From the NCBI GenBank assembly GCA_021373135.1, contig JAJFTH010000003.1, positions 1-64,000 on the forward strand: 64,000 nucleotides of DNA, given 5' to 3'. The position numbers were made by a program, and so were the translations under genes. The stretch comes from Bacteroidales bacterium. Its GTDB lineage: Bacteria > Bacteroidota > Bacteroidia > Bacteroidales > UBA1402. Positions 1 to 64,000 of the stretch are shown piece after piece (the first letter of the stretch is position 1; the number at the start of each line of letters is the position of its first letter). A model generated the notes under the pieces. It had not been told where the DNA came from. It ran no database searches and saw only the letters and a list, made by a program, of their open reading frames with translations.

Positions 1-23
1 AAAACCGATATGTCAACCTTATT

Positions 24-133
<110 letters not shown>

Positions 134-142
134 TTTGAAGAG

Positions 143-176
143 AGCCCCGTTACAACAATGTAGCGGGGCTTCTTTG
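143..176 (+). terminator. rRNA operon terminator
   Basis: AGCCCCG (143-149) pairs with CGGGGCT (164-170), and inside it TACA pairs with TGTA. A T-rich tail follows. It lies ten bases after the 5S rRNA, where an rRNA operon terminator is expected. Confidence 0.8.
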
Positions 177-457
177 TGTTAATTTCTTAGGAGAAATCCG
201 GCGAGGGCTTTCTGTGTTTTTAGGGGGAGGCAAAATGGAGCGGTGCTTTTTACCTGCACGAATGGAGCGGTGTTTAATTTCCCGCAGATCACAAATGTCA
301 TACTTTTTACACTTCTCCACAATTTTTCAATTTGATCCAATAAAAATGATACAGGAAAATCAAATATTTTGAAATTGTATAGGTTTATTGCAATCGACTG
401 CCCTGAAAAACAAAAGCACTGTCTCATACGCATATTTTTAAATTTTCAAACAATTTC
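177..457. other. Intergenic stretch after rRNA operon
   Basis: No gene is supported here. A minus-strand reading frame across 179-433 has no recognisable domain and no promoter. The only structure seen is a short repeated 12-mer at 234-272, listed separately. Confidence 0.5.
234..272. repeat. Direct repeat, possible IS end relic
   Basis: The 12-mer AATGGAGCGGTG occurs at 234-245 and again at 261-272, 27 bases apart start to start. Closely spaced repeats of this kind occur at the ends of IS21-family elements, but no transposase is nearby, so this is only a possible relic. Confidence 0.35.
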
Positions 458-490
458 TTGTGGTAAAAACGATAATATTTTTTACCTTTG
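458..490 (+). promoter_or_regulatory. Bacteroidota promoter for DUF177-rpmF
   Basis: TTG at 458-460 and TACCTTTG at 483-490 match the -33 and -7 elements of the Bacteroidota primary sigma factor, with 22 bases between. Transcription would begin near 496. This rules out the TTG at 488 as a start codon and supports the TTG at 515. Confidence 0.65.
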
Positions 491-514
491 CGGGGTTTAA
501 TAAAAGCATTCACC

Positions 515-1102
515 TTGGGAAAGTTTGATATCTATAAAATACCGTTGAATACTCTTGCTATCGGTAATCATACTTTTGATTATGTTTTGGATACAGAGTA
601 TTTCAAGAAAATAGATGGTCAGGAAGTCCAAAAGGGCAAAGTTATGGCCAAAGTGTTGGTCAACAACACAGGATTAAGCTTTGAACTGAACTTTCAGCTG
701 GAGGGAATTGTGCAGGTGCCATGTGATCGTTGTTTGGACGATATGGATTTACCCATTAACCACAAAAGCCGTCTGATAGCAAAGTTCGGTGAGGCCTATG
801 CTGAAGAAGGAGACGATATCATCATTATTCCAGAATCGGAAGGTGAAATAAATATTGCCTGGTTCTTGTATGAATTCATAGCTTTGAGTATTCCGATCAA
901 ACATATTCATGCGCCAGGGAAATGTAACAAGCTTATGTCATCCAAGCTTAAGAAACATTTGACAAAAGGACCGGATGACGAAGATGAAGATACAGAAATT
1001 GAGTTTGAAGATTCAGAACCTTTGGTTGATTTTGAAGAACCAGATTTACAACAAACAGACCCGCGATGGGACGAATTAAAAAAAATAATAGATAATAACT
1101 AA
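515..1102 (+). CDS. YceD/DUF177 family protein
   Basis: A 195-residue acidic protein of the DUF177/YceD family, which in other bacteria is needed for normal 23S rRNA accumulation and is almost always encoded directly before rpmF, as here (12-base gap). The family's CDRC signature appears as VPCDRCLDDMDLP. The C-terminal part is very acidic (DDEDEDTEIEFEDSEP). The frame is open further upstream, but the promoter -7 element lies at 483-490, so the TTG at 515, giving LGKFDIYKIPL like its relatives, is taken as the start. It heads a conserved Bacteroidales cluster DUF177-rpmF-fabH-era-der. Its biochemical role is not known in this phylum. Confidence 0.85.
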   Translation: MGKFDIYKIPLNTLAIGNHTFDYVLDTEYFKKIDGQEVQKGKVMAKVLVNNTGLSFELNFQLEGIVQVPCDRCLDDMDLPINHKSRLIAKFGEAYAEEGDDIIIIPESEGEINIAWFLYEFIALSIPIKHIHAPGKCNKLMSSKLKKHLTKGPDDEDEDTEIEFEDSEPLVDFEEPDLQQTDPRWDELKKIIDNN

Positions 1103-1114
1103 TTGTAAAAGAAA

Positions 1115-1300
1115 ATGGCACATCCTAAACACAAACAGTCTAAAACCAGAACGGCTAAGAGAAGAACCCACTATAAGGCAGAAGCTCCAACATTGGCAGT
1201 ATGTCCTAATTGCGGCGCCCATTATATCTACCACACCGTATGTGGAGAATGTGGTTACTACAGAGGAAAAATAGCAATCGAACAACCAGCAGCTGTATAA
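1115..1300 (+). CDS. rpmF: 50S ribosomal protein L32
   Basis: A 61-residue basic protein with the L32 N-terminus MAHPKHKQSKTRTAKRRTHY and a zinc-ribbon formed by CPNC and CGEC. L32 is a large-subunit ribosomal protein. This is the Cys4 form, not the zinc-free paralogue. It follows the DUF177 gene closely and shares its promoter, and is closed off by a hairpin at 1331-1367. Confidence 0.97.
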   Translation: MAHPKHKQSKTRTAKRRTHYKAEAPTLAVCPNCGAHYIYHTVCGECGYYRGKIAIEQPAAV

Positions 1301-1330
1301 TTAGCGTGCTTATCATAAAGAATAAATTTG

Positions 1331-1367
1331 AAGGGTGTCTCAAAAGTATGGGGCACCCCTTTTTTTG
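1331..1367 (+). terminator. Terminator after rpmF
   Basis: AAGGGTGTC pairs with GGGCACCCCTT with one bulge and a G-U pair, followed by a run of T. The left arm and loop (GGGTGTCTCA) resemble one arm of the longer hairpin at 62411-62448. Confidence 0.7.
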
Positions 1368-1402
1368 TCCTTTACAATAGATACTAAATCATAATTTTTA
1401 CC

Positions 1403-1410
1403 TATTTTTG
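1403..1410 (+). promoter_or_regulatory. -7 element for fabH
   Basis: TATTTTTG matches the TAnnTTTG -7 consensus, 16 bases before the fabH ATG. No clear -33 element is seen at the right distance. The leader would be only about 10 bases. Confidence 0.5.
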
Positions 1411-1426
1411 CGCAAAAATCATAAAA

Positions 1427-2425
1427 ATGAGAAATTTTAATGCCGTTGTCACAGGAGTAGGAGGCTATGTCCCCGAAAAAGTAATTACAAATGAAGATAT
1501 TTGCAAGCTGGTAGACTCCTCTGATGAGTGGATTACCTCTCGAACCGGAATCAAAGAACGTCGTATGTTGGATGGAGATCATGTTGGAGCCTCTTTCATG
1601 GGAGAAAGAGCTGTAAAGGATCTGCTGAAGAAAACAGGAACGAATCCCGATGAGATAGATGCCATCATTTGCTCAACATCCACGCCTGATTATATATTTC
1701 CTGCTACAGCAGCTATCATAGCTGATAAATGCGGCATCAAGAATGCCTTTGCCTATGATATTTCTGCTGCTTGCAGTGGTTTCCTTTTTGGCATGGTCAA
1801 TGCTTCAGGATTGGTTGAATCCGGACGATATAAAAAGGTGATTGTGGTGGCAGCCGAAAAGATGACTTGTATTACAAATTATGCTGACCGTACGACTTGT
1901 CCTTTATTTGGAGATGCAGCTGCGGCCATATTGCTTGAACCTACCACCGAAAATCTGGGTATGATTGATTCAGTTATGCATACAGATGGCTCCGGTTTTG
2001 CAAATCTACACATGAAAGCCGGTGGTTCCGTTTCTCCTGCTTCTCATGAAACCGTCGATCGCCGTGAACATTTTGTGTATCAGGAAGGTCAGGCGGTATT
2101 CAAGATGGCTGTGAATAAATTGGTGGAAGCCAATGAGGAAATCAAGACACGTAATAACCTGACTTCTGAAGATGTAAACTGGGTTGTTCCACATCAGGCC
2201 AACATGAGAATCATTGACGCCATTGTGCGTTATATGGATGTACCGATGGAAAAAGTGATGGTGAACATTCAGAAATATGGTAACACCTCTTCAGCCAGTA
2301 TTCCTGTTTGTCTTTGGGAATGGGAAAATCAATTGAAAAAAGGGGACACCCTGATCCTTTCTGCTTTTGGAGCAGGCTTTTCATGGGGTAGCATCTATCT
2401 AAAATGGGGATACAACCCCAAATAA
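1427..2425 (+). CDS. fabH: Beta-ketoacyl-ACP synthase III
   Basis: A 332-residue thiolase-fold enzyme that condenses acetyl-CoA with malonyl-ACP to start type II fatty acid synthesis in the cytoplasm. The Cys-His-Asn triad is intact: Cys116 in [10 protein letters not shown], His256 in [10 protein letters not shown] and Asn286 in [10 protein letters not shown]. Length fits the family. In many bacteria plsX sits between rpmF and fabH; it is absent here. The ATG at 1427 follows an A-rich leader and is the natural start. Confidence 0.96.
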
Positions 2426-2501
2426 TCTATTTTATATCAATAGTATTAAATCAGGAGAAGGAATTTCTGTAGCTCAATAGCAGTAATTGCCTCAGATTTC
2501 G

Positions 2502-2509
2502 TATCTTTG
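2502..2509 (+). promoter_or_regulatory. -7 element for era
   Basis: TATCTTTG is a perfect -7 match. Transcription from about 2515 would produce a leader of some 100 bases that contains the hairpin at 2529-2558. Confidence 0.6.
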
Positions 2510-2528
2510 CATATCAAAATAACGCGTG

Positions 2529-2558
2529 AATCCGTTCGTTCATTTTAACGAACGGATT
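2529..2558 (+). promoter_or_regulatory. Perfect hairpin in the era leader
   Basis: AATCCGTTCGTT (2529-2540) and AACGAACGGATT (2547-2558) are exact reverse complements around a 6-base loop. It begins about 14 bases after the predicted transcription start of era and has no T-run, so it is not a standard terminator. A leader-stability or regulatory role is an inference. Confidence 0.6.
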
Positions 2559-2615
2559 TGTGGGTTACATACGGATGGAATAAATGCTTCATCGTATGAA
2601 AAGAAAAAGAAAGAG

Positions 2616-3497
2616 ATGCATAAAGCCGGATTTGTAAATATTGTAGGAAATCCCAACGTTGGAAAGTCAACATTGATGAATACCCTTGTAGGTGAAAAGA
2701 TTTCTATCATCACCTCCAAAGCCCAGACGACCAGACACCGTATCATGGGAATCGTCAATGGTGATGATTACCAAATTGTATATTCGGATACCCCTGGTGT
2801 GTTGATCCCAAACTACAAACTGCAGGAATCCATGCTGAATTTTTCCAATTCAGCATTGCAGGACGCCGATATTCTGCTCTATGTCACGGATACTGTTGAG
2901 AAGGTTGATAAAAATGCGGAATTTCTGGAAAAGGTGCAACGCATCGACATTCCGGTTTTGCTGATCATCAACAAGATTGACTTGAGCGATCAGCAGCGTC
3001 TGGAAGCACAGGTCGAGGAGCTGGGAAAGCTGTTGCCGAAGGCAGAAATCATTCCCATTTCCGCTTTAAGGAAATTCAATGTATCCTATGTCCTAAAACG
3101 TATATCCGAGCTTTTGCCGGAATCGCCGCCTTATTTTGACAAGGATGCCTTGACTGATAAGCCTGCACGTTTCTTTATTACAGAAATTATCAGGGAAAAG
3201 ATATTGCTCTATTATCAGAAGGAAATACCCTATTCCACAGAAGTGGTTGTTGAAAATTATGAAGATTCAGAGCACCTGGTGCGTATCAGCGCCGTTATTT
3301 ATGTAGAGCGTGAAACTCAAAAGGGCATCATCATCGGTCATGGAGGACAGGCTTTGAAGAAAGTCGGAACAGAGGCCAGAAAAGATATAGAAGCTTTTTT
3401 AGGAAAGAAAGTCTTTTTGGAGGTGTTTGTGAAAGTGGAAAAAGATTGGCGAAACAAGGATAACAAGCTGAAAGCCTTTGGTTATCAATTAGATTAA
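2616..3497 (+). CDS. era: GTPase Era
   Basis: A 293-residue GTPase that binds the 3' end of 16S rRNA and acts in 30S subunit assembly. The G1 motif GNPNVGKST is near the N-terminus, followed by DTPGV (G3), NKID (G4) and SAL (G5). A C-terminal KH domain carries GIIIGHGGQALKKVG. An open frame extends 30 codons upstream to a GTG at 2526, but that part runs through the leader hairpin and has a lysine-rich end encoded by the purine-rich ribosome-binding region. The ATG at 2616 gives the normal Era length. der follows after 9 bases. Confidence 0.96.
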   Translation: MHKAGFVNIVGNPNVGKSTLMNTLVGEKISIITSKAQTTRHRIMGIVNGDDYQIVYSDTPGVLIPNYKLQESMLNFSNSALQDADILLYVTDTVEKVDKNAEFLEKVQRIDIPVLLIINKIDLSDQQRLEAQVEELGKLLPKAEIIPISALRKFNVSYVLKRISELLPESPPYFDKDALTDKPARFFITEIIREKILLYYQKEIPYSTEVVVENYEDSEHLVRISAVIYVERETQKGIIIGHGGQALKKVGTEARKDIEAFLGKKVFLEVFVKVEKDWRNKDNKLKAFGYQLD

Positions 3498-3506
3498 AAA
3501 AGAAAA

Positions 3507-4826
3507 ATGGGAAATATAGTTGCTATCGTAGGTCGCCCGAATGTGGGAAAATCGACGTTGTTCAATCGTCTGACCAAAACAAGGCAAGCGATCGTGAATG
3601 AGGAATCCGGCACGACACGTGACCGCCAATATGGGCTATCGGAATGGAATGGAAAAGAATTTTCCGTAATCGATACCGGCGGCTGGGTCGATAAGTCTGG
3701 TGACGTATTTGAACAAGAAATTAAAAAACAAGTCAACATAGCCATTGAAGAATCGGATATCATCCTTTTTGTTGTTGATGTCGTCACAGGATTGACAGAC
3801 CTTGACATGGCAGTGGCAAAAATCCTGCGAGGAGAAAAAAAACGCCCTGTCATGCTGATTGCAAATAAGGCAGATACCAACATGATGGGTTATAATGCCG
3901 CTGAATTCTATGCTCTTGGTTTGGGCGATCCCATTGTACTTTCGGCCATCAACGGCTCTGGTACCGGTGATTTTATGGATCTACTGGTGAGTAAGTTCAA
4001 TCCTGATAAAGATAAAGATGAAGTCCTTGAGGAAATTCCCCGTTTTGCGGTGGTAGGACGTCCAAATGCCGGAAAATCATCTATCATCAATGCTTTTATC
4101 GGTGAAGAAAGAACCATTGTAACGGAAATAGCCGGGACAACACGTGATTCCATTTATTCAAGATACACCAAATTCGGTTTTGATTTTTACCTGGTGGATA
4201 CTGCCGGTATTCGAAAGAAAGGAAAAGTGAATGAAGACCTTGAATACTATTCCGTCATTCGTTCCATACGTGCCATTGAAAATGCGGATGTCTGTATCCT
4301 GATGGTTGATGCCACTCGTGGTATCGAAAGTCAGGATATGAATATATTTTCCCTGATACAGAAAAATCGCAAGGGAATGGTAGTCTGTGTGAATAAATGG
4401 GATTTGGTAGAAAATAAAGAAAGCAATTCCATCAAGGTTTTTGAAGAAGCCATCCGTGAACGTTTTGCTCCATTTGTCGATTTCCCCATCGTATTTACAT
4501 CCGCTTTGACCAAACAACGTATTTTCAAGGCCATTGAAACAGCCAAAGAAGTCTATGAAAGAAGGTCTTTCCATATTTCCACCAATCAATTGAATGAGTT
4601 CTTTCTTCCATTGATTGAAAATTATCCGCCACCGGCAACGAAAGGTAAATATGTAAAAATAAAATATGTAACCCAGTTACAAGGGCCTATGGCTCCGACT
4701 TTTATTTTCTTTGCCAATTTGCCGCAATATGTCAAGGATCCATATAAGAGATTTTTGGAAAACAAGTTGCGGTCGACATGGGATTTTACAGGTACGCCCA
4801 TTCAAATTTTTATTCGTCAAAAATAA
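3507..4826 (+). CDS. der: GTPase Der (EngA)
   Basis: A 439-residue protein with two tandem GTPase domains and a C-terminal KH-like domain, needed for 50S ribosome assembly. The first P-loop is GRPNVGKST near residue 8 and the second is GRPNAGKSS around residue 184. Each is followed by its own DTGG/DTAG and NKAD/NKWD motifs. It is directly downstream of era, and the two ribosome-assembly GTPases probably share one transcript. Confidence 0.97.
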
Positions 4827-5067
4827 AATATCAATAATGGGAGATTTGATGCTGTAATTGCGTACTTTCTTTGTTAATTTTTGTATTAAAACTTGCAATA
4901 ATGATTCGTTTTTGATGGCCTTTTTATATAAAGAATATGCTCAAAAGACCGGATTTTTTTTTAAATATCTTAGAATGTGTAAGATAAAATCCGGAAAGAT
5001 ATGAATGTTCCTGTAACCATCTTTAACAATAAGTTTTAGAATAAAATAGTCCTTTTTGCTATATTTG
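4827..5067. other. Intergenic stretch after der
   Basis: No gene is seen between der and the -7 element TATATTTG at 5060-5067. The sequence is AT-rich with stops in all frames. Confidence 0.5.
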
Positions 5068-5073
5068 TTGAAA

Positions 5074-5212
5074 TAGGAGTAAATAGATTTCAATATTTTA
5101 GACAATAAAAGGGAAAGATTTCATTTGTCATCGAATTTTATCAAATCTCTAAATCAGCTAAAAAAGTATACTCTTTTCTGGTCCGCGAGGGTCGGAAAAG
5201 AGTCTTTTTTTG
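5074..5212 (+). ncRNA. Candidate small RNA before mnmA
   Basis: A -7 element TATATTTG lies at 5060-5067 and a strong terminator at 5170-5212, with no reading frame between. A transcript of about 140 nt would result. No known RNA family was recognised. The -33 element is weak, so this could also be read-through from der ending at the terminator. Confidence 0.3.
5170..5212 (+). terminator. Strong terminator before mnmA
   Basis: ACTCTTTTC (5170-5178) pairs exactly with GAAAAGAGT (5195-5203), followed by eight T. It closes the der transcript or the candidate small RNA. The last T residues plus G form the -33 element of the mnmA promoter. Confidence 0.85.
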
Positions 5213-5239
5213 AGTTTATATCATTATTAAGTATCTTTG
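5209..5239 (+). promoter_or_regulatory. Promoter for mnmA
   Basis: TTTG at 5209-5212, 19 bases, then TATCTTTG at 5232-5239: an ideal Bacteroidota promoter. Its -33 element overlaps the T-run of the preceding terminator. Transcription would start near 5245. Confidence 0.8.
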
Positions 5240-5271
5240 CAATCGCATATTAACTATTAATCGCAAATCTT

Positions 5272-6465
5272 TTGGAACGAATCGTACTTGGCCTTTCCGG
5301 TGGCGTTGACTCCAGTGTAGCTGCTTATCTGTTGAAAAAACAAGGCTATGAGGTGGTTGGTGTTTACATGATAAACTGGAAGGACGCAGTTGGTACCCTT
5401 TCAGGTGAATGCCCCTATGAGGATGATATCCTGATAGCAGAACTGGTTGCGCGAAAATTGGATATTGAATTCCATGCTGTTGATTTAAGTGACCAATATC
5501 GTGAAAGGGTAGTCAATTATATGTTTTCTGAATATGAAAAAGGCCGCACACCCAACCCTGATGTGCTTTGCAATAGAGAAATCAAATTTGATGCATTCTG
5601 GGATGTCGCTAAAAAGTTTGGAGCAACGAAGGTCGCAACCGGACATTATTGCCGAAAAGATGTCCTGATGCCTTCTGAAAAGGATGGTCAACCCATATAC
5701 CGATTGCTGGCCGGTAGTGATCCCAATAAAGATCAATCTTATTTTCTTTGCCAGTTATCGCAGGATCAACTTTCCAAAGCGATGTTTCCGATAGGCGATA
5801 TAGAAAAGCCGGAAGTTCGCAGAATCGCAGAAGAATTGGGTTTGGCCACAGCCTACAAAAAAGATTCACAAGGAATCTGTTTTGTAGGAAAAGTCGATTT
5901 GCCTGTTTTTCTACAGCAAAAACTGGAAAAGAAAACCGGAAAGGTGGTAGAAATACCAGCTGACCTGAAAGCCTATCATCGGATGATTCCTGAGGATTTG
6001 AACGGAAAACTGAAAAAACAGGCAAAGCCTTATTTCTATCGTTTAAAAGATGGAAAAGTGGTGGGTGAACATCAGGGTGCTCATTTTTACACCATTGGAC
6101 AACGGAAAGGATTGGGTATAGGCGGGTTTGAGAAGCCTCTGTTTATTCTTGCAACCGATGTGGAAACCAATCTGATATTTGTAGGTGAAGGTGTTGATCA
6201 TCCGGGATTATATCGCAAGACATTAAAAATAAATCCGGAGGAAATTCATTGGGTGCGTCCGGATAAGACGCTGGAAATCGGCCAGTCTGTCAGATACATG
6301 GTCAGGGAACGCTACCGTCAGCCATTGCAGTCAGCAACGCTATATCGGTTTGAAGAGGGACTGTATATAGATTTTGATGTCCTTCAACAAAGTATAACGC
6401 CTGGTCAATTTGCTGCTTGGTACGAAGGAGATGAAGTCATCGGTTCCGGAGTAATTTCCGAATAA
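5272..6465 (+). CDS. mnmA: tRNA-specific 2-thiouridylase MnmA
   Basis: A 397-residue PP-loop enzyme that thiolates uridine 34 of Lys, Glu and Gln tRNAs using ATP and sulfur relayed from a desulfurase. SGGVDSS (residues 9-15) is the PP-loop. The catalytic pair is Cys100 in NPDVLCNREIKF and Cys203 in DSQGICFVGK. The start is TTG: an in-frame TAA at 5251 and the promoter at 5209-5239 leave no upstream ATG or GTG. It is about 30 residues longer than the usual 360-370. Bacteroidales often carry two paralogues, so the number of this copy is uncertain. Confidence 0.93.
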   Translation: MERIVLGLSGGVDSSVAAYLLKKQGYEVVGVYMINWKDAVGTLSGECPYEDDILIAELVARKLDIEFHAVDLSDQYRERVVNYMFSEYEKGRTPNPDVLCNREIKFDAFWDVAKKFGATKVATGHYCRKDVLMPSEKDGQPIYRLLAGSDPNKDQSYFLCQLSQDQLSKAMFPIGDIEKPEVRRIAEELGLATAYKKDSQGICFVGKVDLPVFLQQKLEKKTGKVVEIPADLKAYHRMIPEDLNGKLKKQAKPYFYRLKDGKVVGEHQGAHFYTIGQRKGLGIGGFEKPLFILATDVETNLIFVGEGVDHPGLYRKTLKINPEEIHWVRPDKTLEIGQSVRYMVRERYRQPLQSATLYRFEEGLYIDFDVLQQSITPGQFAAWYEGDEVIGSGVISE

Positions 6466-6526
6466 ATGCATATTATTATCAATAAAAATGCTCATCTTTG
6501 ATGTCCTTTTTCAAATGTATAAAATA

Positions 6527-7789
6527 ATGAGAAAACCTGTCATATTTGGACTCCTGTTTTGCTTTTGCGGCCTCATGGCTTTTGCGGAGACATGGACTGT
6601 CCAGTCTGTTCCCAATACAAGACTTCAGGATGCCGGGTCTCATACCTCCAATCCTGACGGACTGATAGATGCTCAGTCTCAGACGGAAATAGACCGTATT
6701 CTTGCTCAGACACAAAATAATTTGACCGCTGATATTTTTGTGGTTGCCCTGCAATCAACCGGAGATGTTCCCACCAAACAGTTTGCCACAGAATTATTCA
6801 ATGAGTGGCATATTGGTCATGCTGAAAAAGACAACGGCCTGCTGATTCTGATGGTTGAAGACCAAGGTTTGGTGACCATCGAGCCCGGATATGGTATGGA
6901 AGGTGTTTTGCCTGATGCTATCTGTATGCGAATCATCCAAAAAAATATCGTACCTCTTATGCGTGAAGGTAAATACGGTGAAGGACTTCTGGCTGGAGTC
7001 CAAGCTGTCGTGAAAGTGATTTCTGATCCAAAGGCGGCAGAGGAAATTAAGGCGGATATGCAAACTGAAAAGGCTGCAGAGCAGGCAAGACTCAAAGCTA
7101 AATGGGGCAATATCCTGATGGTCTATTTACTTTTGTCCATTTTGGTGTTGATATTTAGTTCCTATGGTTCCAGTAAGAAAATCAAGGCTTTGGGTGATCA
7201 GGAACCGTATTCGGCTTATAAAGCACTTTCTACATCAAAGGGTGGTTATGGTTTTTTGGCCGTTATCTTTCCTTTGACGATGATTTTCTTTTATGTCTGG
7301 TACAACCGTAAGTTAAGGAAATATAGACGTATGCCCCGTCTTTGCCCTGATTGCGGAAAGCCGTTGAACCTGATGACCGAAAAGCAAGAGGATGTTTATC
7401 TGAGTACCGGACAACAGGCAGAAGAAATGGTTGGCTCCATAGATTATGATGCCTGGGTCTGTCTTGAATGTGGACATAGGTTGTTTTTGTCTTACGCCAA
7501 GAGTTTCACCAATTATAAAACCTGTCCGAATTGTGGATTCAAGACATTTGCACAGGAATCGGACAAGATATTGTTGGCTCCTACGCCACTCAGTTGCGGA
7601 GAAGGAGTGAAGATATACAGTTGTGCCAATTGCCATCATGAGTTGAGGAAGAGGTATACGATTCCGATGGTTGTGGTAGTGCCTATGAATAGCGGCAGAG
7701 GTGGTTTCGGAGGGGGTGGCCTTGGAGGAGGAGGTTCTTTCGGAGGTGGAATGTCTGGCGGTGGAGGGGCAACCGGCGGTTGGCGTTGA
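6527..7789 (+). CDS. Secreted/membrane TPM-domain protein with zinc ribbons
   Basis: About 420 residues. The start at 6527 gives a signal peptide (MRKPVIFGLLFCFCGLMAFA); an ATG 13 codons upstream is also possible. A TPM domain follows (ending near the GYGMEG and REGKYGEGL motifs), then two hydrophobic segments, then four CxxC pairs (CPDC, CLEC, CPNC, CANC), enough for two zinc ribbons. The tail is almost pure glycine and serine ending in GGW. TPM proteins occur in phosphatase-like and photosystem-repair roles, and in Bacteroidota they are commonly paired with lemA, as here. The exact function is unknown. Confidence 0.8.
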   Translation: MRKPVIFGLLFCFCGLMAFAETWTVQSVPNTRLQDAGSHTSNPDGLIDAQSQTEIDRILAQTQNNLTADIFVVALQSTGDVPTKQFATELFNEWHIGHAEKDNGLLILMVEDQGLVTIEPGYGMEGVLPDAICMRIIQKNIVPLMREGKYGEGLLAGVQAVVKVISDPKAAEEIKADMQTEKAAEQARLKAKWGNILMVYLLLSILVLIFSSYGSSKKIKALGDQEPYSAYKALSTSKGGYGFLAVIFPLTMIFFYVWYNRKLRKYRRMPRLCPDCGKPLNLMTEKQEDVYLSTGQQAEEMVGSIDYDAWVCLECGHRLFLSYAKSFTNYKTCPNCGFKTFAQESDKILLAPTPLSCGEGVKIYSCANCHHELRKRYTIPMVVVVPMNSGRGGFGGGGLGGGGSFGGGMSGGGGATGGWR

Positions 7790-7900
7790 TGCCGGCTCCA
7801 TGATAAAGCCTCCTGCAGAGTTGTTTTTTTGCTTTAAAAGCGTCAAAGTATTTGTTTAAGTCTATTTTTTTAAATAATTGAATATTAATATATTAGAAAT

Positions 7901-8491
7901 ATGAATAAAAGTACGATTGCTGGCCTGTCGATTTTAGGCATCATTGTGATTGTTTTTTTCTGGGGTATGAGTCAGTATAATGGCATGGTTACGGCTGATG
8001 AAAATGTAGCTAAGACTTGGGCCAATGTAGAAAGTCAGTATCAACGTCGTTCAGACTTGATTCCAAATTTGGTGGCGACAGTAAAAGGTTATGCCGCTCA
8101 TGAAAAAAGTACTTTGAATGCTGTGGTTGAAGCACGTGCCAAAGCTTCTCAGACAACGATCGATCCGACCAAAATGACTCCCGAAAGTTTGGCAAAGTAT
8201 CAGGCCGCTCAATCCGAAGTTGGTTCTACCTTGAACCGCCTGTTGGTGACTGTCGAAAAATATCCGGACCTGAAAGCCAATCAGAACTTTCTGGAACTTC
8301 AGGCTCAACTGGAAGGCACTGAAAATCGCATATCGGTGGAACGTCAGCGTTTCAATGATGCAGCTCAGGGCTTCAATGTCATGATCCGCCGATTCCCGAA
8401 GAATATCATAGCTGGAATGTTCGGATTTGAAAAGAAAGTATACTTCGAAGCAGAAGAAACGGCTTCCAAAGCTCCGCAAGTAAAATTCTAA
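7901..8491 (+). CDS. lemA: LemA family protein
   Basis: A 196-residue protein with an N-terminal membrane anchor (residues about 7-25) and a long helical bundle. The family signature is visible as NVESQYQRRSDLIPNLVATVKGYA, here in two parts: QYQRRSDLIPNLV and KGYAAHE. The topology predicts a short N-terminus inside the cell and a helical body in the periplasm. It follows the TPM gene after 111 bases, a common pairing. The molecular function of LemA is not established. Confidence 0.93.
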   Translation: MNKSTIAGLSILGIIVIVFFWGMSQYNGMVTADENVAKTWANVESQYQRRSDLIPNLVATVKGYAAHEKSTLNAVVEARAKASQTTIDPTKMTPESLAKYQAAQSEVGSTLNRLLVTVEKYPDLKANQNFLELQAQLEGTENRISVERQRFNDAAQGFNVMIRRFPKNIIAGMFGFEKKVYFEAEETASKAPQVKF

Positions 8492-8515
8492 GGCTTCACA
8501 TTAAAAATTCTTCGT

Positions 8516-9124
8516 ATGTTTTCAGGAATAGTAGAAGAAGCTGCTGTTGTTACCGGATTGCGTCGGGAGGGTGGAAATCTCCATCTGAGCCTGAGGTGTT
8601 CTTTTACAAACGAGCTTAAAATAGATCAAAGCGTATCACACAACGGAGTGTGTTTGACTGTTGTTCATATTGATAAAGATATCTATACAGTTACTGCCAT
8701 ACAGGAAACCCTTGAGAGATCCAATCTGGGTTTACTGAAGATTGGCGATAAAGTGAATGTGGAACGGAGTATGCCTATGAACGGCCGTCTTGACGGGCAT
8801 ATCGTGCAGGGGCATGTAGACCAGACCGCCGTTTGCGTCAGTGTCAGGGAAACGGATGGTAGTTGGCGATATGGTTTTGAGTATCCTTTAAATATTGAAA
8901 AGGCCAAAGAAGGTTACGTTACGGTAGAGAAAGGATCGGTGACTGTCAATGGGGTAAGCCTGACTGTCTGCAATTCGAAGGAGAATAGTTTTGAGGTTTC
9001 CATTATTCCCTATACCAATGAAAATACCAATTTCCATCAAATGAGGGAGGGGTCTGTCGTCAATATTGAATTTGACATTATCGGGAAATACTTAAGCCGA
9101 ATGATGCAGTTCCTCGGGAAATAG
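8516..9124 (+). CDS. ribE: Riboflavin synthase, alpha chain
   Basis: A 202-residue enzyme that dismutates two lumazine molecules to riboflavin. The N-terminus MFSGIVEEAA is diagnostic, and two homologous lumazine-binding barrels follow: the first includes VSHNGVCLTV, the second VTVNGVSLTV. No other rib gene is near. ruvX follows after five bases. Confidence 0.96.
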   Translation: MFSGIVEEAAVVTGLRREGGNLHLSLRCSFTNELKIDQSVSHNGVCLTVVHIDKDIYTVTAIQETLERSNLGLLKIGDKVNVERSMPMNGRLDGHIVQGHVDQTAVCVSVRETDGSWRYGFEYPLNIEKAKEGYVTVEKGSVTVNGVSLTVCNSKENSFEVSIIPYTNENTNFHQMREGSVVNIEFDIIGKYLSRMMQFLGK

Positions 9125-9129
9125 AAAGA

Positions 9130-9543
9130 ATGGGAAGGATCATTGCCATTGATTATGGACAGAAACGATGCGGACTGGCTGTTACGGATAGTTTGAAACT
9201 GATTGCCGGTGGCCTGACGACAGTACGTAGTCATGAACTTTTGAAATATTTGGTGGATTATACCAAAAAAGAAGTGGTGGAGCGTTTCATTGTCGGGTTG
9301 CCCAAACAGATGAACAATCAGCCTTCGGAATCAATGAAGTATATTGAACCGTTTGTGTGCCTTCTTCAAAAAACATTGCCTGAAATTCCGGTAGAATATT
9401 TTGATGAGCGGTTCACTTCGGTGATGGCTCACCAGGCGATGCTCGAAGGTGGTCTGAAGAAAAAAGACAGACAAAACAAAGCACTGGTGGATGAGATTAG
9501 TGCGGTTATCATTTTACAATCATATTTAGAATCAAAAAGATAA
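9130..9543 (+). CDS. ruvX: RuvX/YqgF RNase H-fold nuclease
   Basis: A 137-residue protein with the YqgF signature DYGQKRCGLAVTD at the N-terminus, an RNase H-like fold, and a late acidic residue in LVDEISAVIIL. YqgF is implicated in pre-16S rRNA 5' end processing and was earlier proposed as a Holliday junction resolvase. Three bases separate it from def, so the two are likely translated from one message. Confidence 0.92.
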   Translation: MGRIIAIDYGQKRCGLAVTDSLKLIAGGLTTVRSHELLKYLVDYTKKEVVERFIVGLPKQMNNQPSESMKYIEPFVCLLQKTLPEIPVEYFDERFTSVMAHQAMLEGGLKKKDRQNKALVDEISAVIILQSYLESKR

Positions 9544-9546
9544 GAA

Positions 9547-10098
9547 ATGCAATTGCCGATTTATTTATATGGACAACAAGTTCTAAGAAAACCTACAGAA
9601 GACATTACTTCGGAGTATCCGGGTATCAGTGATTTAGTCGCAAACATGTATGAAACCATGGCCAAGGCCGATGGGGTAGGACTTGCAGCACCCCAGGTCG
9701 GTCTTTCCATCCGTTTGTTTGTGATAGACCTTACCTCACTTGCAAAAGAATACCCCAAATACAAGGATTACAAGAAAACCTTCATCAATCCGAAAATTGT
9801 GGAATTTTATCAGGAAAAGTGTATCATGGAAGAAGGCTGTCTCAGTTTGCCCGATATTCATGAAAATGTATCGAGAAGTGCTAAAATCAGAATTCGTTAT
9901 CAGGATGATCAGTTTGTTCAACATGAAGAGGATTTTGAAGATTACGAGGCTCGTGTTATCCAGCACGAATACGATCATCTGGAGGGAAAAGTTTTTACCG
10001 ATTATATTAGCCCTATTCGCAAGCAACTGATCAAATCTAAATTGACCGCCATCTTAAAAGGAAAGTCAAGACCCTATTATAGGGTTAAAGGCCTGTAG
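9547..10098 (+). CDS. def: Peptide deformylase
   Basis: A 183-residue metalloenzyme that removes the N-formyl group from new proteins. All three motifs are intact: GVGLAAPQVG, EGCLS with metal ligand Cys98, and HEYDH with His140, Glu141 and His144. Length is normal. It is the last gene of the ribE-ruvX-def run before a new promoter at 10144-10174. Confidence 0.97.
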   Translation: MQLPIYLYGQQVLRKPTEDITSEYPGISDLVANMYETMAKADGVGLAAPQVGLSIRLFVIDLTSLAKEYPKYKDYKKTFINPKIVEFYQEKCIMEEGCLSLPDIHENVSRSAKIRIRYQDDQFVQHEEDFEDYEARVIQHEYDHLEGKVFTDYISPIRKQLIKSKLTAILKGKSRPYYRVKGL

Positions 10099-10143
10099 GT
10101 TATTAAAAAAATCCCTTAAAAAAACCATTTTTAACCTAAATAA

Positions 10144-10174
10144 GTTGATACTTATTTCAAACCCTGTATCTTTG
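10144..10174 (+). promoter_or_regulatory. Promoter for the TPR gene
   Basis: GTTG at 10144-10147, 19 bases, then TATCTTTG at 10167-10174: a near-ideal Bacteroidota promoter. The leader before the gene would be about 175 bases. Confidence 0.75.
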
Positions 10175-10355
10175 AAGCAAGATTGGTTCAATAAAAAAGA
10201 TAAACCAGTATCAGTAAGATGCTGAAATTTTTTTGTCAGTCTTTTTCAAAGGAAAAGTTATAAAATGAAACGAGCATGTTTGTAAAAACGTCCAAGTTTA
10301 TGATAAAATAGACATGCGAGTTCCATATGACTTTAGACGAAAGAAATATTATCAT

Positions 10356-12431
10356 ATGAAACGAGTAATAAGTATCGCGATCCTGAGCATATTCTTCATT
10401 TATCCAGCTGTCGCTCAAATAAATACAGACCGTATGATGGCCGTTGGCCAGAATGCTTTGTATTTTGAAGACTATGTGTTATCCATCCAATATTTTAATC
10501 AAGTTATCAAGACAAAGCCCTATCTGGCCGAACCTTATTTTTATCGTGCTGCAGCCAAGCTTTATCTCGATGATTATGCAGGTGCAGAAGAGGACTGTAC
10601 GAAAGCACTGGAACGCAATAATTTTTTGGTTAGGGCATATGTATGTCGAAGCTATGCCCGTATGAGCCTTGGAAAGAATGAAGAGGCTGTGGCAGATTGT
10701 CAGAAAGGTCTGGAATTTGATGCGGAAAATCAAGTTCTTATGCTCAATAAGGGTTTGTCACAGACTTATGCCAAGAAGTATCCAGAGGCTCTTATCAGCC
10801 TGAATGACTTGGTCCGCAGATATCCTTCCTTTGTAAACGGTTACATGTGCCGGGCTCAATTATATGTAGAAAAGGGTGATACTCTTGCTGCTGTCGATGA
10901 TTTTAGCAGAGCCTTATCAGTAGACAGGTTCTATGCACCGGCAAGAGCCGGACGCGGATGGCTTTATCTGGCCATGAAAGATTACTCCAATGCTTTATCA
11001 GATTTGGATGAAGCTATTCGTCTTGATCCTGAAAATCCTTCCTATTATATCAACAGAGGATTGACCCATTACAACCAGAATGACCTGAGGGGTACTCTGA
11101 ATGATTTTGACCGCAGTATCAGTCTGGACCCCAACTCCAGTCTGGCCTATTTTAATCGCGGGATAATACGTTCACAGGTCGGAGATTTAAATCGTTCCAT
11201 AGAAGATTTTGACAAGGTTATCTTTTTGGAACCGGATAATTTCATGGCCATATATAATCGTGGACTGCTGAAACAGAATGTCGGAGATCATAGGGGCGCA
11301 GTTGTTGATTTTACATCCATTATTACTGAATATCCAAATTTTACACCTGCTTATTATCAAAGGTCTGAAGCCCGAAAGAAAATGGGTGATGCCAAAGGAG
11401 CAGACAGAGATTATTTTGCTGCCTGGAATATTGAAGATAAGATGAAACAGGATCGTGCCAATAATAAGGTTGCAAAAGTTGCTGCTTCTGATACCATCAA
11501 AAAGAAAAAACATGACATGACAAATTACAATAAGGTCATTGTTGCGGAAACGGAGAACCCTGGTGTCAATAAATATCAAAATCCGATGCGCGGACGTGTT
11601 CAGGATAGAAACATTGAGATTCAGATGGAGGATTTATTTTTCATTACTTTTTATGAAAAATCGCGTCCGGGTCCTGCAAGGAGGGGGATGGATTACAGCA
11701 AATATTTGTCTGAACTATCAGATGCAGGTGTAAAGGAAATGCAAAAGTTGCTCATCAGCAATCAGGATCAAGCATTAACCACGGAACAGGCTGATTTCCA
11801 TTTTAACTCCATTGATGAATATTCCAGTCGGATTGGTCAAAATCCGGATATTGCTGCATTATTTTTTGCCCGCAGCATTGATTTCGCTTTGGTTCAGGAT
11901 TTATCCAGTGCTATTGACGATTTAACCAGAGCACTGCAATTGAATAACAATATGGTACTGGCTTATTTCGAACGGGCCAACCTTCGTTTTAAAAAGATCA
12001 ATGTGGAGTATGCGAATAATAAAATCATGGAAGATCAGCGCAATGTCTCTTCCAAAAATTCAAAGCAGAAATCATCGGATGCTGTGGATTTTTCAATGAC
12101 GAATGGTTATTCCATCGGTGAAAGTGCTTTTGGTACGGATTACGAACTTGTGATGCGTGATTATGACCGGGTGTTGGCATTGGATCCCCATTTCGTTTAT
12201 GCTTACTACAACCGGGCAAATATTCGCTGCATACAACGCGATTATCGGAATGCCCTGATAGACTACACCAAGGCATTGGAACTCAACCCTGAATTTGAAG
12301 ATGCATGGTTTAACAGAGGTATTGCGCAACTCAATCTTGGAGACAGGGAGAAAGGGTTGAGCGATTTGAGGATGGCCGGACAGTTGGGGATTTATAAGGC
12401 TTATAATATCATCAAACGTTTTGCTGAGTAA
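10356..12431 (+). CDS. Secreted tetratricopeptide-repeat protein
   Basis: About 691 residues from the ATG at 10356, which gives a signal peptide MKRVISIAILSIFFIYPAVAQ; an ATG 14 codons earlier would hide it. Many TPR units run from about residue 25 to 360, with phrases such as NRGLTHYNQNDLRGTLNDFD and FNRGIIRSQVGDLNRSIEDF. A basic, probably flexible linker (DTIKKKKHDMTNYNK) separates them from a second TPR block near the C-terminus. TPR arrays mediate protein contacts, and the signal peptide puts it in the periplasm. The partner is unknown. In Bacteroides a related gene lies between def and thrS. Confidence 0.85.
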   Translation: MKRVISIAILSIFFIYPAVAQINTDRMMAVGQNALYFEDYVLSIQYFNQVIKTKPYLAEPYFYRAAAKLYLDDYAGAEEDCTKALERNNFLVRAYVCRSYARMSLGKNEEAVADCQKGLEFDAENQVLMLNKGLSQTYAKKYPEALISLNDLVRRYPSFVNGYMCRAQLYVEKGDTLAAVDDFSRALSVDRFYAPARAGRGWLYLAMKDYSNALSDLDEAIRLDPENPSYYINRGLTHYNQNDLRGTLNDFDRSISLDPNSSLAYFNRGIIRSQVGDLNRSIEDFDKVIFLEPDNFMAIYNRGLLKQNVGDHRGAVVDFTSIITEYPNFTPAYYQRSEARKKMGDAKGADRDYFAAWNIEDKMKQDRANNKVAKVAASDTIKKKKHDMTNYNKVIVAETENPGVNKYQNPMRGRVQDRNIEIQMEDLFFITFYEKSRPGPARRGMDYSKYLSELSDAGVKEMQKLLISNQDQALTTEQADFHFNSIDEYSSRIGQNPDIAALFFARSIDFALVQDLSSAIDDLTRALQLNNNMVLAYFERANLRFKKINVEYANNKIMEDQRNVSSKNSKQKSSDAVDFSMTNGYSIGESAFGTDYELVMRDYDRVLALDPHFVYAYYNRANIRCIQRDYRNALIDYTKALELNPEFEDAWFNRGIAQLNLGDREKGLSDLRMAGQLGIYKAYNIIKRFAE

Positions 12432-12456
12432 TCATCGGCATTGCTGCATAAAGAAC

Positions 12457-12489
12457 AAAGCCCTCTAACCGTGAAGGATAGAGGGCTTT
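12457..12489 (+). terminator. Two-way terminator (TPR gene / 6S-like RNA)
   Basis: AAAGCCCTCTA (12457-12467) pairs exactly with TAGAGGGCTTT (12479-12489). It lies 26 bases after the TPR stop and also forms the 3' end of the minus-strand 6S-like RNA. Confidence 0.8.
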
Positions 12490-12682
12490 CTAATGGGGAA
12501 GAAGCCGCACCAATGAGATATGTGAAACTCCGAATGACAGGATTTGAGTGCCAAGGTTCCTTTGTAATCCGCTGCGCCTAAGCGATTCTCTCGAATTGCG
12601 GCCCGCCATTGTTGTCTTGAGCTTGTCTCGGTGTTCTTGAATAATTTGATGAGTCTACCAATCAATGTTGATACGACTTCTG
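12457..12682 (-). ncRNA. ssrS: 6S-like RNA (Bacteroidales-1 motif)
   Basis: A minus-strand unit of about 225 nt with its own promoter (12688-12718), no convincing reading frame and a hairpin end at 12457-12489, placed directly downstream of rplT. This is the recorded setting of the Bacteroidales-1 RNA motif, which has been proposed to be the 6S RNA of this order. Two distant segments can pair: CCGAGACA near the 5' part with TGTCATTCGG in the 3' part (one two-base bulge), as expected of a long rod with a central bubble. 6S RNA imitates an open promoter and binds RNA polymerase holoenzyme. Its base composition is richer in GC than the spacers around it. Identification rests on context, promoter, length and pairing, not on an alignment. 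Confidence 0.7.
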
Positions 12683-12687
12683 TATCA

Positions 12688-12718
12688 CAAATATAAAAGA
12701 AAATTTTATAGAAAGCAA
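12688..12718 (-). promoter_or_regulatory. Promoter of the 6S-like RNA
   Basis: On the minus strand TTG (12716-12718), 20 bases, then TATATTTG (12688-12695). Transcription would start near 12682. Confidence 0.75.
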
Positions 12719-12741
12719 GTTTTAAGGCTATTATTTAAAGA

Positions 12742-12768
12742 AAAAGCCCCGAATATCTCGAGGCTTTT
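12742..12768 (-). terminator. Terminator after rplT
   Basis: On the minus strand AAAAGCCTCGA pairs with TCGGGGCTTTT with one mismatch, followed by T residues. It separates the ribosomal operon from the 6S-like RNA promoter. Confidence 0.75.
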
Positions 12769-12790
12769 CAGTGATATAAATGAAGCTGAA

Positions 12791-13141
12791 TCAAGCGTTT
12801 TTGGCTTGTTGAACGATGGCTTTAAAAGCCAGTGGTTCGTTCATGGCCAAATCGGCCAAAGTCTTACGGTTAATTTCGATGCCAGCTTTGTGTAAAGCAC
12901 CCATCAAACGGCTGTAAGACAGACCTTCAAGGCGAGCTCCAGCATTGATACGTTGAATCCACAATGCGCGAAATGCGCGTTTTTTAACTTTACGGTCGCG
13001 ATATGCATATTGTTGACCTTTTTCCCAAGTATTCTTGGCAACTGTCCATACATTTTTTCTTGAACCGAAATAACCTTTGGTTAAGGCTAAAATCTTTTTT
13101 CTTCTTGCTCTTGAGGCAACGTGATTGACTGATCTAGGCAT
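12791..13141 (-). CDS. rplT: 50S ribosomal protein L20
   Basis: A 116-residue very basic protein with the L20 signature [20 protein letters not shown] and the [20 protein letters not shown] region. L20 is essential for early 50S assembly and in some bacteria represses its own operon through mRNA binding. It is the last gene of thrS-infC-rpmI-rplT. Confidence 0.98.
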
Positions 13142-13244
13142 TTTGTTTCTTTTTTTTGAATGTTAGCGTCATTTTTATCAGATGAACTTTTTTTGCTAAG
13201 ACATTCGGTTAAAAAATGATTTGTAATTTGTTTGATTCAAGGAT

Positions 13245-13442
13245 TTATTTCATTCCCAGCAACGTCTTCACGTTGTTCAAATCGGTTTTGTCAACCATGC
13301 CCATGTGGGTAAGGTTACGTTTTTGTTTTTTCGTTTTCTTGGTCAGGATATGACTTTTGAAAGCGTGTTTACGCTTGATTTTACCTGTTCCGGTAAGGGT
13401 GAACCTCTTTTTGGAACCGGAATTAGTTTTCATCTTTGGCAT
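13245..13442 (-). CDS. rpmI: 50S ribosomal protein L35
   Basis: A 65-residue basic protein starting [14 protein letters not shown], the standard L35 N-terminus; a longer frame upstream is the end of infC read in another frame. The start at 13442 overlaps the last 20 bases of infC, implying coupled translation. Residues [10 protein letters not shown] and [11 protein letters not shown] are typical. Confidence 0.96.
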
Positions 13443-14013
13443 TTTGCTCAGTTTTAGAGTTTGTAATTGGTTTATTATTAGTAGGAGCAGCCTTTTTCTT
13501 GGGAGCAAGCATGATGATCATGCGTTTTCCTTCGAGTATGGGCAAACTTTCAACTTTTCCATAATCTTCCAGGTCATTGGCAAAGCGAAGCAGTAATACT
13601 TCTCCTTGTTCCTTAAACAGGATGGAACGACCTTTAAAAAATACATAGGCCTTTACTTTTGACCCATCTTTCAAAAACTCCATGGCATGTTTAAGCTTGA
13701 AGTTATAATCGTGCTCATCAGTCTGGGGCCCGAAACGGATCTCCTTCAGGATAATCTTCGTAGCCTTGGCCTTTTGTTCCTTTTGACGTTTTTTCTGTTG
13801 GTACAGAAATTTCTGATAGTCACAAATCTTGCAGACTGGGGGCACAGCATTGGGTGATATTTCTATCAAGTCCAGCTGTTTCTGTTCGGCAATTGATAGT
13901 GCTTGTTGTATTGTCACTACACCTTGTTCAACATTATCGCCTACCAAGCGGACTTCTTTGACACGGATACGTTCGTTAATCCGGTACTGCAATTTTATAT
14001 CATCGTTCTTCAT
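13423..14013 (-). CDS. infC: Translation initiation factor IF-3
   Basis: A 196-residue protein with an N-terminal domain ([17 protein letters not shown]), a lysine-rich linker helix ([14 protein letters not shown]) and the C-terminal domain ([19 protein letters not shown]). IF-3 keeps subunits apart and checks the start codon. Here the start is ATG, while many bacteria use AUU for self-control. A polar tail after residue 170 ([15 protein letters not shown]) goes beyond the core fold and overlaps the start of rpmI. Confidence 0.97.
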
Positions 14014-14062
14014 TCAGATGTTTAAGATCCTCGTTAAGTTATTTAAATGTTTGACTATCAGT

Positions 14063-16009
14063 TTATTTATTCCAAGAATTAATCATCTTTTCAACTTCTT
14101 GGGTCAAAAGTCCGGCAAAGGTAGTAAATTTCATCAAACCTTTATCCCCTTCGCCCTGTTTTCTTACAGAAACTTCTTGTTTTTCTGCTTCTTGTTCTCC
14201 GACGATCAACATATAAGGGATACGTTTCAACTCGTTATCGCGAATTTTGCGGCCAATTTTTTCATTTCTGGCATCCACAACGGTTCGGATATCTTTATCA
14301 TTCAGATATTCAGCAACGGAATTGGCATAATCATTGAATTTCTCGCTGATAGGCAAGATAACGACCTGGTCGGGAGTCAGCCACAAAGGAAATTTACCGG
14401 CTGTGTGTTCAATCAGTACAGCTACAAAGCGTTCCATGGATCCGAACGGAGCACGGTGGATCATGACAGGGCGATGTTTTAGGTTGTCATTGCCGGTATA
14501 TTCCAGTTCGAAACGTTCCGGCAAGTTGTAGTCTACCTGAATGGTTCCAAGTTGCCATTTACGTCCGATGGCGTCTCTGACCATAAAGTCGAGTTTCGGG
14601 CCGTAGAATGCGGCTTCTCCTTCAACGATGGTGGTCTTCAAACCTTTTTCCTGACAGGCCTCGATAATGGCGTTTTGAGATTTTTCCCAGTTATCGTCGC
14701 TACCGATATATTTTACTTTGTCATTCGGGTCGCGAAGTGAAATCTGAGCTTCAAATTTATCAAAATCAAGTGCTTTGAAGATGATGAAAATGATATCCAT
14801 CACTTTAAGGAACTCATCTTTCACTTGATCCTGACGGCAGAAAATATGCGCGTCATCCTGCGTGAAACTGCGTACACGGGTCAGACCGTGAAGTTCGCCG
14901 CTTTGTTCATAACGGTAAACGGTACCGAATTCAGCGAAACGCAAGGGCAGATCCTTGTAGGAGCGAGGTGCAAATTTGTAAATTTCGCAGTGGTGAGGGC
15001 AATTCATCGGTTTCAGCAAATATTCTTCGCCTTCTTCGGGTGTGTGGATGGGTTGGAAAGAATCTTGTCCATATTTTGCCCAGTGACCTGATGTGACGTA
15101 CAATTCCTTGCGGCCGATATGCGGGGTCATCACTTGTTGGTAACCGAATTTCTTCTGAATGCGTTTCAGAAAATCTTCCAAACGCAAACGCAAAGCGGTA
15201 CCGCGGGGTAACCAGATGGGCAAACCCTTGCCGACCATATCGCTGAACATGAATAATTCCAGCTCTTTGCCGATTTTCCGGTGGTCACGTTTTTTTGCTT
15301 CTTCAAGAAGAACCAGGTATTCATCCAGCATTTTTTTCTTGGGGAAGGTGACGCCGTAGATACGGGTCATCTGTTTGCGCTTTTCATCGCCACGCCAGTA
15401 AGCACCGGCAACAGAAAGCAGCTTGATGGCCTTGATGGGTTCTGTACTTGTTAAGTGAGGTCCACGGCAGAGGTCTGTAAAACTGCCTTGGTGATAGGTG
15501 GTGATGGTACCGTCTTCCAATTCGGATATAAGTTCGGTCTTATAGATCTCTCCGCGTTCTCCGAATAACTTCAGGGCATCCTTTTTGGAGATATCTTCCC
15601 GAATGATGGCTTCTTTTTTGGAAACAAGTTCAATCATTTTAGCTTCAATATCCGGCAGGTCAGATTCCTTGATGGGCGTTTCTCCGGAATCGACGTCATA
15701 ATAGAAACCGTTTTCAATGGCCGGCCCGATACCAAACTGGATGCCTGGATATATCTCTTGCAGGGCTTCTGCCATCAGATGGGCCGAAGAATGCCAGAAG
15801 GCATGTTTGCCTTGTTCATCTTCCCATTTGAATAACCGGATGGTTCCATCAGTGATGATGGGACGGTTTAATTCAATGGTTTCGCCGTTTAGGGAAGCGG
15901 CTAAACATTCTTGTGCCAAACGTGGACTAATGCCTTCTGCCACATGGTATGCGGTAGTTCCTTTTGGATATTCCCGAATAGAACCATCTGGAAAACTGAG
16001 CTTTATCAT
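14063..16009 (-). CDS. thrS: Threonyl-tRNA synthetase
   Basis: A 648-residue class II synthetase. An N-terminal TGS domain (about 1-60) is followed by the editing domain and then the catalytic core with [12 protein letters not shown] (zinc-binding Cys and the class II motif 2 region) and the motif 3 segment [18 protein letters not shown]. The C-terminal anticodon-binding domain ends the protein. Order thrS-infC-rpmI-rplT is a classic operon. A small hairpin (16034-16051) lies in the short leader; no T-box is visible. Confidence 0.98.
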
Positions 16010-16064
16010 ATAAAAATATTTACAATATATTGTGTCCCAATTGTCAGGGACTAAAAAAGACGTG

Positions 16065-16095
16065 CAAATTTACTGCATTAATTTGAGTTGAACAA
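16065..16095 (-). promoter_or_regulatory. Promoter of the thrS operon
   Basis: On the minus strand TTG (16093-16095), 20 bases, then TAAATTTG (16065-16072). Nearly all of it lies inside the last codons of mfd, so the thrS operon can be transcribed independently of mfd. Confidence 0.65.
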
Positions 16096-19000
16096 GAGCC
16101 TTTTCTATGTTTTCAACGTTTTTGATTACTAAAGATCTTTTACCGTTTTGTTCACGCAATTTAGTGTTTTTCATCTGATTCTGGGCATATCTCAGAATTC
16201 CGTCAAAAGCCGCGGATTGATAGAAGATGGAATGTTGGTTGCTGACAAAGTAGCAAATCATCTGACCGTTTTTTAGTACAATCTTCTCCATACCCAAATT
16301 CTTGGCCATACGACGAAGACGCACGACTTCTATCAACTCGGCGGAGACCTTTGGTATCGGGCCGAAACGGTCTATCAACCTGGTTTCGAAAGTTTTGATG
16401 TCCGTTTCGGATTCCAGGTTGTCCATTTCGCGATAAAGGCTCATACGTTCAGAGGAACCGGGAACGTAGGATTCGGGGAATAGAAGTTCCATGTCGGACT
16501 CGACGGCGCAATCGGAAACATAGGTCTGATTGCCTTCCCTGTCGGTAGCATGTTCTTCTCCTGCATACAACTCTGGAAATTCTTCATCCTTCAGTTCCTG
16601 AACGGCTTCATTGAGAATTTTCTGGTAGGTTTCATAACCCAGGTCGGCGATAAATCCACTTTGCTCGGCTCCCAGCATATTTCCTGCACCACGAATATCA
16701 AGGTCTTGCATGGAAATGTTGAAGCCACTGCCCAAGTCTGAGAAATTCTCAATGGCTTGCAAACGTCTGCGGGCTTCAGGAGTCAGCGTATTTAAGGGGG
16801 GTGCCAAGAGATAACAGAACGCTTTCCGGTTGCTTCTTCCGACACGGCCACGCAGTTGGTGCAAATCACTAAGGCCAAATTGGTGGGCATTGTTGATGAT
16901 GATGGTGTTGGCATTTGGAATATCGATGCCTGATTCGATGATGGTGGTGCAAATGAGTACATCGTAGACGTAATCCATGTAGCCCATGATGATTTTTTCC
17001 AATTTGTCACCTTCCATTTGTCCATGAGCAATCGCTGTGCGGACACCCGGAACCGCGCGATGTACCATGGCTTCAATTTCCGGAAGATTCTGTATCCTGT
17101 TGTTGATCAGGAAGACTTGACCACTTCGATTGAGTTCATATTCAATGGTTTCCTTGAGTAAGTCTTCGTTTAACGTGTTGACTTCTGTTTGAATTGGATA
17201 GCGGTTGGGCGGAGGGGTGGAGATGATGCTCAGGTCGCGGGCACCCATCAGTGAAAACTGTAGTGTGCGGGGTATGGGCGTAGCCGTCATAGTCAGCGTA
17301 TCTACATTGACTTTCATCTGTCTGAGCTTTTCTTTGACACTCACTCCGAATTTTTGTTCCTCATCAATGATAAGCAGGCCAAGATCCTTGAATTTGACAG
17401 ATTTTCCAATGAGTTTGTGCGTACCGATCACAATGTTCGTATTGCCTTCTTCCAGATCATGAAGCAGTGCTTTGGCATCTGCGGGTTTGCGGGCTCTGCT
17501 CAGATAATCGACTTTACAGGGAAACTCTTCCAATCTTTTCTTGAAAGTCTTATAATGTTGCAAGGCCAAAACGGTGGTTGGTACCAGAATGGCTACCTGT
17601 TTGTTGTCTGTCACAGCTTTGAAGGCTGCGCGGACTGCAATTTCCGTCTTGCCAAAACCAACGTCGCCACAAATGAGCCTATCCATGGGGCGGTTGCTTT
17701 CCATGTCTTTCTTGACGTCAATGGTAGCCTTGGTTTGGTCTGGCGTATCTTCATAAGCAAAAGAAGCTTCCAATTCTTGTTGCAAGAAGCTGTCCGGACT
17801 GTAGTAAAAGCCTTGTTCATCCTTTCGTTTGGCATAAAGAGCGATCAGTTCGCGCGCAATGTCCTTGACTTTCTTTTTGGTGCGTTCTTTCAGGGAAGAC
17901 CAGGATGTGCTGCCTAATTTGTTGATACGTGGCTCTTCTCCTTCTTTTCCCCTGTATTTGGAAATGCGGTGCAGATTGTGGATGCTGACGAAAATCGTGT
18001 CGTCGTCCTTGTAGATAATTTTGATGATTTCCTGCATCTTGCCGTTCACTTCCGTGCGAAAAAGACCTGCAAAACGCCCGACGCCATAGTCTACATGCAC
18101 AACGTAGTCTCCAAACTGGAACTGAACAAGTTCCTTGAGACTGAGTGCCAGTTTGCCGTTGCGTGCTTTTTCGGAACGCAAGTTGTATTTATGGTATCGT
18201 TCAAAAAGCTGGTGGTCGGTGAAACAGGCAATTTTCTGTTCATGGTCCATGAAACCTTCATGCAACGTTTTGAGAATTGGAGTAAAGGTCACGTTGTCAC
18301 CCCGATCTTCGAATATGGTTTGTAACCGTTCAATCTGTTTGGGGCTGTCGCTCAGGATATAAATTTGATAGCCCATCTCGATATAACGGTGAAATGCCTG
18401 ACTGACCAATTCGAAGTTTTTATTAAAAACATCCTGTGGAGAGGTGCTGAAAGTCAATGTGGAATGCTTGTGACAGTAGGCTTTGCGCCCGAACTCGATC
18501 CATTGAAAAGCCTTGGCTTTTTTCGTAAACTCAATATCGCTTAAAAGCTTTTCTTCCGGAATATCTTTTGCGTCTTCTGTCAATTGTCTCAGTTTGGCGC
18601 AGGCAAAACTGAAATCCGAGAATGCCAGGATGGTATTTTCGTTGAGATAGTCGGTGAAGGGTACTGCCATTTCCTTCTCCTCGCTGGTGAAGGGTATGAT
18701 ATGGATGGAGGAAACTTGCTCTTTGGAGAGTTGGTTTTCTATGTCAAAAGTGCGGATGCTTTCCACTTCGTCTCCGAAAAAGTCGATGCGGTAGGGGAGC
18801 TCATGACTCCAGGAATAGACGTCGATTAGACTTCCGCGTACGGAGAATTGTCCGGGTTCGTAAACATAATCCACCCGCTCAAACCCGAAGGTATTCAGGA
18901 GCTCTATGACAAAAGCATTGTCAATGTGTTCGCCTGTATGCAGGTCGAGTGTCTTTTCGTTCAGTTCCCCGATGGCTACCACTTTTTCCAACAAGGCGTC

Positions 19001-19372
19001 CGGATAGGTGACCACCACGATATTCCGGCTCTGGCGCAAGGCACTCAGTGCTTCTGTACGAAGGATGGTATTGCCAGGATCGTTTCGGCCATATTTGATG
19101 GCTCTCTTAAAACTGGCCGGATAATAATAAACATGATCCGGACCCAGCAATTGAACCATGTCGTGATAGAGATAGCCAGCCAGCTCTGCATCATCCTGTA
19201 TCAGGACAAAGTCTCGTTTGCAATCCTCAAAAAAAGTGGCCAGACTTAAGCTTACCGTTGAGCCTGTCAATCCATCAAGAAATAAACCATCGTTCGTTTC
19301 CGACAATACCAACTTGCCCGCATTCAATTGCGGGTGCTTTTGATAGAGTTGACGTAAATTACCTATTTCCAA
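16070..19372 (-). CDS. mfd: Transcription-repair coupling factor
   Basis: A 1,100-residue motor that removes stalled RNA polymerase from damaged DNA and recruits UvrA. In order: UvrB-like N-terminal domains, the RNA polymerase-interacting domain (FGDYVVHVDYGVGRFAGLF near residue 420), a RecG-like translocase with Walker A GDVGFGKTE, the DEEQ box LLIIDEEQKFG and motif VI region HQLRGRVGRSNRKAF, then a C-terminal TRCF domain. It starts with TTG (codon at 19370-19372, MEIGNLRQLY); no in-frame ATG fits better. It is divergent from the glycosyltransferase gene. Confidence 0.97.
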   Translation of the reverse strand: MEIGNLRQLYQKHPQLNAGKLVLSETNDGLFLDGLTGSTVSLSLATFFEDCKRDFVLIQDDAELAGYLYHDMVQLLGPDHVYYYPASFKRAIKYGRNDPGNTILRTEALSALRQSRNIVVVTYPDALLEKVVAIGELNEKTLDLHTGEHIDNAFVIELLNTFGFERVDYVYEPGQFSVRGSLIDVYSWSHELPYRIDFFGDEVESIRTFDIENQLSKEQVSSIHIIPFTSEEKEMAVPFTDYLNENTILAFSDFSFACAKLRQLTEDAKDIPEEKLLSDIEFTKKAKAFQWIEFGRKAYCHKHSTLTFSTSPQDVFNKNFELVSQAFHRYIEMGYQIYILSDSPKQIERLQTIFEDRGDNVTFTPILKTLHEGFMDHEQKIACFTDHQLFERYHKYNLRSEKARNGKLALSLKELVQFQFGDYVVHVDYGVGRFAGLFRTEVNGKMQEIIKIIYKDDDTIFVSIHNLHRISKYRGKEGEEPRINKLGSTSWSSLKERTKKKVKDIARELIALYAKRKDEQGFYYSPDSFLQQELEASFAYEDTPDQTKATIDVKKDMESNRPMDRLICGDVGFGKTEIAVRAAFKAVTDNKQVAILVPTTVLALQHYKTFKKRLEEFPCKVDYLSRARKPADAKALLHDLEEGNTNIVIGTHKLIGKSVKFKDLGLLIIDEEQKFGVSVKEKLRQMKVNVDTLTMTATPIPRTLQFSLMGARDLSIISTPPPNRYPIQTEVNTLNEDLLKETIEYELNRSGQVFLINNRIQNLPEIEAMVHRAVPGVRTAIAHGQMEGDKLEKIIMGYMDYVYDVLICTTIIESGIDIPNANTIIINNAHQFGLSDLHQLRGRVGRSNRKAFCYLLAPPLNTLTPEARRRLQAIENFSDLGSGFNISMQDLDIRGAGNMLGAEQSGFIADLGYETYQKILNEAVQELKDEEFPELYAGEEHATDREGNQTYVSDCAVESDMELLFPESYVPGSSERMSLYREMDNLESETDIKTFETRLIDRFGPIPKVSAELIEVVRLRRMAKNLGMEKIVLKNGQMICYFVSNQHSIFYQSAAFDGILRYAQNQMKNTKLREQNGKRSLVIKNVENIEKALVQLKLMQ

Positions 19373-19404
19373 AACTCTAAATCGTAAAGATGTATAAATC
19401 GGTG

Positions 19405-19412
19405 CAAAATTA
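19405..19412 (-). promoter_or_regulatory. -7 element for mfd
   Basis: TAATTTTG on the minus strand fits TAnnTTTG, 33 bases before the mfd start. No clear -33 element. Confidence 0.4.
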
Positions 19413-19457
19413 TAAAATATCTGTTGAATATATTCTAAGGGTGAAAAAATAAAGCCT

Positions 19458-19465
19458 TATATTTG
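19458..19465 (+). promoter_or_regulatory. -7 element for the glycosyltransferase gene
   Basis: TATATTTG, 28 bases before the ATG at 19494. It faces away from the mfd promoter in a 121-base divergent spacer. Confidence 0.5.
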
Positions 19466-19493
19466 TCTCAAATTCAAACAAAAGTTTACTAGC

Positions 19494-20249
19494 ATGACTT
19501 CTGATTCAGTCGTTATTATCCCAACTTACAACGAAAAGGAAAATATTGAGTTGATCATCCGGGCAGTGTTTGACTTACCTAAAGCCTTTGATATATTGAT
19601 CGTGGACGATGGTTCACCCGATGGTACGGCTGATATTGTCAGAACACTTCAAAAAGAATTCCCGGATTCCCTGAATATGCTTGAACGTAAGGGGAAGCTT
19701 GGTTTGGGAACTGCCTATATCACTGGATTTAGGTGGTCTATAGATCATAAGTATGATTTCATCTTTGAAATGGATGCGGATTTTTCACACAATCCGAAAG
19801 ATCTGATACATCTGTATAAGGCTTGTGCTGAAGAAGGAGGAGATGTGGCTATCGGTTCACGTTATGTGAACAATGTGGTCAATGTTGTAAATTGGCCGGT
19901 CGGTCGTGTGCTGATGTCCTATTTCGCTTCTTCCTACGTCCGCATTATTACAGGAATGAAAATATTTGACACCACGGCAGGTTTTAAATGCTATCGTCGT
20001 GAAGTGTTGGAAACCATAGAATTGGATAAGATTCAGTTTAAAGGTTATGCTTTTCAAATTGAAATGAAATTTACAGCCTGGAAGTCTGGTTTCGTCATCA
20101 AGGAAGTTCCCATCATTTTTGCCAACAGAGAGCTTGGGGTCTCCAAAATGAATGGAGGCATATTCAATGAAGCTGTATTTGGTGTTATCAAGATGACCTT
20201 CAGGAGTTGGTTCCGAGAATATCCGCAAAAACAAAAGGCTAAGGCATGA
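19494..20249 (+). CDS. DPM1-like family 2 glycosyltransferase
   Basis: A 251-residue GT-A enzyme similar to dolichol/polyprenol-phosphate mannosyltransferases. The nucleotide-binding DDGSPDGT (about residues 39-46) and the metal-binding EMDADFSHNP are intact. There is no C-terminal membrane domain, as in the short DPM1 type. It probably makes a polyprenyl-phosphate sugar donor at the inner face of the membrane; the sugar cannot be told. Its stop overlaps the pyrC start by four bases. Confidence 0.9.
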   Translation: MTSDSVVIIPTYNEKENIELIIRAVFDLPKAFDILIVDDGSPDGTADIVRTLQKEFPDSLNMLERKGKLGLGTAYITGFRWSIDHKYDFIFEMDADFSHNPKDLIHLYKACAEEGGDVAIGSRYVNNVVNVVNWPVGRVLMSYFASSYVRIITGMKIFDTTAGFKCYRREVLETIELDKIQFKGYAFQIEMKFTAWKSGFVIKEVPIIFANRELGVSKMNGGIFNEAVFGVIKMTFRSWFREYPQKQKAKA

Positions 20250-21586
20250 TTCCTTTGCTCATACATGATGCTTTAATCATTAATGAAGGACGTTCTTTCA
20301 CAGGTTCTGTCCTGATTAAAGGAGAAAAAATATCCCAGGTATTTGAGGGTGAGGTTCCTGCGTCTGTATTTTCTGCTTGTAAAATAGTTGAAGCATCGGG
20401 AAAATGGCTGATTCCAGGTGTCATTGATGATCACGTTCATTTCAGGGATCCCGGCTTGACACATAAAGCTGATTTGACTACAGAGTCTAAGGCTGCATTG
20501 GCTGGAGGTGTGACCTCTTTTATGGATATGCCAAACACGATACCTCAAACCACCACCATACAAGCCTGGGAGGAGAAGATGCAGCTGGCAGCTGAAAAAT
20601 CCTATGCCAATTATGCCTTTTATTTAGGTGCCACCAACGACAATCTTTCCGAACTTGAAAAAGCCGACTTTGGTCGCGTATGCGGTGTGAAAGTGTTTAT
20701 GGGCTCATCTACAGGAAAGATGCTTGTTGAAAAAAAAGAATCACTCGAGGCTATCTTTAAGGCCATACCTTCCATTGTGGCAGTCCATGCAGAATCCGAA
20801 GATATCATCCAGGCCAATAAAGCCAAATATTCAGATGAATCAGGCGGAGATCTTCCGCTTCGCTTTCATGCTTTGATCCGTAGTGCAGAAGCTTGCTATG
20901 CATCGTCTTCGATGGCGGTGGAGATGGCTTCACGCTTTGACACAAGGCTTCATCTTTTGCACATCAGTACGGCCAGAGAGCTTGGTTTACTTGACAATAA
21001 GCCGCTTTCTTCCAAAAAAATCACAGCAGAAGTATGTGTTGCACATCTTTGGTTTGATGAAAACGATTATGAGCATTATGGAAATGCCATCAAATGCAAT
21101 CCGGCCATTAAGACGCTTCAGGATAAGGAAGCCCTGAGGACTGCAGTAAATGATGGCCTCTTGGATGTCATAGCTACGGATCATGCACCTCATCTTTGGG
21201 CTGAAAAACAGGGGAATTGCCTGACTGCAGCATCCGGCTCTCCTTCCGTGCAATTTTCCTTGCCTTTGATGTTTGAATTGGTCCGTCAAGGTGTGTTTAG
21301 CAAAGAAACTGTTGTTGAAAAGATGTGTCATGCACCAGCTGAGCTTTATCATATTGAAAAGCGTGGCTTTATTCGGGAAGGCTATTTTGCTGATTTGGTA
21401 TTGGTTGATCCACAATATCCCTGGACACTTTCAGGTAAACAAATTATTTCTAAATGTGGTTGGTCCCCTTTTGATGGTCAACATTTTCACACCTGTGTTC
21501 ATCGTACGTACCTAAATGGCAGACTTGTATATGAACTAAACAAGAATCGTGATTTGAAAGCAGCCAAATCTTTGGAGTTCAGATAG
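20246..21586 (+). CDS. pyrC: Dihydroorotase
   Basis: A 446-residue amidohydrolase closing carbamoyl-aspartate to dihydroorotate in pyrimidine synthesis. HVHFRDPG carries the first two metal-binding histidines, VHAESED and HLLHIST further ones, and ATDHAPH the catalytic aspartate. It is of the class I type. Overlap (ATGA) with the glycosyltransferase gene indicates translational coupling, a pairing often seen in Bacteroidales. Confidence 0.95.
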   Translation: MIPLLIHDALIINEGRSFTGSVLIKGEKISQVFEGEVPASVFSACKIVEASGKWLIPGVIDDHVHFRDPGLTHKADLTTESKAALAGGVTSFMDMPNTIPQTTTIQAWEEKMQLAAEKSYANYAFYLGATNDNLSELEKADFGRVCGVKVFMGSSTGKMLVEKKESLEAIFKAIPSIVAVHAESEDIIQANKAKYSDESGGDLPLRFHALIRSAEACYASSSMAVEMASRFDTRLHLLHISTARELGLLDNKPLSSKKITAEVCVAHLWFDENDYEHYGNAIKCNPAIKTLQDKEALRTAVNDGLLDVIATDHAPHLWAEKQGNCLTAASGSPSVQFSLPLMFELVRQGVFSKETVVEKMCHAPAELYHIEKRGFIREGYFADLVLVDPQYPWTLSGKQIISKCGWSPFDGQHFHTCVHRTYLNGRLVYELNKNRDLKAAKSLEFR

Positions 21587-21637
21587 GACATGTTGGGAGT
21601 CTCATTTGTGGAATGTGTAATTTTAACATTGCTAATG

Positions 21638-21668
21638 TTTGTTTTGAATAAAATAAACATTACTTTTG
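21638..21668 (+). promoter_or_regulatory. Promoter for the histidine kinase gene
   Basis: TTTG (21638-21641), 19 bases, TACTTTTG (21661-21668). The leader before the kinase would be about 160 bases and contains the inverted repeat at 21734-21775. Confidence 0.7.
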
Positions 21669-21733
21669 CCGATTAATAAACGTTAAATTTACAGATTGGA
21701 GTATTTTTCCATAGATGGGTATTTATGTCTTTT

Positions 21734-21775
21734 TGATCAAATGCAATGTACATGCGATTTGTATGTGTTTGATCA
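21734..21775 (+). promoter_or_regulatory. Inverted repeat in the kinase leader
   Basis: TGATCAAA (21734-21741) and TTTGATCA (21768-21775) are exact reverse complements 26 bases apart, with a further partial pairing of ACAT and ATGT inside. It may be a protein-binding site or an RNA hairpin; its role is unknown. Confidence 0.4.
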
Positions 21776-21833
21776 GATGATGGTCATGATGGTATGATGT
21801 GATTTTTTACCTGCTTTTTTTTTATTTTTTGAA

Positions 21834-23588
21834 ATGAGTATGACTCTATTCACTCAGGAGGAATTTAATCTAGACCTGGATGACATACAATTCAGCGATA
21901 TTTTTGTTTTGGAAGAGATCCAGCAAATGCAGGATATGTTTTCCAATGCTACAGGTGTGGCGTCAATCATCACCAATACAGAGGGTATACCTATAACCCG
22001 TCCAAGTAATTATTGCAGATTATGTAATGAAATTATCCGGAACACTGAAAAAGGGCGCATAAACTGTTATAGATCTGATTCTGTTTTGGGACGGCACAAT
22101 CCATCCGGCCCTGTTGTCCGGACTTGCCTCAGCGGAGATTTGTGGGATGCCGGTGCAAGTATCACAGTTGGCGGCAAACATATAGCTAACTGGTTGATCG
22201 GGCAAGTAAGAAGTGAAAAAGCAAATGTTGTGCACATGATGAAGTATGCTGAAGAAATCGGGGCAGATAAAGAAACATATATTGATGCACTCAACGAAAT
22301 ACCTGTCATGACTTTCGAGCACTTTAACAATGTGGCCAACATGTTGTTTCAGTTTGTCAATGAATTGTCAGAGAAAGCGTATAGTAATTTGCTTCTGAGA
22401 GCACAGATAGCAGAACGGGAAAAGATCACAGCCATGCTGCAAAAAAGTGAGAAGAAGTACAGATTGCTTGTCGATAATTGTAATGATGTTATTTATACAC
22501 TTGATTTTGAGGGGAAAATAACTTTTATATCTCCTGTTTGGACCAGTCTCCTGGGACACGATGTCAATCTGTCAATCGGAAAATATTATTATGAATTTAT
22601 ACATCCTGATGATATTTCAACATTTGAGATTTTTTTGAAAAAGTTGATGGATTCGGATCATTCTATTCAAAGTGTAGAATTTCGAATAAAACATCATGAT
22701 GGATACTGGTGCTGGTACGTTACCGGAGGTCTTCCAATCAGGGATGAGAAGGGAAATGCCACAGGTTTTTATGGTACTTTAAAGGATATTAGTGAAAAGA
22801 AGAAAAATGAAGATTTCATTAAAAACATCAATCAAGAGCTGATTAACCAAAATGCTGTTAAAGATAAATTCTTCTCTATCATCGCCCACGATCTGCGAAG
22901 TCCTTTAAGCAGCATTCTTGGCTTATCGAAATTGATTGCAGAAGACACTTCTGATTTTACAACTGAACAGATTCAGGAAATCACCTCAAATATTCATATT
23001 ACTGCTGATAATCTCTATCATCTTCTTGAAAATTTACTTGAATGGACCAAAATTCAGCAGGATCTCATATCGGTAGATTTGAAACCAGTGAACGTGCTTT
23101 CTATTGTGCAGGAAAATGTAAAGCTTTTCACCGATACCCTTAAGAATAAAAACCTTGGAATCTCTATAGATATTTCTAAAGAGGTGCAGGTTTACGCAGA
23201 TATCAACATTATGAAAACCATTGTTAGAAATTTGATTTCCAACGCAATAAAATTCACCCCCAAAGGTGGCAACATTGAAATTTTAACCAAAATGACCAAA
23301 GAAGATGAAGTTGAACTATCCATTAAAGATTCTGGTATTGGAATGGGACCGGAGATTTTGAAAAATTTATTCTGTCTTGGTGTTTCAACCTGTAGAAAGG
23401 GAACGGAAAATGAATCCAGTACAGGTTTCGGATTGCTGCTTTGCAAAGAATTTGTCGAAAAGTTAGGCGGAAAAATCAACGTGGAGAGTGAATGTGGAAA
23501 AGGCTCAAATTTTCATTTTTCGCTTCCAAAATATCCATTGGTTATCGTCCCTTCAGATAGTTCGCTCCTTTTTGATCGTGTTGAATGA
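21834..23588 (+). CDS. PocR-PAS sensor histidine kinase
   Basis: A 584-residue kinase with no membrane segment, so it should sense inside the cell. Residues about 20-180 form a PocR ligand-binding domain with its cysteines (Cys61, Cys64, Cys78, Cys98) and the phrase GDLWDAGASITVGG. A PAS domain follows (about 205-320), then HisKA with phospho-acceptor His352 in IIAHDLRSPLSS, and an HATPase domain with RNLISNAIKFTP, DSGIGMG and GFGLLLCKEF. PocR domains bind small hydrocarbon derivatives such as 1,3-propanediol in the best-known case. No response regulator gene is adjacent, so its partner is elsewhere. Confidence 0.9.
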   Translation: MSMTLFTQEEFNLDLDDIQFSDIFVLEEIQQMQDMFSNATGVASIITNTEGIPITRPSNYCRLCNEIIRNTEKGRINCYRSDSVLGRHNPSGPVVRTCLSGDLWDAGASITVGGKHIANWLIGQVRSEKANVVHMMKYAEEIGADKETYIDALNEIPVMTFEHFNNVANMLFQFVNELSEKAYSNLLLRAQIAEREKITAMLQKSEKKYRLLVDNCNDVIYTLDFEGKITFISPVWTSLLGHDVNLSIGKYYYEFIHPDDISTFEIFLKKLMDSDHSIQSVEFRIKHHDGYWCWYVTGGLPIRDEKGNATGFYGTLKDISEKKKNEDFIKNINQELINQNAVKDKFFSIIAHDLRSPLSSILGLSKLIAEDTSDFTTEQIQEITSNIHITADNLYHLLENLLEWTKIQQDLISVDLKPVNVLSIVQENVKLFTDTLKNKNLGISIDISKEVQVYADINIMKTIVRNLISNAIKFTPKGGNIEILTKMTKEDEVELSIKDSGIGMGPEILKNLFCLGVSTCRKGTENESSTGFGLLLCKEFVEKLGGKINVESECGKGSNFHFSLPKYPLVIVPSDSSLLFDRVE

Positions 23589-23651
23589 AGAAGCAAGCAA
23601 AAAAACCTCGGTTTGCAAACCTGCATCATATTGATTCCAAAAACAAATAAA

Positions 23652-24413
23652 ATGAACATAAAAAGATTTTTTAATTTATTGATTTTCTTTAGTTGTATTT
23701 TAAGTTCATCCTTTTCAGCTCCCAAAATCATCCTTAAATTGGATGACTTTATGGTAAAAGATGGTCAATGTGGTTGTATACCCACTTTGGATTATCTGAA
23801 ATTGAAGCAAATTAAAGCTGCATTTGGAGCCGTCGTGATGAGAGTTGACAGCACTGTACAGCAGGTGTGGAGTCCCTACATGGAAGCCAAAAATGATCGG
23901 GGAGAAAAACTTTTTGAGATTTGGCATCACGGATGGGATCATAAAAAACCGGAATTTCTTGGTACAGGTTATGATTATCAAAAAAAACATTTTGATCAAG
24001 CGAATGATTTGATCTTGAAATATCTTGGAATTCAGATGCATACTTTCGGATCCCCTCATAATATCAGTGATGAGGAAACCAATCAAGTGATTTTCGAAAA
24101 TCCGAACTACAAGGTCTTTATGCTTTCCAGCAAGGTCCCGAGTACAAATAATGGCATCTTATATATCGACAACCGTGTCAACATGGAGAATGGTACCGGA
24201 AATCCTCAGTTCGACTATTTCAAGGAGGAATATTTTAAACACAAAGAGGAATATAAGGATTACATGATTTTACAAGGTCATCCCAGCATGTGGACTGTTG
24301 AAAAGTTGGAAGAATTTAAGAAGATTGTTGATTTTCTGATTGCTGAAGGTTGTGAGTTTGTACTCCCTTATGAATATTATCTGAAGACGAAAGCTCCAAA
24401 AAAACCATTTTAA
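23652..24413 (+). CDS. Secreted NodB-like polysaccharide deacetylase
   Basis: About 253 residues from the ATG at 23652, chosen because it gives a signal peptide (MNIKRFFNLLIFFSCILSSS). The body resembles the NodB/polysaccharide-deacetylase barrel: LKLDDFM carries the early acidic pair, FEIWHHGWDHK fits the metal-binding H-x-x-x-H region, and ILQGHPSMWT the late histidine motif. A secreted esterase acting on glycan N- or O-acetyl groups is the likely role, with an unknown substrate. It lies 63 bases after the kinase gene and is closed by a strong terminator. Confidence 0.7.
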   Translation: MNIKRFFNLLIFFSCILSSSFSAPKIILKLDDFMVKDGQCGCIPTLDYLKLKQIKAAFGAVVMRVDSTVQQVWSPYMEAKNDRGEKLFEIWHHGWDHKKPEFLGTGYDYQKKHFDQANDLILKYLGIQMHTFGSPHNISDEETNQVIFENPNYKVFMLSSKVPSTNNGILYIDNRVNMENGTGNPQFDYFKEEYFKHKEEYKDYMILQGHPSMWTVEKLEEFKKIVDFLIAEGCEFVLPYEYYLKTKAPKKPF

Positions 24414-24420
24414 TTTATAG

Positions 24421-24463
24421 TAAAAGCCTGCAAATCATATATTTTGCAGGCTTTTATGTTTTT
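24421..24463. terminator. Two-way terminator between deacetylase and PUL
   Basis: TAAAAGCCTGCAAA (24421-24434) and TTTGCAGGCTTTTA (24443-24456) are perfect complements with T-rich flanks on both sides. It can stop transcripts from both directions and marks the left edge of the AT-rich island. Confidence 0.85.
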
Positions 24464-24668
24464 GAAAGGAGGGCATTGAGTGTTTGATATTATTACTTTT
24501 ACTTTTTCGTATTTTAAATTAGGAATTTTGAATCTGAGAGAAACGAAGTTCATATGAATAGATATAGTAAATATGCCTAACAGATAGGAACTTATGTAAT
24601 CGATTTCAAAATCACCATTCCGACCATACATCATAAACCAAATGACTCAGATTAGTTCCATAAGAAAT

Positions 24669-27350
24669 CTAAAGTTTTATGACTTTTAAATTTTTAATTT
24701 TAGCATCATTGTAATTCTCTTTTCCGTGGGACATATTATTGTTAAAACCATTGTATTCGGGATTAAACTTGAGATTTACTTTGTGTTTTCCTTCCTTTAG
24801 TTTTTCAAGAATTATATAGTTGGAATTCATCCACTTATTCCAATCTCCTGTTGCCTCTAATAAAAATGTTCCTACATCGACGCCATCGACAAACACAGAT
24901 CTTATGTAACAATACGTTCCGTGTGGACCACGGCCATTAGACCCAATAAGAGTTATTGCATAATTACCATTTGCAGGCAAATCAATTGTGAAATTTATAT
25001 TTGTTGGATTTGAACAGTAATCAATTGCAAATTCTGAATTAGAGTTTTCTTTTGTCAAAACAATTTCAGAATTCTTATAATCAGTCTTTTCAACCGTATA
25101 TTTATTTCCCCAATCTGAAATAAGTACAGGGTTAGAAAGATCAGATTGAAAACCTTTTGCATCAATGGCATAGATAGAATAAAATCCTGCAGATTTTCCT
25201 ATCATATCAAAAGGAGTTTGAATTTTTTGGTCTGTTGAAATAGATTTACTATGTAAAAAATATTGTAAATCAGACTCTTGATTCCATTCGAGTTTTTTAC
25301 CAGACATGTTTAATACTGGTTCTACCGGAGACCAACATTTGCCTGGTCCGGCATTTACTAAATTAATCTTATTAGAAGTTTGTACTGTTTCCATGACCAT
25401 TTCTACTTTATAGGTTCCTATTAATTTAGTAGAAAACGTATAAGGTAAAGTCTGTGGTTGTCCGTTTACCGATAATGATTTCACATTATTACCATTTCCT
25501 GATATAGAAATATTAATGATTGCATCCCTATAATGAAAATTCTCGAGAGAAATTTTTCCATTTACAATGCTTGGAATAACCGGATTAAATGTAATCCCTT
25601 CTTGAGTCATCGATATACCAAAAAGAACACGATAAATCATACTAATATATGAAGCAACCGACCATAATTGTCTGTCAGAACTCAAAGCTGTACCTCTATC
25701 GTAACCAGTATCATAAGTCATGTTTTCTTTGTGAGTAAGAAACAATGCTGATTGTCGCATCAATGATTTGACTATATGTTCTACGGCATTTGTGTTTTTG
25801 ACATCTCGGGCAGCATACATGTAAGGTGTCTCCCATACTGGCCAAATACCTTTATTATGATAAGCAAAATCGTCAGGAATTGTTGGATAAAGCGTTGGAG
25901 CTCCATATTGATATAAAGGGAAGTTCTCTACCATAGCAGTAACTTGTTCCTGATTTGCCGTCCCCAAAATGCCAGATAGGCCATTAGACATTACATCCAC
26001 TCTATCTGAACTTCTGTACCCAAAATATTCAGGATACAAATAACATGTGTAGCATTTTTTATTATTATCCCAAAATTTTAAATTGATATTGTTTTTTAAT
26101 GTGTTATAATATTTGTCCCACAAAATGGTTTCGTCAGTCGGTTGATTTAATATACGGCTTACATCCCCTAAAAATTTATAAAGATTCATATGTAGAACAT
26201 TTGTACCACATGAAAAAGACTGAGAAATAGTTGCATTCGTAAACCAGTTGGGATATGTATGAGTTCTCCAGTCCATAGAACAAGTCTCTCCTTTGAACAA
26301 ACCGATTTTAGAATCAAAGGCCACATGAATATCCTTCATGGCTGTGTATTTAAGCCCTTCATAAGCTGATTTCAGCCATTGTTCATCACCTGTGCTCAAA
26401 TAATATTCCCAAGCAGCTAAAGCCCAAACAACTCTATCAGTAGAAATTGGCCATGAACCGCCACTACCTGTGTCTTGTAATGCTTCTTTAGGATTTTTCA
26501 GGGTTTGCTTTTCAAGTGTCTTACGTGAAATGTCAGGTAAAACCCAAGCATAAGAAAAATAGATACTATAAACCGCATCTCTTGTCCAAGTGTCAGGCCA
26601 TAATGCACCTGCCATAAACGTACTATCACTTCGAATATCAAGAAGCATCTCCTCTAAAGCCATATTATAAAGAGCCACTAATAGTTTATTATTCTCTGCT
26701 TTAAGTTGTGGAAATGAAGAAATATCTTTTTTTAATTTCCAAGAATGATTCACACCATGATAATCCGAAATAATTTCATTATTTGATACAGCTTTAGCTT
26801 CTCTTAAACCTAAAAAGGAAGCATCCAGCACTTTTTCAGGAGTAAAATAATAAGAAAGGGGAGAGCCTTTTTCACGTACGACAGTCCAATGTGAATTGAA
26901 ATCAATATTACGATCAGAATTTCCAATAACTAAATTATTGTTTTGAGACATTAAGTGCAAATCAGGAGCAGCACAATTTGAAAGAGTATACCAACCACAA
27001 TTTTGTTGAGTTACAAAGTCAAAATTCCTATATTTCCATTTTAAGCCATCGGTATCTATTTTTTTTGCATCACCGCAAATTAAATGATCTCCAATAATTT
27101 GCAAATAATGACCACTTTTTTTATTCTTAATAAGAATTTCTTCACCTTTTGTACTCTCAATAATCCATAAATAACTATCATTTATAACCTTTTGACCAAA
27201 TTTGCAAACGCCATTATTCTCGTAAAAGTATTTTCCTGTCTCACGGTTCTGGAAACTCCATTCAGAAAACCCCTTACTGTCTCGTGCTGAGACAGTAAGG
27301 GGAAATAAGACTAATATCAGAAGCCAGATATATTTTGGCAATAATTTCAT
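24669..27350 (-). CDS. Secreted six-hairpin glycoside hydrolase
   Basis: An 893-residue exported protein (signal MKLLPKYIWLLILVLFPLTV). Residues about 28-170 look like a beta-trefoil carbohydrate-binding module (repeated W, GYL and SHWTV phrases). Residues about 215-600 form an (alpha/alpha)6 barrel: LWPDTWTRDAVYS resembles the aspartate motif of glycogen-debranching-like enzymes, and WPVWETPYMYAARD, DTGYDRG and LSSDRQLWS line the rest. The last 150 residues look like a CBM35/CBM6-type jelly roll. Its CAZy family was not recognised. As last gene of the PUL it probably releases glucose or short oligosaccharides outside the cytoplasm. It lacks a clear T9SS tail. Confidence 0.7.
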   Translation of the reverse strand: MKLLPKYIWLLILVLFPLTVSARDSKGFSEWSFQNRETGKYFYENNGVCKFGQKVINDSYLWIIESTKGEEILIKNKKSGHYLQIIGDHLICGDAKKIDTDGLKWKYRNFDFVTQQNCGWYTLSNCAAPDLHLMSQNNNLVIGNSDRNIDFNSHWTVVREKGSPLSYYFTPEKVLDASFLGLREAKAVSNNEIISDYHGVNHSWKLKKDISSFPQLKAENNKLLVALYNMALEEMLLDIRSDSTFMAGALWPDTWTRDAVYSIYFSYAWVLPDISRKTLEKQTLKNPKEALQDTGSGGSWPISTDRVVWALAAWEYYLSTGDEQWLKSAYEGLKYTAMKDIHVAFDSKIGLFKGETCSMDWRTHTYPNWFTNATISQSFSCGTNVLHMNLYKFLGDVSRILNQPTDETILWDKYYNTLKNNINLKFWDNNKKCYTCYLYPEYFGYRSSDRVDVMSNGLSGILGTANQEQVTAMVENFPLYQYGAPTLYPTIPDDFAYHNKGIWPVWETPYMYAARDVKNTNAVEHIVKSLMRQSALFLTHKENMTYDTGYDRGTALSSDRQLWSVASYISMIYRVLFGISMTQEGITFNPVIPSIVNGKISLENFHYRDAIINISISGNGNNVKSLSVNGQPQTLPYTFSTKLIGTYKVEMVMETVQTSNKINLVNAGPGKCWSPVEPVLNMSGKKLEWNQESDLQYFLHSKSISTDQKIQTPFDMIGKSAGFYSIYAIDAKGFQSDLSNPVLISDWGNKYTVEKTDYKNSEIVLTKENSNSEFAIDYCSNPTNINFTIDLPANGNYAITLIGSNGRGPHGTYCYIRSVFVDGVDVGTFLLEATGDWNKWMNSNYIILEKLKEGKHKVNLKFNPEYNGFNNNMSHGKENYNDAKIKNLKVIKL

Positions 27351-27385
27351 ATTAAATTACTTATTTGTTTGTTAAAAAATGTAAT

Positions 27386-28486
27386 TTATAAAACAATTAA
27401 TTTTTTTGTAACAGTTTTACCATTAATTTGGACGTTTACAAAATATGCACCATTACTCCAATTAGTTACCGGAATAGTAATTTTATTTTGGCCTTCGATT
27501 GTTTCTAATACTTGACCTAAACTATTAAGTACTTTAATTTGAGCTGATGAATTTCCCACATTAACTGAAAATTGTGTACTATGCATGACAGGGTTAGGAA
27601 ACATCGTTATATTCATATCAGCTGCAACATTATTAACAGCAGTTTTTGTGTTTTTTTTCACTGAACATACCTGAGTTGGAGTTATTCCAGTTGGCATTGT
27701 GATTGTTTTATCAAAAGAACCTCTGCCACTGGTGCTATAACCTGCATTTTCAGTTTTACTTGCTTTATGAAGATTGACACTAACTTCACCGTCGTTAATC
27801 GAACAAAGACCCATATCAGCAAAACCATCATTGTCAAAATCCCCCAGAACCGGTATGTCGTATGTTGTACCAAACTTCATATTATTGATATTTGTTGTTC
27901 CAAAGTCAGGAGTTTTGAATTCTGTAGTTGAAGGTGTGAAAGAGGCCATCCAATTTCCTGCGCTATAAAGAACTACATCGTCTTGTCCATCATGGTTCAT
28001 ATCGCCAGCCAATAATATGTCTTGATTAGTAATACCATAAGCAAGATTTACATTAGGAGCCATTCCTGCAAAACTCATAATCCACCAAAGACCCCATTCA
28101 TTATCCCGACGAATGGCAATATCTCCAATACCATCTCCGTTAAATTCACCAGATATCACTTTATCAATGCCAGACATGCCAAAGTCAATTGTTTGCGGAT
28201 CAACAAATTTATTTGTGCCGTCATTGTAATAGAAAATCCATTTAATCATGGACTCTGAATAATTAACTTCGCATAAGTCAAAAGACCCATCTCCGTTAAA
28301 ATCTCTTACAAAAACCTGTGATATAGGCATTGAAGTAGTTTGAGTGGGTAAAGTAAAATCAGCGGCTCCATCTATATTTAAATCAAAGGTATAACCTTGA
28401 TTTGTAGACCAATAAGCCAGACCATCCTGGCAATACACTGTTACAGAAATTAAACACAAAATAATCAAAGAATAAATTTTTTTCAT
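27386..28486 (-). CDS. FG-GAP/VCBS propeller protein with T9SS tail
   Basis: A 366-residue secreted protein (signal MKKIYSLIILCLISVTVYC). Four FG-GAP/VCBS blades contain calcium-type DxNxDGxxD loops: DFNGDGSFD, EFNGDGIGD, DMNHDGQDD and DFDNDGFAD. The last 80 residues, from MFPNPVMHSTQFSVNV to KKLIVL, are a type A T9SS sorting domain, so the protein should be anchored at or released from the cell surface. The propeller is closely similar to the N-terminal 270 residues of the neighbouring GH66-like enzyme, which indicates duplication. It has no visible enzyme domain; a glycan-binding surface role is an inference. Confidence 0.8.
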   Translation of the reverse strand: MKKIYSLIILCLISVTVYCQDGLAYWSTNQGYTFDLNIDGAADFTLPTQTTSMPISQVFVRDFNGDGSFDLCEVNYSESMIKWIFYYNDGTNKFVDPQTIDFGMSGIDKVISGEFNGDGIGDIAIRRDNEWGLWWIMSFAGMAPNVNLAYGITNQDILLAGDMNHDGQDDVVLYSAGNWMASFTPSTTEFKTPDFGTTNINNMKFGTTYDIPVLGDFDNDGFADMGLCSINDGEVSVNLHKASKTENAGYSTSGRGSFDKTITMPTGITPTQVCSVKKNTKTAVNNVAADMNITMFPNPVMHSTQFSVNVGNSSAQIKVLNSLGQVLETIEGQNKITIPVTNWSNGAYFVNVQINGKTVTKKLIVL

Positions 28487-28532
28487 GACACTAATTTTAA
28501 AAGATTGATATTAATAATTGTATATATTTTAA

Positions 28533-31500
28533 TCAACGAATAATTATTCCGGAATAGAAAAATGATTTATCAAAGTTTTTTTCGTAAATAGTAGCTCCGT
28601 AAGCACCATGAGGCAAAAAAGGCACTTTGTATGTCAATAAATTGTTTTGGGCAATACAATCACTTTTGTACAGAATTCTACCTGTTAAATCGAATATACT
28701 TGCATTATAATTTAAGTCTGTCAGCAGCTTTGGGGAACAAACCTTCAAATTACCAGAATTATCAAAAAAGATATTTATTTTAGTTTCAAGTGTACTGATT
28801 TCCTTTATATCGGTATAATCAGGCGACATAAAAATAAGATTATCATAATCAGCAGAATTCCTGTCAATTGGACCATAATGCACAGCAGTAACAATTGCAT
28901 TTGCCCAATCTGCACCAATATATGCAGTCACATCGGCAAGAATATTTCTGTTATATTGTACCCAAGTGCCATTCAGTGGTTTTACCGGTGTCAAAGTTAT
29001 GTATTGTAAGCCTCCTGCCTGATCGTATCCAACCCGGTAATATAAATCTCTTGTTTCCCAAACAGGGGAAGTAGTCGAAGGTTTTAAAAGACGAAAACCA
29101 AACCAACAAGCAGTAGTGTTATTAGATCGCACCGCAATTTTAAATTTACTGAATTTACTTATTGGAATTCTTATTGCTCCATCCGTAGTTGTATTAAAAG
29201 TGATTAATCCGGGTGTAACACGTGTTGCAGAAGCTCCGGAAAAAGCATCAGAGATTAAAGATGAAGAAGCATTTTTCCCATTAATACTATTTGAGGTCAC
29301 AAGTGGTTGCTGATCTTCCATAACATTTACGTAGGTATCAGTTGAAGGACGGATAGTTATTCCAGCAGCATCGTAATTAAATTTTAAATCAGTAAAACTT
29401 GTTGAGCTTGGCAGTGGAGCAACAGGCATAATACTTTGTGTAGATGAAGTAAGAACTAAAGTTGAGAATGTACTCAATGAAGGAATAACAACTGTTACCT
29501 GATTGCCACTTAGATTATATGCAATTTCAGTTGAGCCACCGTCAAGTGTTAATTGATACATTTTAAGAGGAGTAAAACCATTGGGTAATATAAATTGTAT
29601 GTTTACAGATTTTGATAATGGTGATGAATTTATTGCAGTCCAGGGTAAATCTACAGAATTACCATAATTGACCAAATCAACCATTATAGCATCAATTTTA
29701 CGAGTTCTTTTGTCAAATCTCTTTTTCACTTTGCCAAAAACGCCAGTATTATTGCCTCCCAGTATTAAATTGCCTAACGTAAAATCGGTAATCAGATAAA
29801 CAGGATTCGAATAGTAGAAATATGCCCCATAAGCTTCTGAGAAAGAATTCCATTTTGCTATTCGACTTAAAACTTCAGTTGGATAATTTATACCATGGAA
29901 AGGAACAGGGTCGGTAAATCCAGCCACCCCATCTACCACTTGAGCTGCAGGATATCCACCGGCGGAAATACAAGTAGCAAACTGGTAATCTATATTTTGT
30001 AAAGGCCAGCTTGTCGTTAAATTCATATCGGCTTGCGGATAAAAATTGGCAAAAACCGGTTTGTCGGGATATTTAGATTTAGCAGTATATATAGAATTAT
30101 AAAGATCAGTATATTTTGAACCTACTCCAGAGGGCCACAGTTCTAAAAATTGGTGATTAACAACTGCACTTGTCAAAAGATTTGGTATATCTCCACTTGC
30201 AAAGGGTAATTGTAAAGCTGTTGTAGTACAATTGGGTCGGATATTTTTAACAGCAATATCCAATCGATTAACCAATTGCGACATTTCATTTGAAAAACTA
30301 CCGGTACCTTTTAATCCTTTGCATGTATACTGATCGGGAAGGCCATACCAATCCCACCGATAACCATCCCAATTAAAGTCATTTTGAGCCTGTATTGCCT
30401 GTTGGGTAAAATAATCATTGAAGTTTTTATATACAATATTGTCGATTTGATACGGAGCATTCACAGCCTCATTTGTTGCCATAAGATACAAATATGAATT
30501 GCCATAGGTAATAAAACTTGTATCAGTAGTATTTCTCATTGCCCAATCGGAATGAGTTAAAGCAAAAGCAGGTGTAGCTGCATATATCCCTGTATAACAA
30601 ATTGAACTACCGCCAATTGCTCTGAATTTAGCAATTTTTTCCTTCATTTTATCTTTACTCGTCCATAAGCGATCATCTCCAACATAAGTGTTCCAGGTAT
30701 CGGTTGTAGGATCAATTTCTTCGTGTGCTCTCATCCATGGATGATATTCGAGTTGGTTAATACCTACAGCTTTGAGTGCAAGTGCCCATTTGTCAACATC
30801 CAGTGATTTGTCGAAAATACAGGTCCAGCCATGTCTCAAATTAACTTCATTACCCATCTCAGATGTTGTAGCAAGTGGAAGAGAAGCTGGTCTTGAATTA
30901 TCTATGTCGGAAGACATCACTGCCAAAATATTGTTCATTGGAGTTGGAACTATTTTATCCACAGTGCCAAAGCCATTTATATCAGCATAATGTTCAAATT
31001 TTGGTTTTCCGGTTGAGAATAAATTCATTAAAATTTTATTTTCAGATGGACGATATAAGCCCATATCAGCATAACCGTCACCATTAAAATCTCCTACAAA
31101 TGGAATATCAGAGGATGTTCCGAACACAACACCATTTATGGCAAGAGGCATATTAAATTGAGGAAATCCTGAAATATCAGATAAAGCAACATACCAAGTG
31201 CCAGTTGACGGACGATAAACACAAATGTCATCAACCCCATCAGCATTAAAATCACCAGACAATGGTATGTCACCTGATAAACCAAAATTACCTTTGATAT
31301 CAAACGTTCCATTACATGGTGAATAATCAATAAGCCAGGTACCTAGACCAGAATATCCACCTCTAAATACAGCAATGTCTGTTTTACCATCACCATTGAA
31401 ATCGCCGACAACACATTTATCTGTAGTATTCAAACCAAAGGCAATGGGCACAGATGAGATCCAGCCACCATTTCCATCATTTATCTTCCAAGTCCATTGC

Positions 31501-31733
31501 AATATTGAACCTGAAAAATCGACATCACATAGATCTGTTAATCCATCGCCATTATAATCTCCGGTGAAAGCTCCTCCGTTGAATATAGAGTTGAATGTCC
31601 CTGTAATTGTGCCGAGGTTCCCTTTGTCGAAATTCCATTGATTTTGAGTGCGATAGATTATATCATCTTGTGCAAACAAATTACAAAGGGAAAAAATTGC
31701 GAATACAGAAATTATAAATTTATGAGTTTGCAT
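28533..31733 (-). CDS. VCBS-fused GH66-like alpha-1,6-glucanase (dextranase-like)
   Basis: A 1,066-residue secreted enzyme. Residues 1-21 are a signal peptide; about 50-270 an FG-GAP/VCBS propeller (DYNGDGLTD, DFNGDGKTD, DFNADGVDD, DFNGDGYAD); about 298-740 a (beta/alpha)8 domain resembling GH66 dextranases and cycloisomaltooligosaccharide glucanotransferases. WDGYRWDWYG (455-463) matches the GH66 D-G-W-x-x-D strand with Asp461 as candidate nucleophile, and LELWPS (530-535) the acid/base strand with Glu531. ANFYPQ and ISAGGYPAAQ also fit. A jelly-roll module follows and residues from about 995 are a T9SS-type tail. GH66 enzymes cut alpha-1,6-glucan; the family call is by motif order and needs a profile search. 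Confidence 0.72.
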   Translation of the reverse strand: MQTHKFIISVFAIFSLCNLFAQDDIIYRTQNQWNFDKGNLGTITGTFNSIFNGGAFTGDYNGDGLTDLCDVDFSGSILQWTWKINDGNGGWISSVPIAFGLNTTDKCVVGDFNGDGKTDIAVFRGGYSGLGTWLIDYSPCNGTFDIKGNFGLSGDIPLSGDFNADGVDDICVYRPSTGTWYVALSDISGFPQFNMPLAINGVVFGTSSDIPFVGDFNGDGYADMGLYRPSENKILMNLFSTGKPKFEHYADINGFGTVDKIVPTPMNNILAVMSSDIDNSRPASLPLATTSEMGNEVNLRHGWTCIFDKSLDVDKWALALKAVGINQLEYHPWMRAHEEIDPTTDTWNTYVGDDRLWTSKDKMKEKIAKFRAIGGSSICYTGIYAATPAFALTHSDWAMRNTTDTSFITYGNSYLYLMATNEAVNAPYQIDNIVYKNFNDYFTQQAIQAQNDFNWDGYRWDWYGLPDQYTCKGLKGTGSFSNEMSQLVNRLDIAVKNIRPNCTTTALQLPFASGDIPNLLTSAVVNHQFLELWPSGVGSKYTDLYNSIYTAKSKYPDKPVFANFYPQADMNLTTSWPLQNIDYQFATCISAGGYPAAQVVDGVAGFTDPVPFHGINYPTEVLSRIAKWNSFSEAYGAYFYYSNPVYLITDFTLGNLILGGNNTGVFGKVKKRFDKRTRKIDAIMVDLVNYGNSVDLPWTAINSSPLSKSVNIQFILPNGFTPLKMYQLTLDGGSTEIAYNLSGNQVTVVIPSLSTFSTLVLTSSTQSIMPVAPLPSSTSFTDLKFNYDAAGITIRPSTDTYVNVMEDQQPLVTSNSINGKNASSSLISDAFSGASATRVTPGLITFNTTTDGAIRIPISKFSKFKIAVRSNNTTACWFGFRLLKPSTTSPVWETRDLYYRVGYDQAGGLQYITLTPVKPLNGTWVQYNRNILADVTAYIGADWANAIVTAVHYGPIDRNSADYDNLIFMSPDYTDIKEISTLETKINIFFDNSGNLKVCSPKLLTDLNYNASIFDLTGRILYKSDCIAQNNLLTYKVPFLPHGAYGATIYEKNFDKSFFYSGIIIR

Positions 31734-31775
31734 TTAATAGTCTTTTTAATAATATTTTATCTTTTTCTGAATTAA

Positions 31776-33308
31776 TCAATAACCGGGATTTTGAGGCCTT
31801 AAATTTGGATTAGCATCAATATCATCTAATGGAACTGGTAGCAACAAATGTTTAGGAGTTGTAAAATTGGTCATTCCTATTTTGGTAAAATATTCCTTAG
31901 CATAATCACCATTGTTTCCGTAACGTACCAGATCAAACCAATTATGTCCACCTTCAAATGCTAATTCCATTCTTCGTTCATGACGAATGACTTCTCTTAA
32001 TTGAGTTTGATCTAAAATATTTACATTTGGTAATCCTGCTCTAACCCGAACTCTATTTAATGGTCCACCATCATTAGCTGTAGTAGCAGCCGCTGTTGCT
32101 TCTGCAGTCCTGCCTATTTCGTTAAGGGCTTCAGCATACAATAGCAATATATCGGCATAACGTAATATAGGAAAGTTTAAAGGACTGTCCATTGCTCGAT
32201 TAACCCCCTCATTTCTACAAAGAAATTTTTTTACATTATAACCAGTCAATGAGCACGTAGGATCATAGGCCCATCCTTGATAAATATCACCTTTACTCCA
32301 GATAGAAATTGCTTTTCTTAAATCTCCGGATTCGTAGCTTTGTACAAATTCAGGATAAACAGCAAACCAGCCAAAATTACCCCATTTACCACCTATATTA
32401 ATGGGAGCTAAAGGAGACATAAATTCATGATGCCAAGCCCCTTGGCCTAGAATATCAAATTCTGTATAAGCAGTTATATCTTTTTCATACTGAACTTCAA
32501 AAAGGCTTTCAGGACCATTTTCACGTAGATCGTCAAAATTAAATTGATATTTCAGATTTAAAGAATAAACATTAAGAGACATTAAAGTTTCTATTGTGGA
32601 GATTGTTTTATCATACTGCTTAAGAGTGATGTAAACTTTAGACAAAAGGCCCAAAGCAGCTCCTTTAGTTGCTCGACCTATATCAATAGTATTTTGATAT
32701 TGAGCTGGTAATAAATCAACTGCCTGAGTTAGGTCGCTAATAATCTGATCATAAACCTTATCCTTCGATGTTCTGGGAACTTGTAAATCATCTCCGGCAG
32801 TTTGCTGTGTAGTTATTAAAGGTACATCTCCAAAAAGGCGAACTAAATTGAAATAATAAAGAGCCCTTAAAAAACAAGCTTCACCTTTATATTGGTTAAT
32901 TTTGTCAGATGATACTTTTTTAGACTTTTCAATATTATTGAGTACCCAATTTGTTCTACTGATGCCAGCCCAAGGTCCACGCCAAAGCTCTTTAGCTCCT
33001 GAATTATCACTTGTAGCATTGAAATTAGATAATTGAGTCGTTTCCAATCCATTCCCACCCGCTTCATTTCCAACTCTACCTTCTCCAGCAACGATATCGA
33101 GAGTCCACATTCTTAAATTATACATGTAGCTGCTCTGAAGTCTTTGGTACATCGAGTTAACGGCACTTTCAATTTCTTCCGAAGTTCCTTTTGCAAAAAA
33201 ATCATCGGTTATTATCTGATCTTTTGGTAATATGTCGAGTTTATCCGAACATCCATTCAAAATAATGGATAGCCCTAAAAAAGAAATTGCAAAAATATAT
33301 TTTCTCAT
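31776..33308 (-). CDS. SusD-family glycan-binding lipoprotein
   Basis: A 510-residue lipoprotein with lipobox LNGC (Cys20), so it is anchored in the outer membrane. It has the SusD/RagB pattern: LDILPKDQIITDDFF at the N-terminus, TPR-like helices (GEACFLRALYYFNLVRLFGD) and the C-terminal RHERRMELAFEGGHNWFDLVRYG, ending in RPQNPGY. SusD proteins form a hinged lid over SusC and bind the glycan. It is 12 bases after susC. Confidence 0.95.
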   Translation of the reverse strand: MRKYIFAISFLGLSIILNGCSDKLDILPKDQIITDDFFAKGTSEEIESAVNSMYQRLQSSYMYNLRMWTLDIVAGEGRVGNEAGGNGLETTQLSNFNATSDNSGAKELWRGPWAGISRTNWVLNNIEKSKKVSSDKINQYKGEACFLRALYYFNLVRLFGDVPLITTQQTAGDDLQVPRTSKDKVYDQIISDLTQAVDLLPAQYQNTIDIGRATKGAALGLLSKVYITLKQYDKTISTIETLMSLNVYSLNLKYQFNFDDLRENGPESLFEVQYEKDITAYTEFDILGQGAWHHEFMSPLAPINIGGKWGNFGWFAVYPEFVQSYESGDLRKAISIWSKGDIYQGWAYDPTCSLTGYNVKKFLCRNEGVNRAMDSPLNFPILRYADILLLYAEALNEIGRTAEATAAATTANDGGPLNRVRVRAGLPNVNILDQTQLREVIRHERRMELAFEGGHNWFDLVRYGNNGDYAKEYFTKIGMTNFTTPKHLLLPVPLDDIDANPNLRPQNPGY

Positions 33309-33320
33309 AATAGTATAATT

Positions 33321-36300
33321 TTAAAATTTAATTGATGCACCAAACATAATAGTTTTGGCCGTGGGGTAAACGCCATAATCAAGTCCCCAAAGACCTACTT
33401 CAGGATCTAATCCTGAGTATTTTGTAATAGTTAATAAGTTGTCCGCAGAAACAAATAACCTTAAAGATTTAGCGCCAGTCTTTTGCATCCAATTCTTATT
33501 AAAGGTATAACCAAGTGCAAGGTTCTTTAACTTAATGTATGAGCCATCTTCAATCCATCTTGATGATGCCCTGTTATTTCGGTTCGGATCAGCATATATA
33601 GCGCGAGGCATTGTATAACTACTCCCTTCGCCATTCCAGCGACAAAGGGTTGATGTAAGTTGGTTATAGGTGCTTTCCATTCCTTCTTCTGAGACTCTCA
33701 CTCCATTCCAAATGGAATTTCCATAAGACCCTTGGAAAAAGAAGTTAAGGTCAAAATTTTTATAATTGAGTGTGTTGTTGAATCCAAATATAAAATCAGG
33801 TTGAGGGTTACCAATTATAGTACGATCAAGGTCGTTTATTACTTTATCTTCATTTATATTAACAAACCAAATATCACCAGGAGAAGTATTCACCTTTGAA
33901 TTTTGCGATGCTATATCTGTTGCTCTATTTTCCATAACAGGACCAGTAAATACCTGATTAAGGTTTTGATATATTCCACCCATTTTATATCCATAAAATG
34001 AATTAATAGGTTCATCAACTCTTATTAAGCTGACTCCATTTAAGATTTCTGGACCACCTAATTGCAGCACAATATTTTTATTAAATGAAATATTGAAATT
34101 GCTCTCCCAATTAAATTCGCCAACAAAGTTTCGAGTAGTAATTGTAAATTCAAGACCAGTGTTTCTTACTTTTCCGATATTCACCGGAGGCCAATCACTT
34201 GGATCAAGAGAGGTTCCACTTGTTTGTGGTACCGGTTTTTTAGTTAACATATCATTCGTATTTTTCAAATACAAATCAACATTTGCAACTATTCGATCTT
34301 TTAAAAATCCCATGTCGAAACCAATGTTGTACTGTTCAACTGATTCCCACTTTATTGATGGATTGGATAATTTGTATGGATAAATTAAGGGTACTTGGGC
34401 AGATTGAAAACCACGTTGAGAGCCAAAAGTATACACACCGCTAACATCTAGTTTGTCTGCAAATGCATAGGCATCAATGTTCTGATTTCCTGTTTGTCCA
34501 TATCCAGCCCTTACTTTAAGCATTGAAATCCAATTAACATCTTTCATAAAATCTTCATTTGTTATATTCCATGCAGCAGAGAATGAAGGGAAATAACCGA
34601 AACGATTATTTGACCCAAATTTTGAAGAACCATCTGCACGAAAAGTAGTTGTGACAAAAAAGCGTTTGTCAAAGGAGTATTGAATTCTTGCCATATAGGA
34701 CATTAAAGCCCATGAATATAAATTTCCACCAACAGCAGTTGCTTTAGTTGCATTATCAAGTTCAGTCGTCATTTCACTTGCTCGTCCAGAACCAGTGGCT
34801 GACATCCAATGTTTATTATATTCTTGATAAGATGTACCAATCATTGCATCAATTTTATGCTTCCCAAAGATTTTATTATATGAAAGAGTATTATCCCAAA
34901 GATATAATTCCTCATATGCAGAAGATAAAGATTGTGATGTATTGACAGATTCTTGATTACCCCATTTGAATTTAGGTATGTAATTGTTATCATACTCGTA
35001 TCCAAGTTCAGCTCCACCAGTAGTTTTTAATTTAAGATCTTTTATAATTTCCCATTCTCCGGAAATATTTGCAAGCATTCTGAACCCTTTCATTGTATAT
35101 TTTTGCTCATTGACGATCGCGATCGAATTTAAAGCATTACCATTAAGTTCTGCGTTACCAGTAGGACCGTTATACTCTCCATTCTCATCATATATTGGAA
35201 TAGAAGGCAACATGCGCATCGCATTGGTAATTACAGTATTGATTGGTTGTGTTCTGCGATTTTCATTACTTAAGTTTACATTTGCTTTTACAACGAAATT
35301 GGACAAAATCTGTGAAGATATATTCGATTGCAAATTTAACCGATTGAAATTCGAGTTTTTGAGAATGCCGTCTTGAGCATAATATCCAATAGAAGTTGCA
35401 TGATTAATTTTGTTATTGCCACCCATAAAAGAAAGGTTTATTTTCGTCATTGGAGCAGTTTGGAATAACGGCGATAACCAATCTGTTCCAACACCCAACG
35501 ATGCAGGATCAGCAAAAGTAGGATTTAAAGCAACTCCGGCATTCGTTCTCATTTCGTTGTGAAGAGTGGCATATTGAGATGCATTAAGCATATTGAACAT
35601 TTTTGCAGTTTGTTGGGTGCCGTAACTGTAATCCAAAGTTATTTCTGCTTTACCTTCTTTAGCTTTTTTTGTTGTTACTATAACCACGCCATTGGCTCCT
35701 CTTGCACCATAAATTGCTGTTGCAGAAGCATCTTTGAGAACATCAATTGATTCAACATCTGATGGATTTATATACCAAATACCTCCATTAACCGGAACTC
35801 CATCAACAACATATAAAGGTGATGCATCATTAATTGTTCCTACACCACGAATAAGAATTGAAACGTCTCCACCCGGAGTTCCTGAATTTTGTACTATTTG
35901 AACTCCGGACAATTTACCAGCCATAGCTTGAACTACATTTGAAGAAGAATTTTTTGAAATATCATCTCCTTTTACTGAAACAATTGCTCCTGTCACATCT
36001 GATTTTCGCATTGTGCCATAGCCTACTACAACGACATCATCTAGAAGTTTGGAATTTTCCTTTAATGTAATATTGATCATTCCTTTTTTGTTAGTACCAA
36101 TTTCAGTAGATTGATAGCCAATATATGAGACAACTAATAAAGACTTTTCGCTATCTACATTCAAAGAGAACTTTCCCTCAATATCGGTTACAGTACCAAT
36201 TTTAGTGCCTTTGATCATTACTGAAGCTCCAATAACTGGAAGTCCATTTTCATCTTTTACATAACCCGTAAAAAAAATTGAATTTTGTGTTTGATCCGTA

Positions 36301-36443
36301 ACTGTGTTTTTGAAGATCTTTCCTTTGTTCAATATTAATTGAGAATCTTCTGCCATTCCAATAGTCGGGTGCAAAAGTGTAATTATCACATTGCAAATAA
36401 GGAATATAAACATATTGTTTTTATGTTTTTTTTCTTTTCTCAT
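33321..36443 (-). CDS. SusC-family TonB-dependent transporter
   Basis: A 1,040-residue outer-membrane beta barrel. After the signal region comes a carboxypeptidase-regulatory-like domain (VKDENGLPVIGASVMIKG), a TonB-box-like VVVVGYGT, the plug (LYVVDGVPVNGG, GARGANGVVIVTTK) and the barrel ending in an aromatic residue (FGASIKF). It imports oligosaccharides with TonB energy and pairs with the next gene, SusD. No STN domain for anti-sigma signalling is visible. A 142-base gap upstream may hold its own promoter; none matches consensus, but the half-site ATATGTAT of the island's palindrome occurs at 36533-36540. Confidence 0.95.
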   Translation of the reverse strand: MRKEKKHKNNMFIFLICNVIITLLHPTIGMAEDSQLILNKGKIFKNTVTDQTQNSIFFTGYVKDENGLPVIGASVMIKGTKIGTVTDIEGKFSLNVDSEKSLLVVSYIGYQSTEIGTNKKGMINITLKENSKLLDDVVVVGYGTMRKSDVTGAIVSVKGDDISKNSSSNVVQAMAGKLSGVQIVQNSGTPGGDVSILIRGVGTINDASPLYVVDGVPVNGGIWYINPSDVESIDVLKDASATAIYGARGANGVVIVTTKKAKEGKAEITLDYSYGTQQTAKMFNMLNASQYATLHNEMRTNAGVALNPTFADPASLGVGTDWLSPLFQTAPMTKINLSFMGGNNKINHATSIGYYAQDGILKNSNFNRLNLQSNISSQILSNFVVKANVNLSNENRRTQPINTVITNAMRMLPSIPIYDENGEYNGPTGNAELNGNALNSIAIVNEQKYTMKGFRMLANISGEWEIIKDLKLKTTGGAELGYEYDNNYIPKFKWGNQESVNTSQSLSSAYEELYLWDNTLSYNKIFGKHKIDAMIGTSYQEYNKHWMSATGSGRASEMTTELDNATKATAVGGNLYSWALMSYMARIQYSFDKRFFVTTTFRADGSSKFGSNNRFGYFPSFSAAWNITNEDFMKDVNWISMLKVRAGYGQTGNQNIDAYAFADKLDVSGVYTFGSQRGFQSAQVPLIYPYKLSNPSIKWESVEQYNIGFDMGFLKDRIVANVDLYLKNTNDMLTKKPVPQTSGTSLDPSDWPPVNIGKVRNTGLEFTITTRNFVGEFNWESNFNISFNKNIVLQLGGPEILNGVSLIRVDEPINSFYGYKMGGIYQNLNQVFTGPVMENRATDIASQNSKVNTSPGDIWFVNINEDKVINDLDRTIIGNPQPDFIFGFNNTLNYKNFDLNFFFQGSYGNSIWNGVRVSEEGMESTYNQLTSTLCRWNGEGSSYTMPRAIYADPNRNNRASSRWIEDGSYIKLKNLALGYTFNKNWMQKTGAKSLRLFVSADNLLTITKYSGLDPEVGLWGLDYGVYPTAKTIMFGASIKF

Positions 36444-36585
36444 GATTTAATTTTTTTAGTATTAGACGTTGATAGATATTATATTTACAATTGGAATTGG
36501 AATAGAAAGGAGTATTCAGATTAAATTCAGATATATGTATTTACATTGTAGTAATTAAGAAATAGTTATGAAAATGTTGCTGTTT

Positions 36586-37914
36586 TTATAATCCCAATTC
36601 TTTTTCTATTTCTTCGAGAGATTTTCCTTTTGTTTCAGGGATTTTATAATAAACGAAGAGGAAAGCTATTAAACTGACCAATCCAAACAGCCCGAATAAA
36701 AAGGCTCCTCCAAATTTATTTAAAATAAAAGGTGAAAATTGGACAGCTAAAAAAGAACTAAACCAAATTACTGCAGTTGTAAAAGAAAGTGCAACCGCAC
36801 GAACCCGATTTGGAAATATCTCAGATGTAATTACCCAGAAAACAGGAGCAAATGATGCTGCATAAAACAAAATATACATTAATAGTGATATAAGAATGCC
36901 CACACTGCTCCAGCCAAAAGCAAAACTTAATGCTAAATAAGCTAAGGAAACTGTCATTCCAATAGCACCCCACAACAGTAAACTTTTTCGTCCCTTAGAA
37001 TCAACCAACCACAAAGCTAAAATGGTGGCTAAAAAATTAATAACGCCAACTAAAACAGATTGAAGTAATGCCATTTCTTTACCAAAACCAATTTTTTCGA
37101 AAATGACTGGAGCATAGTTTACTACTGCGTTTATACCACTTAGTTGCTGAAATATAGCCAGACATATACCAAGAAAGACTATTCCACCGACTTTACCTTT
37201 GAAAATCTCAGACACTTTTACTTTTTCCTTGTTTTTCTCCGAAGAAATTGAATTTTCAATTTCTTTACATTCCTTTTTAGCGAAGTCAACTCCTCCAATT
37301 CTTGTTAATACTTTCAAAGCTTCTTCACTCTTTTTTCTTGCAATTAACCATCGAGGACTTTCAGGGAAAGAAATGAGTAAGAAAAGTAAAAATAAAGATC
37401 CAAAAACAAATGGAATACCTAACATAAATCGCCATGAATCTTGCATACCCGCAAAAATAAAGTTGAATACGTAGGCTAAAAGAATACCTAAGGTTATTGC
37501 GAACTGAAAATAGGAAACTAATCTACCTCTTTTCTCTGCCGGAGCAACTTCAGAAATATACATCGGGCATACAACAGACACTAACCCAACTCCAATGCCT
37601 GAAATAAAACGAGACAAAATAAGAATCCAACTAGATTGAGCCAAAGCACAACCAATCGAAGAAAAAATAAAAATCAGCGAAATTAATACCATTACTTGTT
37701 TTCGCCCATATTTATCAGCAAGACTACCGGCAACTAATGCACCAATTAGACAGCCTAACATGATTGAACCTACAACTATTCCTATACCATTGTCAGTCAG
37801 GCTGAAAATTTGTTTAATTGAAGTAACTGCGCCGGAAATTCCAGCCATATTTAAACCAAAAAGTAATCCACCATTTACGGCAACAAATGTTATCCAATAA
37901 ATATAATTCTTCAT
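36586..37914 (-). CDS. MFS sugar porter (inner membrane)
   Basis: A 442-residue transporter with twelve predicted membrane helices of the sugar-porter subfamily. Its signatures are intact: GSLADKYGRKQVM after helix 2, PESPRWLIARKK between helices 6 and 7, QQLSGINAVVNYAPVIFE in helix 7, DSKGRKSLL, and PETKGKSLEEIEKEL at the end. These porters move glucose, xylose, galactose or related monosaccharides with protons. In the present operon glucose from isomalto-oligosaccharides is the most likely cargo, an inference from the neighbours. Confidence 0.92.
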   Translation of the reverse strand: MKNYIYWITFVAVNGGLLFGLNMAGISGAVTSIKQIFSLTDNGIGIVVGSIMLGCLIGALVAGSLADKYGRKQVMVLISLIFIFSSIGCALAQSSWILILSRFISGIGVGLVSVVCPMYISEVAPAEKRGRLVSYFQFAITLGILLAYVFNFIFAGMQDSWRFMLGIPFVFGSLFLLFLLISFPESPRWLIARKKSEEALKVLTRIGGVDFAKKECKEIENSISSEKNKEKVKVSEIFKGKVGGIVFLGICLAIFQQLSGINAVVNYAPVIFEKIGFGKEMALLQSVLVGVINFLATILALWLVDSKGRKSLLLWGAIGMTVSLAYLALSFAFGWSSVGILISLLMYILFYAASFAPVFWVITSEIFPNRVRAVALSFTTAVIWFSSFLAVQFSPFILNKFGGAFLFGLFGLVSLIAFLFVYYKIPETKGKSLEEIEKELGL

Positions 37915-37968
37915 AATTATTTTTATTTAAAGAAATTGTAAATAATTAACGTTTAAAATATTGCCGAA

Positions 37969-38757
37969 TCAGGGAATAAAATCTACCCAAACTTCTTTTT
38001 TTAATTCAGGAAATGGTACATAGTTGAAAGTGTCAACCTTTTTTTCAAATATTTGATAAATGGACAGTCCTTTTTCAATTCCTAATTCAGGATGAAGATT
38101 AGGTGTTTTACAAATAAGTTCGCTTTTTTCATAATTGGGATTTGGAATCCATTTAATCACATTTTGTTCATCGTAAATTGGAAACCAAGCAATACCTTTA
38201 TGTTTTCTGACACCCTCATAATCAAAACCATAATCACGATCGCACCATGCACCGAAAGTAAGTGGAATATTGGGATTAGCACTTATTGTAGCATGCACCC
38301 AGTTGGGCGGAACAATTATAACATCACCCGGTTTACCATAAACCGCGTAACAAAGCCCAGGATTATCTTTATCAGATTTCTGCATATATATGATTGCTTC
38401 TCCATTCCATATTTCATATACTTCGGGGGTTGATAAATTACTAATTGAAGATAATTTATGAACATGACCTTGACTTCTGATAGGTTCTTGTCCTAATTTC
38501 CCAGCAGAATAAGTTACAATTCCAAAAAGTAGGTTTAAATCGTTAAGAATTTGTATGTGTGTCTTTTTTCCAACGTCCATTGCTATCGAATATACAATTT
38601 CTGGTCCCTCACAATTAGGTTCGAAAAGGCTTTTGCGGATATCATCTAATCTTCGATTTTCGACTAAAGGTCCAAAACAATCTGAACCATATTCAAATCC
38701 TAAAGGATTGATTGTAGGGGTTATTGATAAACCCGTTTCAAATTTAATTTCATGCAT
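37969..38757 (-). CDS. Second phosphoglucose-isomerase-like cupin
   Basis: A 262-residue cupin similar to the archaeal-type glucose-6-phosphate isomerase family (GPI). The metal ligands appear as His98 and His100 in SQGHVHK, Glu112 in TPEVYEIWNGE and His155 in PPNWVHATI. It is longer than the 190-residue relative at 41498-42073 and has an extra C-terminal segment. Being a second GPI-type cupin in the same operon it may act on another sugar phosphate (for example an anomer or mannose-6-phosphate) or form a hetero-oligomer; neither is proven. Its start overlaps the stop of the mannose-6-phosphate isomerase gene. Confidence 0.75.
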   Translation of the reverse strand: MHEIKFETGLSITPTINPLGFEYGSDCFGPLVENRRLDDIRKSLFEPNCEGPEIVYSIAMDVGKKTHIQILNDLNLLFGIVTYSAGKLGQEPIRSQGHVHKLSSISNLSTPEVYEIWNGEAIIYMQKSDKDNPGLCYAVYGKPGDVIIVPPNWVHATISANPNIPLTFGAWCDRDYGFDYEGVRKHKGIAWFPIYDEQNVIKWIPNPNYEKSELICKTPNLHPELGIEKGLSIYQIFEKKVDTFNYVPFPELKKEVWVDFIP

Positions 38758-40525
38758 GGGTTCTTATATAAGCTTTAATTGTTGCACATTCTTTTCCAAT
38801 AGATTCACCAAATGGTCTAATTGTATATTCTTTGACATATTCGGGAATTATAAAGGTTTCTGCATAATGAATCACAAAAGGATCAAAAGAATCTGAGGGG
38901 CTTTCGATTATAATTTCACGACCTTCAACAAGATTTAGAACATTTACACTTCCATTTGTTTTGTGTAAAACTGATTTAGAAAACGAATGTCGACGAGTTT
39001 CAATAAATTCACGTTCATGTAAACCCGTCTTTTCTTCTATCCAGCCATCGCCTTCTCCTATCTTCACTACTTGGTTGATTAACTGATTTTTGACATAAGA
39101 TTCAGTCCTTTCCCATTGAATCGCATTTTTACCATGTTCTATATTAATTGGTCGGGGTCTACCATCTAAACCTAATCGGTTCCAATCCCACAATTTAAAT
39201 GTAAAAATATAAGGAGTAGCACTTATTTCTAGAACCATACTATTTGCCCCTGAGCAATGGACAGTGCCGGCAGGAATTAAAACATGATCATGTTTTTTTA
39301 CCTTATATTTTCCAACATATTTTTCTACATCAAATTTTCCTGAATTTTGTGATTTTATTAAATCACTAATCATCTCATCTGATACAACTCCATCTTTTAA
39401 CCCTAAAAATACTACAGCGTCATCATTTGCATCTAACATGTAGTAACTTTCATCTTGAGTATAGGGAATTCCAAATTTTTCTTGTATATATTCTGTTAAT
39501 GGATGAACCTGAAGGCTTAAATTCCCTCCATTCATCGTATCCAAAAAATCAAATCGAATTGGAAATTCATCTCCAAATCGTGCATGAACTGGATTCCCTA
39601 ATAGCTCAGATGGAAATGCAAAAACAAGATTTATAGACGGGGTTTCGAATTTAGTATCGCCAAAACCTAATAGCAAACTATTTTCTTCTGGAACACAATC
39701 AAAACACCATGCATAATTAATAACATCTTTGTCTAAATCGCAAATTTCCTTCATCCATTGCCCTCCCCAAGGTCCTGGATCAAAAAATGGTACAACTCTA
39801 ATAGGTTGTTTTATAGCTTGCTCCATTCCTGCCCAGAATGACTTTCCTGAAATCATTTTGGGATGTCCAGAAGTATTCGTATCAAATATATAATCCCATT
39901 TTCGCATTAATTTCTTTTTAAACTTATCGCAAACTCTCCAATCTACAAAAAAAGCTCGTTTGTATTGGATTGATGGTCTTTCGTTTAAATTAGAAACGCC
40001 CAGATTATTTATTTCATTTCTTCTAAAACGCATTTGAATCTCCCAACGAGCCATATCAATATATATCAATAAATCTGATTCATCTTGAATATATGCAGCT
40101 CCTGTTCCATAGATGAAAATAAGCTCTGCTGTTGATTTATTAATTCTTTTTTTAAGATTTGCCACTTTCCCTCTACTAAAAAAATCTTCAAGAGAATATG
40201 TTGTTAAATGTCCGAAAATTTCATCATCTGTAATTTCATCCCTGAATTTTTCATTTATCTGTTTTTCCGATATCATTGCTTCTTCCGAATCAAAAAAAAC
40301 CGCTTCCGGAAATGCATTATTTATAGATTGTTTGATTTCTTCCTTATAAACCCCCTGATAGCATTCAATTACTATAATCTTTTTTAGTTTATTTATTGAC
40401 TTAATTTTACAATCCAATTCTTCAGTAATTTCCTGCCAACCCTTAAAACAAGTAAGGCTTTTATTGGGCACATTTACTACAGGATACTTATCATAATTTG
40501 ATTTGTTGTCTGAAAATTGATTCAT
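38750..40525 (-). CDS. Kinase-like/mannose-6-phosphate isomerase fusion
   Basis: A 591-residue protein. The C-terminal part (about 230-591) is a class I mannose-6-phosphate isomerase: metal ligands Gln339 and His341 in LSLQVHPL, Glu359 in QDESYYML and His423 in IPAGTVHCSG. The N-terminal 215 residues resemble a uridine-kinase-type P-loop fold (YGTGAAYIQDESDLLIYIDM, RAFFVDWRVCDKFKKK), but the Walker A loop is replaced by IECYQGVYKEE without the GK[ST], so kinase activity is doubtful. Such long isomerases exist in other phyla. It would link mannose- and fructose-6-phosphate. Confidence 0.8.
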   Translation of the reverse strand: MNQFSDNKSNYDKYPVVNVPNKSLTCFKGWQEITEELDCKIKSINKLKKIIVIECYQGVYKEEIKQSINNAFPEAVFFDSEEAMISEKQINEKFRDEITDDEIFGHLTTYSLEDFFSRGKVANLKKRINKSTAELIFIYGTGAAYIQDESDLLIYIDMARWEIQMRFRRNEINNLGVSNLNERPSIQYKRAFFVDWRVCDKFKKKLMRKWDYIFDTNTSGHPKMISGKSFWAGMEQAIKQPIRVVPFFDPGPWGGQWMKEICDLDKDVINYAWCFDCVPEENSLLLGFGDTKFETPSINLVFAFPSELLGNPVHARFGDEFPIRFDFLDTMNGGNLSLQVHPLTEYIQEKFGIPYTQDESYYMLDANDDAVVFLGLKDGVVSDEMISDLIKSQNSGKFDVEKYVGKYKVKKHDHVLIPAGTVHCSGANSMVLEISATPYIFTFKLWDWNRLGLDGRPRPINIEHGKNAIQWERTESYVKNQLINQVVKIGEGDGWIEEKTGLHEREFIETRRHSFSKSVLHKTNGSVNVLNLVEGREIIIESPSDSFDPFVIHYAETFIIPEYVKEYTIRPFGESIGKECATIKAYIRTHA

Positions 40526-40566
40526 CTAATATTTTGATTTAATTTTAATTCATCGGTTTTTATTCT

Positions 40567-41505
40567 TTACTCAGAATCTGATTTTGATAGACAATAATAA
40601 ATACCTAATATAGAAGCATCATCACCTAATTTTGAAGCCTCAATTTTTATTCCTTCTTTATTTGTCCATGCATATTTATCGACTATTTCTTTTATAGCCG
40701 GTATAATAATGTCTTTACTCTTCATTATTCCTCCACCTAAAACTATGATTTCAGGATCATATGCATGAATGAAATTTATTATTCCAGCGGCCCATATTTG
40801 AATGCAATGGTTTTGAACAAGTAAAGAATCTTTATTCCCTGTTCTTGACATTTCAAAAATTGTTTTAAAATCAATTTTATCAGCATTAGCTTTGAAGCTT
40901 TCTGAAGTTGGTAGTTCCCTGATAATTTGTGGCAAAAAGTAAGATGAGGAATGAGCCTCAACACATCCTTTATTGCCACAAGTACAATCCCTACCATCAT
41001 ACTTAATAATAAAATGACCACCTAATGGAGCACGGAAATGAGAACCTATTAATGGGCGACCATCAATGACAACTCCAGTGCCTATTCCCGTACCTATAGT
41101 CATCATAACTAAGTCATTTGTATCTTTTGCGGCACCATATTTCCATTCTCCAATAACAGCATATCTGGCATCGTTATCTACAATAAATTGAACGCCCCAT
41201 TCGGATGCAACCCATTTATTTAAATCTAAATCACAAGCATCATCGTATTTTTTATTTGTAGACAATACCCTTTTTTTTAGAGGATCAACAATCCCCGGAA
41301 AAGATAGCCCAATACCGCCAAGTTCATTTCCTAAATTATTTTGAATAATTTCATCAATTTTTATTTTTAGTATTGGTAGCTTTGCCGCCAAACCTTTAAT
41401 AGATTCTGCATCGACATAATCAATTGATGCCACTTTTCCGTTTCGAACAACACCAATTTTAATTAATGTTCCCCCTAAATCAATTCCAATATAGTATTTA
41501 TACAT
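40567..41505 (-). CDS. ROK-family sugar kinase
   Basis: A 312-residue cytoplasmic kinase. ATP-binding DLGGT is at residues 9-13, the catalytic Asp112 lies in DNDARYAVIGE, and the ROK zinc motif is CTCGNKGCVEA (Cys174, Cys176, Cys181) with the preceding His164 in LGGHF. ROK kinases phosphorylate glucose, fructose, mannose or N-acetylsugars. Between two GPI-like isomerases, glucokinase is the best guess. Its start overlaps the end of the first isomerase gene by eight bases. Confidence 0.9.
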   Translation of the reverse strand: MYKYYIGIDLGGTLIKIGVVRNGKVASIDYVDAESIKGLAAKLPILKIKIDEIIQNNLGNELGGIGLSFPGIVDPLKKRVLSTNKKYDDACDLDLNKWVASEWGVQFIVDNDARYAVIGEWKYGAAKDTNDLVMMTIGTGIGTGVVIDGRPLIGSHFRAPLGGHFIIKYDGRDCTCGNKGCVEAHSSSYFLPQIIRELPTSESFKANADKIDFKTIFEMSRTGNKDSLLVQNHCIQIWAAGIINFIHAYDPEIIVLGGGIMKSKDIIIPAIKEIVDKYAWTNKEGIKIEASKLGDDASILGIYYCLSKSDSE

Positions 41506-42073
41506 ATAATAGTTTTTTGCTGTCTTCTAATACGGCTGTACCATTTATTTCTCTTAAACGTGCTGAAAATCCATTTTTTGCTATTGTATCATAGCAATGA
41601 CCTGCATCTGATGGCCAACAAGCACCAAATGAAAGAATTTGGGTGCCCGTGTTTGCCACCCTATGAGCAATGCCACTTTTGATATAATGAAGACTACCGG
41701 GGAAGATTTTTTCACCACATACGTTCCGATCTTCATCCATTAATATCAATACTCCTTCTCCTTCTATCCCCCAGTAATATTCGGTTCTATCTATTTTTGC
41801 ATGATAATGTCCTTTTGTCATGAAGTACTCATTTCCAACTTTTCCAGGATATAAATATGTTATACCAAAAAATAAACCTCCTTCTCGACCTTCTTTTTCT
41901 TCTAAATGACTACTTACTTCATAAACAATAGTATCTGGATCTATTTTGTTAAGAGATGCTTCGTCGTCAAAAAGACCATTCAAATCCTTGATTTTTCGAA
42001 CAACTTTTTCTACATTATTACCTATTAATAATCCATTGGAGTAATAAATATTAGGCAAAATAATTTTTTTCAT
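41498..42073 (-). CDS. Cupin-type glucose-6-phosphate isomerase
   Basis: A 191-residue single-domain cupin of the GPI family best known from Pyrococcus. The metal ligands are His89 and His91 in TKGHYHAK, Glu98 in RTEYYWG and His137 in GIAHRVAN, one residue shifted from the archaeal enzyme's His88, His90, Glu97 and His136. It converts glucose-6-phosphate to fructose-6-phosphate. It is the first gene of the PUL operon, 71 bases after the predicted transcription start, with the island palindrome in its leader. Confidence 0.9.
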   Translation of the reverse strand: MKKIILPNIYYSNGLLIGNNVEKVVRKIKDLNGLFDDEASLNKIDPDTIVYEVSSHLEEKEGREGGLFFGITYLYPGKVGNEYFMTKGHYHAKIDRTEYYWGIEGEGVLILMDEDRNVCGEKIFPGSLHYIKSGIAHRVANTGTQILSFGACWPSDAGHCYDTIAKNGFSARLREINGTAVLEDSKKLLYV

Positions 42074-42111
42074 AATAATTTATTTGTAATTCTGATAGTT
42101 GAACGTATTTT

Positions 42112-42137
42112 AATATGTATATATGTCTATACATATT
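42112..42137. promoter_or_regulatory. Perfect palindrome, likely GntR operator
   Basis: AATATGTATA (42112-42121) and TATACATATT (42128-42137) are exact reverse complements with a 6-base spacer. It covers about +7 to +32 relative to the predicted start of the minus-strand operon, where a bound repressor would block elongation. The adjacent gene encodes a GntR/HutC regulator. Confidence 0.65.
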
Positions 42138-42149
42138 GAAATAACTGTG

Positions 42150-42180
42150 CAAATATATTAGAAATTTGTTATTCGACAAA
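42150..42180 (-). promoter_or_regulatory. Promoter of the PUL operon
   Basis: On the minus strand TTTG (42177-42180), 19 bases, TATATTTG (42150-42157): an ideal Bacteroidota promoter. Transcription would begin near 42144. Confidence 0.8.
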
Positions 42181-42232
42181 ATAATGATGAATTATTAACC
42201 GATATTAACTCTCATGCTTTATCGCAATTTAA

Positions 42233-42258
42233 AATATATATCTTATTTGTTATATATT
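42233..42258. promoter_or_regulatory. Second palindrome, before the GntR promoter
   Basis: AATATATA (42233-42240) and TATATATT (42251-42258) are reverse complements with a 10-base spacer, ending 14 bases before the -33 element of the regulator gene. The half-sites resemble those of the operator at 42112-42137, so self-control is possible. The AT-rich content makes a chance match plausible. Confidence 0.35.
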
Positions 42259-42272
42259 CTAGTCTAAAAAAA

Positions 42273-42301
42273 TTGATTTCCAAAAAAAAAGTATATTTTT
42301 G
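42273..42301 (+). promoter_or_regulatory. Promoter of the GntR gene
   Basis: TTG (42273-42275), 18 bases, TATTTTTG (42294-42301). It excludes the TTG at 42299 as a start codon and supports the ATG at 42320. Confidence 0.65.
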
Positions 42302-42319
42302 CATTTTAATTATCTGAAA

Positions 42320-43048
42320 ATGAAAATAATATTAGATTATAATAGTCCTTTGCCACTTTATGCTCAAATTGAAGAGCAGATTAGACAAGCAATCCAAACT
42401 CCTGAATACAAAAATGGAAAAAAAATCCCGAATGAAGTTAGCTTGTCTAAACAATTAGGCATATCTAGAAGCACACTTCGTCAAGCAATTAACAAACTAG
42501 TGTTTGAAGGACTTCTAATAAGAAAAAAGGGAGTAGGGACTGTGGCTGCAAATAAAGCAGTAAACTTTAAATTGAACAATTGGCTTAGCTTCACACAAGA
42601 AATGAAAATGCTTGGGATTGAGGTGAAAAATTATGAATTACATGTTCAATGGGAGAAGCCAAATGAAGAATTGTGCCAATTTTTTAACACAACTTCAGGT
42701 GCACGAATATTAAAACTTGAAAGACTGAGAGGTAAACCAGAACATCCTTTTGTATTTTTTATTTCATATTTTAATCCAAGAATTGGTTTAACTGGAAATG
42801 AAGACTATTCTAGACCTCTTTATGATATATTAGAGAAAGATTTTAATACTATTGTTAAGTTGTCAAAAGAAGAAATCACTGCCGTGATTGCAGATGAGTT
42901 TCTGGCTGATAAACTACAAATTAAAATAGGAGATCCAATTCTTAAACGAAAACGATTCGTTTTCGATCCAGGAAGTCGACCTGTAGAATGGAATATTGGC
43001 TATTATAGAGCAGATAGCTTTGTATATACTATTGAAGCAGAAAGATGA
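42320..43048 (+). CDS. GntR/HutC-type transcription regulator
   Basis: A 242-residue regulator from the ATG at 42320. Residues about 8-75 are a winged helix of the GntR family (PLYAQIEEQIRQAI, PNEVSLSKQLGISRSTLRQA, LIRKKGVGTVAA); the rest is a UTRA ligand-binding domain (ARILKLERLR, DFNTIVKLSKEEI, DPILKRKRFV). HutC-type members usually repress sugar or amino-sugar genes and release DNA on binding a phosphorylated sugar. It is divergent from the PUL operon and probably binds the palindrome at 42112-42137. Such regulators are unusual for a SusC/SusD locus. Confidence 0.9.
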   Translation: MKIILDYNSPLPLYAQIEEQIRQAIQTPEYKNGKKIPNEVSLSKQLGISRSTLRQAINKLVFEGLLIRKKGVGTVAANKAVNFKLNNWLSFTQEMKMLGIEVKNYELHVQWEKPNEELCQFFNTTSGARILKLERLRGKPEHPFVFFISYFNPRIGLTGNEDYSRPLYDILEKDFNTIVKLSKEEITAVIADEFLADKLQIKIGDPILKRKRFVFDPGSRPVEWNIGYYRADSFVYTIEAER

Positions 43049-43142
43049 CAGAAACACTTTACAGATTTATTTTTGAGATCAGCTTATTTAATTCCAAATA
43101 AAGTATTATGAATTTGAAAGGTTGGTTAAGAGGAATTCATCA

Positions 43143-43552
43143 TCATTGCAGCAAAGAAAGGTTTCGAGATTTAAATGTTGGTATGGAAATATGCATAGCA
43201 TCAGCGACTTCCTGATTAGACATTCCCTGTTGTATCTTCAACAAGCAAACTTCTCTTTTCTGTGGAGCTAACTGATCAATCAACCTGTATAAATGTGACC
43301 TGAAATCTGCATCCTCTAACTCGTGTAAGAAATCGGTATCCATCTCTTCGGTTATCTGTGCAAGTTCGTAGTTCTTTGGGATCACCAGATTATTATGCCT
43401 TATTTCGTTTAAAAAGTGTTTTTCAGAATGGTAAATAGCAAATTCTTGATGCCTGTCTTATAGTCGAAAGTTTCCTTATCCTCCCACAAACGCATAAAAG
43501 TATATTGTACAGCATCTTCAGCATAACTATCAGGAATCAAAAAATAAGTAGG
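43143..43552 (-). pseudogene. ECF sigma factor remnant
   Basis: Read on the minus strand from 43552, the sequence encodes a sigma region 2 core (DSYAEDAVQYTFMRLWEDK), then hits a stop in a run of five T (plus strand 43411-43415). Restoring one base continues the frame into NTFLNEIRHNNLVIPKNYE and a sigma region 4 helix-turn-helix (APQKREVCLLKIQQGMSNQE). The first residues of region 2 are missing at the junction with tcdA, and the C-terminus is cut or shifted near 43143. It is therefore a decayed ECF sigma gene. These often control PULs together with anti-sigma factors, none of which is present. Confidence 0.8.
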
Positions 43553-44377
43553 TCAGGACTCCTTATAATATAGGTCTTGCATAACAAGTCCGGCCAGGGT
43601 GAAGCCGAAGATGGCGGTAATATGTACGACGGTGCCATTGATGGCCGCTTTGTGGCTGCACCATTCGTGATTGGCCAATTCTTGATTGCCGTCCGTGTCT
43701 TTATTTTTCGGACAAAGACATGTTGGAGTCCCACATGAATTGTTGATGCCTTTGTTTGTCAGCACTTCTTCACTGTATACGCACAGAAACTTTTTCCCGG
43801 GCATTTCACCTTTTCGGATTATTCGTCTCATACACGCGGCAAGCGGATCACCTTTTACTTTCCAGAATTCTGCCACTTGGATTTTTGTTGGATCCACCTT
43901 GAGTGCTGCACCCATGGACGAAAAAAAAACAGCATCGGTGTGTGTGGCTGTACGAATTAAATCTGCTTTGCTGCTTAGACTGTCAATGGCGTCAATGATG
44001 TAATCATAATCATCCAGCTTGAAGGAATCACGGTTTTCTGTGTTGTAAATTTTTTGGATGGCTGAAATTTTTGCATTGGGATTAATTTCAAGCAATCTTT
44101 TTTTCAGTGCATCGGTCTTCACTTCGCCAACGGTGAGGGTGGTGGCATGTAATTGTCGGTTGACATTTGTGATGCAAATCCGGTCGGAATCCACAATCGT
44201 GAGATGCCTGATTCCACTGCGGATCAAACTCTCAGCACACCAACTTCCAACACCTCCAATGCCAAAGATAATGACTCTGGCAGAAGCAATTTGTTTCATT
44301 TTTTCCGGACCATACAGTAATTCCGTACGGTTAAAGAGGCCTTTTTCCAATCCCATCATTCTATCTGATTCAACCAA
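43553..44377 (-). CDS. tcdA: tRNA threonylcarbamoyladenosine dehydratase
   Basis: A 274-residue ThiF/E1-like enzyme that cyclises t6A37 in tRNA using ATP. The nucleotide-binding loop is IIFGIGGVGSWCAESL; DSDRICITNVNRQ follows in the expected place. The C-terminal region with SCGTPTCLCPKNK and the HITAIFGFTLAGLV helix matches TcdA/CsdL. No desulfurase partner is adjacent. Its stop abuts the sigma remnant. Confidence 0.92.
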   Translation of the reverse strand: MVESDRMMGLEKGLFNRTELLYGPEKMKQIASARVIIFGIGGVGSWCAESLIRSGIRHLTIVDSDRICITNVNRQLHATTLTVGEVKTDALKKRLLEINPNAKISAIQKIYNTENRDSFKLDDYDYIIDAIDSLSSKADLIRTATHTDAVFFSSMGAALKVDPTKIQVAEFWKVKGDPLAACMRRIIRKGEMPGKKFLCVYSEEVLTNKGINNSCGTPTCLCPKNKDTDGNQELANHEWCSHKAAINGTVVHITAIFGFTLAGLVMQDLYYKES

Positions 44378-44480
44378 TTTCCTTTGTGTGATCTTTGGCC
44401 GAAAATGGGCTGCAAAGCTACAAAATTTTAATCGATTGGAGTTGCTTGTATCCTTTAATTGTAATCATCGTAAGCTGACC

Positions 44481-45347
44481 TTATTTGATTTTCAATTTCA
44501 TACCTATTCTCAGGTTTGGACTCTCCAAATGATTGATATCTTGTAAATGTTTCACTGTAGTACCATGCTTTCTGGCAAGAGCATACAACGTGTCGCCTTT
44601 CTGAATGATTACAAAATCATTGGAAACATCGGACTTGGAGCATTGTTCAGCTTCTGTTTTAGTCTCGGCTTTAGTCTCAGTCTCAACCTCTGTGTCACTT
44701 TTAGTTTTGCTTTCTGTTTTGCTGATAGGTGCATATGCTAAAACAGGTACTTTAACTGTGCAATTGTTGAAGTTGAAGAAATATTCCGGATTTTGAGGAA
44801 CTCTGTTAAACCTGATCTCAAAATGCAGATGATTTGTAGTGGCACGGCCGGTGCGTCCTCCCAAACCTATCACTTCACCTGCAGCTACAGTTTCTCCTTC
44901 CTTCACGATGCATTTACTTAAATGCGCATAATAGGTCTCAATATGATCGGTATGTTTTAGAATAACCAGATTACCATAACCGGAATAAGGGGTAGCCATT
45001 TTAACCATTCCGCCGAAAGCAGCCCTTACTGTATCGCCTTTCTGGAGTTTGATATCTACACCGGTATGTTTATGCCTCCCTCTGTACCCAAAATGACTGA
45101 TCACTTTTCCCTGGATAGGAGAGATCTGATTGGAAATAGACGAATCAGCAAGTGGCATATCTATTTGTAAGTCTGTTTTGGAAAGCCGAAAAGCAGGCGA
45201 TGACGCTTTGCATACGCTGCAACAGCACACCAAAAAGCAAAGCAATATTGAAAGATTCAGCAATCCATGTCTTATCCCAATATTGGCAAAATAATATTCT
45301 CTTTTCAATTTGTGATTATTAATAGACAAAAATCTCCTGTAAAACAT
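44481..45347 (-). CDS. M23 peptidase with LysM domain
   Basis: A 288-residue exported protein with a hydrophobic segment near residues 28-45 that ends in several cysteines. The LytM/M23 domain (about 75-195) has both zinc motifs: HTGVD (His94, Asp98) and HLHFEI (His173, His175). A charged linker rich in K, T and E (residues about 210-235) leads to a C-terminal LysM domain (FVIIQKGDTLYALARKHG). It should bind and cut, or help activate cutting of, peptidoglycan cross-links. Some M23 proteins act as activators rather than enzymes, but here the metal residues are intact. Confidence 0.92.
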   Translation of the reverse strand: MFYRRFLSINNHKLKREYYFANIGIRHGLLNLSILLCFLVCCCSVCKASSPAFRLSKTDLQIDMPLADSSISNQISPIQGKVISHFGYRGRHKHTGVDIKLQKGDTVRAAFGGMVKMATPYSGYGNLVILKHTDHIETYYAHLSKCIVKEGETVAAGEVIGLGGRTGRATTNHLHFEIRFNRVPQNPEYFFNFNNCTVKVPVLAYAPISKTESKTKSDTEVETETKAETKTEAEQCSKSDVSNDFVIIQKGDTLYALARKHGTTVKHLQDINHLESPNLRIGMKLKIK

Positions 45348-45371
45348 TTACGTCATGGTATCAATTCTGTA

Positions 45372-45379
45372 CAAATATA
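45372..45379 (-). promoter_or_regulatory. -7 element for the M23 gene
   Basis: TATATTTG on the minus strand, 24 bases before the gene start. No clear -33 at the usual distance. Confidence 0.45.
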
Positions 45380-45730
45380 AAAAAAATCGTCAAAATGATG
45401 ATGTTTAATCATATTCGGGCTCAAAGTAGCCGGTGCTATTCGTTCTGCTCTGGCCGCTTTCAGTAAAGTGATTCTCAATCTTTCATTTGATTTAAGATCG
45501 CTTTATTGTCTATCCCAATGCAGTTTTGTCGTAATGTCAAAAGGAAAGTATAAATTGTTATAGGCCGCCAATATGTTTCTATATATTAAATAGCACTTCC
45601 ATAATTAAACTTTAGAAATATTCAAAGAGACATCGAAAATGCTTATTACAACTTCAAAATGTTCATTAAAATAAAAATTAAATGTCAAAAAGAAATAATA
45701 AATCATTTTATGACGAACAAAATGATTATT
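45380..45730. other. Intergenic stretch between M23 gene and dapF
   Basis: No full gene. On the minus strand, ending at a TAA at 45405-45407, about 25 codons read as a normal-looking C-terminus (HFTESGQSRTNSTGYFEPEYD) but a stop precedes them directly. This may be the last trace of a lost gene; otherwise nothing is recognised. Confidence 0.3.
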
Positions 45731-45734
45731 TTTG

Positions 45735-45765
45735 TTTGTTTATTAAAAAATAACAAATATCTTTG
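45735..45765 (+). promoter_or_regulatory. Promoter for dapF
   Basis: TTTG (45735-45738), 19 bases, TATCTTTG (45758-45765): an ideal Bacteroidota promoter. The leader to dapF is about 30 bases. It may drive dapF-dapL-glnN together. Confidence 0.8.
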
Positions 45766-45800
45766 CGCCGAAATAGGATTCGATATTAAGTACAAAGGAG

Positions 45801-46631
45801 ATGAAATTTACAAAAATGCAGGGGGCGGGAAATGATTACATCTATGTGAATGCGATGCAGGAGCAGGTGTCTGACCCATCCTTGTTGGCACGGCAGTGGA
45901 GTGACAGGCATTTCGGGATAGGCTCTGATGGGTTGGTATTGATATTGTCTTCGGAAAAGGCGGATTTCCGTATGCGCATGTTCAATTATGATGGTTCAGA
46001 AGCGGAAATGTGTGGAAATGCTTCAAGATGCGTTGGAAAATATGTGTTTGATAAAGGACTGACTAATAAGACAACGCTTGAACTGGAGACAAAATCAGGC
46101 ATTAAAACATTGAATCTCACTGTCAAGAATGGGCAGGTGACTGCTGTTCGGGTGGATATGGGAGAACCAATCCTTGAACCTGCCCTGATACCGGTCCGGA
46201 CAAATGCCAAGCGCGCAGTGTTTTTGCCTCTGAAGATTGATGAGGTTGATTATGAAATATCTTGCGTATCCATGGGTAATCCACATGCTGTTGTTTTTAC
46301 CGGAAATATTGATAAGCTTATATTGACCGAACTTGGACCGAAATTCGAACATCATCCCATTTTTCCGGATCGGACGAATACGGAATTTGTTGAAGTGATG
46401 GATTCTGGACATGCGAAGATGCGGGTCTGGGAGAGAGGGGCAGGGGAAACTCTGGCTTGTGGAACAGGTGCCTGTGCTGTCGTTGTGGCCGGTGTGTTGC
46501 GCGGACTTTTAGGCCCGAAAGTCCGGATGGATTTATTAGGCGGAAGTCTGGATATTGAATGGAACATGGATAATAACCATGTGTATATGACGGGTGGTGC
46601 AACGACCGTTTTTGAAGGAGAAATTATGTAA
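45801..46631 (+). CDS. dapF: Diaminopimelate epimerase
   Basis: A 276-residue PLP-independent epimerase converting LL- to meso-diaminopimelate for lysine and peptidoglycan. The two catalytic cysteines are present: Cys71 in EMCGNASRC and Cys220 in LACGTGACA. The start is ATG after AAGGAG. Its TAA is directly followed by the dapL start. Confidence 0.97.
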
Positions 46632-47873
46632 ATGAATCATATGGCATTGGTTAATGAGTGCTTTTTGAGTTTGCCAGGCAATTATCTATTTTCGGAGATC
46701 GGCAAAAAGGTAAATGCTTTTAGTTTGCAACATCCGGATGCAAAACTGATACGAATGGGTATCGGAGATGTTACAAGACCTTTGGTTAAAGCTGTTATAG
46801 AAGCCATGCATCAGGCAGTTATTGAAATGTCTGATGCCGATACTTTTAGAGGATATGGACCCGAACAAGGTTATCGGTTTTTGATAGAAAAGATCATTGA
46901 AAAAGATTTTAAATCCAGAGGTGTCAATGTCCAACCGGAAGAAGTCTTTATCAGTGACGGATGCAAAAGTGACATGGGGAATATCGGAGGACTGTTTGCT
47001 AAGGAAAACGTGGTGGCTGTCACGGATCCGGTTTATCCGGTCTATGTGGATTCCAATGTCATGGACGGCAGGGGTGGTGATATTTCGACTTCAGGTATGT
47101 GGAAGAATATCGTCTATTTGCCTTGTACGAAAGAGAACGGTTTTATACCGGCTTTACCTGAGAAACCGGTTGATATTATTTATCTGTGCTTTCCGAACAA
47201 TCCGACCGGGACGACACTGACCAAACCGGAGTTGAAAAAATGGGTCGATTATGCGCTTGAAACCGGTGCGCTCATTTTGTTTGATGCGGCCTATGAAGCA
47301 TTCATTGCAGAAAAGGAGGTGCCTCACAGCATTTATGAAATGGAAGGTGCGGAAAATTGTGCGATTGAATTCAGGAGTTTTTCCAAGACAGCCGGTTTTA
47401 CCGGCATCAGATGTGGTTATACAGTTGTTCCTAAAAAAGTGACAGCCCGTACCGAATCCAACAAAAAAGTATTTTTGAATGCATTATGGAACCGTCGACA
47501 GACAACAAAATTCAACGGCGTGTCCTATATCACACAAAGGGCTGCTGAGGCTGTCTACTCTGATGAAGGGATGAGGCAGTGCAAGGAAAATATAGCTTAT
47601 TATATGGAAAATGCGGCGATTATCCGCGATGGTCTGAAACAGATAGGATTAGAGGCTTTCGGCGGAATAAATGCACCATACATCTGGTTCAAAACGCCTG
47701 AAAATATGGATTCATGGACGTTTTTTGACAGGATGCTTAGAGAAATACATGTGATTGGTACGCCTGGTGTCGGCTTCGGGCCAAGCGGAGAAGGATGTTT
47801 GCGATTGACGGCTTTTGGAAGCAGAGAAGATACGATAGCCGCAATGGAACGTTTCCAGTCATGGAATATATAA
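46632..47873 (+). CDS. dapL: LL-diaminopimelate aminotransferase
   Basis: A 413-residue PLP enzyme that converts tetrahydrodipicolinate directly to LL-diaminopimelate, by-passing the acylated branch. The PLP lysine is Lys252 in [16 protein letters not shown], with PNNPTGTTL and DAAYEAFI in the normal places. An AAGGAG lies 12 bases before the ATG at 46632, which abuts the dapF stop; a second ATG three codons on gives the family's usual MALVNE start. dapF and dapL carry successive steps of one pathway. Confidence 0.96.
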
Positions 47874-47909
47874 AATTTTTAGATTATTGAACCTTCAAAT
47901 AAATAATTT

Positions 47910-50099
47910 ATGTCATCACTTAGATTTCACCTTGTAGAAGAGGCTTTTTCGCACACACCCGTTAGTGTTGCTGCGCCTGACAAAAGAACGTCAGATTATT
48001 ACGGAGTGAATGTGTTTAACCGTGACAAGATGAGTAAATACTTGTCAAAGGAGACGTTCAAAATTGTTACAGATGCCATCGATAATGGCAAACCGCTTGG
48101 ACGCGAAATTGCCAATCATGTGGCTGCCGGTATGAAAATGTGGGCAATGGAAATGGGCGTGACTCATTATACGCACTGGTTCCATCCTTTGACTGACGGC
48201 ACCGCCGAGAAGCATGACTCGTTCATTGAACATGCCGGTAGCGGCAAAGTTTCAGAAGAATTCGAAGGTAAATTGCTGGCACAGCAGGAACCGGATGCTT
48301 CCAGTTTCCCCAGTGGAGGTATACGCAATACGTTCGAAGCAAGGGGCTATACGGCATGGGATCCTTCATCACCCGCTTTTATAGTGGATGACACCCTTTG
48401 CATCCCTACCATTTTCATTTCTTATACGGGAGAAGCTCTTGACTACAAGACTCCTCTGCTGAAGGCATTGTCTGCAGTCAATCAAGCTGCAACCGAAACT
48501 TGCCGTCTCTTTGATCCCAGAGTCAATAAGGTTCAGTCCAACCTCGGCTGGGAACAAGAATATTTTTTGGTTGACGAATCGTTGTACAGTGCCCGTCCTG
48601 ACCTTTTACTTACAGGCAGGACATTGATGGGGCATGAATCCTCGAAAAATCAACAGTTGGAAGATCATTATTTCGGATCCATTCCTCCACGTGTGGCCGC
48701 TTTTATGAAAGATCTCGAATTTGAAGGGTATAAGCTCGGAATGCCGCTAAAGACGCGTCACAACGAGGTCGCACCCAATCAGTTTGAGTTGGCACCCATT
48801 TACGAGGAAACCAATCTTGCTGTCGATCACAACTTGCTGGTAATGGATGTTATGCACAAAGTTGCCAAACGTCATCATTTTCAGTTACTGTTGCATGAAA
48901 AACCTTATGCCGGCATCAACGGTTCCGGAAAACACAACAACTGGTCATTGAGTACGGATACCGGAGTCAATCTTTACGGACCCGGCAAGAATGCTACGGA
49001 AAACCTGATGTTTGTGACGTTCCTTGTCAATACACTCATGGCTGTCTATAAAAACAATGCGTTGTTAAAAGCATCGGTAGCTACTGCAACGAATGAACAT
49101 AGACTGGGTGCCAATGAAGCACCTCCGGCCATCATCTCCGCTTTCCTTGGTTCTCAAATATCAAAGGTATTGGACGAATTGGAAGCCAGTACGACGGATG
49201 AAGCCATCAAATTTGATGCAAAAGGTGTTTTCCAAATGGGAGTCGGACAAATTCCGGAGTTATTAATAGACAATACGGACAGAAACCGTACCTCTTCGTT
49301 TGCCTTCACGGGTAACCGCTTTGAGTTCAGGGCTGTAGGATCTTCCGCAAACTGCGCTTCTGCCATGACGGTCTTGAATACGGCAGTTGCAGTTCAGTTG
49401 GCTGAATTCAATGCAGAAGTCAAGAAACGGATGGCAGCCGGTGAAAACAAGGAAAAAGCGGTTTTTGCCATCATCCGTGAATACATCAAGATGTCCAAGC
49501 CCATTCGTTTTGACGGCAACGGATACAGTGATGAATGGAAAGCTGAAGCTCTGGAAAGAGGACTGGACTGCGAAACCAGTGTTCCTGTTCAATATGATGC
49601 CTATCTGAAACCTGAAGTGATAGACATGTTTGTCAAATCGGGTGTGATGAGTGAGGTGGAACTTTATGCCAGAAATGAAGTAAAGTGGGAGACCTATACG
49701 AAAAAGATCCAGATTGAGTCCAGGGTGCTTGGTGATATGGCAATGAACCACATCATACCGGTCGCTACCCGTTATCAGTCATCTTTGCTTGACAATGTGT
49801 ATAAACTGAAAGGTTTGTTTGAGCCCGCTGCATTCAAAAAACTGTCTGCTGAAAAGATCGGCATGATTGAAGAAATAGAATCACATGTAGATGCTGTTCA
49901 AACGATGGTCGGATTGATGGTGGAAGCCCGCAAGGTGGCCAATAAGATTGATAATGAGCGTGAAAAGGCGGTAGCATATCATGATACCATATCACCTTAT
50001 TTCAGCAAAATCCGATATCATATTGACAAACTGGAGTTGATTGTCGATAATGAGATTTGGCCGTTACCAAAATATCGTGAACTGTTGTTCATCCGATAA
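47910..50099 (+). CDS. glnN: Glutamine synthetase type III
   Basis: A 729-residue enzyme of the GSIII/GlnN type, larger than GSI and typical of Bacteroidota and cyanobacteria. It joins ammonia to glutamate using ATP. RHNEVAPNQFELAPIYEE, the substrate loop NGSGKHNNWSLST and GNRFEFRAVGSSAN are visible, and the GSIII-specific N- and C-terminal extensions are present. It follows dapL by 36 bases and precedes the glutamate synthase genes, so nitrogen assimilation is grouped. Confidence 0.96.
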   Translation: MSSLRFHLVEEAFSHTPVSVAAPDKRTSDYYGVNVFNRDKMSKYLSKETFKIVTDAIDNGKPLGREIANHVAAGMKMWAMEMGVTHYTHWFHPLTDGTAEKHDSFIEHAGSGKVSEEFEGKLLAQQEPDASSFPSGGIRNTFEARGYTAWDPSSPAFIVDDTLCIPTIFISYTGEALDYKTPLLKALSAVNQAATETCRLFDPRVNKVQSNLGWEQEYFLVDESLYSARPDLLLTGRTLMGHESSKNQQLEDHYFGSIPPRVAAFMKDLEFEGYKLGMPLKTRHNEVAPNQFELAPIYEETNLAVDHNLLVMDVMHKVAKRHHFQLLLHEKPYAGINGSGKHNNWSLSTDTGVNLYGPGKNATENLMFVTFLVNTLMAVYKNNALLKASVATATNEHRLGANEAPPAIISAFLGSQISKVLDELEASTTDEAIKFDAKGVFQMGVGQIPELLIDNTDRNRTSSFAFTGNRFEFRAVGSSANCASAMTVLNTAVAVQLAEFNAEVKKRMAAGENKEKAVFAIIREYIKMSKPIRFDGNGYSDEWKAEALERGLDCETSVPVQYDAYLKPEVIDMFVKSGVMSEVELYARNEVKWETYTKKIQIESRVLGDMAMNHIIPVATRYQSSLLDNVYKLKGLFEPAAFKKLSAEKIGMIEEIESHVDAVQTMVGLMVEARKVANKIDNEREKAVAYHDTISPYFSKIRYHIDKLELIVDNEIWPLPKYRELLFIR

Positions 50100-50155
50100 A
50101 AATATAGCCTACAAGTACCCTGGGATCTAGCAGTCTTCAGCAGGAACATGTAGCA

Positions 50156-50189
50156 AGAACCATTTTCCCAAGCGTGGGAAAATGGTTCT
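50156..50189 (+). promoter_or_regulatory. Perfect hairpin between glnN and gltB
   Basis: AGAACCATTTTCCCA (50156-50170) and TGGGAAAATGGTTCT (50175-50189) are exact complements around AGCG. No T-run follows, so a simple terminator is unlikely. It may protect the 3' end of glnN mRNA, set the ratio of the two parts, or bind a regulator. Confidence 0.6.
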
Positions 50190-50226
50190 ACTGAAATTAT
50201 ACCGCAAATATATTAAAAAAGATTGT

Positions 50227-53200
50227 ATGTTGAACTATCCCATTGCTCATGGCTTTTATGAGCCTGAAAATGAGCATGATGCATGTGGTGTCGGATTCGT
50301 TGTGCGAATTACCGGAGAAAAAACACATGATATTGTCGAACGTGGTCTGCAAGTGTTGGAAAACATGGTGCATAGAGGTGCCGAAGGTGCGGATCACAAA
50401 ACAGGTGATGGAGCTGGCATTTTGATACAGATACCTCATGAATTTATTCTTTTGCAAGGTATTCCTGTACCGGAAAAAGGTCACTACGGTACTGGTTTGG
50501 TCTTTTTCCCAAAAATCAAGGAGGAAGCTGATCTCTGTATGGATATTTTGATGTCCGTATTGAAGTCTGAAGGTTTGAACCTTCTGGCGGTCAGGGATGT
50601 ACCTGTGAATAGTGACATTTTGGGTGAAATTTCCAGATCAAATGAGCCGATGATACGCCAGATTGTTATCACAGGTTCGGAAAAGTCCGAAGATTTGGAA
50701 AGAAAACTTTTCATCGCTCGAAAAAAGGTTGAAAAGTTGATCATACAATCAACACTTTCAGAAAAGCGCAATTTTTACATTGTCAGCCTTTCTTCTCAAA
50801 GGATGGTTTACAAGGGTATGTTAAGTTCCGTTCAACTTAGGGACTATTTCCCTGACCTGACCAATCCCAATTTTACCTCAGCCATAGCCCTTGTTCATTC
50901 ACGGTTCAGTACCAATACCTTTCCTACCTGGGATTTGGCACAGCCATTCCGCTTTTTGGGACATAACGGTGAAATCAATACCATCAAGGGAAACCGTTTT
51001 TGGATGCAGGCCAGAGAGAGTGTCCTGAAGTCGGGTTTGCTCGGCAATATGGAAGACCTTTATCCGGTTTTGCAACCTGGCATGAGTGATTCTGCGTCTC
51101 TTGACAATATGCTGGAGTTTCTCGTGATGTCTGGTATGAGTTTGCCTCAGGCCTTGTCTATGTTGGTCCCTGATTCATGGAACGACAAAAATCCGATTCC
51201 GGACAATCTAAAGGCTTTCTATGAATATTACAGCACGATGATGGAGCCATGGGACGGGCCTGCCACTTTATTGTTTTCCGATGGCAGGTATGCCGGCGGA
51301 ACACTGGACAGAAATGGTCTGAGGCCTGCCCGTTATCTCATTACGACAGATGATGTCATGGTCGTGGCTTCTGAAACAGGTGTTCAGACGTTTCCTGCCA
51401 GTGAGATTCGTGAGAAAGGTCGTTTGAAACCAGGCAAATTGCTGATGGTTGATACCGTTACCCATAAAATTCAGTATGATGCTGAACTCAAACAGGAAAT
51501 AGCTACGGCCTATCCATATCGTGAATGGCTTGAAAAGTTCAGGATTAATCTCGGCAGTATTTCCTCCGGTAGGGAAATTAAAACGGATTTGCCGGATCTG
51601 AAGGCTTATATGCAAGCTTTCGGTTACAGTAAGGAAGATATAGAAAGGCTGATCATACCGATGGCTCTTGAGGGAAAGGAACCTACTGCTTCTATGGGAA
51701 ACGATACTCCCGTAGCTGTCATATCCGATAAGCCACAACGGTTATTCTCCTATTTCAGGCAGCTGTTTGCACAAGTGACCAACCCACCGATTGATCCTAT
51801 ACGTGAGGAACTGATCATGTCTCTGACTTGTTTTTTGGGATCCCATGAAGCAAACATGCTTGAGCCGAGTCCTGAATATTGCAAGGTGGTTAAGTTGAAG
51901 AGCCCTGTCATCACCAACAAAGAATTTGACTTGCTGAAAAATATTCGTTATAAAGGTTTTTCGACTGTTGAATTGCCTATGCTTTTTTCTTTATCCGGCG
52001 GAGCAGCCGCACTTGAGAAAGCGGTCAACGACCTTTGTGTCAAAGCGGAAGAAGCTGTTGAGAACGGAAATAATTATTTGATTCTAACCGACAGAGGCGT
52101 TAACGAAGAAATGGTGGCCATTCCTTCGCTCTTGGCTGTTTCGGCCGTCCACCATCATTTGATTGAATGCCGGAAGCGCATGCAGATAGATATTGTGGTT
52201 GAAAGTGCCGAACCTCGCGAAATTATGCATTTTGCCTTGTTGTTTGGCTATGGTGCCACAGCCGTCAATCCTTACATGGCATTTGCCGTTCTGAATGACC
52301 TTGTGAAAAACAAGGAGATACAATCCGATTATGAGACAGCCGAAAGGCATTATATCAAATCCGTTAACAAGGGGTTGCTCAAAGTGCTCTCAAAAATGGG
52401 TATATCAACTTTAAGAAGCTATCGTGGTGCTCAGATTTTCGAAGCGGTAGGTATCAGCTCCGATGTGTTGCATCGCTATTTTGAAGGAACTACTTCAAAA
52501 ATTGGCGGTATTACACTCGACGATATTGCACGGGATGCCATCATCATGCACAAGCAGGGCTTTGGAACGGATGATTTAAGAGATCCGGTCAATAATGGGG
52601 TTTACTCCTGGAGAAAAAACGGTGAGCTTCATGCCTGGAATCCGGAGACGATTTCCCGTTTGCAGATTGCCACCAAGACCGGCTCCTACGAAAAATACAA
52701 AGAATATGTTGCAGCTGTCGACCAGAAAGGACATCCCATCTTTTTAAGGGATTTTATGACATACAAGGAGGCGAAACAGCCTGTAGATCTCAGTAAAGTC
52801 GAACCGGCTTCCGGCATCATGAAACGGTTTGTCACCGGTGCTATGTCTTATGGTTCTATCAGTCGTGAAGCACATGAGGCTATGGCCAGGGCTATGAATA
52901 CCATTGGGGGCAAGAGCAATACGGGTGAAGGAGGGGAAGATCCGGAAAGATTTAAACCTTGTGCAGACGGGACAAGTATACGAAGTGCCATCAAACAGGT
53001 TGCATCAGGCCGTTTTGGCGTTACAGCCGAATATCTGGTGAACGCAGATGAAATACAGATAAAGGTGGCTCAAGGTGCAAAACCCGGGGAGGGTGGACAG
53101 TTGCCCGGATATAAGGTAGATCAGATGATTGCTAAGACACGTCATTCTATTCCGGGTATTTCCTTGATTTCACCTCCTCCACACCATGACATTTATTCGA

Positions 53201-54735
53201 TAGAGGATTTGGCACAACTTATATTTGATTTGAAGAATGTCAATCCGGTAGCCCGCATCAGTGTCAAATTAGTTTCAGAAAGTGGCGTAGGCACTGTTGC
53301 TGCAGGAGTTGCAAAAGCAAAAGCGGATATGATATTGATAAGCGGTGCAGAAGGTGGTACAGGGGCCAGTCCTGCCAGTTCCATCAAACACGCCGGCCTT
53401 CCGGTCGAAATAGGCTTGGCCGAAACTCAGCAAACGCTTGTCATGAACGGTCTGCGGGGGCAGGTTCGCCTTCAGACGGACGGTCAGCTGAAGACTGGTC
53501 GTGATATTGTCATTTCAGCCATGTTGGGTGCTGAAGAATTTGGCTTTGCCACCAGCGCACTGATTGTCCTGGGGTGTGTCATGATGAGAAAATGTCATCT
53601 GAATACTTGTCCGATGGGTGTAGCCACTCAAAATGAAGAATTGCGAAAACGATTTACCGGTAAATATGAATATCTGGTCAATTTCTTCCATTTTCTGGCG
53701 GAAGATGTCCGGGAACATTTGGCAGCACTTGGCTATACCAGCTTAGATGAAATTGTTGGAAGAACCGACCTTTTGGAAGTTGTTCAACATTCTGATAATC
53801 CCAAGATGAAAAAACTTGATTTCTCGAAGTTGCTGTATATGCCTGTATTGGACAAAAAACAAGCTATTCGGAATGTAAAGTCTCAGATTCATGAGATAGA
53901 GGATGTTCAGGATCGTACCATGATTAAACTGTCCAGGCCTGCTCTTGAGAAGCAAACTCCTGTACGGTTTACCCGTGAAATCAGAAATACAGACAGGACA
54001 GTTGGAGCCATGCTTTCCGGTATGATAGCCAAACGATATGGGAATGAAGGTTTGCCGGACGATACCATCTCTTGCACGTTCAAGGGGTCGGCCGGACAGA
54101 GTTTCGGTGCTTTCCTGGCAAAAGGTGTCACCTTCATGCTTGAAGGAGACTCGAACGATTATCTGGGCAAAGGCCTTTCCGGTGGCCGCATTATCGTAGT
54201 ACCACCGGTGGGAACAATTTTTAATCCCAGCGACAATGTCATTGCGGGAAATACGCTTTTATACGGTGCTACCAGCGGAGAAGTCTATATAAACGGTCAG
54301 GTTGGAGAACGGTTTTGTGTGCGTAATTCCGGTGCGACGGCTGTTGTTGAGGGTGCCGGAGACCATTGTTGTGAATATATGACGGGTGGCCGGACAGTGG
54401 TTCTTGGAAAGACAGGACGGAATTTTGCAGCTGGTATGTCGGGAGGAATAGCTTATGTATTGGATGAAGATGGGAATTTTGATTATTTCTGCAACATGCA
54501 GATGGTTGAAATTTCATTGATAGAAGATATGTCCGATAACCGTGAATTGCGAAATCTCATTGCGGCACATTATCGTTATACGCAGAGCCCCAAGGCTAAA
54601 CACATCCTTGAAAATTGGAATGACTATGTGGAGAAATTCATACGGGTGATTCCTATAGAATATAAGAAAGTGCTTCATGATGAAAAGATTGAAGCCGTCA
54701 AAAAGAAAATAGCACAAGTAGAATTTGATTATTGA
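50227..54735 (+). CDS. gltB: Glutamate synthase, large subunit
   Basis: About 1,502 residues. The ATG at 50227 gives a short propeptide before the catalytic Cys20 (HDACGVGFVV), which becomes the N-terminus after processing. A glutaminase domain is followed by the central domain, the FMN barrel (GGKSNTGEGGEDPERF), a 3Fe-4S cluster site (CVMMRKCHLNTCPMG) and the C-terminal GXGXG helix (GLSGGRIIVVPP). An ATG 15 codons earlier lies inside the hairpin and is less likely. The enzyme moves the amide of glutamine to 2-oxoglutarate. Confidence 0.97.
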   Translation: MLNYPIAHGFYEPENEHDACGVGFVVRITGEKTHDIVERGLQVLENMVHRGAEGADHKTGDGAGILIQIPHEFILLQGIPVPEKGHYGTGLVFFPKIKEEADLCMDILMSVLKSEGLNLLAVRDVPVNSDILGEISRSNEPMIRQIVITGSEKSEDLERKLFIARKKVEKLIIQSTLSEKRNFYIVSLSSQRMVYKGMLSSVQLRDYFPDLTNPNFTSAIALVHSRFSTNTFPTWDLAQPFRFLGHNGEINTIKGNRFWMQARESVLKSGLLGNMEDLYPVLQPGMSDSASLDNMLEFLVMSGMSLPQALSMLVPDSWNDKNPIPDNLKAFYEYYSTMMEPWDGPATLLFSDGRYAGGTLDRNGLRPARYLITTDDVMVVASETGVQTFPASEIREKGRLKPGKLLMVDTVTHKIQYDAELKQEIATAYPYREWLEKFRINLGSISSGREIKTDLPDLKAYMQAFGYSKEDIERLIIPMALEGKEPTASMGNDTPVAVISDKPQRLFSYFRQLFAQVTNPPIDPIREELIMSLTCFLGSHEANMLEPSPEYCKVVKLKSPVITNKEFDLLKNIRYKGFSTVELPMLFSLSGGAAALEKAVNDLCVKAEEAVENGNNYLILTDRGVNEEMVAIPSLLAVSAVHHHLIECRKRMQIDIVVESAEPREIMHFALLFGYGATAVNPYMAFAVLNDLVKNKEIQSDYETAERHYIKSVNKGLLKVLSKMGISTLRSYRGAQIFEAVGISSDVLHRYFEGTTSKIGGITLDDIARDAIIMHKQGFGTDDLRDPVNNGVYSWRKNGELHAWNPETISRLQIATKTGSYEKYKEYVAAVDQKGHPIFLRDFMTYKEAKQPVDLSKVEPASGIMKRFVTGAMSYGSISREAHEAMARAMNTIGGKSNTGEGGEDPERFKPCADGTSIRSAIKQVASGRFGVTAEYLVNADEIQIKVAQGAKPGEGGQLPGYKVDQMIAKTRHSIPGISLISPPPHHDIYSIEDLAQLIFDLKNVNPVARISVKLVSESGVGTVAAGVAKAKADMILISGAEGGTGASPASSIKHAGLPVEIGLAETQQTLVMNGLRGQVRLQTDGQLKTGRDIVISAMLGAEEFGFATSALIVLGCVMMRKCHLNTCPMGVATQNEELRKRFTGKYEYLVNFFHFLAEDVREHLAALGYTSLDEIVGRTDLLEVVQHSDNPKMKKLDFSKLLYMPVLDKKQAIRNVKSQIHEIEDVQDRTMIKLSRPALEKQTPVRFTREIRNTDRTVGAMLSGMIAKRYGNEGLPDDTISCTFKGSAGQSFGAFLAKGVTFMLEGDSNDYLGKGLSGGRIIVVPPVGTIFNPSDNVIAGNTLLYGATSGEVYINGQVGERFCVRNSGATAVVEGAGDHCCEYMTGGRTVVLGKTGRNFAAGMSGGIAYVLDEDGNFDYFCNMQMVEISLIEDMSDNRELRNLIAAHYRYTQSPKAKHILENWNDYVEKFIRVIPIEYKKVLHDEKIEAVKKKIAQVEFDY

Positions 54736-54736
54736 T

Positions 54737-56155
54737 ATGGGAAATCCAAAAGCATTTTTGACAATAGACCGCAAGGAAGCTGGTTATCGCCCCGTCCACG
54801 AACGCAAGACCGACTTTGGGGAAGTGGAGCAAACATTGAACAATGAAGACAGGATGTTGCAAGCTTCCCGGTGCATGGATTGCGGTGTACCTTTCTGTCA
54901 TTGGGCTTGCCCTCTTGGCAATAAAATGCCTGAATATCAGGACCTTTTGTATAAAGGTAAATGGAAACAGGCATGGGCGGTTTTATCTGAGACACATGAC
55001 TTTCCGGAGTTTACAGGCAGGTTATGTCCGGCACTTTGTGAAAAATCTTGCGTCCTGAATATTCAGCACAATGCTGTGACCATACGTGAAAATGAGGCTG
55101 CAGTCACAGAAATGGCGTATAGTGAAGGTTGGATACAAGCCAATCCGCCAAAAGTCCGTACCGGAAAAAAAGTAGCTGTGATTGGTAGTGGCCCTTCCGG
55201 ATTGTCAATAGCTTATAACCTGAACCGATATGGACATGAGGTTACCGTATACGAAAAATCACCGCAAGTAGGTGGTTTGATGCGTTTTGGCATTCCAAAC
55301 TTCAAACTGAACAAAAATATTATTGATCGTCGCCTCATTTTGATGGAAGCAGAGGGTATCCGGTTTGTTACGAATGCAGAAATCGGGAAGAATGTGTCAT
55401 TCACGGAAATACAGAATAAGAATGATGCCGTTTGTCTTTGTATCGGTTCTGGTAAACCCAGAGACCTTCAGGTCGAAGGACGTCAACTGAGTGGTGTTCA
55501 CTATGCGCTGGATTTTCTGATTCAACAGAATTTCAAGCTGGCCGGTTTTCCGATAGAAGGTGAAGAAATCAATGCCAAAGGTAAACGTGTACTGGTTATC
55601 GGCGGTGGAGATACCGGTTCAGACTGTGTGGGTACGGCTAACAGGCAGGGAGCAATTGAGGTTACTCAAATAGAGATACTTCCTATGCCGCCAGCTATTG
55701 AAAATCCACAGACTCCATGGCCAAACTGGCCGAATATCCTGAAAAATTCAACTTCGCATGAAGAAGGTTGTATGAGGAAATGGAGCCTTACAACAAAACG
55801 TTTTATTGGAAAAAACGGTCATTTGACAGAGGTTGAGATTGCAGAGGTGGAATGGATTACAGATGCCGTATCTAATCGTTTAATCATGAAGGAAACAGGT
55901 AAAACTGAAATCATAAAGGCGGATTTGGTACTTTTGGCCATGGGCTTCGTTCACCCGGAACATGAAGGCTTGTTGGATGAGATGGGCATAATGTATGATA
56001 AACGGGGAAACGTCACGACCGATAACAAGCATGCAAGTTCCGTCAAAGGTGTTTTTGCCGCTGGAGATGCCGCCAACGGTGCCAGTCTGGTGGTTCGTGC
56101 CATGGCTTCGGCTAAACAGACAGCCGAATGCATTCATCAATATCTGATGGCGTGA
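54737..56155 (+). CDS. gltD: Glutamate synthase, small subunit
   Basis: A 472-residue flavoprotein passing electrons from NAD(P)H to GltB. N-terminal 4Fe-4S cysteines are in CMDCGVPFCHWACP and CPALCEKSC; FAD binding is shown by GSGPSGLSIAYNL and NAD(P) binding by GGGDTGSDCVG. The ATG at 54737 follows the gltB stop by one base, so translation is coupled. The C-terminal FAD motif AAGDAANGASLVVRA is intact. Confidence 0.97.
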   Translation: MGNPKAFLTIDRKEAGYRPVHERKTDFGEVEQTLNNEDRMLQASRCMDCGVPFCHWACPLGNKMPEYQDLLYKGKWKQAWAVLSETHDFPEFTGRLCPALCEKSCVLNIQHNAVTIRENEAAVTEMAYSEGWIQANPPKVRTGKKVAVIGSGPSGLSIAYNLNRYGHEVTVYEKSPQVGGLMRFGIPNFKLNKNIIDRRLILMEAEGIRFVTNAEIGKNVSFTEIQNKNDAVCLCIGSGKPRDLQVEGRQLSGVHYALDFLIQQNFKLAGFPIEGEEINAKGKRVLVIGGGDTGSDCVGTANRQGAIEVTQIEILPMPPAIENPQTPWPNWPNILKNSTSHEEGCMRKWSLTTKRFIGKNGHLTEVEIAEVEWITDAVSNRLIMKETGKTEIIKADLVLLAMGFVHPEHEGLLDEMGIMYDKRGNVTTDNKHASSVKGVFAAGDAANGASLVVRAMASAKQTAECIHQYLMA

Positions 56156-56164
56156 AAGGTTGCT

Positions 56165-56497
56165 TTGTATAACAAAGAGGCTGTCAAAATGCATCTGGAA
56201 ACAATGCGAGAAGATGAAGATAAAATACCGGCACAATTCCAAGAGGAATACGATCTTGTATTCGAACTTGATTCACGGGCATTGCTTCATCATTATGAAG
56301 GAATCATTACTCGTACAGGGTTGAGCAAACTCACTGGAATAAATGAGAAGCAATTAGGGCATTATGCTCAAGGCATTCGCAATCCAAGGAAAGCACAGCG
56401 TGAAAGAATTATCCGTGGGATTCACAACCTTGGAAAGGCGGCCAATTTGACTGTCTTTTTTTGTATCGTTTTCACAAGTGTATGCAAAAATAGTTAA
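56165..56497 (+). pseudogene. Remnant of a HicB-like antitoxin gene
   Basis: The 110 codons match only the C-terminal half of Bacteroidota HicB-type antitoxins: a helix (NKEAVKMHLETMREDEDK), LVFELDSRALLHHYEG and the DNA-binding segment KLTGINEKQLGHYAQGIRNP. The N-terminal HicB domain, which should precede it, is absent. After HNLGK the last 20 residues (AANLTVFFCIVF) do not look like the family. No hicA toxin gene is adjacent. It is probably a truncated, non-functional relic, though a small DNA-binding protein cannot be excluded. Confidence 0.7.
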
Positions 56498-56547
56498 ATT
56501 GCATATTTTAATTATATTTACAGGGAAGTTTCTAATTGAAATAGGTC

Positions 56548-57663
56548 ATGCTATTATTAGATTTTTCTCTCTTTTTTGATTTTGTCTTTTTGATTTTTTC
56601 ATTGGTGTTGCTACTGAAAAAATCACCGATGAAGCATGTCAATAATTTATTGGCCATTACTTTTTTATTGATGTCTGTTTGCGGTTTTTTTCTATCATTT
56701 CTAAATTATGCTATCAGTCTGCATGCCTATCAGTATCTTGCTTATTATTATCCCTTTTCGTTGATTATTGTTATGTTGTTAGGGCCCTCCATCTATTTTT
56801 ATGTGAGGCGCTTGTTTGGATATCCGGATTCTATCGGTAAACTAAGCACCTGGGCGCATGCTTTACCAATACTACCCGCCATTATATATGTAGTCTATTT
56901 TGCCACCCTTCCCATTGAGGACAGAATAACTTGGATACTTGCCGATTATGATAAAGTCCGATGGCAGGAATATGCGGTTAATATTCTTTTTTACATACAA
57001 CTTACTATTTATATCTTGCTTTGTTTCTGCATGGTACGCAAACAATTAAAAAAATCTCGCTTCATAGAGATAAATGGTAAGCTGACAGACATTTATTGGC
57101 TTCGTTATTTTTTCAATTTTTCATTGATTTTATTTCTTGTCAAAATAGCTGTCTGTACTATCATAAACAGCGACAGGGTTAATACTCTTGTCGGGTTGCT
57201 TTTTATGGATGTTTTATTCCTTTATCTGTTTATTAAATCCGTGTGGAGAACGGGGCTGTTTATGCAAGCCGTGGTAGAAAAGCCTAAGACTCAAGAACCG
57301 GTATTAAGAATTACTCATGAATTGGCAGAAAGTTATTTACAAACTCTACTTATGATGATGGAACAAAGTAAAATATACCTTCAGGAGACTTGTACGATAG
57401 ACGATGTAGCTCTCAGTACCCATATTCCTAAACATCACCTTTCACACATACTTAATGTGCAATTGGACAAAAGTTTTCACGATTTTGTCAACGAATACCG
57501 CATCCAATATGCCCTGACACTGTTAGAGGACAAGAAGAAGCGACACCTCACCATCGAAGCTGTTGCACAGAAATGTGGTTTTGCCTGTAAAGCCAGCTTT
57601 AACAGAGCTTTCAAGAAACATACAAACATTACCCCTTCCGAATACAGACAAATCCATACTTAA
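56548..57663 (+). CDS. Membrane-anchored AraC-type regulator
   Basis: A 371-residue protein with about seven hydrophobic segments in residues 1-235 and an AraC-type DNA-binding domain at about 270-371 (CTIDDVALSTHIPKHHLSHI, then VAQKCGFACKASFNRAFKKH). The layout suggests sensing in or near the membrane, with DNA bound from the membrane. The ligand is unknown. The next gene, 300 bases downstream on the same strand, encodes a large secreted protein and is a plausible target. Confidence 0.88.
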   Translation: MLLLDFSLFFDFVFLIFSLVLLLKKSPMKHVNNLLAITFLLMSVCGFFLSFLNYAISLHAYQYLAYYYPFSLIIVMLLGPSIYFYVRRLFGYPDSIGKLSTWAHALPILPAIIYVVYFATLPIEDRITWILADYDKVRWQEYAVNILFYIQLTIYILLCFCMVRKQLKKSRFIEINGKLTDIYWLRYFFNFSLILFLVKIAVCTIINSDRVNTLVGLLFMDVLFLYLFIKSVWRTGLFMQAVVEKPKTQEPVLRITHELAESYLQTLLMMMEQSKIYLQETCTIDDVALSTHIPKHHLSHILNVQLDKSFHDFVNEYRIQYALTLLEDKKKRHLTIEAVAQKCGFACKASFNRAFKKHTNITPSEYRQIHT

Positions 57664-57856
57664 GATACAGCCCCCGATACAACCCTCAAGCAAAGCTGTC
57701 TTTTATATCCCTAATCCCTCAATAAGCCCATTAAATCGAGCTTTTCCCCGCAAAACGCTTGTCTCTCATCCGATTTCATCCCCGCAAAATGCGTAGCATT
57801 TTATAAAATGCTACGCATTCGAGGATATTAACCCAGATTAATAAGCTGAATCCTTC
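57664..57856. other. Intergenic stretch with palindrome
   Basis: No gene is seen. It holds two similar stretches (CCCCGCAAAACGC near 57747 and CCCCGCAAAATGCG near 57780) and the palindrome at 57788-57819. Confidence 0.5.
57788..57819. repeat. Perfect 32-base palindrome
   Basis: AATGCGTAGCATTTTA (57788-57803) is followed at once by its exact reverse complement TAAAATGCTACGCATT (57804-57819). No T-run follows. It could terminate the AraC gene, be an operator for it, or be a small mobile repeat. Confidence 0.65.
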
Positions 57857-57864
57857 TATTTTTG
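57857..57864 (+). promoter_or_regulatory. -7 element for the secreted mosaic protein
   Basis: TATTTTTG fits the -7 consensus, 101 bases before the gene. The -33 region is poor, as expected for a promoter that needs an activator such as the AraC protein upstream (inference). Confidence 0.4.
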
Positions 57865-57964
57865 AAGTTTAAAAACAGAAATAAGAATAGGTAACAGGCT
57901 TATTCGCAAATATATATAACCAAAATAAGAGTGCGGCGTCAGCACGATAAACTCTGACAACAAC

Positions 57965-60900
57965 ATGAAAAGATTTACAATGATTTTGATGACACTCATT
58001 ACACTGACCATGACTGCTCATGCACAATGGGCAATACAAACCAACCCACTTGGCTCCGGCGATGCGGCTATGGTAGGAAAAATTCAATTTGTAAGTGCCA
58101 CCGAAGGTTGGATAGCCTGCGGTAGTAATGGAAGCTTACTCCATACCACCGACGGAGGAACAACATGGAATGTCGTAACTCCATTTCCAGGCGACTCGGC
58201 TGGAAATATGTCCGATCCGGCAACAACTATGAGTTGGGTGAATCCTACACACGGTTGGGCTTTAAAGACTTATATTGTCGGTACGGGCGATATTAGCAGC
58301 AGCGGAAATGGTGCGGTACTCTACAACACCATCGATGGAGGCACCTCGTGGGCTAAGAAAGAGTTCCCAAAAACAATTACAACCGTACCTTACAATACTG
58401 CTGACCTGCAAGGTACGTGGCAATTGCACGAACTTGTTGCAAAGAACCCTTCTTCGAGTTCCACCAATCAGGCGGCATGGATTCATGGCACTATTACTTT
58501 GGACGGAACCGGGAGTGGCACGATGACAAATCTTATTTCAAACGGTCAGTCACAGTCGGATGTCAGTGGGTTGACTCTGTCAATATCAACAACCGGAGTA
58601 CTTACAATTAGTGGTTCTGATATGCATGGCTTTATGAGTGCCGATAAAAGTACAATTATCATTACTTCCACCGAAAACGAGGGCGGATACGGCCTTATGG
58701 TTTTGCAAAGACAAGTTTCTGGAACCACCTACGCTACGGCTGATTTGCAGGGTTCATGGCAAATGCATGTGCTTTCAGTAGGAAATAATACCGGTGCACA
58801 TGCAGGTTGGGGACATGCCGCAATGACCGGCGATGCCAGTGGAAATCTTACCGGAAATTATGTAGATGTAGGTAACATTGGTAGCTTAAATATGACAGCT
58901 ACGATTTCCTCCAGTGGCATCATTGGTGGTATGAGTTCTTTCGGCCCAGATGCACACGGCTTTATGAGTGCCGATAAAAAAACATTTTACATGACAATGA
59001 CCACAAGCGAAAATAGTGATTATAACCTTGTTGCTTTTCAAAAAAAGGTCTCAGAAACCACTTACTCTTCAAACGACCTGCAAGGTAATTGGCAATTGCA
59101 TTCAATAGTGGCAGATAATACAAATGATACTGAAGCCTGGGCAAGTTGGACACATGCGAAAATAGCGATGGATGCCGGTGGAAATGGCAGTCTTTCTGAT
59201 TTTGTGGTAAATAATGAAAGCAGATCGGAACAGGATGTATCTATATCGATCAGTGCTGATGGAATATTATCCGGTTTCGGTTCAGACGATTCGAATGGTT
59301 TTATGAGTACTGACAAGAGTCTTGTTGTACTTACAACCACTGATGCCGGTAGCGGTGGATACACCTTTGGTATTATGCAGAAAGACCTGACGGTTAACGG
59401 CGATGTAGGTATTCAGGTACAATTTGCAGATAATAACAATGGTTGGGCCTCCAATTATAATATGATCTATGACAAATTTATAATTTATAAATCCACCGAT
59501 GGAGGAACTACATGGAATACGACCTCTAATGCCGTAGGAGGCATCTATTATTTCGTCGATGCAAACAACGGTTGGATGATAGGAACCTCTACAGATAACA
59601 TTGGAGAAGGTAACTTAAATAACATTTATCATACTACCGATGGCGGCTCAAACTGGGTAGCTCAGGCAAGTAGTATAGGAACGGCCAACGCTTTATATTT
59701 TACAGACTTGTTACATGGGTGGGTGGTAGGAAAAAACGGTTTGATTCTAAAGACAACCGATGGTGGAGCTAATTGGACAGCAATTACGAACGCCGGATTA
59801 TCATCGGTTTTAAACAGTAAATGCGTATTTTTTCTGGATGCTAATACCGGTTGGATAGGAACTCATAACGATGGCGAAAACGGACAATATGTCCTTGCAA
59901 CAACAGATGCAGGTGTTAGCTGGACATCACAATCAACGCCAGCAGATCATGAAATACTCAGTCTGAACTTCTGGGATGCAACTAATGGCTGGTTTACCAG
60001 CGATTATGGACAAATAGCCCATTATACCTACACTCCTCCCAAAACAGTAAACATTACTGCCGGCGGTTTATCTTCAGCTCTGACAACAACCGAAAAAGCC
60101 ACACTTACCGATATTGTAGTTACCGGAACACTCGATGCCCGAGATTTTAGAATCATGCGCGACAGTATGCCGTTATTAGCAAATCTCGATTTAAGCCAAG
60201 CGAGCATAGCTGCCTATATTGGTACTGAAGGCACCATAAATACGACCAATTATTCCTATCCTGCCAACACGATACCACGTAATGCCTTACTTCAGAAAAC
60301 AAGTTTGCTGAGTATCTTTTTACCCAACACATTAACTGCTGTCGGACGCTCAGGATTAAATGGTTGTACAGCATTGGGGAGTGTTACCTTTCCATCTACT
60401 TTAGTTACTATCGACTCCATGTCATTTCGTAGCTGTACAGCATTAAAGAATGTCATCATTCCTTCAAATGTTACTGAAATTGGGTATGCTGCTTTCCTTG
60501 CATCAGGTTTACAGCAAATTACCTTAAAGGAGGGTTTGAAAAAGATAGGCGATTATGCCTTCATATATTGTTATCCTCTTCAATCGATTTCTATTCCATC
60601 CACAGTTACCGAAATAGGAAATAGTGCTTTCAATTCATCAGGTCTGCAGCAAATCACCTTAAACGAGGGCTTGAAAACAATTGGCGATAATGCCTTCCAA
60701 TGGTGTGACTCACTGAGGTCAATTACCCTTCCGTCTACCGTTACCAATATCGGCTACTGTGCTTTCACGTTTGTCAATTCCTTGGAAACAATAACCGTTG
60801 CATCTGGAAACTCCAATTATTATTCGGAAGAAGGCGTTCTTTTTGATAAGGCAAAAAAACGTCTGCTTGCTTACCCTGCAAACAAATCGCCGCATTACGA

Positions 60901-62143
60901 TATACCCTTGGGCGTAACTGTAATAGACACAGCCGCCTTTGAAGGAAATTGGAAATTAAAAAGTGTAACCATACCTTCGAGCGTAACCGATCTTGCTTCC
61001 GAGGCTTTTTACCACTGCGATTTATTGAGCGTCATAGACTTACCCTCATCCATTTCAAAAATTGGCAACTATTGTTTCTATGAATGCTACAATCTTTCGG
61101 CAATTTTCACGAACACACAAACCCCTTTAAGTATGGCGGTTTCGGATAGTATTTTTAAAGAAATTAATGCTGGATGCACATTGTATACCCCACAGGCTAG
61201 TTCGGCTAATTATCAATCAAGTGAGGGTTGGAACTATTATATTACAAGAATTAAGGAATATGAGAAGGTGACTGATAATGAGGGCAATGTGTACCATGGA
61301 ATACAAGTCGGAACGCAATCCTGGTTGGTCGAAAACCTTCGCACCAAGCATTATACCAACGGTGAAATCATTGAAACACCTTCAAATCCGAATGTAGATC
61401 TAACCAATTTTCCCAGTACAAAGTACAGTTGGGATATTGAGAACGATACCTCCAATGCGTATGTTTATGGACGACTCTATACCTGGAATGCCGCGACCGA
61501 TTCCCGGGGGATCTGCCCAACCGGCTGGAAACTCCCAAGTATCAGCGATTGGCAAACCATGATTACCTATGTCACCAACAACAGCAACGCCTCAGCTACC
61601 AAAGCACTTGCTTCCTGCGCTTTATGGTGGGAGGATCCCGATGCTCCTGAAAATACTCCTTCTTACAATATATCGACCAATAATGAAAGTGGATTATTAA
61701 TTTTTCCAAGTGGAATTAGGCATACCGAAGGTAGTTTTGAGGGATTGTGGGGCGTATCCTATTTATGGTCGTCAGAAATTCAAGACGGTTTACCTTATGC
61801 GTATAGTATTGGCAATCTTGCAACGAGTGTAAACGGAGGTTCTAATCGTGCTCAAGAGGGTTTCTCCATCCGTTGTGTGAAAGATGGCAATACGGGTATT
61901 GGTGAAATTCAAAACGAAAGTATAGTAGTTTATCCCAATCCGACATCTGACGCTTTCCAAATAAAGAGAATAGAAGGAACGGCAACTGTTACTTTATGGG
62001 ATTTGGATGGTAGATTATTGCTTTCAAAAGAAATTACATCTAAAGAGAATGTTTCGGTAAGTTCTCTGTCAAATGGCGTTTACTTAGTCCGTATTAAATC
62101 AAACAATATAACGAGAACAGAAAAGCTAATTATTCAACGATAG
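57965..62143 (+). CDS. Secreted T9SS mosaic protein (BNR, LRR, FISUMP)
   Basis: A 1,392-residue exported protein (signal MKRFTMILMTLITLTMTAHA). BNR/YCF48-type repeats (TTDGGTTW, TIDGGTSW, STDGGTTW, TTDGGANW) occupy about 35-140 and 480-690. Between them sit three tandem copies of an unrecognised 110-residue unit (about 145-251, 255-361, 367-473), each starting DLQG-W-H and ending near HGFMSADK. Residues about 780-1050 are BspA-type leucine-rich repeats (IPSTVTEIGNSAF). Residues about 1105-1306 are a FISUMP domain (GTQSWLVENLRTKHY, CPTGWKLPS). Residues from 1322 (VVYPNPTSDAF) are a T9SS sorting tail. A surface adhesin or binding protein is likely; no enzyme motif is seen. Confidence 0.88.
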   Translation: MKRFTMILMTLITLTMTAHAQWAIQTNPLGSGDAAMVGKIQFVSATEGWIACGSNGSLLHTTDGGTTWNVVTPFPGDSAGNMSDPATTMSWVNPTHGWALKTYIVGTGDISSSGNGAVLYNTIDGGTSWAKKEFPKTITTVPYNTADLQGTWQLHELVAKNPSSSSTNQAAWIHGTITLDGTGSGTMTNLISNGQSQSDVSGLTLSISTTGVLTISGSDMHGFMSADKSTIIITSTENEGGYGLMVLQRQVSGTTYATADLQGSWQMHVLSVGNNTGAHAGWGHAAMTGDASGNLTGNYVDVGNIGSLNMTATISSSGIIGGMSSFGPDAHGFMSADKKTFYMTMTTSENSDYNLVAFQKKVSETTYSSNDLQGNWQLHSIVADNTNDTEAWASWTHAKIAMDAGGNGSLSDFVVNNESRSEQDVSISISADGILSGFGSDDSNGFMSTDKSLVVLTTTDAGSGGYTFGIMQKDLTVNGDVGIQVQFADNNNGWASNYNMIYDKFIIYKSTDGGTTWNTTSNAVGGIYYFVDANNGWMIGTSTDNIGEGNLNNIYHTTDGGSNWVAQASSIGTANALYFTDLLHGWVVGKNGLILKTTDGGANWTAITNAGLSSVLNSKCVFFLDANTGWIGTHNDGENGQYVLATTDAGVSWTSQSTPADHEILSLNFWDATNGWFTSDYGQIAHYTYTPPKTVNITAGGLSSALTTTEKATLTDIVVTGTLDARDFRIMRDSMPLLANLDLSQASIAAYIGTEGTINTTNYSYPANTIPRNALLQKTSLLSIFLPNTLTAVGRSGLNGCTALGSVTFPSTLVTIDSMSFRSCTALKNVIIPSNVTEIGYAAFLASGLQQITLKEGLKKIGDYAFIYCYPLQSISIPSTVTEIGNSAFNSSGLQQITLNEGLKTIGDNAFQWCDSLRSITLPSTVTNIGYCAFTFVNSLETITVASGNSNYYSEEGVLFDKAKKRLLAYPANKSPHYDIPLGVTVIDTAAFEGNWKLKSVTIPSSVTDLASEAFYHCDLLSVIDLPSSISKIGNYCFYECYNLSAIFTNTQTPLSMAVSDSIFKEINAGCTLYTPQASSANYQSSEGWNYYITRIKEYEKVTDNEGNVYHGIQVGTQSWLVENLRTKHYTNGEIIETPSNPNVDLTNFPSTKYSWDIENDTSNAYVYGRLYTWNAATDSRGICPTGWKLPSISDWQTMITYVTNNSNASATKALASCALWWEDPDAPENTPSYNISTNNESGLLIFPSGIRHTEGSFEGLWGVSYLWSSEIQDGLPYAYSIGNLATSVNGGSNRAQEGFSIRCVKDGNTGIGEIQNESIVVYPNPTSDAFQIKRIEGTATVTLWDLDGRLLLSKEITSKENVSVSSLSNGVYLVRIKSNNITRTEKLIIQR

Positions 62144-62410
62144 TAAATATTCGGAGTCTGCACAATAAACTATGACAGCCTATACCATTATGTTGGAAAT
62201 GAAAAAGCTTCTTAAACTGGATCAATCACGCTAAAAAGAGTGAAGGAGATCACTTATAATATGTATCAACTCAATTACAGATTACCAAACTCAAAAACGG
62301 AGAAAAAGCAAATCCTGAACATGGACAAAGAGTAGCGGGAACTCTACGAGATCGTGATGAAACGGGATATTTTATAAGCGTTTTTTCCGGGTGCCCCAAT
62401 GACGAAAACA
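62144..62410. other. Intergenic stretch, possible gene relics
   Basis: No intact gene. Short open pieces on the plus strand read like eroded coding DNA (for example NGEKANPEHGQRVAGTLRDR and ETGYFISVFSG in one frame), but no family is recognised and stops interrupt them. Confidence 0.3.
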
Positions 62411-62448
62411 GTAAGAGGGTGTCTCAGAGTTTTGAGACACCCTCTTAC
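62411..62448. terminator. Perfect 16-base hairpin, two-way terminator
   Basis: GTAAGAGGGTGTCTCA (62411-62426) and TGAGACACCCTCTTAC (62433-62448) are exact complements around a 6-base loop, with short T-runs on both sides. It lies between the secreted mosaic gene and asnB, which converge. The arm shares GGGTGTCTCA with the terminator at 1331-1367. Confidence 0.65.
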
Positions 62449-62595
62449 TTTTGCACCCAGACTAAAGTTTGTGGCATATTTATTATAGTAATTGAGACAT
62501 CTGGTAAAAAAATACGAAAGCATTTTACAGCAATCGTAATCTTCTTAAAATTTCTACTGTTTTTATTTGGATTTTAAAACAGTATCTCTTTTTAT

Positions 62596-64000
62596 TTAAT
62601 AAGCTTGTTCGTGCACGGTATGAACAGCACGGCCGGAAGGGTCGTTCATCTTTTTGAATGCTTCATCCCATTCAAGTGCGATGGGCGTGCTACAGGCAAC
62701 GGAAGGAACGGAAGGGACACAGGCCGCTGCAGTATCTGTCGGAAAATGTTCGGCAAAAATGCAGCGATAAAAATATTCTTCTTTGTTCAATGGAGGGTTG
62801 ACAGGGAAGCGTTCAGCGGCATGAGTCATATCCTCATCGCTCACTTTTTCAATAGCGTTGGCTTTCAGATAGTCAATCCATCCGTAACCTACCCCGTCTG
62901 AGAATTGTTCTTTCTGACGCCAGGCTACTTCTGCAGGTAGATAATCTTCGAAAGCTTTACGAAGTATATACTTTTCGATGCGTCCGTCTTTGCACATTTT
63001 ATCTGCCGGATTCAGTCGCATGGCTACGTCCATAAACTCTTTATCCAAAAATGGCACACGGCCTTCAACACCCCATGCAGCCAATGATTTGTTGGCTCGC
63101 AGGCAGTCATACAAATGGAGTTTGTCTAATTTGCGTACCGTTTCTTCATGGAGGTCTTTTGGCGATGGTGCTTTGTGAAAATAGAGATAGCCACCGAAAA
63201 TCTCGTCTGCACCCTCTCCTGAAAGCACCATTTTGACACCCATGGCTTTGATGGCCCTGGCTAAAATATACATCGGCGTTGAGGCTCTGACGGTAGTGAC
63301 ATCATACGTTTCCAAATGATAAATAACGTCACTGATGGCATCCATTCCTTGTTCAATGGTGAAATTGATTTCATGATGTACTGTTCCGATGTGATTTGCA
63401 ACTTTGCGTGCTGCAATCAAGTCTGGTGAGCCTGCCAGCCCTACAGCAAATGAGTGAAGTTGAGGCCACCAAGCTTCTACTTCGTCACCGCTTTCGACGC
63501 GTTTGGCTGAATATTTTTTAGCTATGGCGGAAATAATCGAAGAATCCAAACCTCCTGAAAGAAGCACTCCGTATGGAACATCCGACATCAATTGACGTTT
63601 AACCGCTGATTCCAAAGCGTCTCTAAGCTCTTCTACTGAAGTCTTGTTATCCTTGACAGATTCATAGGAGACCCAGTCACGTTTATACCAGCGTTCCGGT
63701 GTGCCTTTTCGACTGTCAAGCTGATGTCCCGGAAGAAAGACCTCCACTTTTGTGCAATAGGGCAGGAGTGCTTTCATCTCTGATGCGACAAAGAATTGGT
63801 TTTTATCATCCCATCCCATATATAAAGGAATGACCCCCATAGGATCACGGGCAATCAGGTAAATATTTTTTTCAATATCATAGAGTGCAAAAGCGAAAAT
63901 GCCATTCAAATCCTCCAGAAAATCGGTACCTTTGTCTTTATAAAGTGCCAATATGACTTCGCAATCGGATTTTGTCTGAAAATCATATTTACCTTTATAA
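62596..64000 (-). CDS. asnB: Asparagine synthetase B (partial)
   Basis: At least 467 residues; the reading frame runs off the window edge, so the glutaminase N-terminus with its catalytic Cys is missing. Visible are the end of the glutaminase domain (LNGIFAFALYD, ARDPMGVIPLY) and the ATP-binding synthetase domain (LLSGGLDSSIISA, MVLSGEGADEIFGGY, RVPFLDKEFMDVA). It makes asparagine from aspartate, glutamine and ATP. The TTG at 63951 inside the frame is not the start. Confidence 0.95.
   Translation of the reverse strand, partial: YKGKYDFQTKSDCEVILALYKDKGTDFLEDLNGIFAFALYDIEKNIYLIARDPMGVIPLYMGWDDKNQFFVASEMKALLPYCTKVEVFLPGHQLDSRKGTPERWYKRDWVSYESVKDNKTSVEELRDALESAVKRQLMSDVPYGVLLSGGLDSSIISAIAKKYSAKRVESGDEVEAWWPQLHSFAVGLAGSPDLIAARKVANHIGTVHHEINFTIEQGMDAISDVIYHLETYDVTTVRASTPMYILARAIKAMGVKMVLSGEGADEIFGGYLYFHKAPSPKDLHEETVRKLDKLHLYDCLRANKSLAAWGVEGRVPFLDKEFMDVAMRLNPADKMCKDGRIEKYILRKAFEDYLPAEVAWRQKEQFSDGVGYGWIDYLKANAIEKVSDEDMTHAAERFPVNPPLNKEEYFYRCIFAEHFPTDTAAACVPSVPSVACSTPIALEWDEAFKKMNDPSGRAVHTVHEQAY

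Follow-up and report, generated by a model that had tools for sequence, protein, structure and literature searches.

Several described PULs are close to the locus analysed in the present study. In B. thetaiotaomicron, ManR has been predicted to be a GntR-family regulator of mannose uptake, of the conversion of mannose to fructose-6-phosphate (F6P), and of a SusCD/alpha-mannosidase operon (Ravcheev et al. 2013, PMC3878776). Dextran PULs are defined by GH66 together with GH31 and a SusR-like regulator (PMC10316084, PMC3878776). GntR-MFS alginate PULs have been described in B. eggerthii (PMC11381880), and that source also cites a GntR-controlled alginate PUL in Zobellia galactanivorans. In addition, a fructan PUL carries a fructokinase and an inner-membrane importer (PMC5967196). 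An initial annotation of the DNA studied herein held that classic PULs reach no further than the periplasm and rely on SusR, HTCS or ECF sigma control rather than on GntR, a view that is not supported given the ManR regulon, the alginate PULs, the fructan PUL and the recurrence of GntR, PMI-type and SusCD genes across the phylum. The novelty that it saw in a PUL with its own entry to glycolysis and a GntR gene does not hold for the same reasons.

The eleven-gene locus is a bacterial PUL for a complex sugar; it combines known parts in a new way rather than representing a new type of system. Its outer part looks like those of dextran PULs, and its inner part and regulator look like the known mannose kit. 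First, like the ManR regulon (BT2103 and the operon BT2107-13), the locus joins a GntR-family regulator to SusCD and a putative mannose/F6P route; a GntR/UTRA gene stands beside SusCD and a PMI-type gene, and a shared candidate operator, of a pattern chosen after inspection, precedes the operons. However, the enzymes of the ManR regulon are alpha-mannosidases, whereas the locus has the GH66-like protein p3, the protein p1 and added cupin phosphoglucose isomerases (PGIs), and no GH92, GH76, GH38 or GH125 was found in the locus with Pfam. Second, the dextran loci (FjDexUL and SusR2/BT3091 of B. thetaiotaomicron) share with it the SusD clade, a GH66-type endo-enzyme and the import of oligosaccharides. 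Unlike these loci, it contains no canonical GH66, GH31, GH97, GH65 or SusR, so that the defining combination of GH66, GH31 and a SusR-like regulator is absent, and it has a cytoplasmic module. Third, the alginate PULs also unite GntR, an MFS importer, cytoplasmic enzymes and SusCD in one PUL, but these encode a uronate pathway and polysaccharide lyases, and the B. eggerthii regulator is of the FadR type, in contrast to the HutC/UTRA type observed here.

Gene content and composition of the locus

The window, i.e. the whole stretch of 64,000 nucleotides that was analysed, corresponds to positions 1-64000 of contig C9 in a genome of 2.65 Mb in 10 contigs. All 11 open reading frames are intact. 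Ten lie on the minus strand (24669-42073), whereas gntR (42299-43048) is on the plus strand, with the ATG at 42320 as its likelier start. The features are as follows.

24669-27350, minus strand: p1, 893 aa, with a ricin-like lectin region, an (alpha/alpha)6 catalytic region and a C-terminal CBM6/35-like domain
27386-28486, minus strand: p2, 366 aa, with an FG-GAP propeller and a T9SS sorting tail
28533-31733, minus strand: p3, 1066 aa, with an FG-GAP propeller, a divergent GH66-like (beta/alpha)8 domain and C-terminal domains
31776-33308, minus strand: SusD (PF14322, PF07980)
33321-36443, minus strand: SusC TonB-dependent receptor (TIGR04056, 951 bits)
36534-36547, no strand assigned: candidate GntR operator before susC, TATGTATTTACATT (ATGTN4ACAT)
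36586-37914, minus strand: MFS sugar porter, XylE-like (TIGR00879, 388 bits)
37969-38757, minus strand: gpi7, 262 aa, divergent cupin isomerase, activity predicted (PF06560, 75 bits)
38750-40525, minus strand: p8, 591 aa, type-I mannose-6-phosphate isomerase-like (PDB 1qwr)
40567-41505, minus strand: ROK sugar kinase (PF00480, 1e-49)
41498-42073, minus strand: gpi10, 191 aa, cupin phosphoglucose isomerase (PF06560, 85 bits)
42112-42137, no strand assigned: candidate GntR operator formed by the inverted repeat AATATGTATA-N6-TATACATATT, which includes both TATGTCTATACATA and the HutC-type core GTCTATAC
42150-42179, minus strand: Bacteroidota-type promoter-like site (pattern match), TTG-N19-TATATTTG, putatively for gpi10 and the following genes
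42299-43048, plus strand: GntR/HutC-family regulator with a UTRA domain, probably ManR-like (PF00392, PF07702)

These reading frames and family matches confirm the ten minus-strand genes, the divergent GntR gene and the broad functions assigned in the initial annotation. The plural "surface glucanases" of that annotation are not borne out: the enzymes are the GH66-like p3 and the (alpha/alpha)6 protein p1, and the 366-aa p2, which had been taken for a glucanase, is an FG-GAP protein with a T9SS sorting tail.

The locus is a composition island, with a GC content of 0.338 compared with 0.412 in the left flank and 0.430 in the right flank, and the values for all eleven genes lie between 0.32 and 0.36. 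This dip in GC content suggests horizontal acquisition, as does the absence of the p3 domain from relatives; the domain was not found in the 394 other Bacteroidota genomes sampled. A 30% match to p3 in one of the genomes (G014) was rejected as a p3-like protein, the open reading frames at that locus being SusC and a regulator fragment. When the sister genome G001 was checked for an empty site, the ThiF-M23 flank was found, and the left flank was not on the same contig.

The predicted surface and periplasmic part

The p3 protein is GH66-like, a distant relative of GH66 and not GH66 proper, as judged from profile comparisons. Pfam recognised the FG-GAP repeats alone, and the catalytic domain gave no match to the Pfam GH66 model (PF13199) even at an E-value of 10. 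Nevertheless, the domain at approximately residues 296-765, behind the N-terminal FG-GAP propeller, aligned with GH66 end to end: a p3 profile of three sequences scored 40.7 in hhalign over 409 columns against five GH66 sequences, compared with a mean of 18.0 (sd 2.9, maximum 29.1, at most 112 columns) in 100 column shuffles of the same comparison. The score against 11 GH66 sequences was 44.1 over 424 columns, and those against GH31, GH97, GH27, GH2 and GH38 were 24.5 or lower. The catalytic residues of FjGH66 are Asp293 and Glu355 (PMC10316084). The counterparts in the GH66 of the same genome, D317 and E378, were picked by motif and spacing from the FjGH66 residues, and these catalytic positions align with D461 and E531 of p3. 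The six best PDB matches of the p3 AlphaFold model in Foldseek were all GH66, for a model of low confidence (pLDDT 39); the models of p3 and p1 (pLDDT 49 for the latter) were built from shallow alignments and are poor, and fold matches were used as support only. These results support the earlier suggestion of a GH66-like enzyme, and the outer part has alpha-1,6-glucan-type features, namely the p1 CBM and the placement in the SusD tree. The p3 protein is a candidate endo-enzyme. The linkage or specificity may have shifted from that of GH66, since p3 has no Pfam GH66 match and just 29 of the 84 GH66-invariant columns are kept. An authentic GH66 (651 bits) is encoded in the same genome at C9:73473-75083, approximately 10 kb beyond the window; it is the sole PF13199 match of the genome and lies in an authentic GH66 PUL.

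The p1 protein is a member of an (alpha/alpha)6-type family without a Pfam name. Its own Pfam matches, to Bac_rhamnosid6H, CBM_6 and GH65C, are below threshold, and among 21 aligned members of the family, all match Bac_rhamnosid6H (E<=0.1), 18 match the MGH1-like family and 11 match trehalase. The family is present in 26 of 390 Bacteroidota genomes and in 9 of the 11 with a true GH66 (hypergeometric P 2e-10, a value that ignores the kinship of genomes); at five loci the two occur in the same stretch, and several of the p1-family loci checked have GH31 or GH97 neighbours. The C-terminal region of the family profile finds its best matches in a GH31 alpha-glucosidase and in GH66 CITases, in each case within the CBM region. 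The p2 protein, with matches to PF18962 (2.8e-12) and FG-GAP_3 (1.1e-10), is a probable surface glycan-binding protein; 34 matches to T9SS tails were observed in the genome. In the SusD tree, the locus falls among GH66 and p1-family PULs (support 97/99), which places its SusD in the dextran-PUL clade and apart from the SusD of GntR-PMI PULs.

The cytoplasmic module

Both cupin proteins belong to PF06560 and carry the His/His/Glu/His metal ligands. The resemblance of gpi10 to the archaeal phosphoglucose isomerase 1j3p is close (E 6.7e-42), and gpi7 resembles the solved archaeal PGIs weakly. A phosphoglucose isomerase of the PF00342 type is also present elsewhere in the genome. For p8, Pfam gave no significant match; however, residues 239-479 match 1qwr, a solved mannose-6-phosphate isomerase (E 7.6e-12), and the metal ligands Q339, H341, E359 and H423, i.e. 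the Gln/His/Glu/His site of type I mannose-6-phosphate isomerases, are invariant across 17 homologues. The N-terminal 230 residues form an extra domain. The kinase is a ROK protein by its PF00480 match and has the catalytic DND, and the glucokinase-type Glu of ExGH is replaced, the kinase and its near relatives having LGGH instead, so that the glucokinase motif is lacking. The gene content therefore supports the route from MFS porter through kinase and isomerases to F6P that the initial annotation had outlined.

The GntR regulator and its candidate operators

The regulator, of the HutC type, shares 50-60% identity with the GntR proteins of 10 other loci in which a PMI-type gene is adjacent, and its gene context suggests that it is ManR-like. 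Across the phylum, 10 of the 18 loci examined pair such a GntR with the same PMI-type protein, most of them also with MFS and SusCD. According to Pfam, the glycoside hydrolase neighbours of related modules include GH92 (L059, L065) and GH76 (L069), and GH38 is present in L060, a related locus without this GntR.

The region between gpi10 and gntR contains a 26-bp inverted repeat adjoining a Bacteroidota-type promoter match, a pattern with 18 matches on both strands of the window that is weak evidence on its own. Of the three ATGTN4ACAT sites in the 64-kb window, two lie before gpi10/gntR and susC, the susC site being informative. In 11 comparison loci, 14 of the 19 matches fall in upstream regions, which account for 2.6% of the sequence (P 7e-19, an optimistic value as the pattern was fixed after viewing the best matches). 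No ATGTN4ACAT was found in the eight contrast loci scanned, of which one (L058) has a GntR of only 29% identity and the others none that is close. The HutC core GTMTAKAC alone was rejected as the common operator, since the longer ATGTN4ACAT palindrome, but not this core, is conserved across the GntR loci. Thus, ATGTN4ACAT is a candidate GntR operator shared by the GntR-PMI loci, and might serve a regulator widespread in Bacteroidota; its occurrence before both operons supports the GntR control proposed earlier.

Distribution of the locus

Approximately 85,000 species genomes were scanned with peptide patterns, a procedure that detects close relatives only, and the same PUL was found in Bacteroides nordii (L020/L074) and B. 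salyersiae (L021/L075) at 52-76% identity. The order in both is gpi10-ROK-p8-gpi7-MFS-SusC-SusD-p3-p2-p1; in the draft sequence of B. nordii, p3 is broken into several reading frames. The MFS differs, being only 35% identical to that of the locus, and no gntR was found in either species; its place is taken by an AraC-type gene in B. salyersiae and by an open reading frame of the same size and position in B. nordii. The initial annotation had made its case depend on this gene order not having been described for a defined glycan; the order does occur in these two species, but no paper on this PUL in either was found. The two enzyme groups p3 and p1, which fall outside the named Pfam families, have a defined gene setting that includes two named gut Bacteroides. 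The inner cassette and the outer part are separable units, because in G406, a genome of the same order, the five-gene inner cassette adjoins a GH2 gene. The p8 protein is 65-69% conserved in all three other genomes with the cassette.

Proposed mechanism and alternative explanations

Herein, we propose, as a reasonably probable reading, that the locus is a PUL acquired horizontally and directed at an alpha-1,6-linked hexose polymer, from which glucose and/or mannose would be passed on to F6P under the control of a ManR-like repressor. The polymer would be bound and cut at the surface by p3, as a GH66-like endo-enzyme, and p2, as a T9SS-exported FG-GAP protein, and the oligosaccharides would be taken in by SusC/SusD. 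They might then be trimmed to monosaccharides by p1, carried into the cytoplasm by the MFS porter and phosphorylated by the ROK kinase; glucose-6-phosphate and mannose-6-phosphate would be converted to F6P by the cupin PGI and the PMI-type p8, respectively. The ManR-like repressor, on the operators before gpi10 and susC, would switch both operons jointly. This reading draws on the protein families, the gene order shared by three species, the SusD grouping, the distant GH66 relationship of p3, the co-occurrence of the p1 family with GH66 and its CBM profile, the candidate operator before both operons, the ManR precedent, and the low GC content together with the absence of the p3 domain from relatives. 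The recurrence of GntR, PMI-type and MFS genes beside SusCD, with GH92, GH76 or GH38 in the loci checked, also counts for it. Counting against it are the lack of a GH31, GH97 or alpha-mannosidase in the locus, the lack of a Pfam GH66 match in p3 with its 29 of 84 invariant columns kept, the poor AlphaFold models, the post hoc operator pattern, and the AraC gene and other MFS in the relatives. The locus would offer a testable example of PUL assembly in which the outer part is of the dextran type and the inner part of the mannose type.

A plain dextran or isomalto-oligosaccharide PUL, as suggested in the initial annotation, is rather unlikely. In such a PUL, glucose would be the sole product and gpi10 would act as the working isomerase, p8 and the ManR-like regulator having been repurposed or carried along. 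The GH66-like p3, the GH66-associated p1 with its alpha-1,6-glucan-type CBM, the dextran-type SusCD and the nearness of gpi10 to true PGIs agree with glucose as the product, and B. nordii and B. salyersiae manage without the GntR. However, the genome already has its authentic GH66 PUL 10 kb beyond the window, p3 has lost most of the GH66-invariant positions, p8 has been kept at 65-69% identity in three other cassette genomes, and the GntR and PMI-type relatives elsewhere accompany mannose-releasing enzymes.

We also regard as improbable a PUL for alpha-1,6-mannan or another alpha-mannoside, in which p3 and p1 would be descendants of dextran enzymes re-tuned to the C2 epimer, with mannose as main product and inducer. 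Such a PUL would account for the ManR-like GntR with the candidate operator of PMI PULs, the PMI-type p8, the GH92, GH76 and GH38 near related modules, and the ROK kinase without the ExGH glutamate, but not for the absence of GH92, GH76, GH125 and GH38 from the locus, for a true cupin PGI (gpi10) that is needless in the cassette for mannose alone, or for a p1 CBM profile that matches glucan enzymes. Beyond the preferred alpha-1,6-hexose reading, we tentatively suggest, with somewhat less than even confidence, that p3, with p1, represents a new GH66-derived family or subfamily whose substrate is not dextran but an alpha-1,6 polymer of another kind, for example an alpha-1,6-mannan or a glycan of mixed glucose and mannose. 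If p3 and p1 were re-targeted in this way, the locus would be a dextran-type PUL with a captured ManR mannose module, illustrating how PULs change substrate.

Finally, it is highly improbable that a SusCD PUL and an unrelated sugar-phosphate operon have come together by chance: the 142-bp gap from the MFS gene to susC and the presence of the module elsewhere by other enzymes (L056) would fit such neighbours, but the junction is conserved in three species, candidate operators of the same type precede both parts, and GC is low throughout all eleven genes.

Inner cassette and p8

In genome G406, the inner cassette, which includes the cupin isomerase genes gpi7 and gpi10, adjoins a GH2 exo-beta-glucosaminidase-like gene and is not accompanied by the outer part of the window PUL (SusC, SusD and the genes for p3, p2 and p1).

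L056:10055-19066, five-gene cassette gpi10-ROK-p8-gpi7-MFS

In the window's copy of the cassette, p8 (gene 38750-40525), a type-I mannose-6-phosphate isomerase-like protein, carries an N-terminal domain (residues 1-230) that is retained in 17 of the 17 aligned homologues and for which Pfam gives no match. By eye, the domain sequence resembles a P-loop sugar/nucleoside kinase, although the Walker A motif is missing on the same inspection.

Homologues in Bacteroides

The FG-GAP protein p2 and the GH66-like enzyme p3 have counterparts in two Bacteroides species:

L020:12382-13530, p2 homologue, B. nordii, T9SS-like C-terminal tail (by eye)
L021:12459-13580, p2 homologue, B. salyersiae, T9SS-like C-terminal tail (by eye)
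L020:9167-12352, p3, B. nordii, coding sequence split over several frames

The genus Bacteroides is not known to have a T9SS; on that basis the tail in both species would be vestigial and a possible hint of the direction of transfer. The splitting of B. nordii p3 over several frames may reflect frameshifts or sequencing errors in the draft record.

Hairpin, island edges and second PUL

Two further features were observed in the window:

27270-27302, minus strand, terminator-like hairpin, perfect 14-bp stem with 8 G-C pairs, followed by TTTT
43130-43560, minus strand, ECF sigma-70 factor remnant, broken by stops and frameshifts

The hairpin lies within the signal-peptide coding part of p1, an (alpha/alpha)6-type enzyme with an AT-rich gene; here the counterparts from B. 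nordii and B. salyersiae differ in sequence. The sigma factor remnant lies at the margin of the low-GC island. Neighbours of the island (21834-24413) encode a DUF2334 protein and a PocR-domain sensor histidine kinase. A true GH66 gene was found in a second PUL of the same genome (L023:6776-18996; contig C9, about 70.8-83.0 kb, beyond the window), spaced about 28 kb from the window locus and also encoding a p1 paralogue (34% against p1), a SusE-like protein, SusD, SusC and a regulator.
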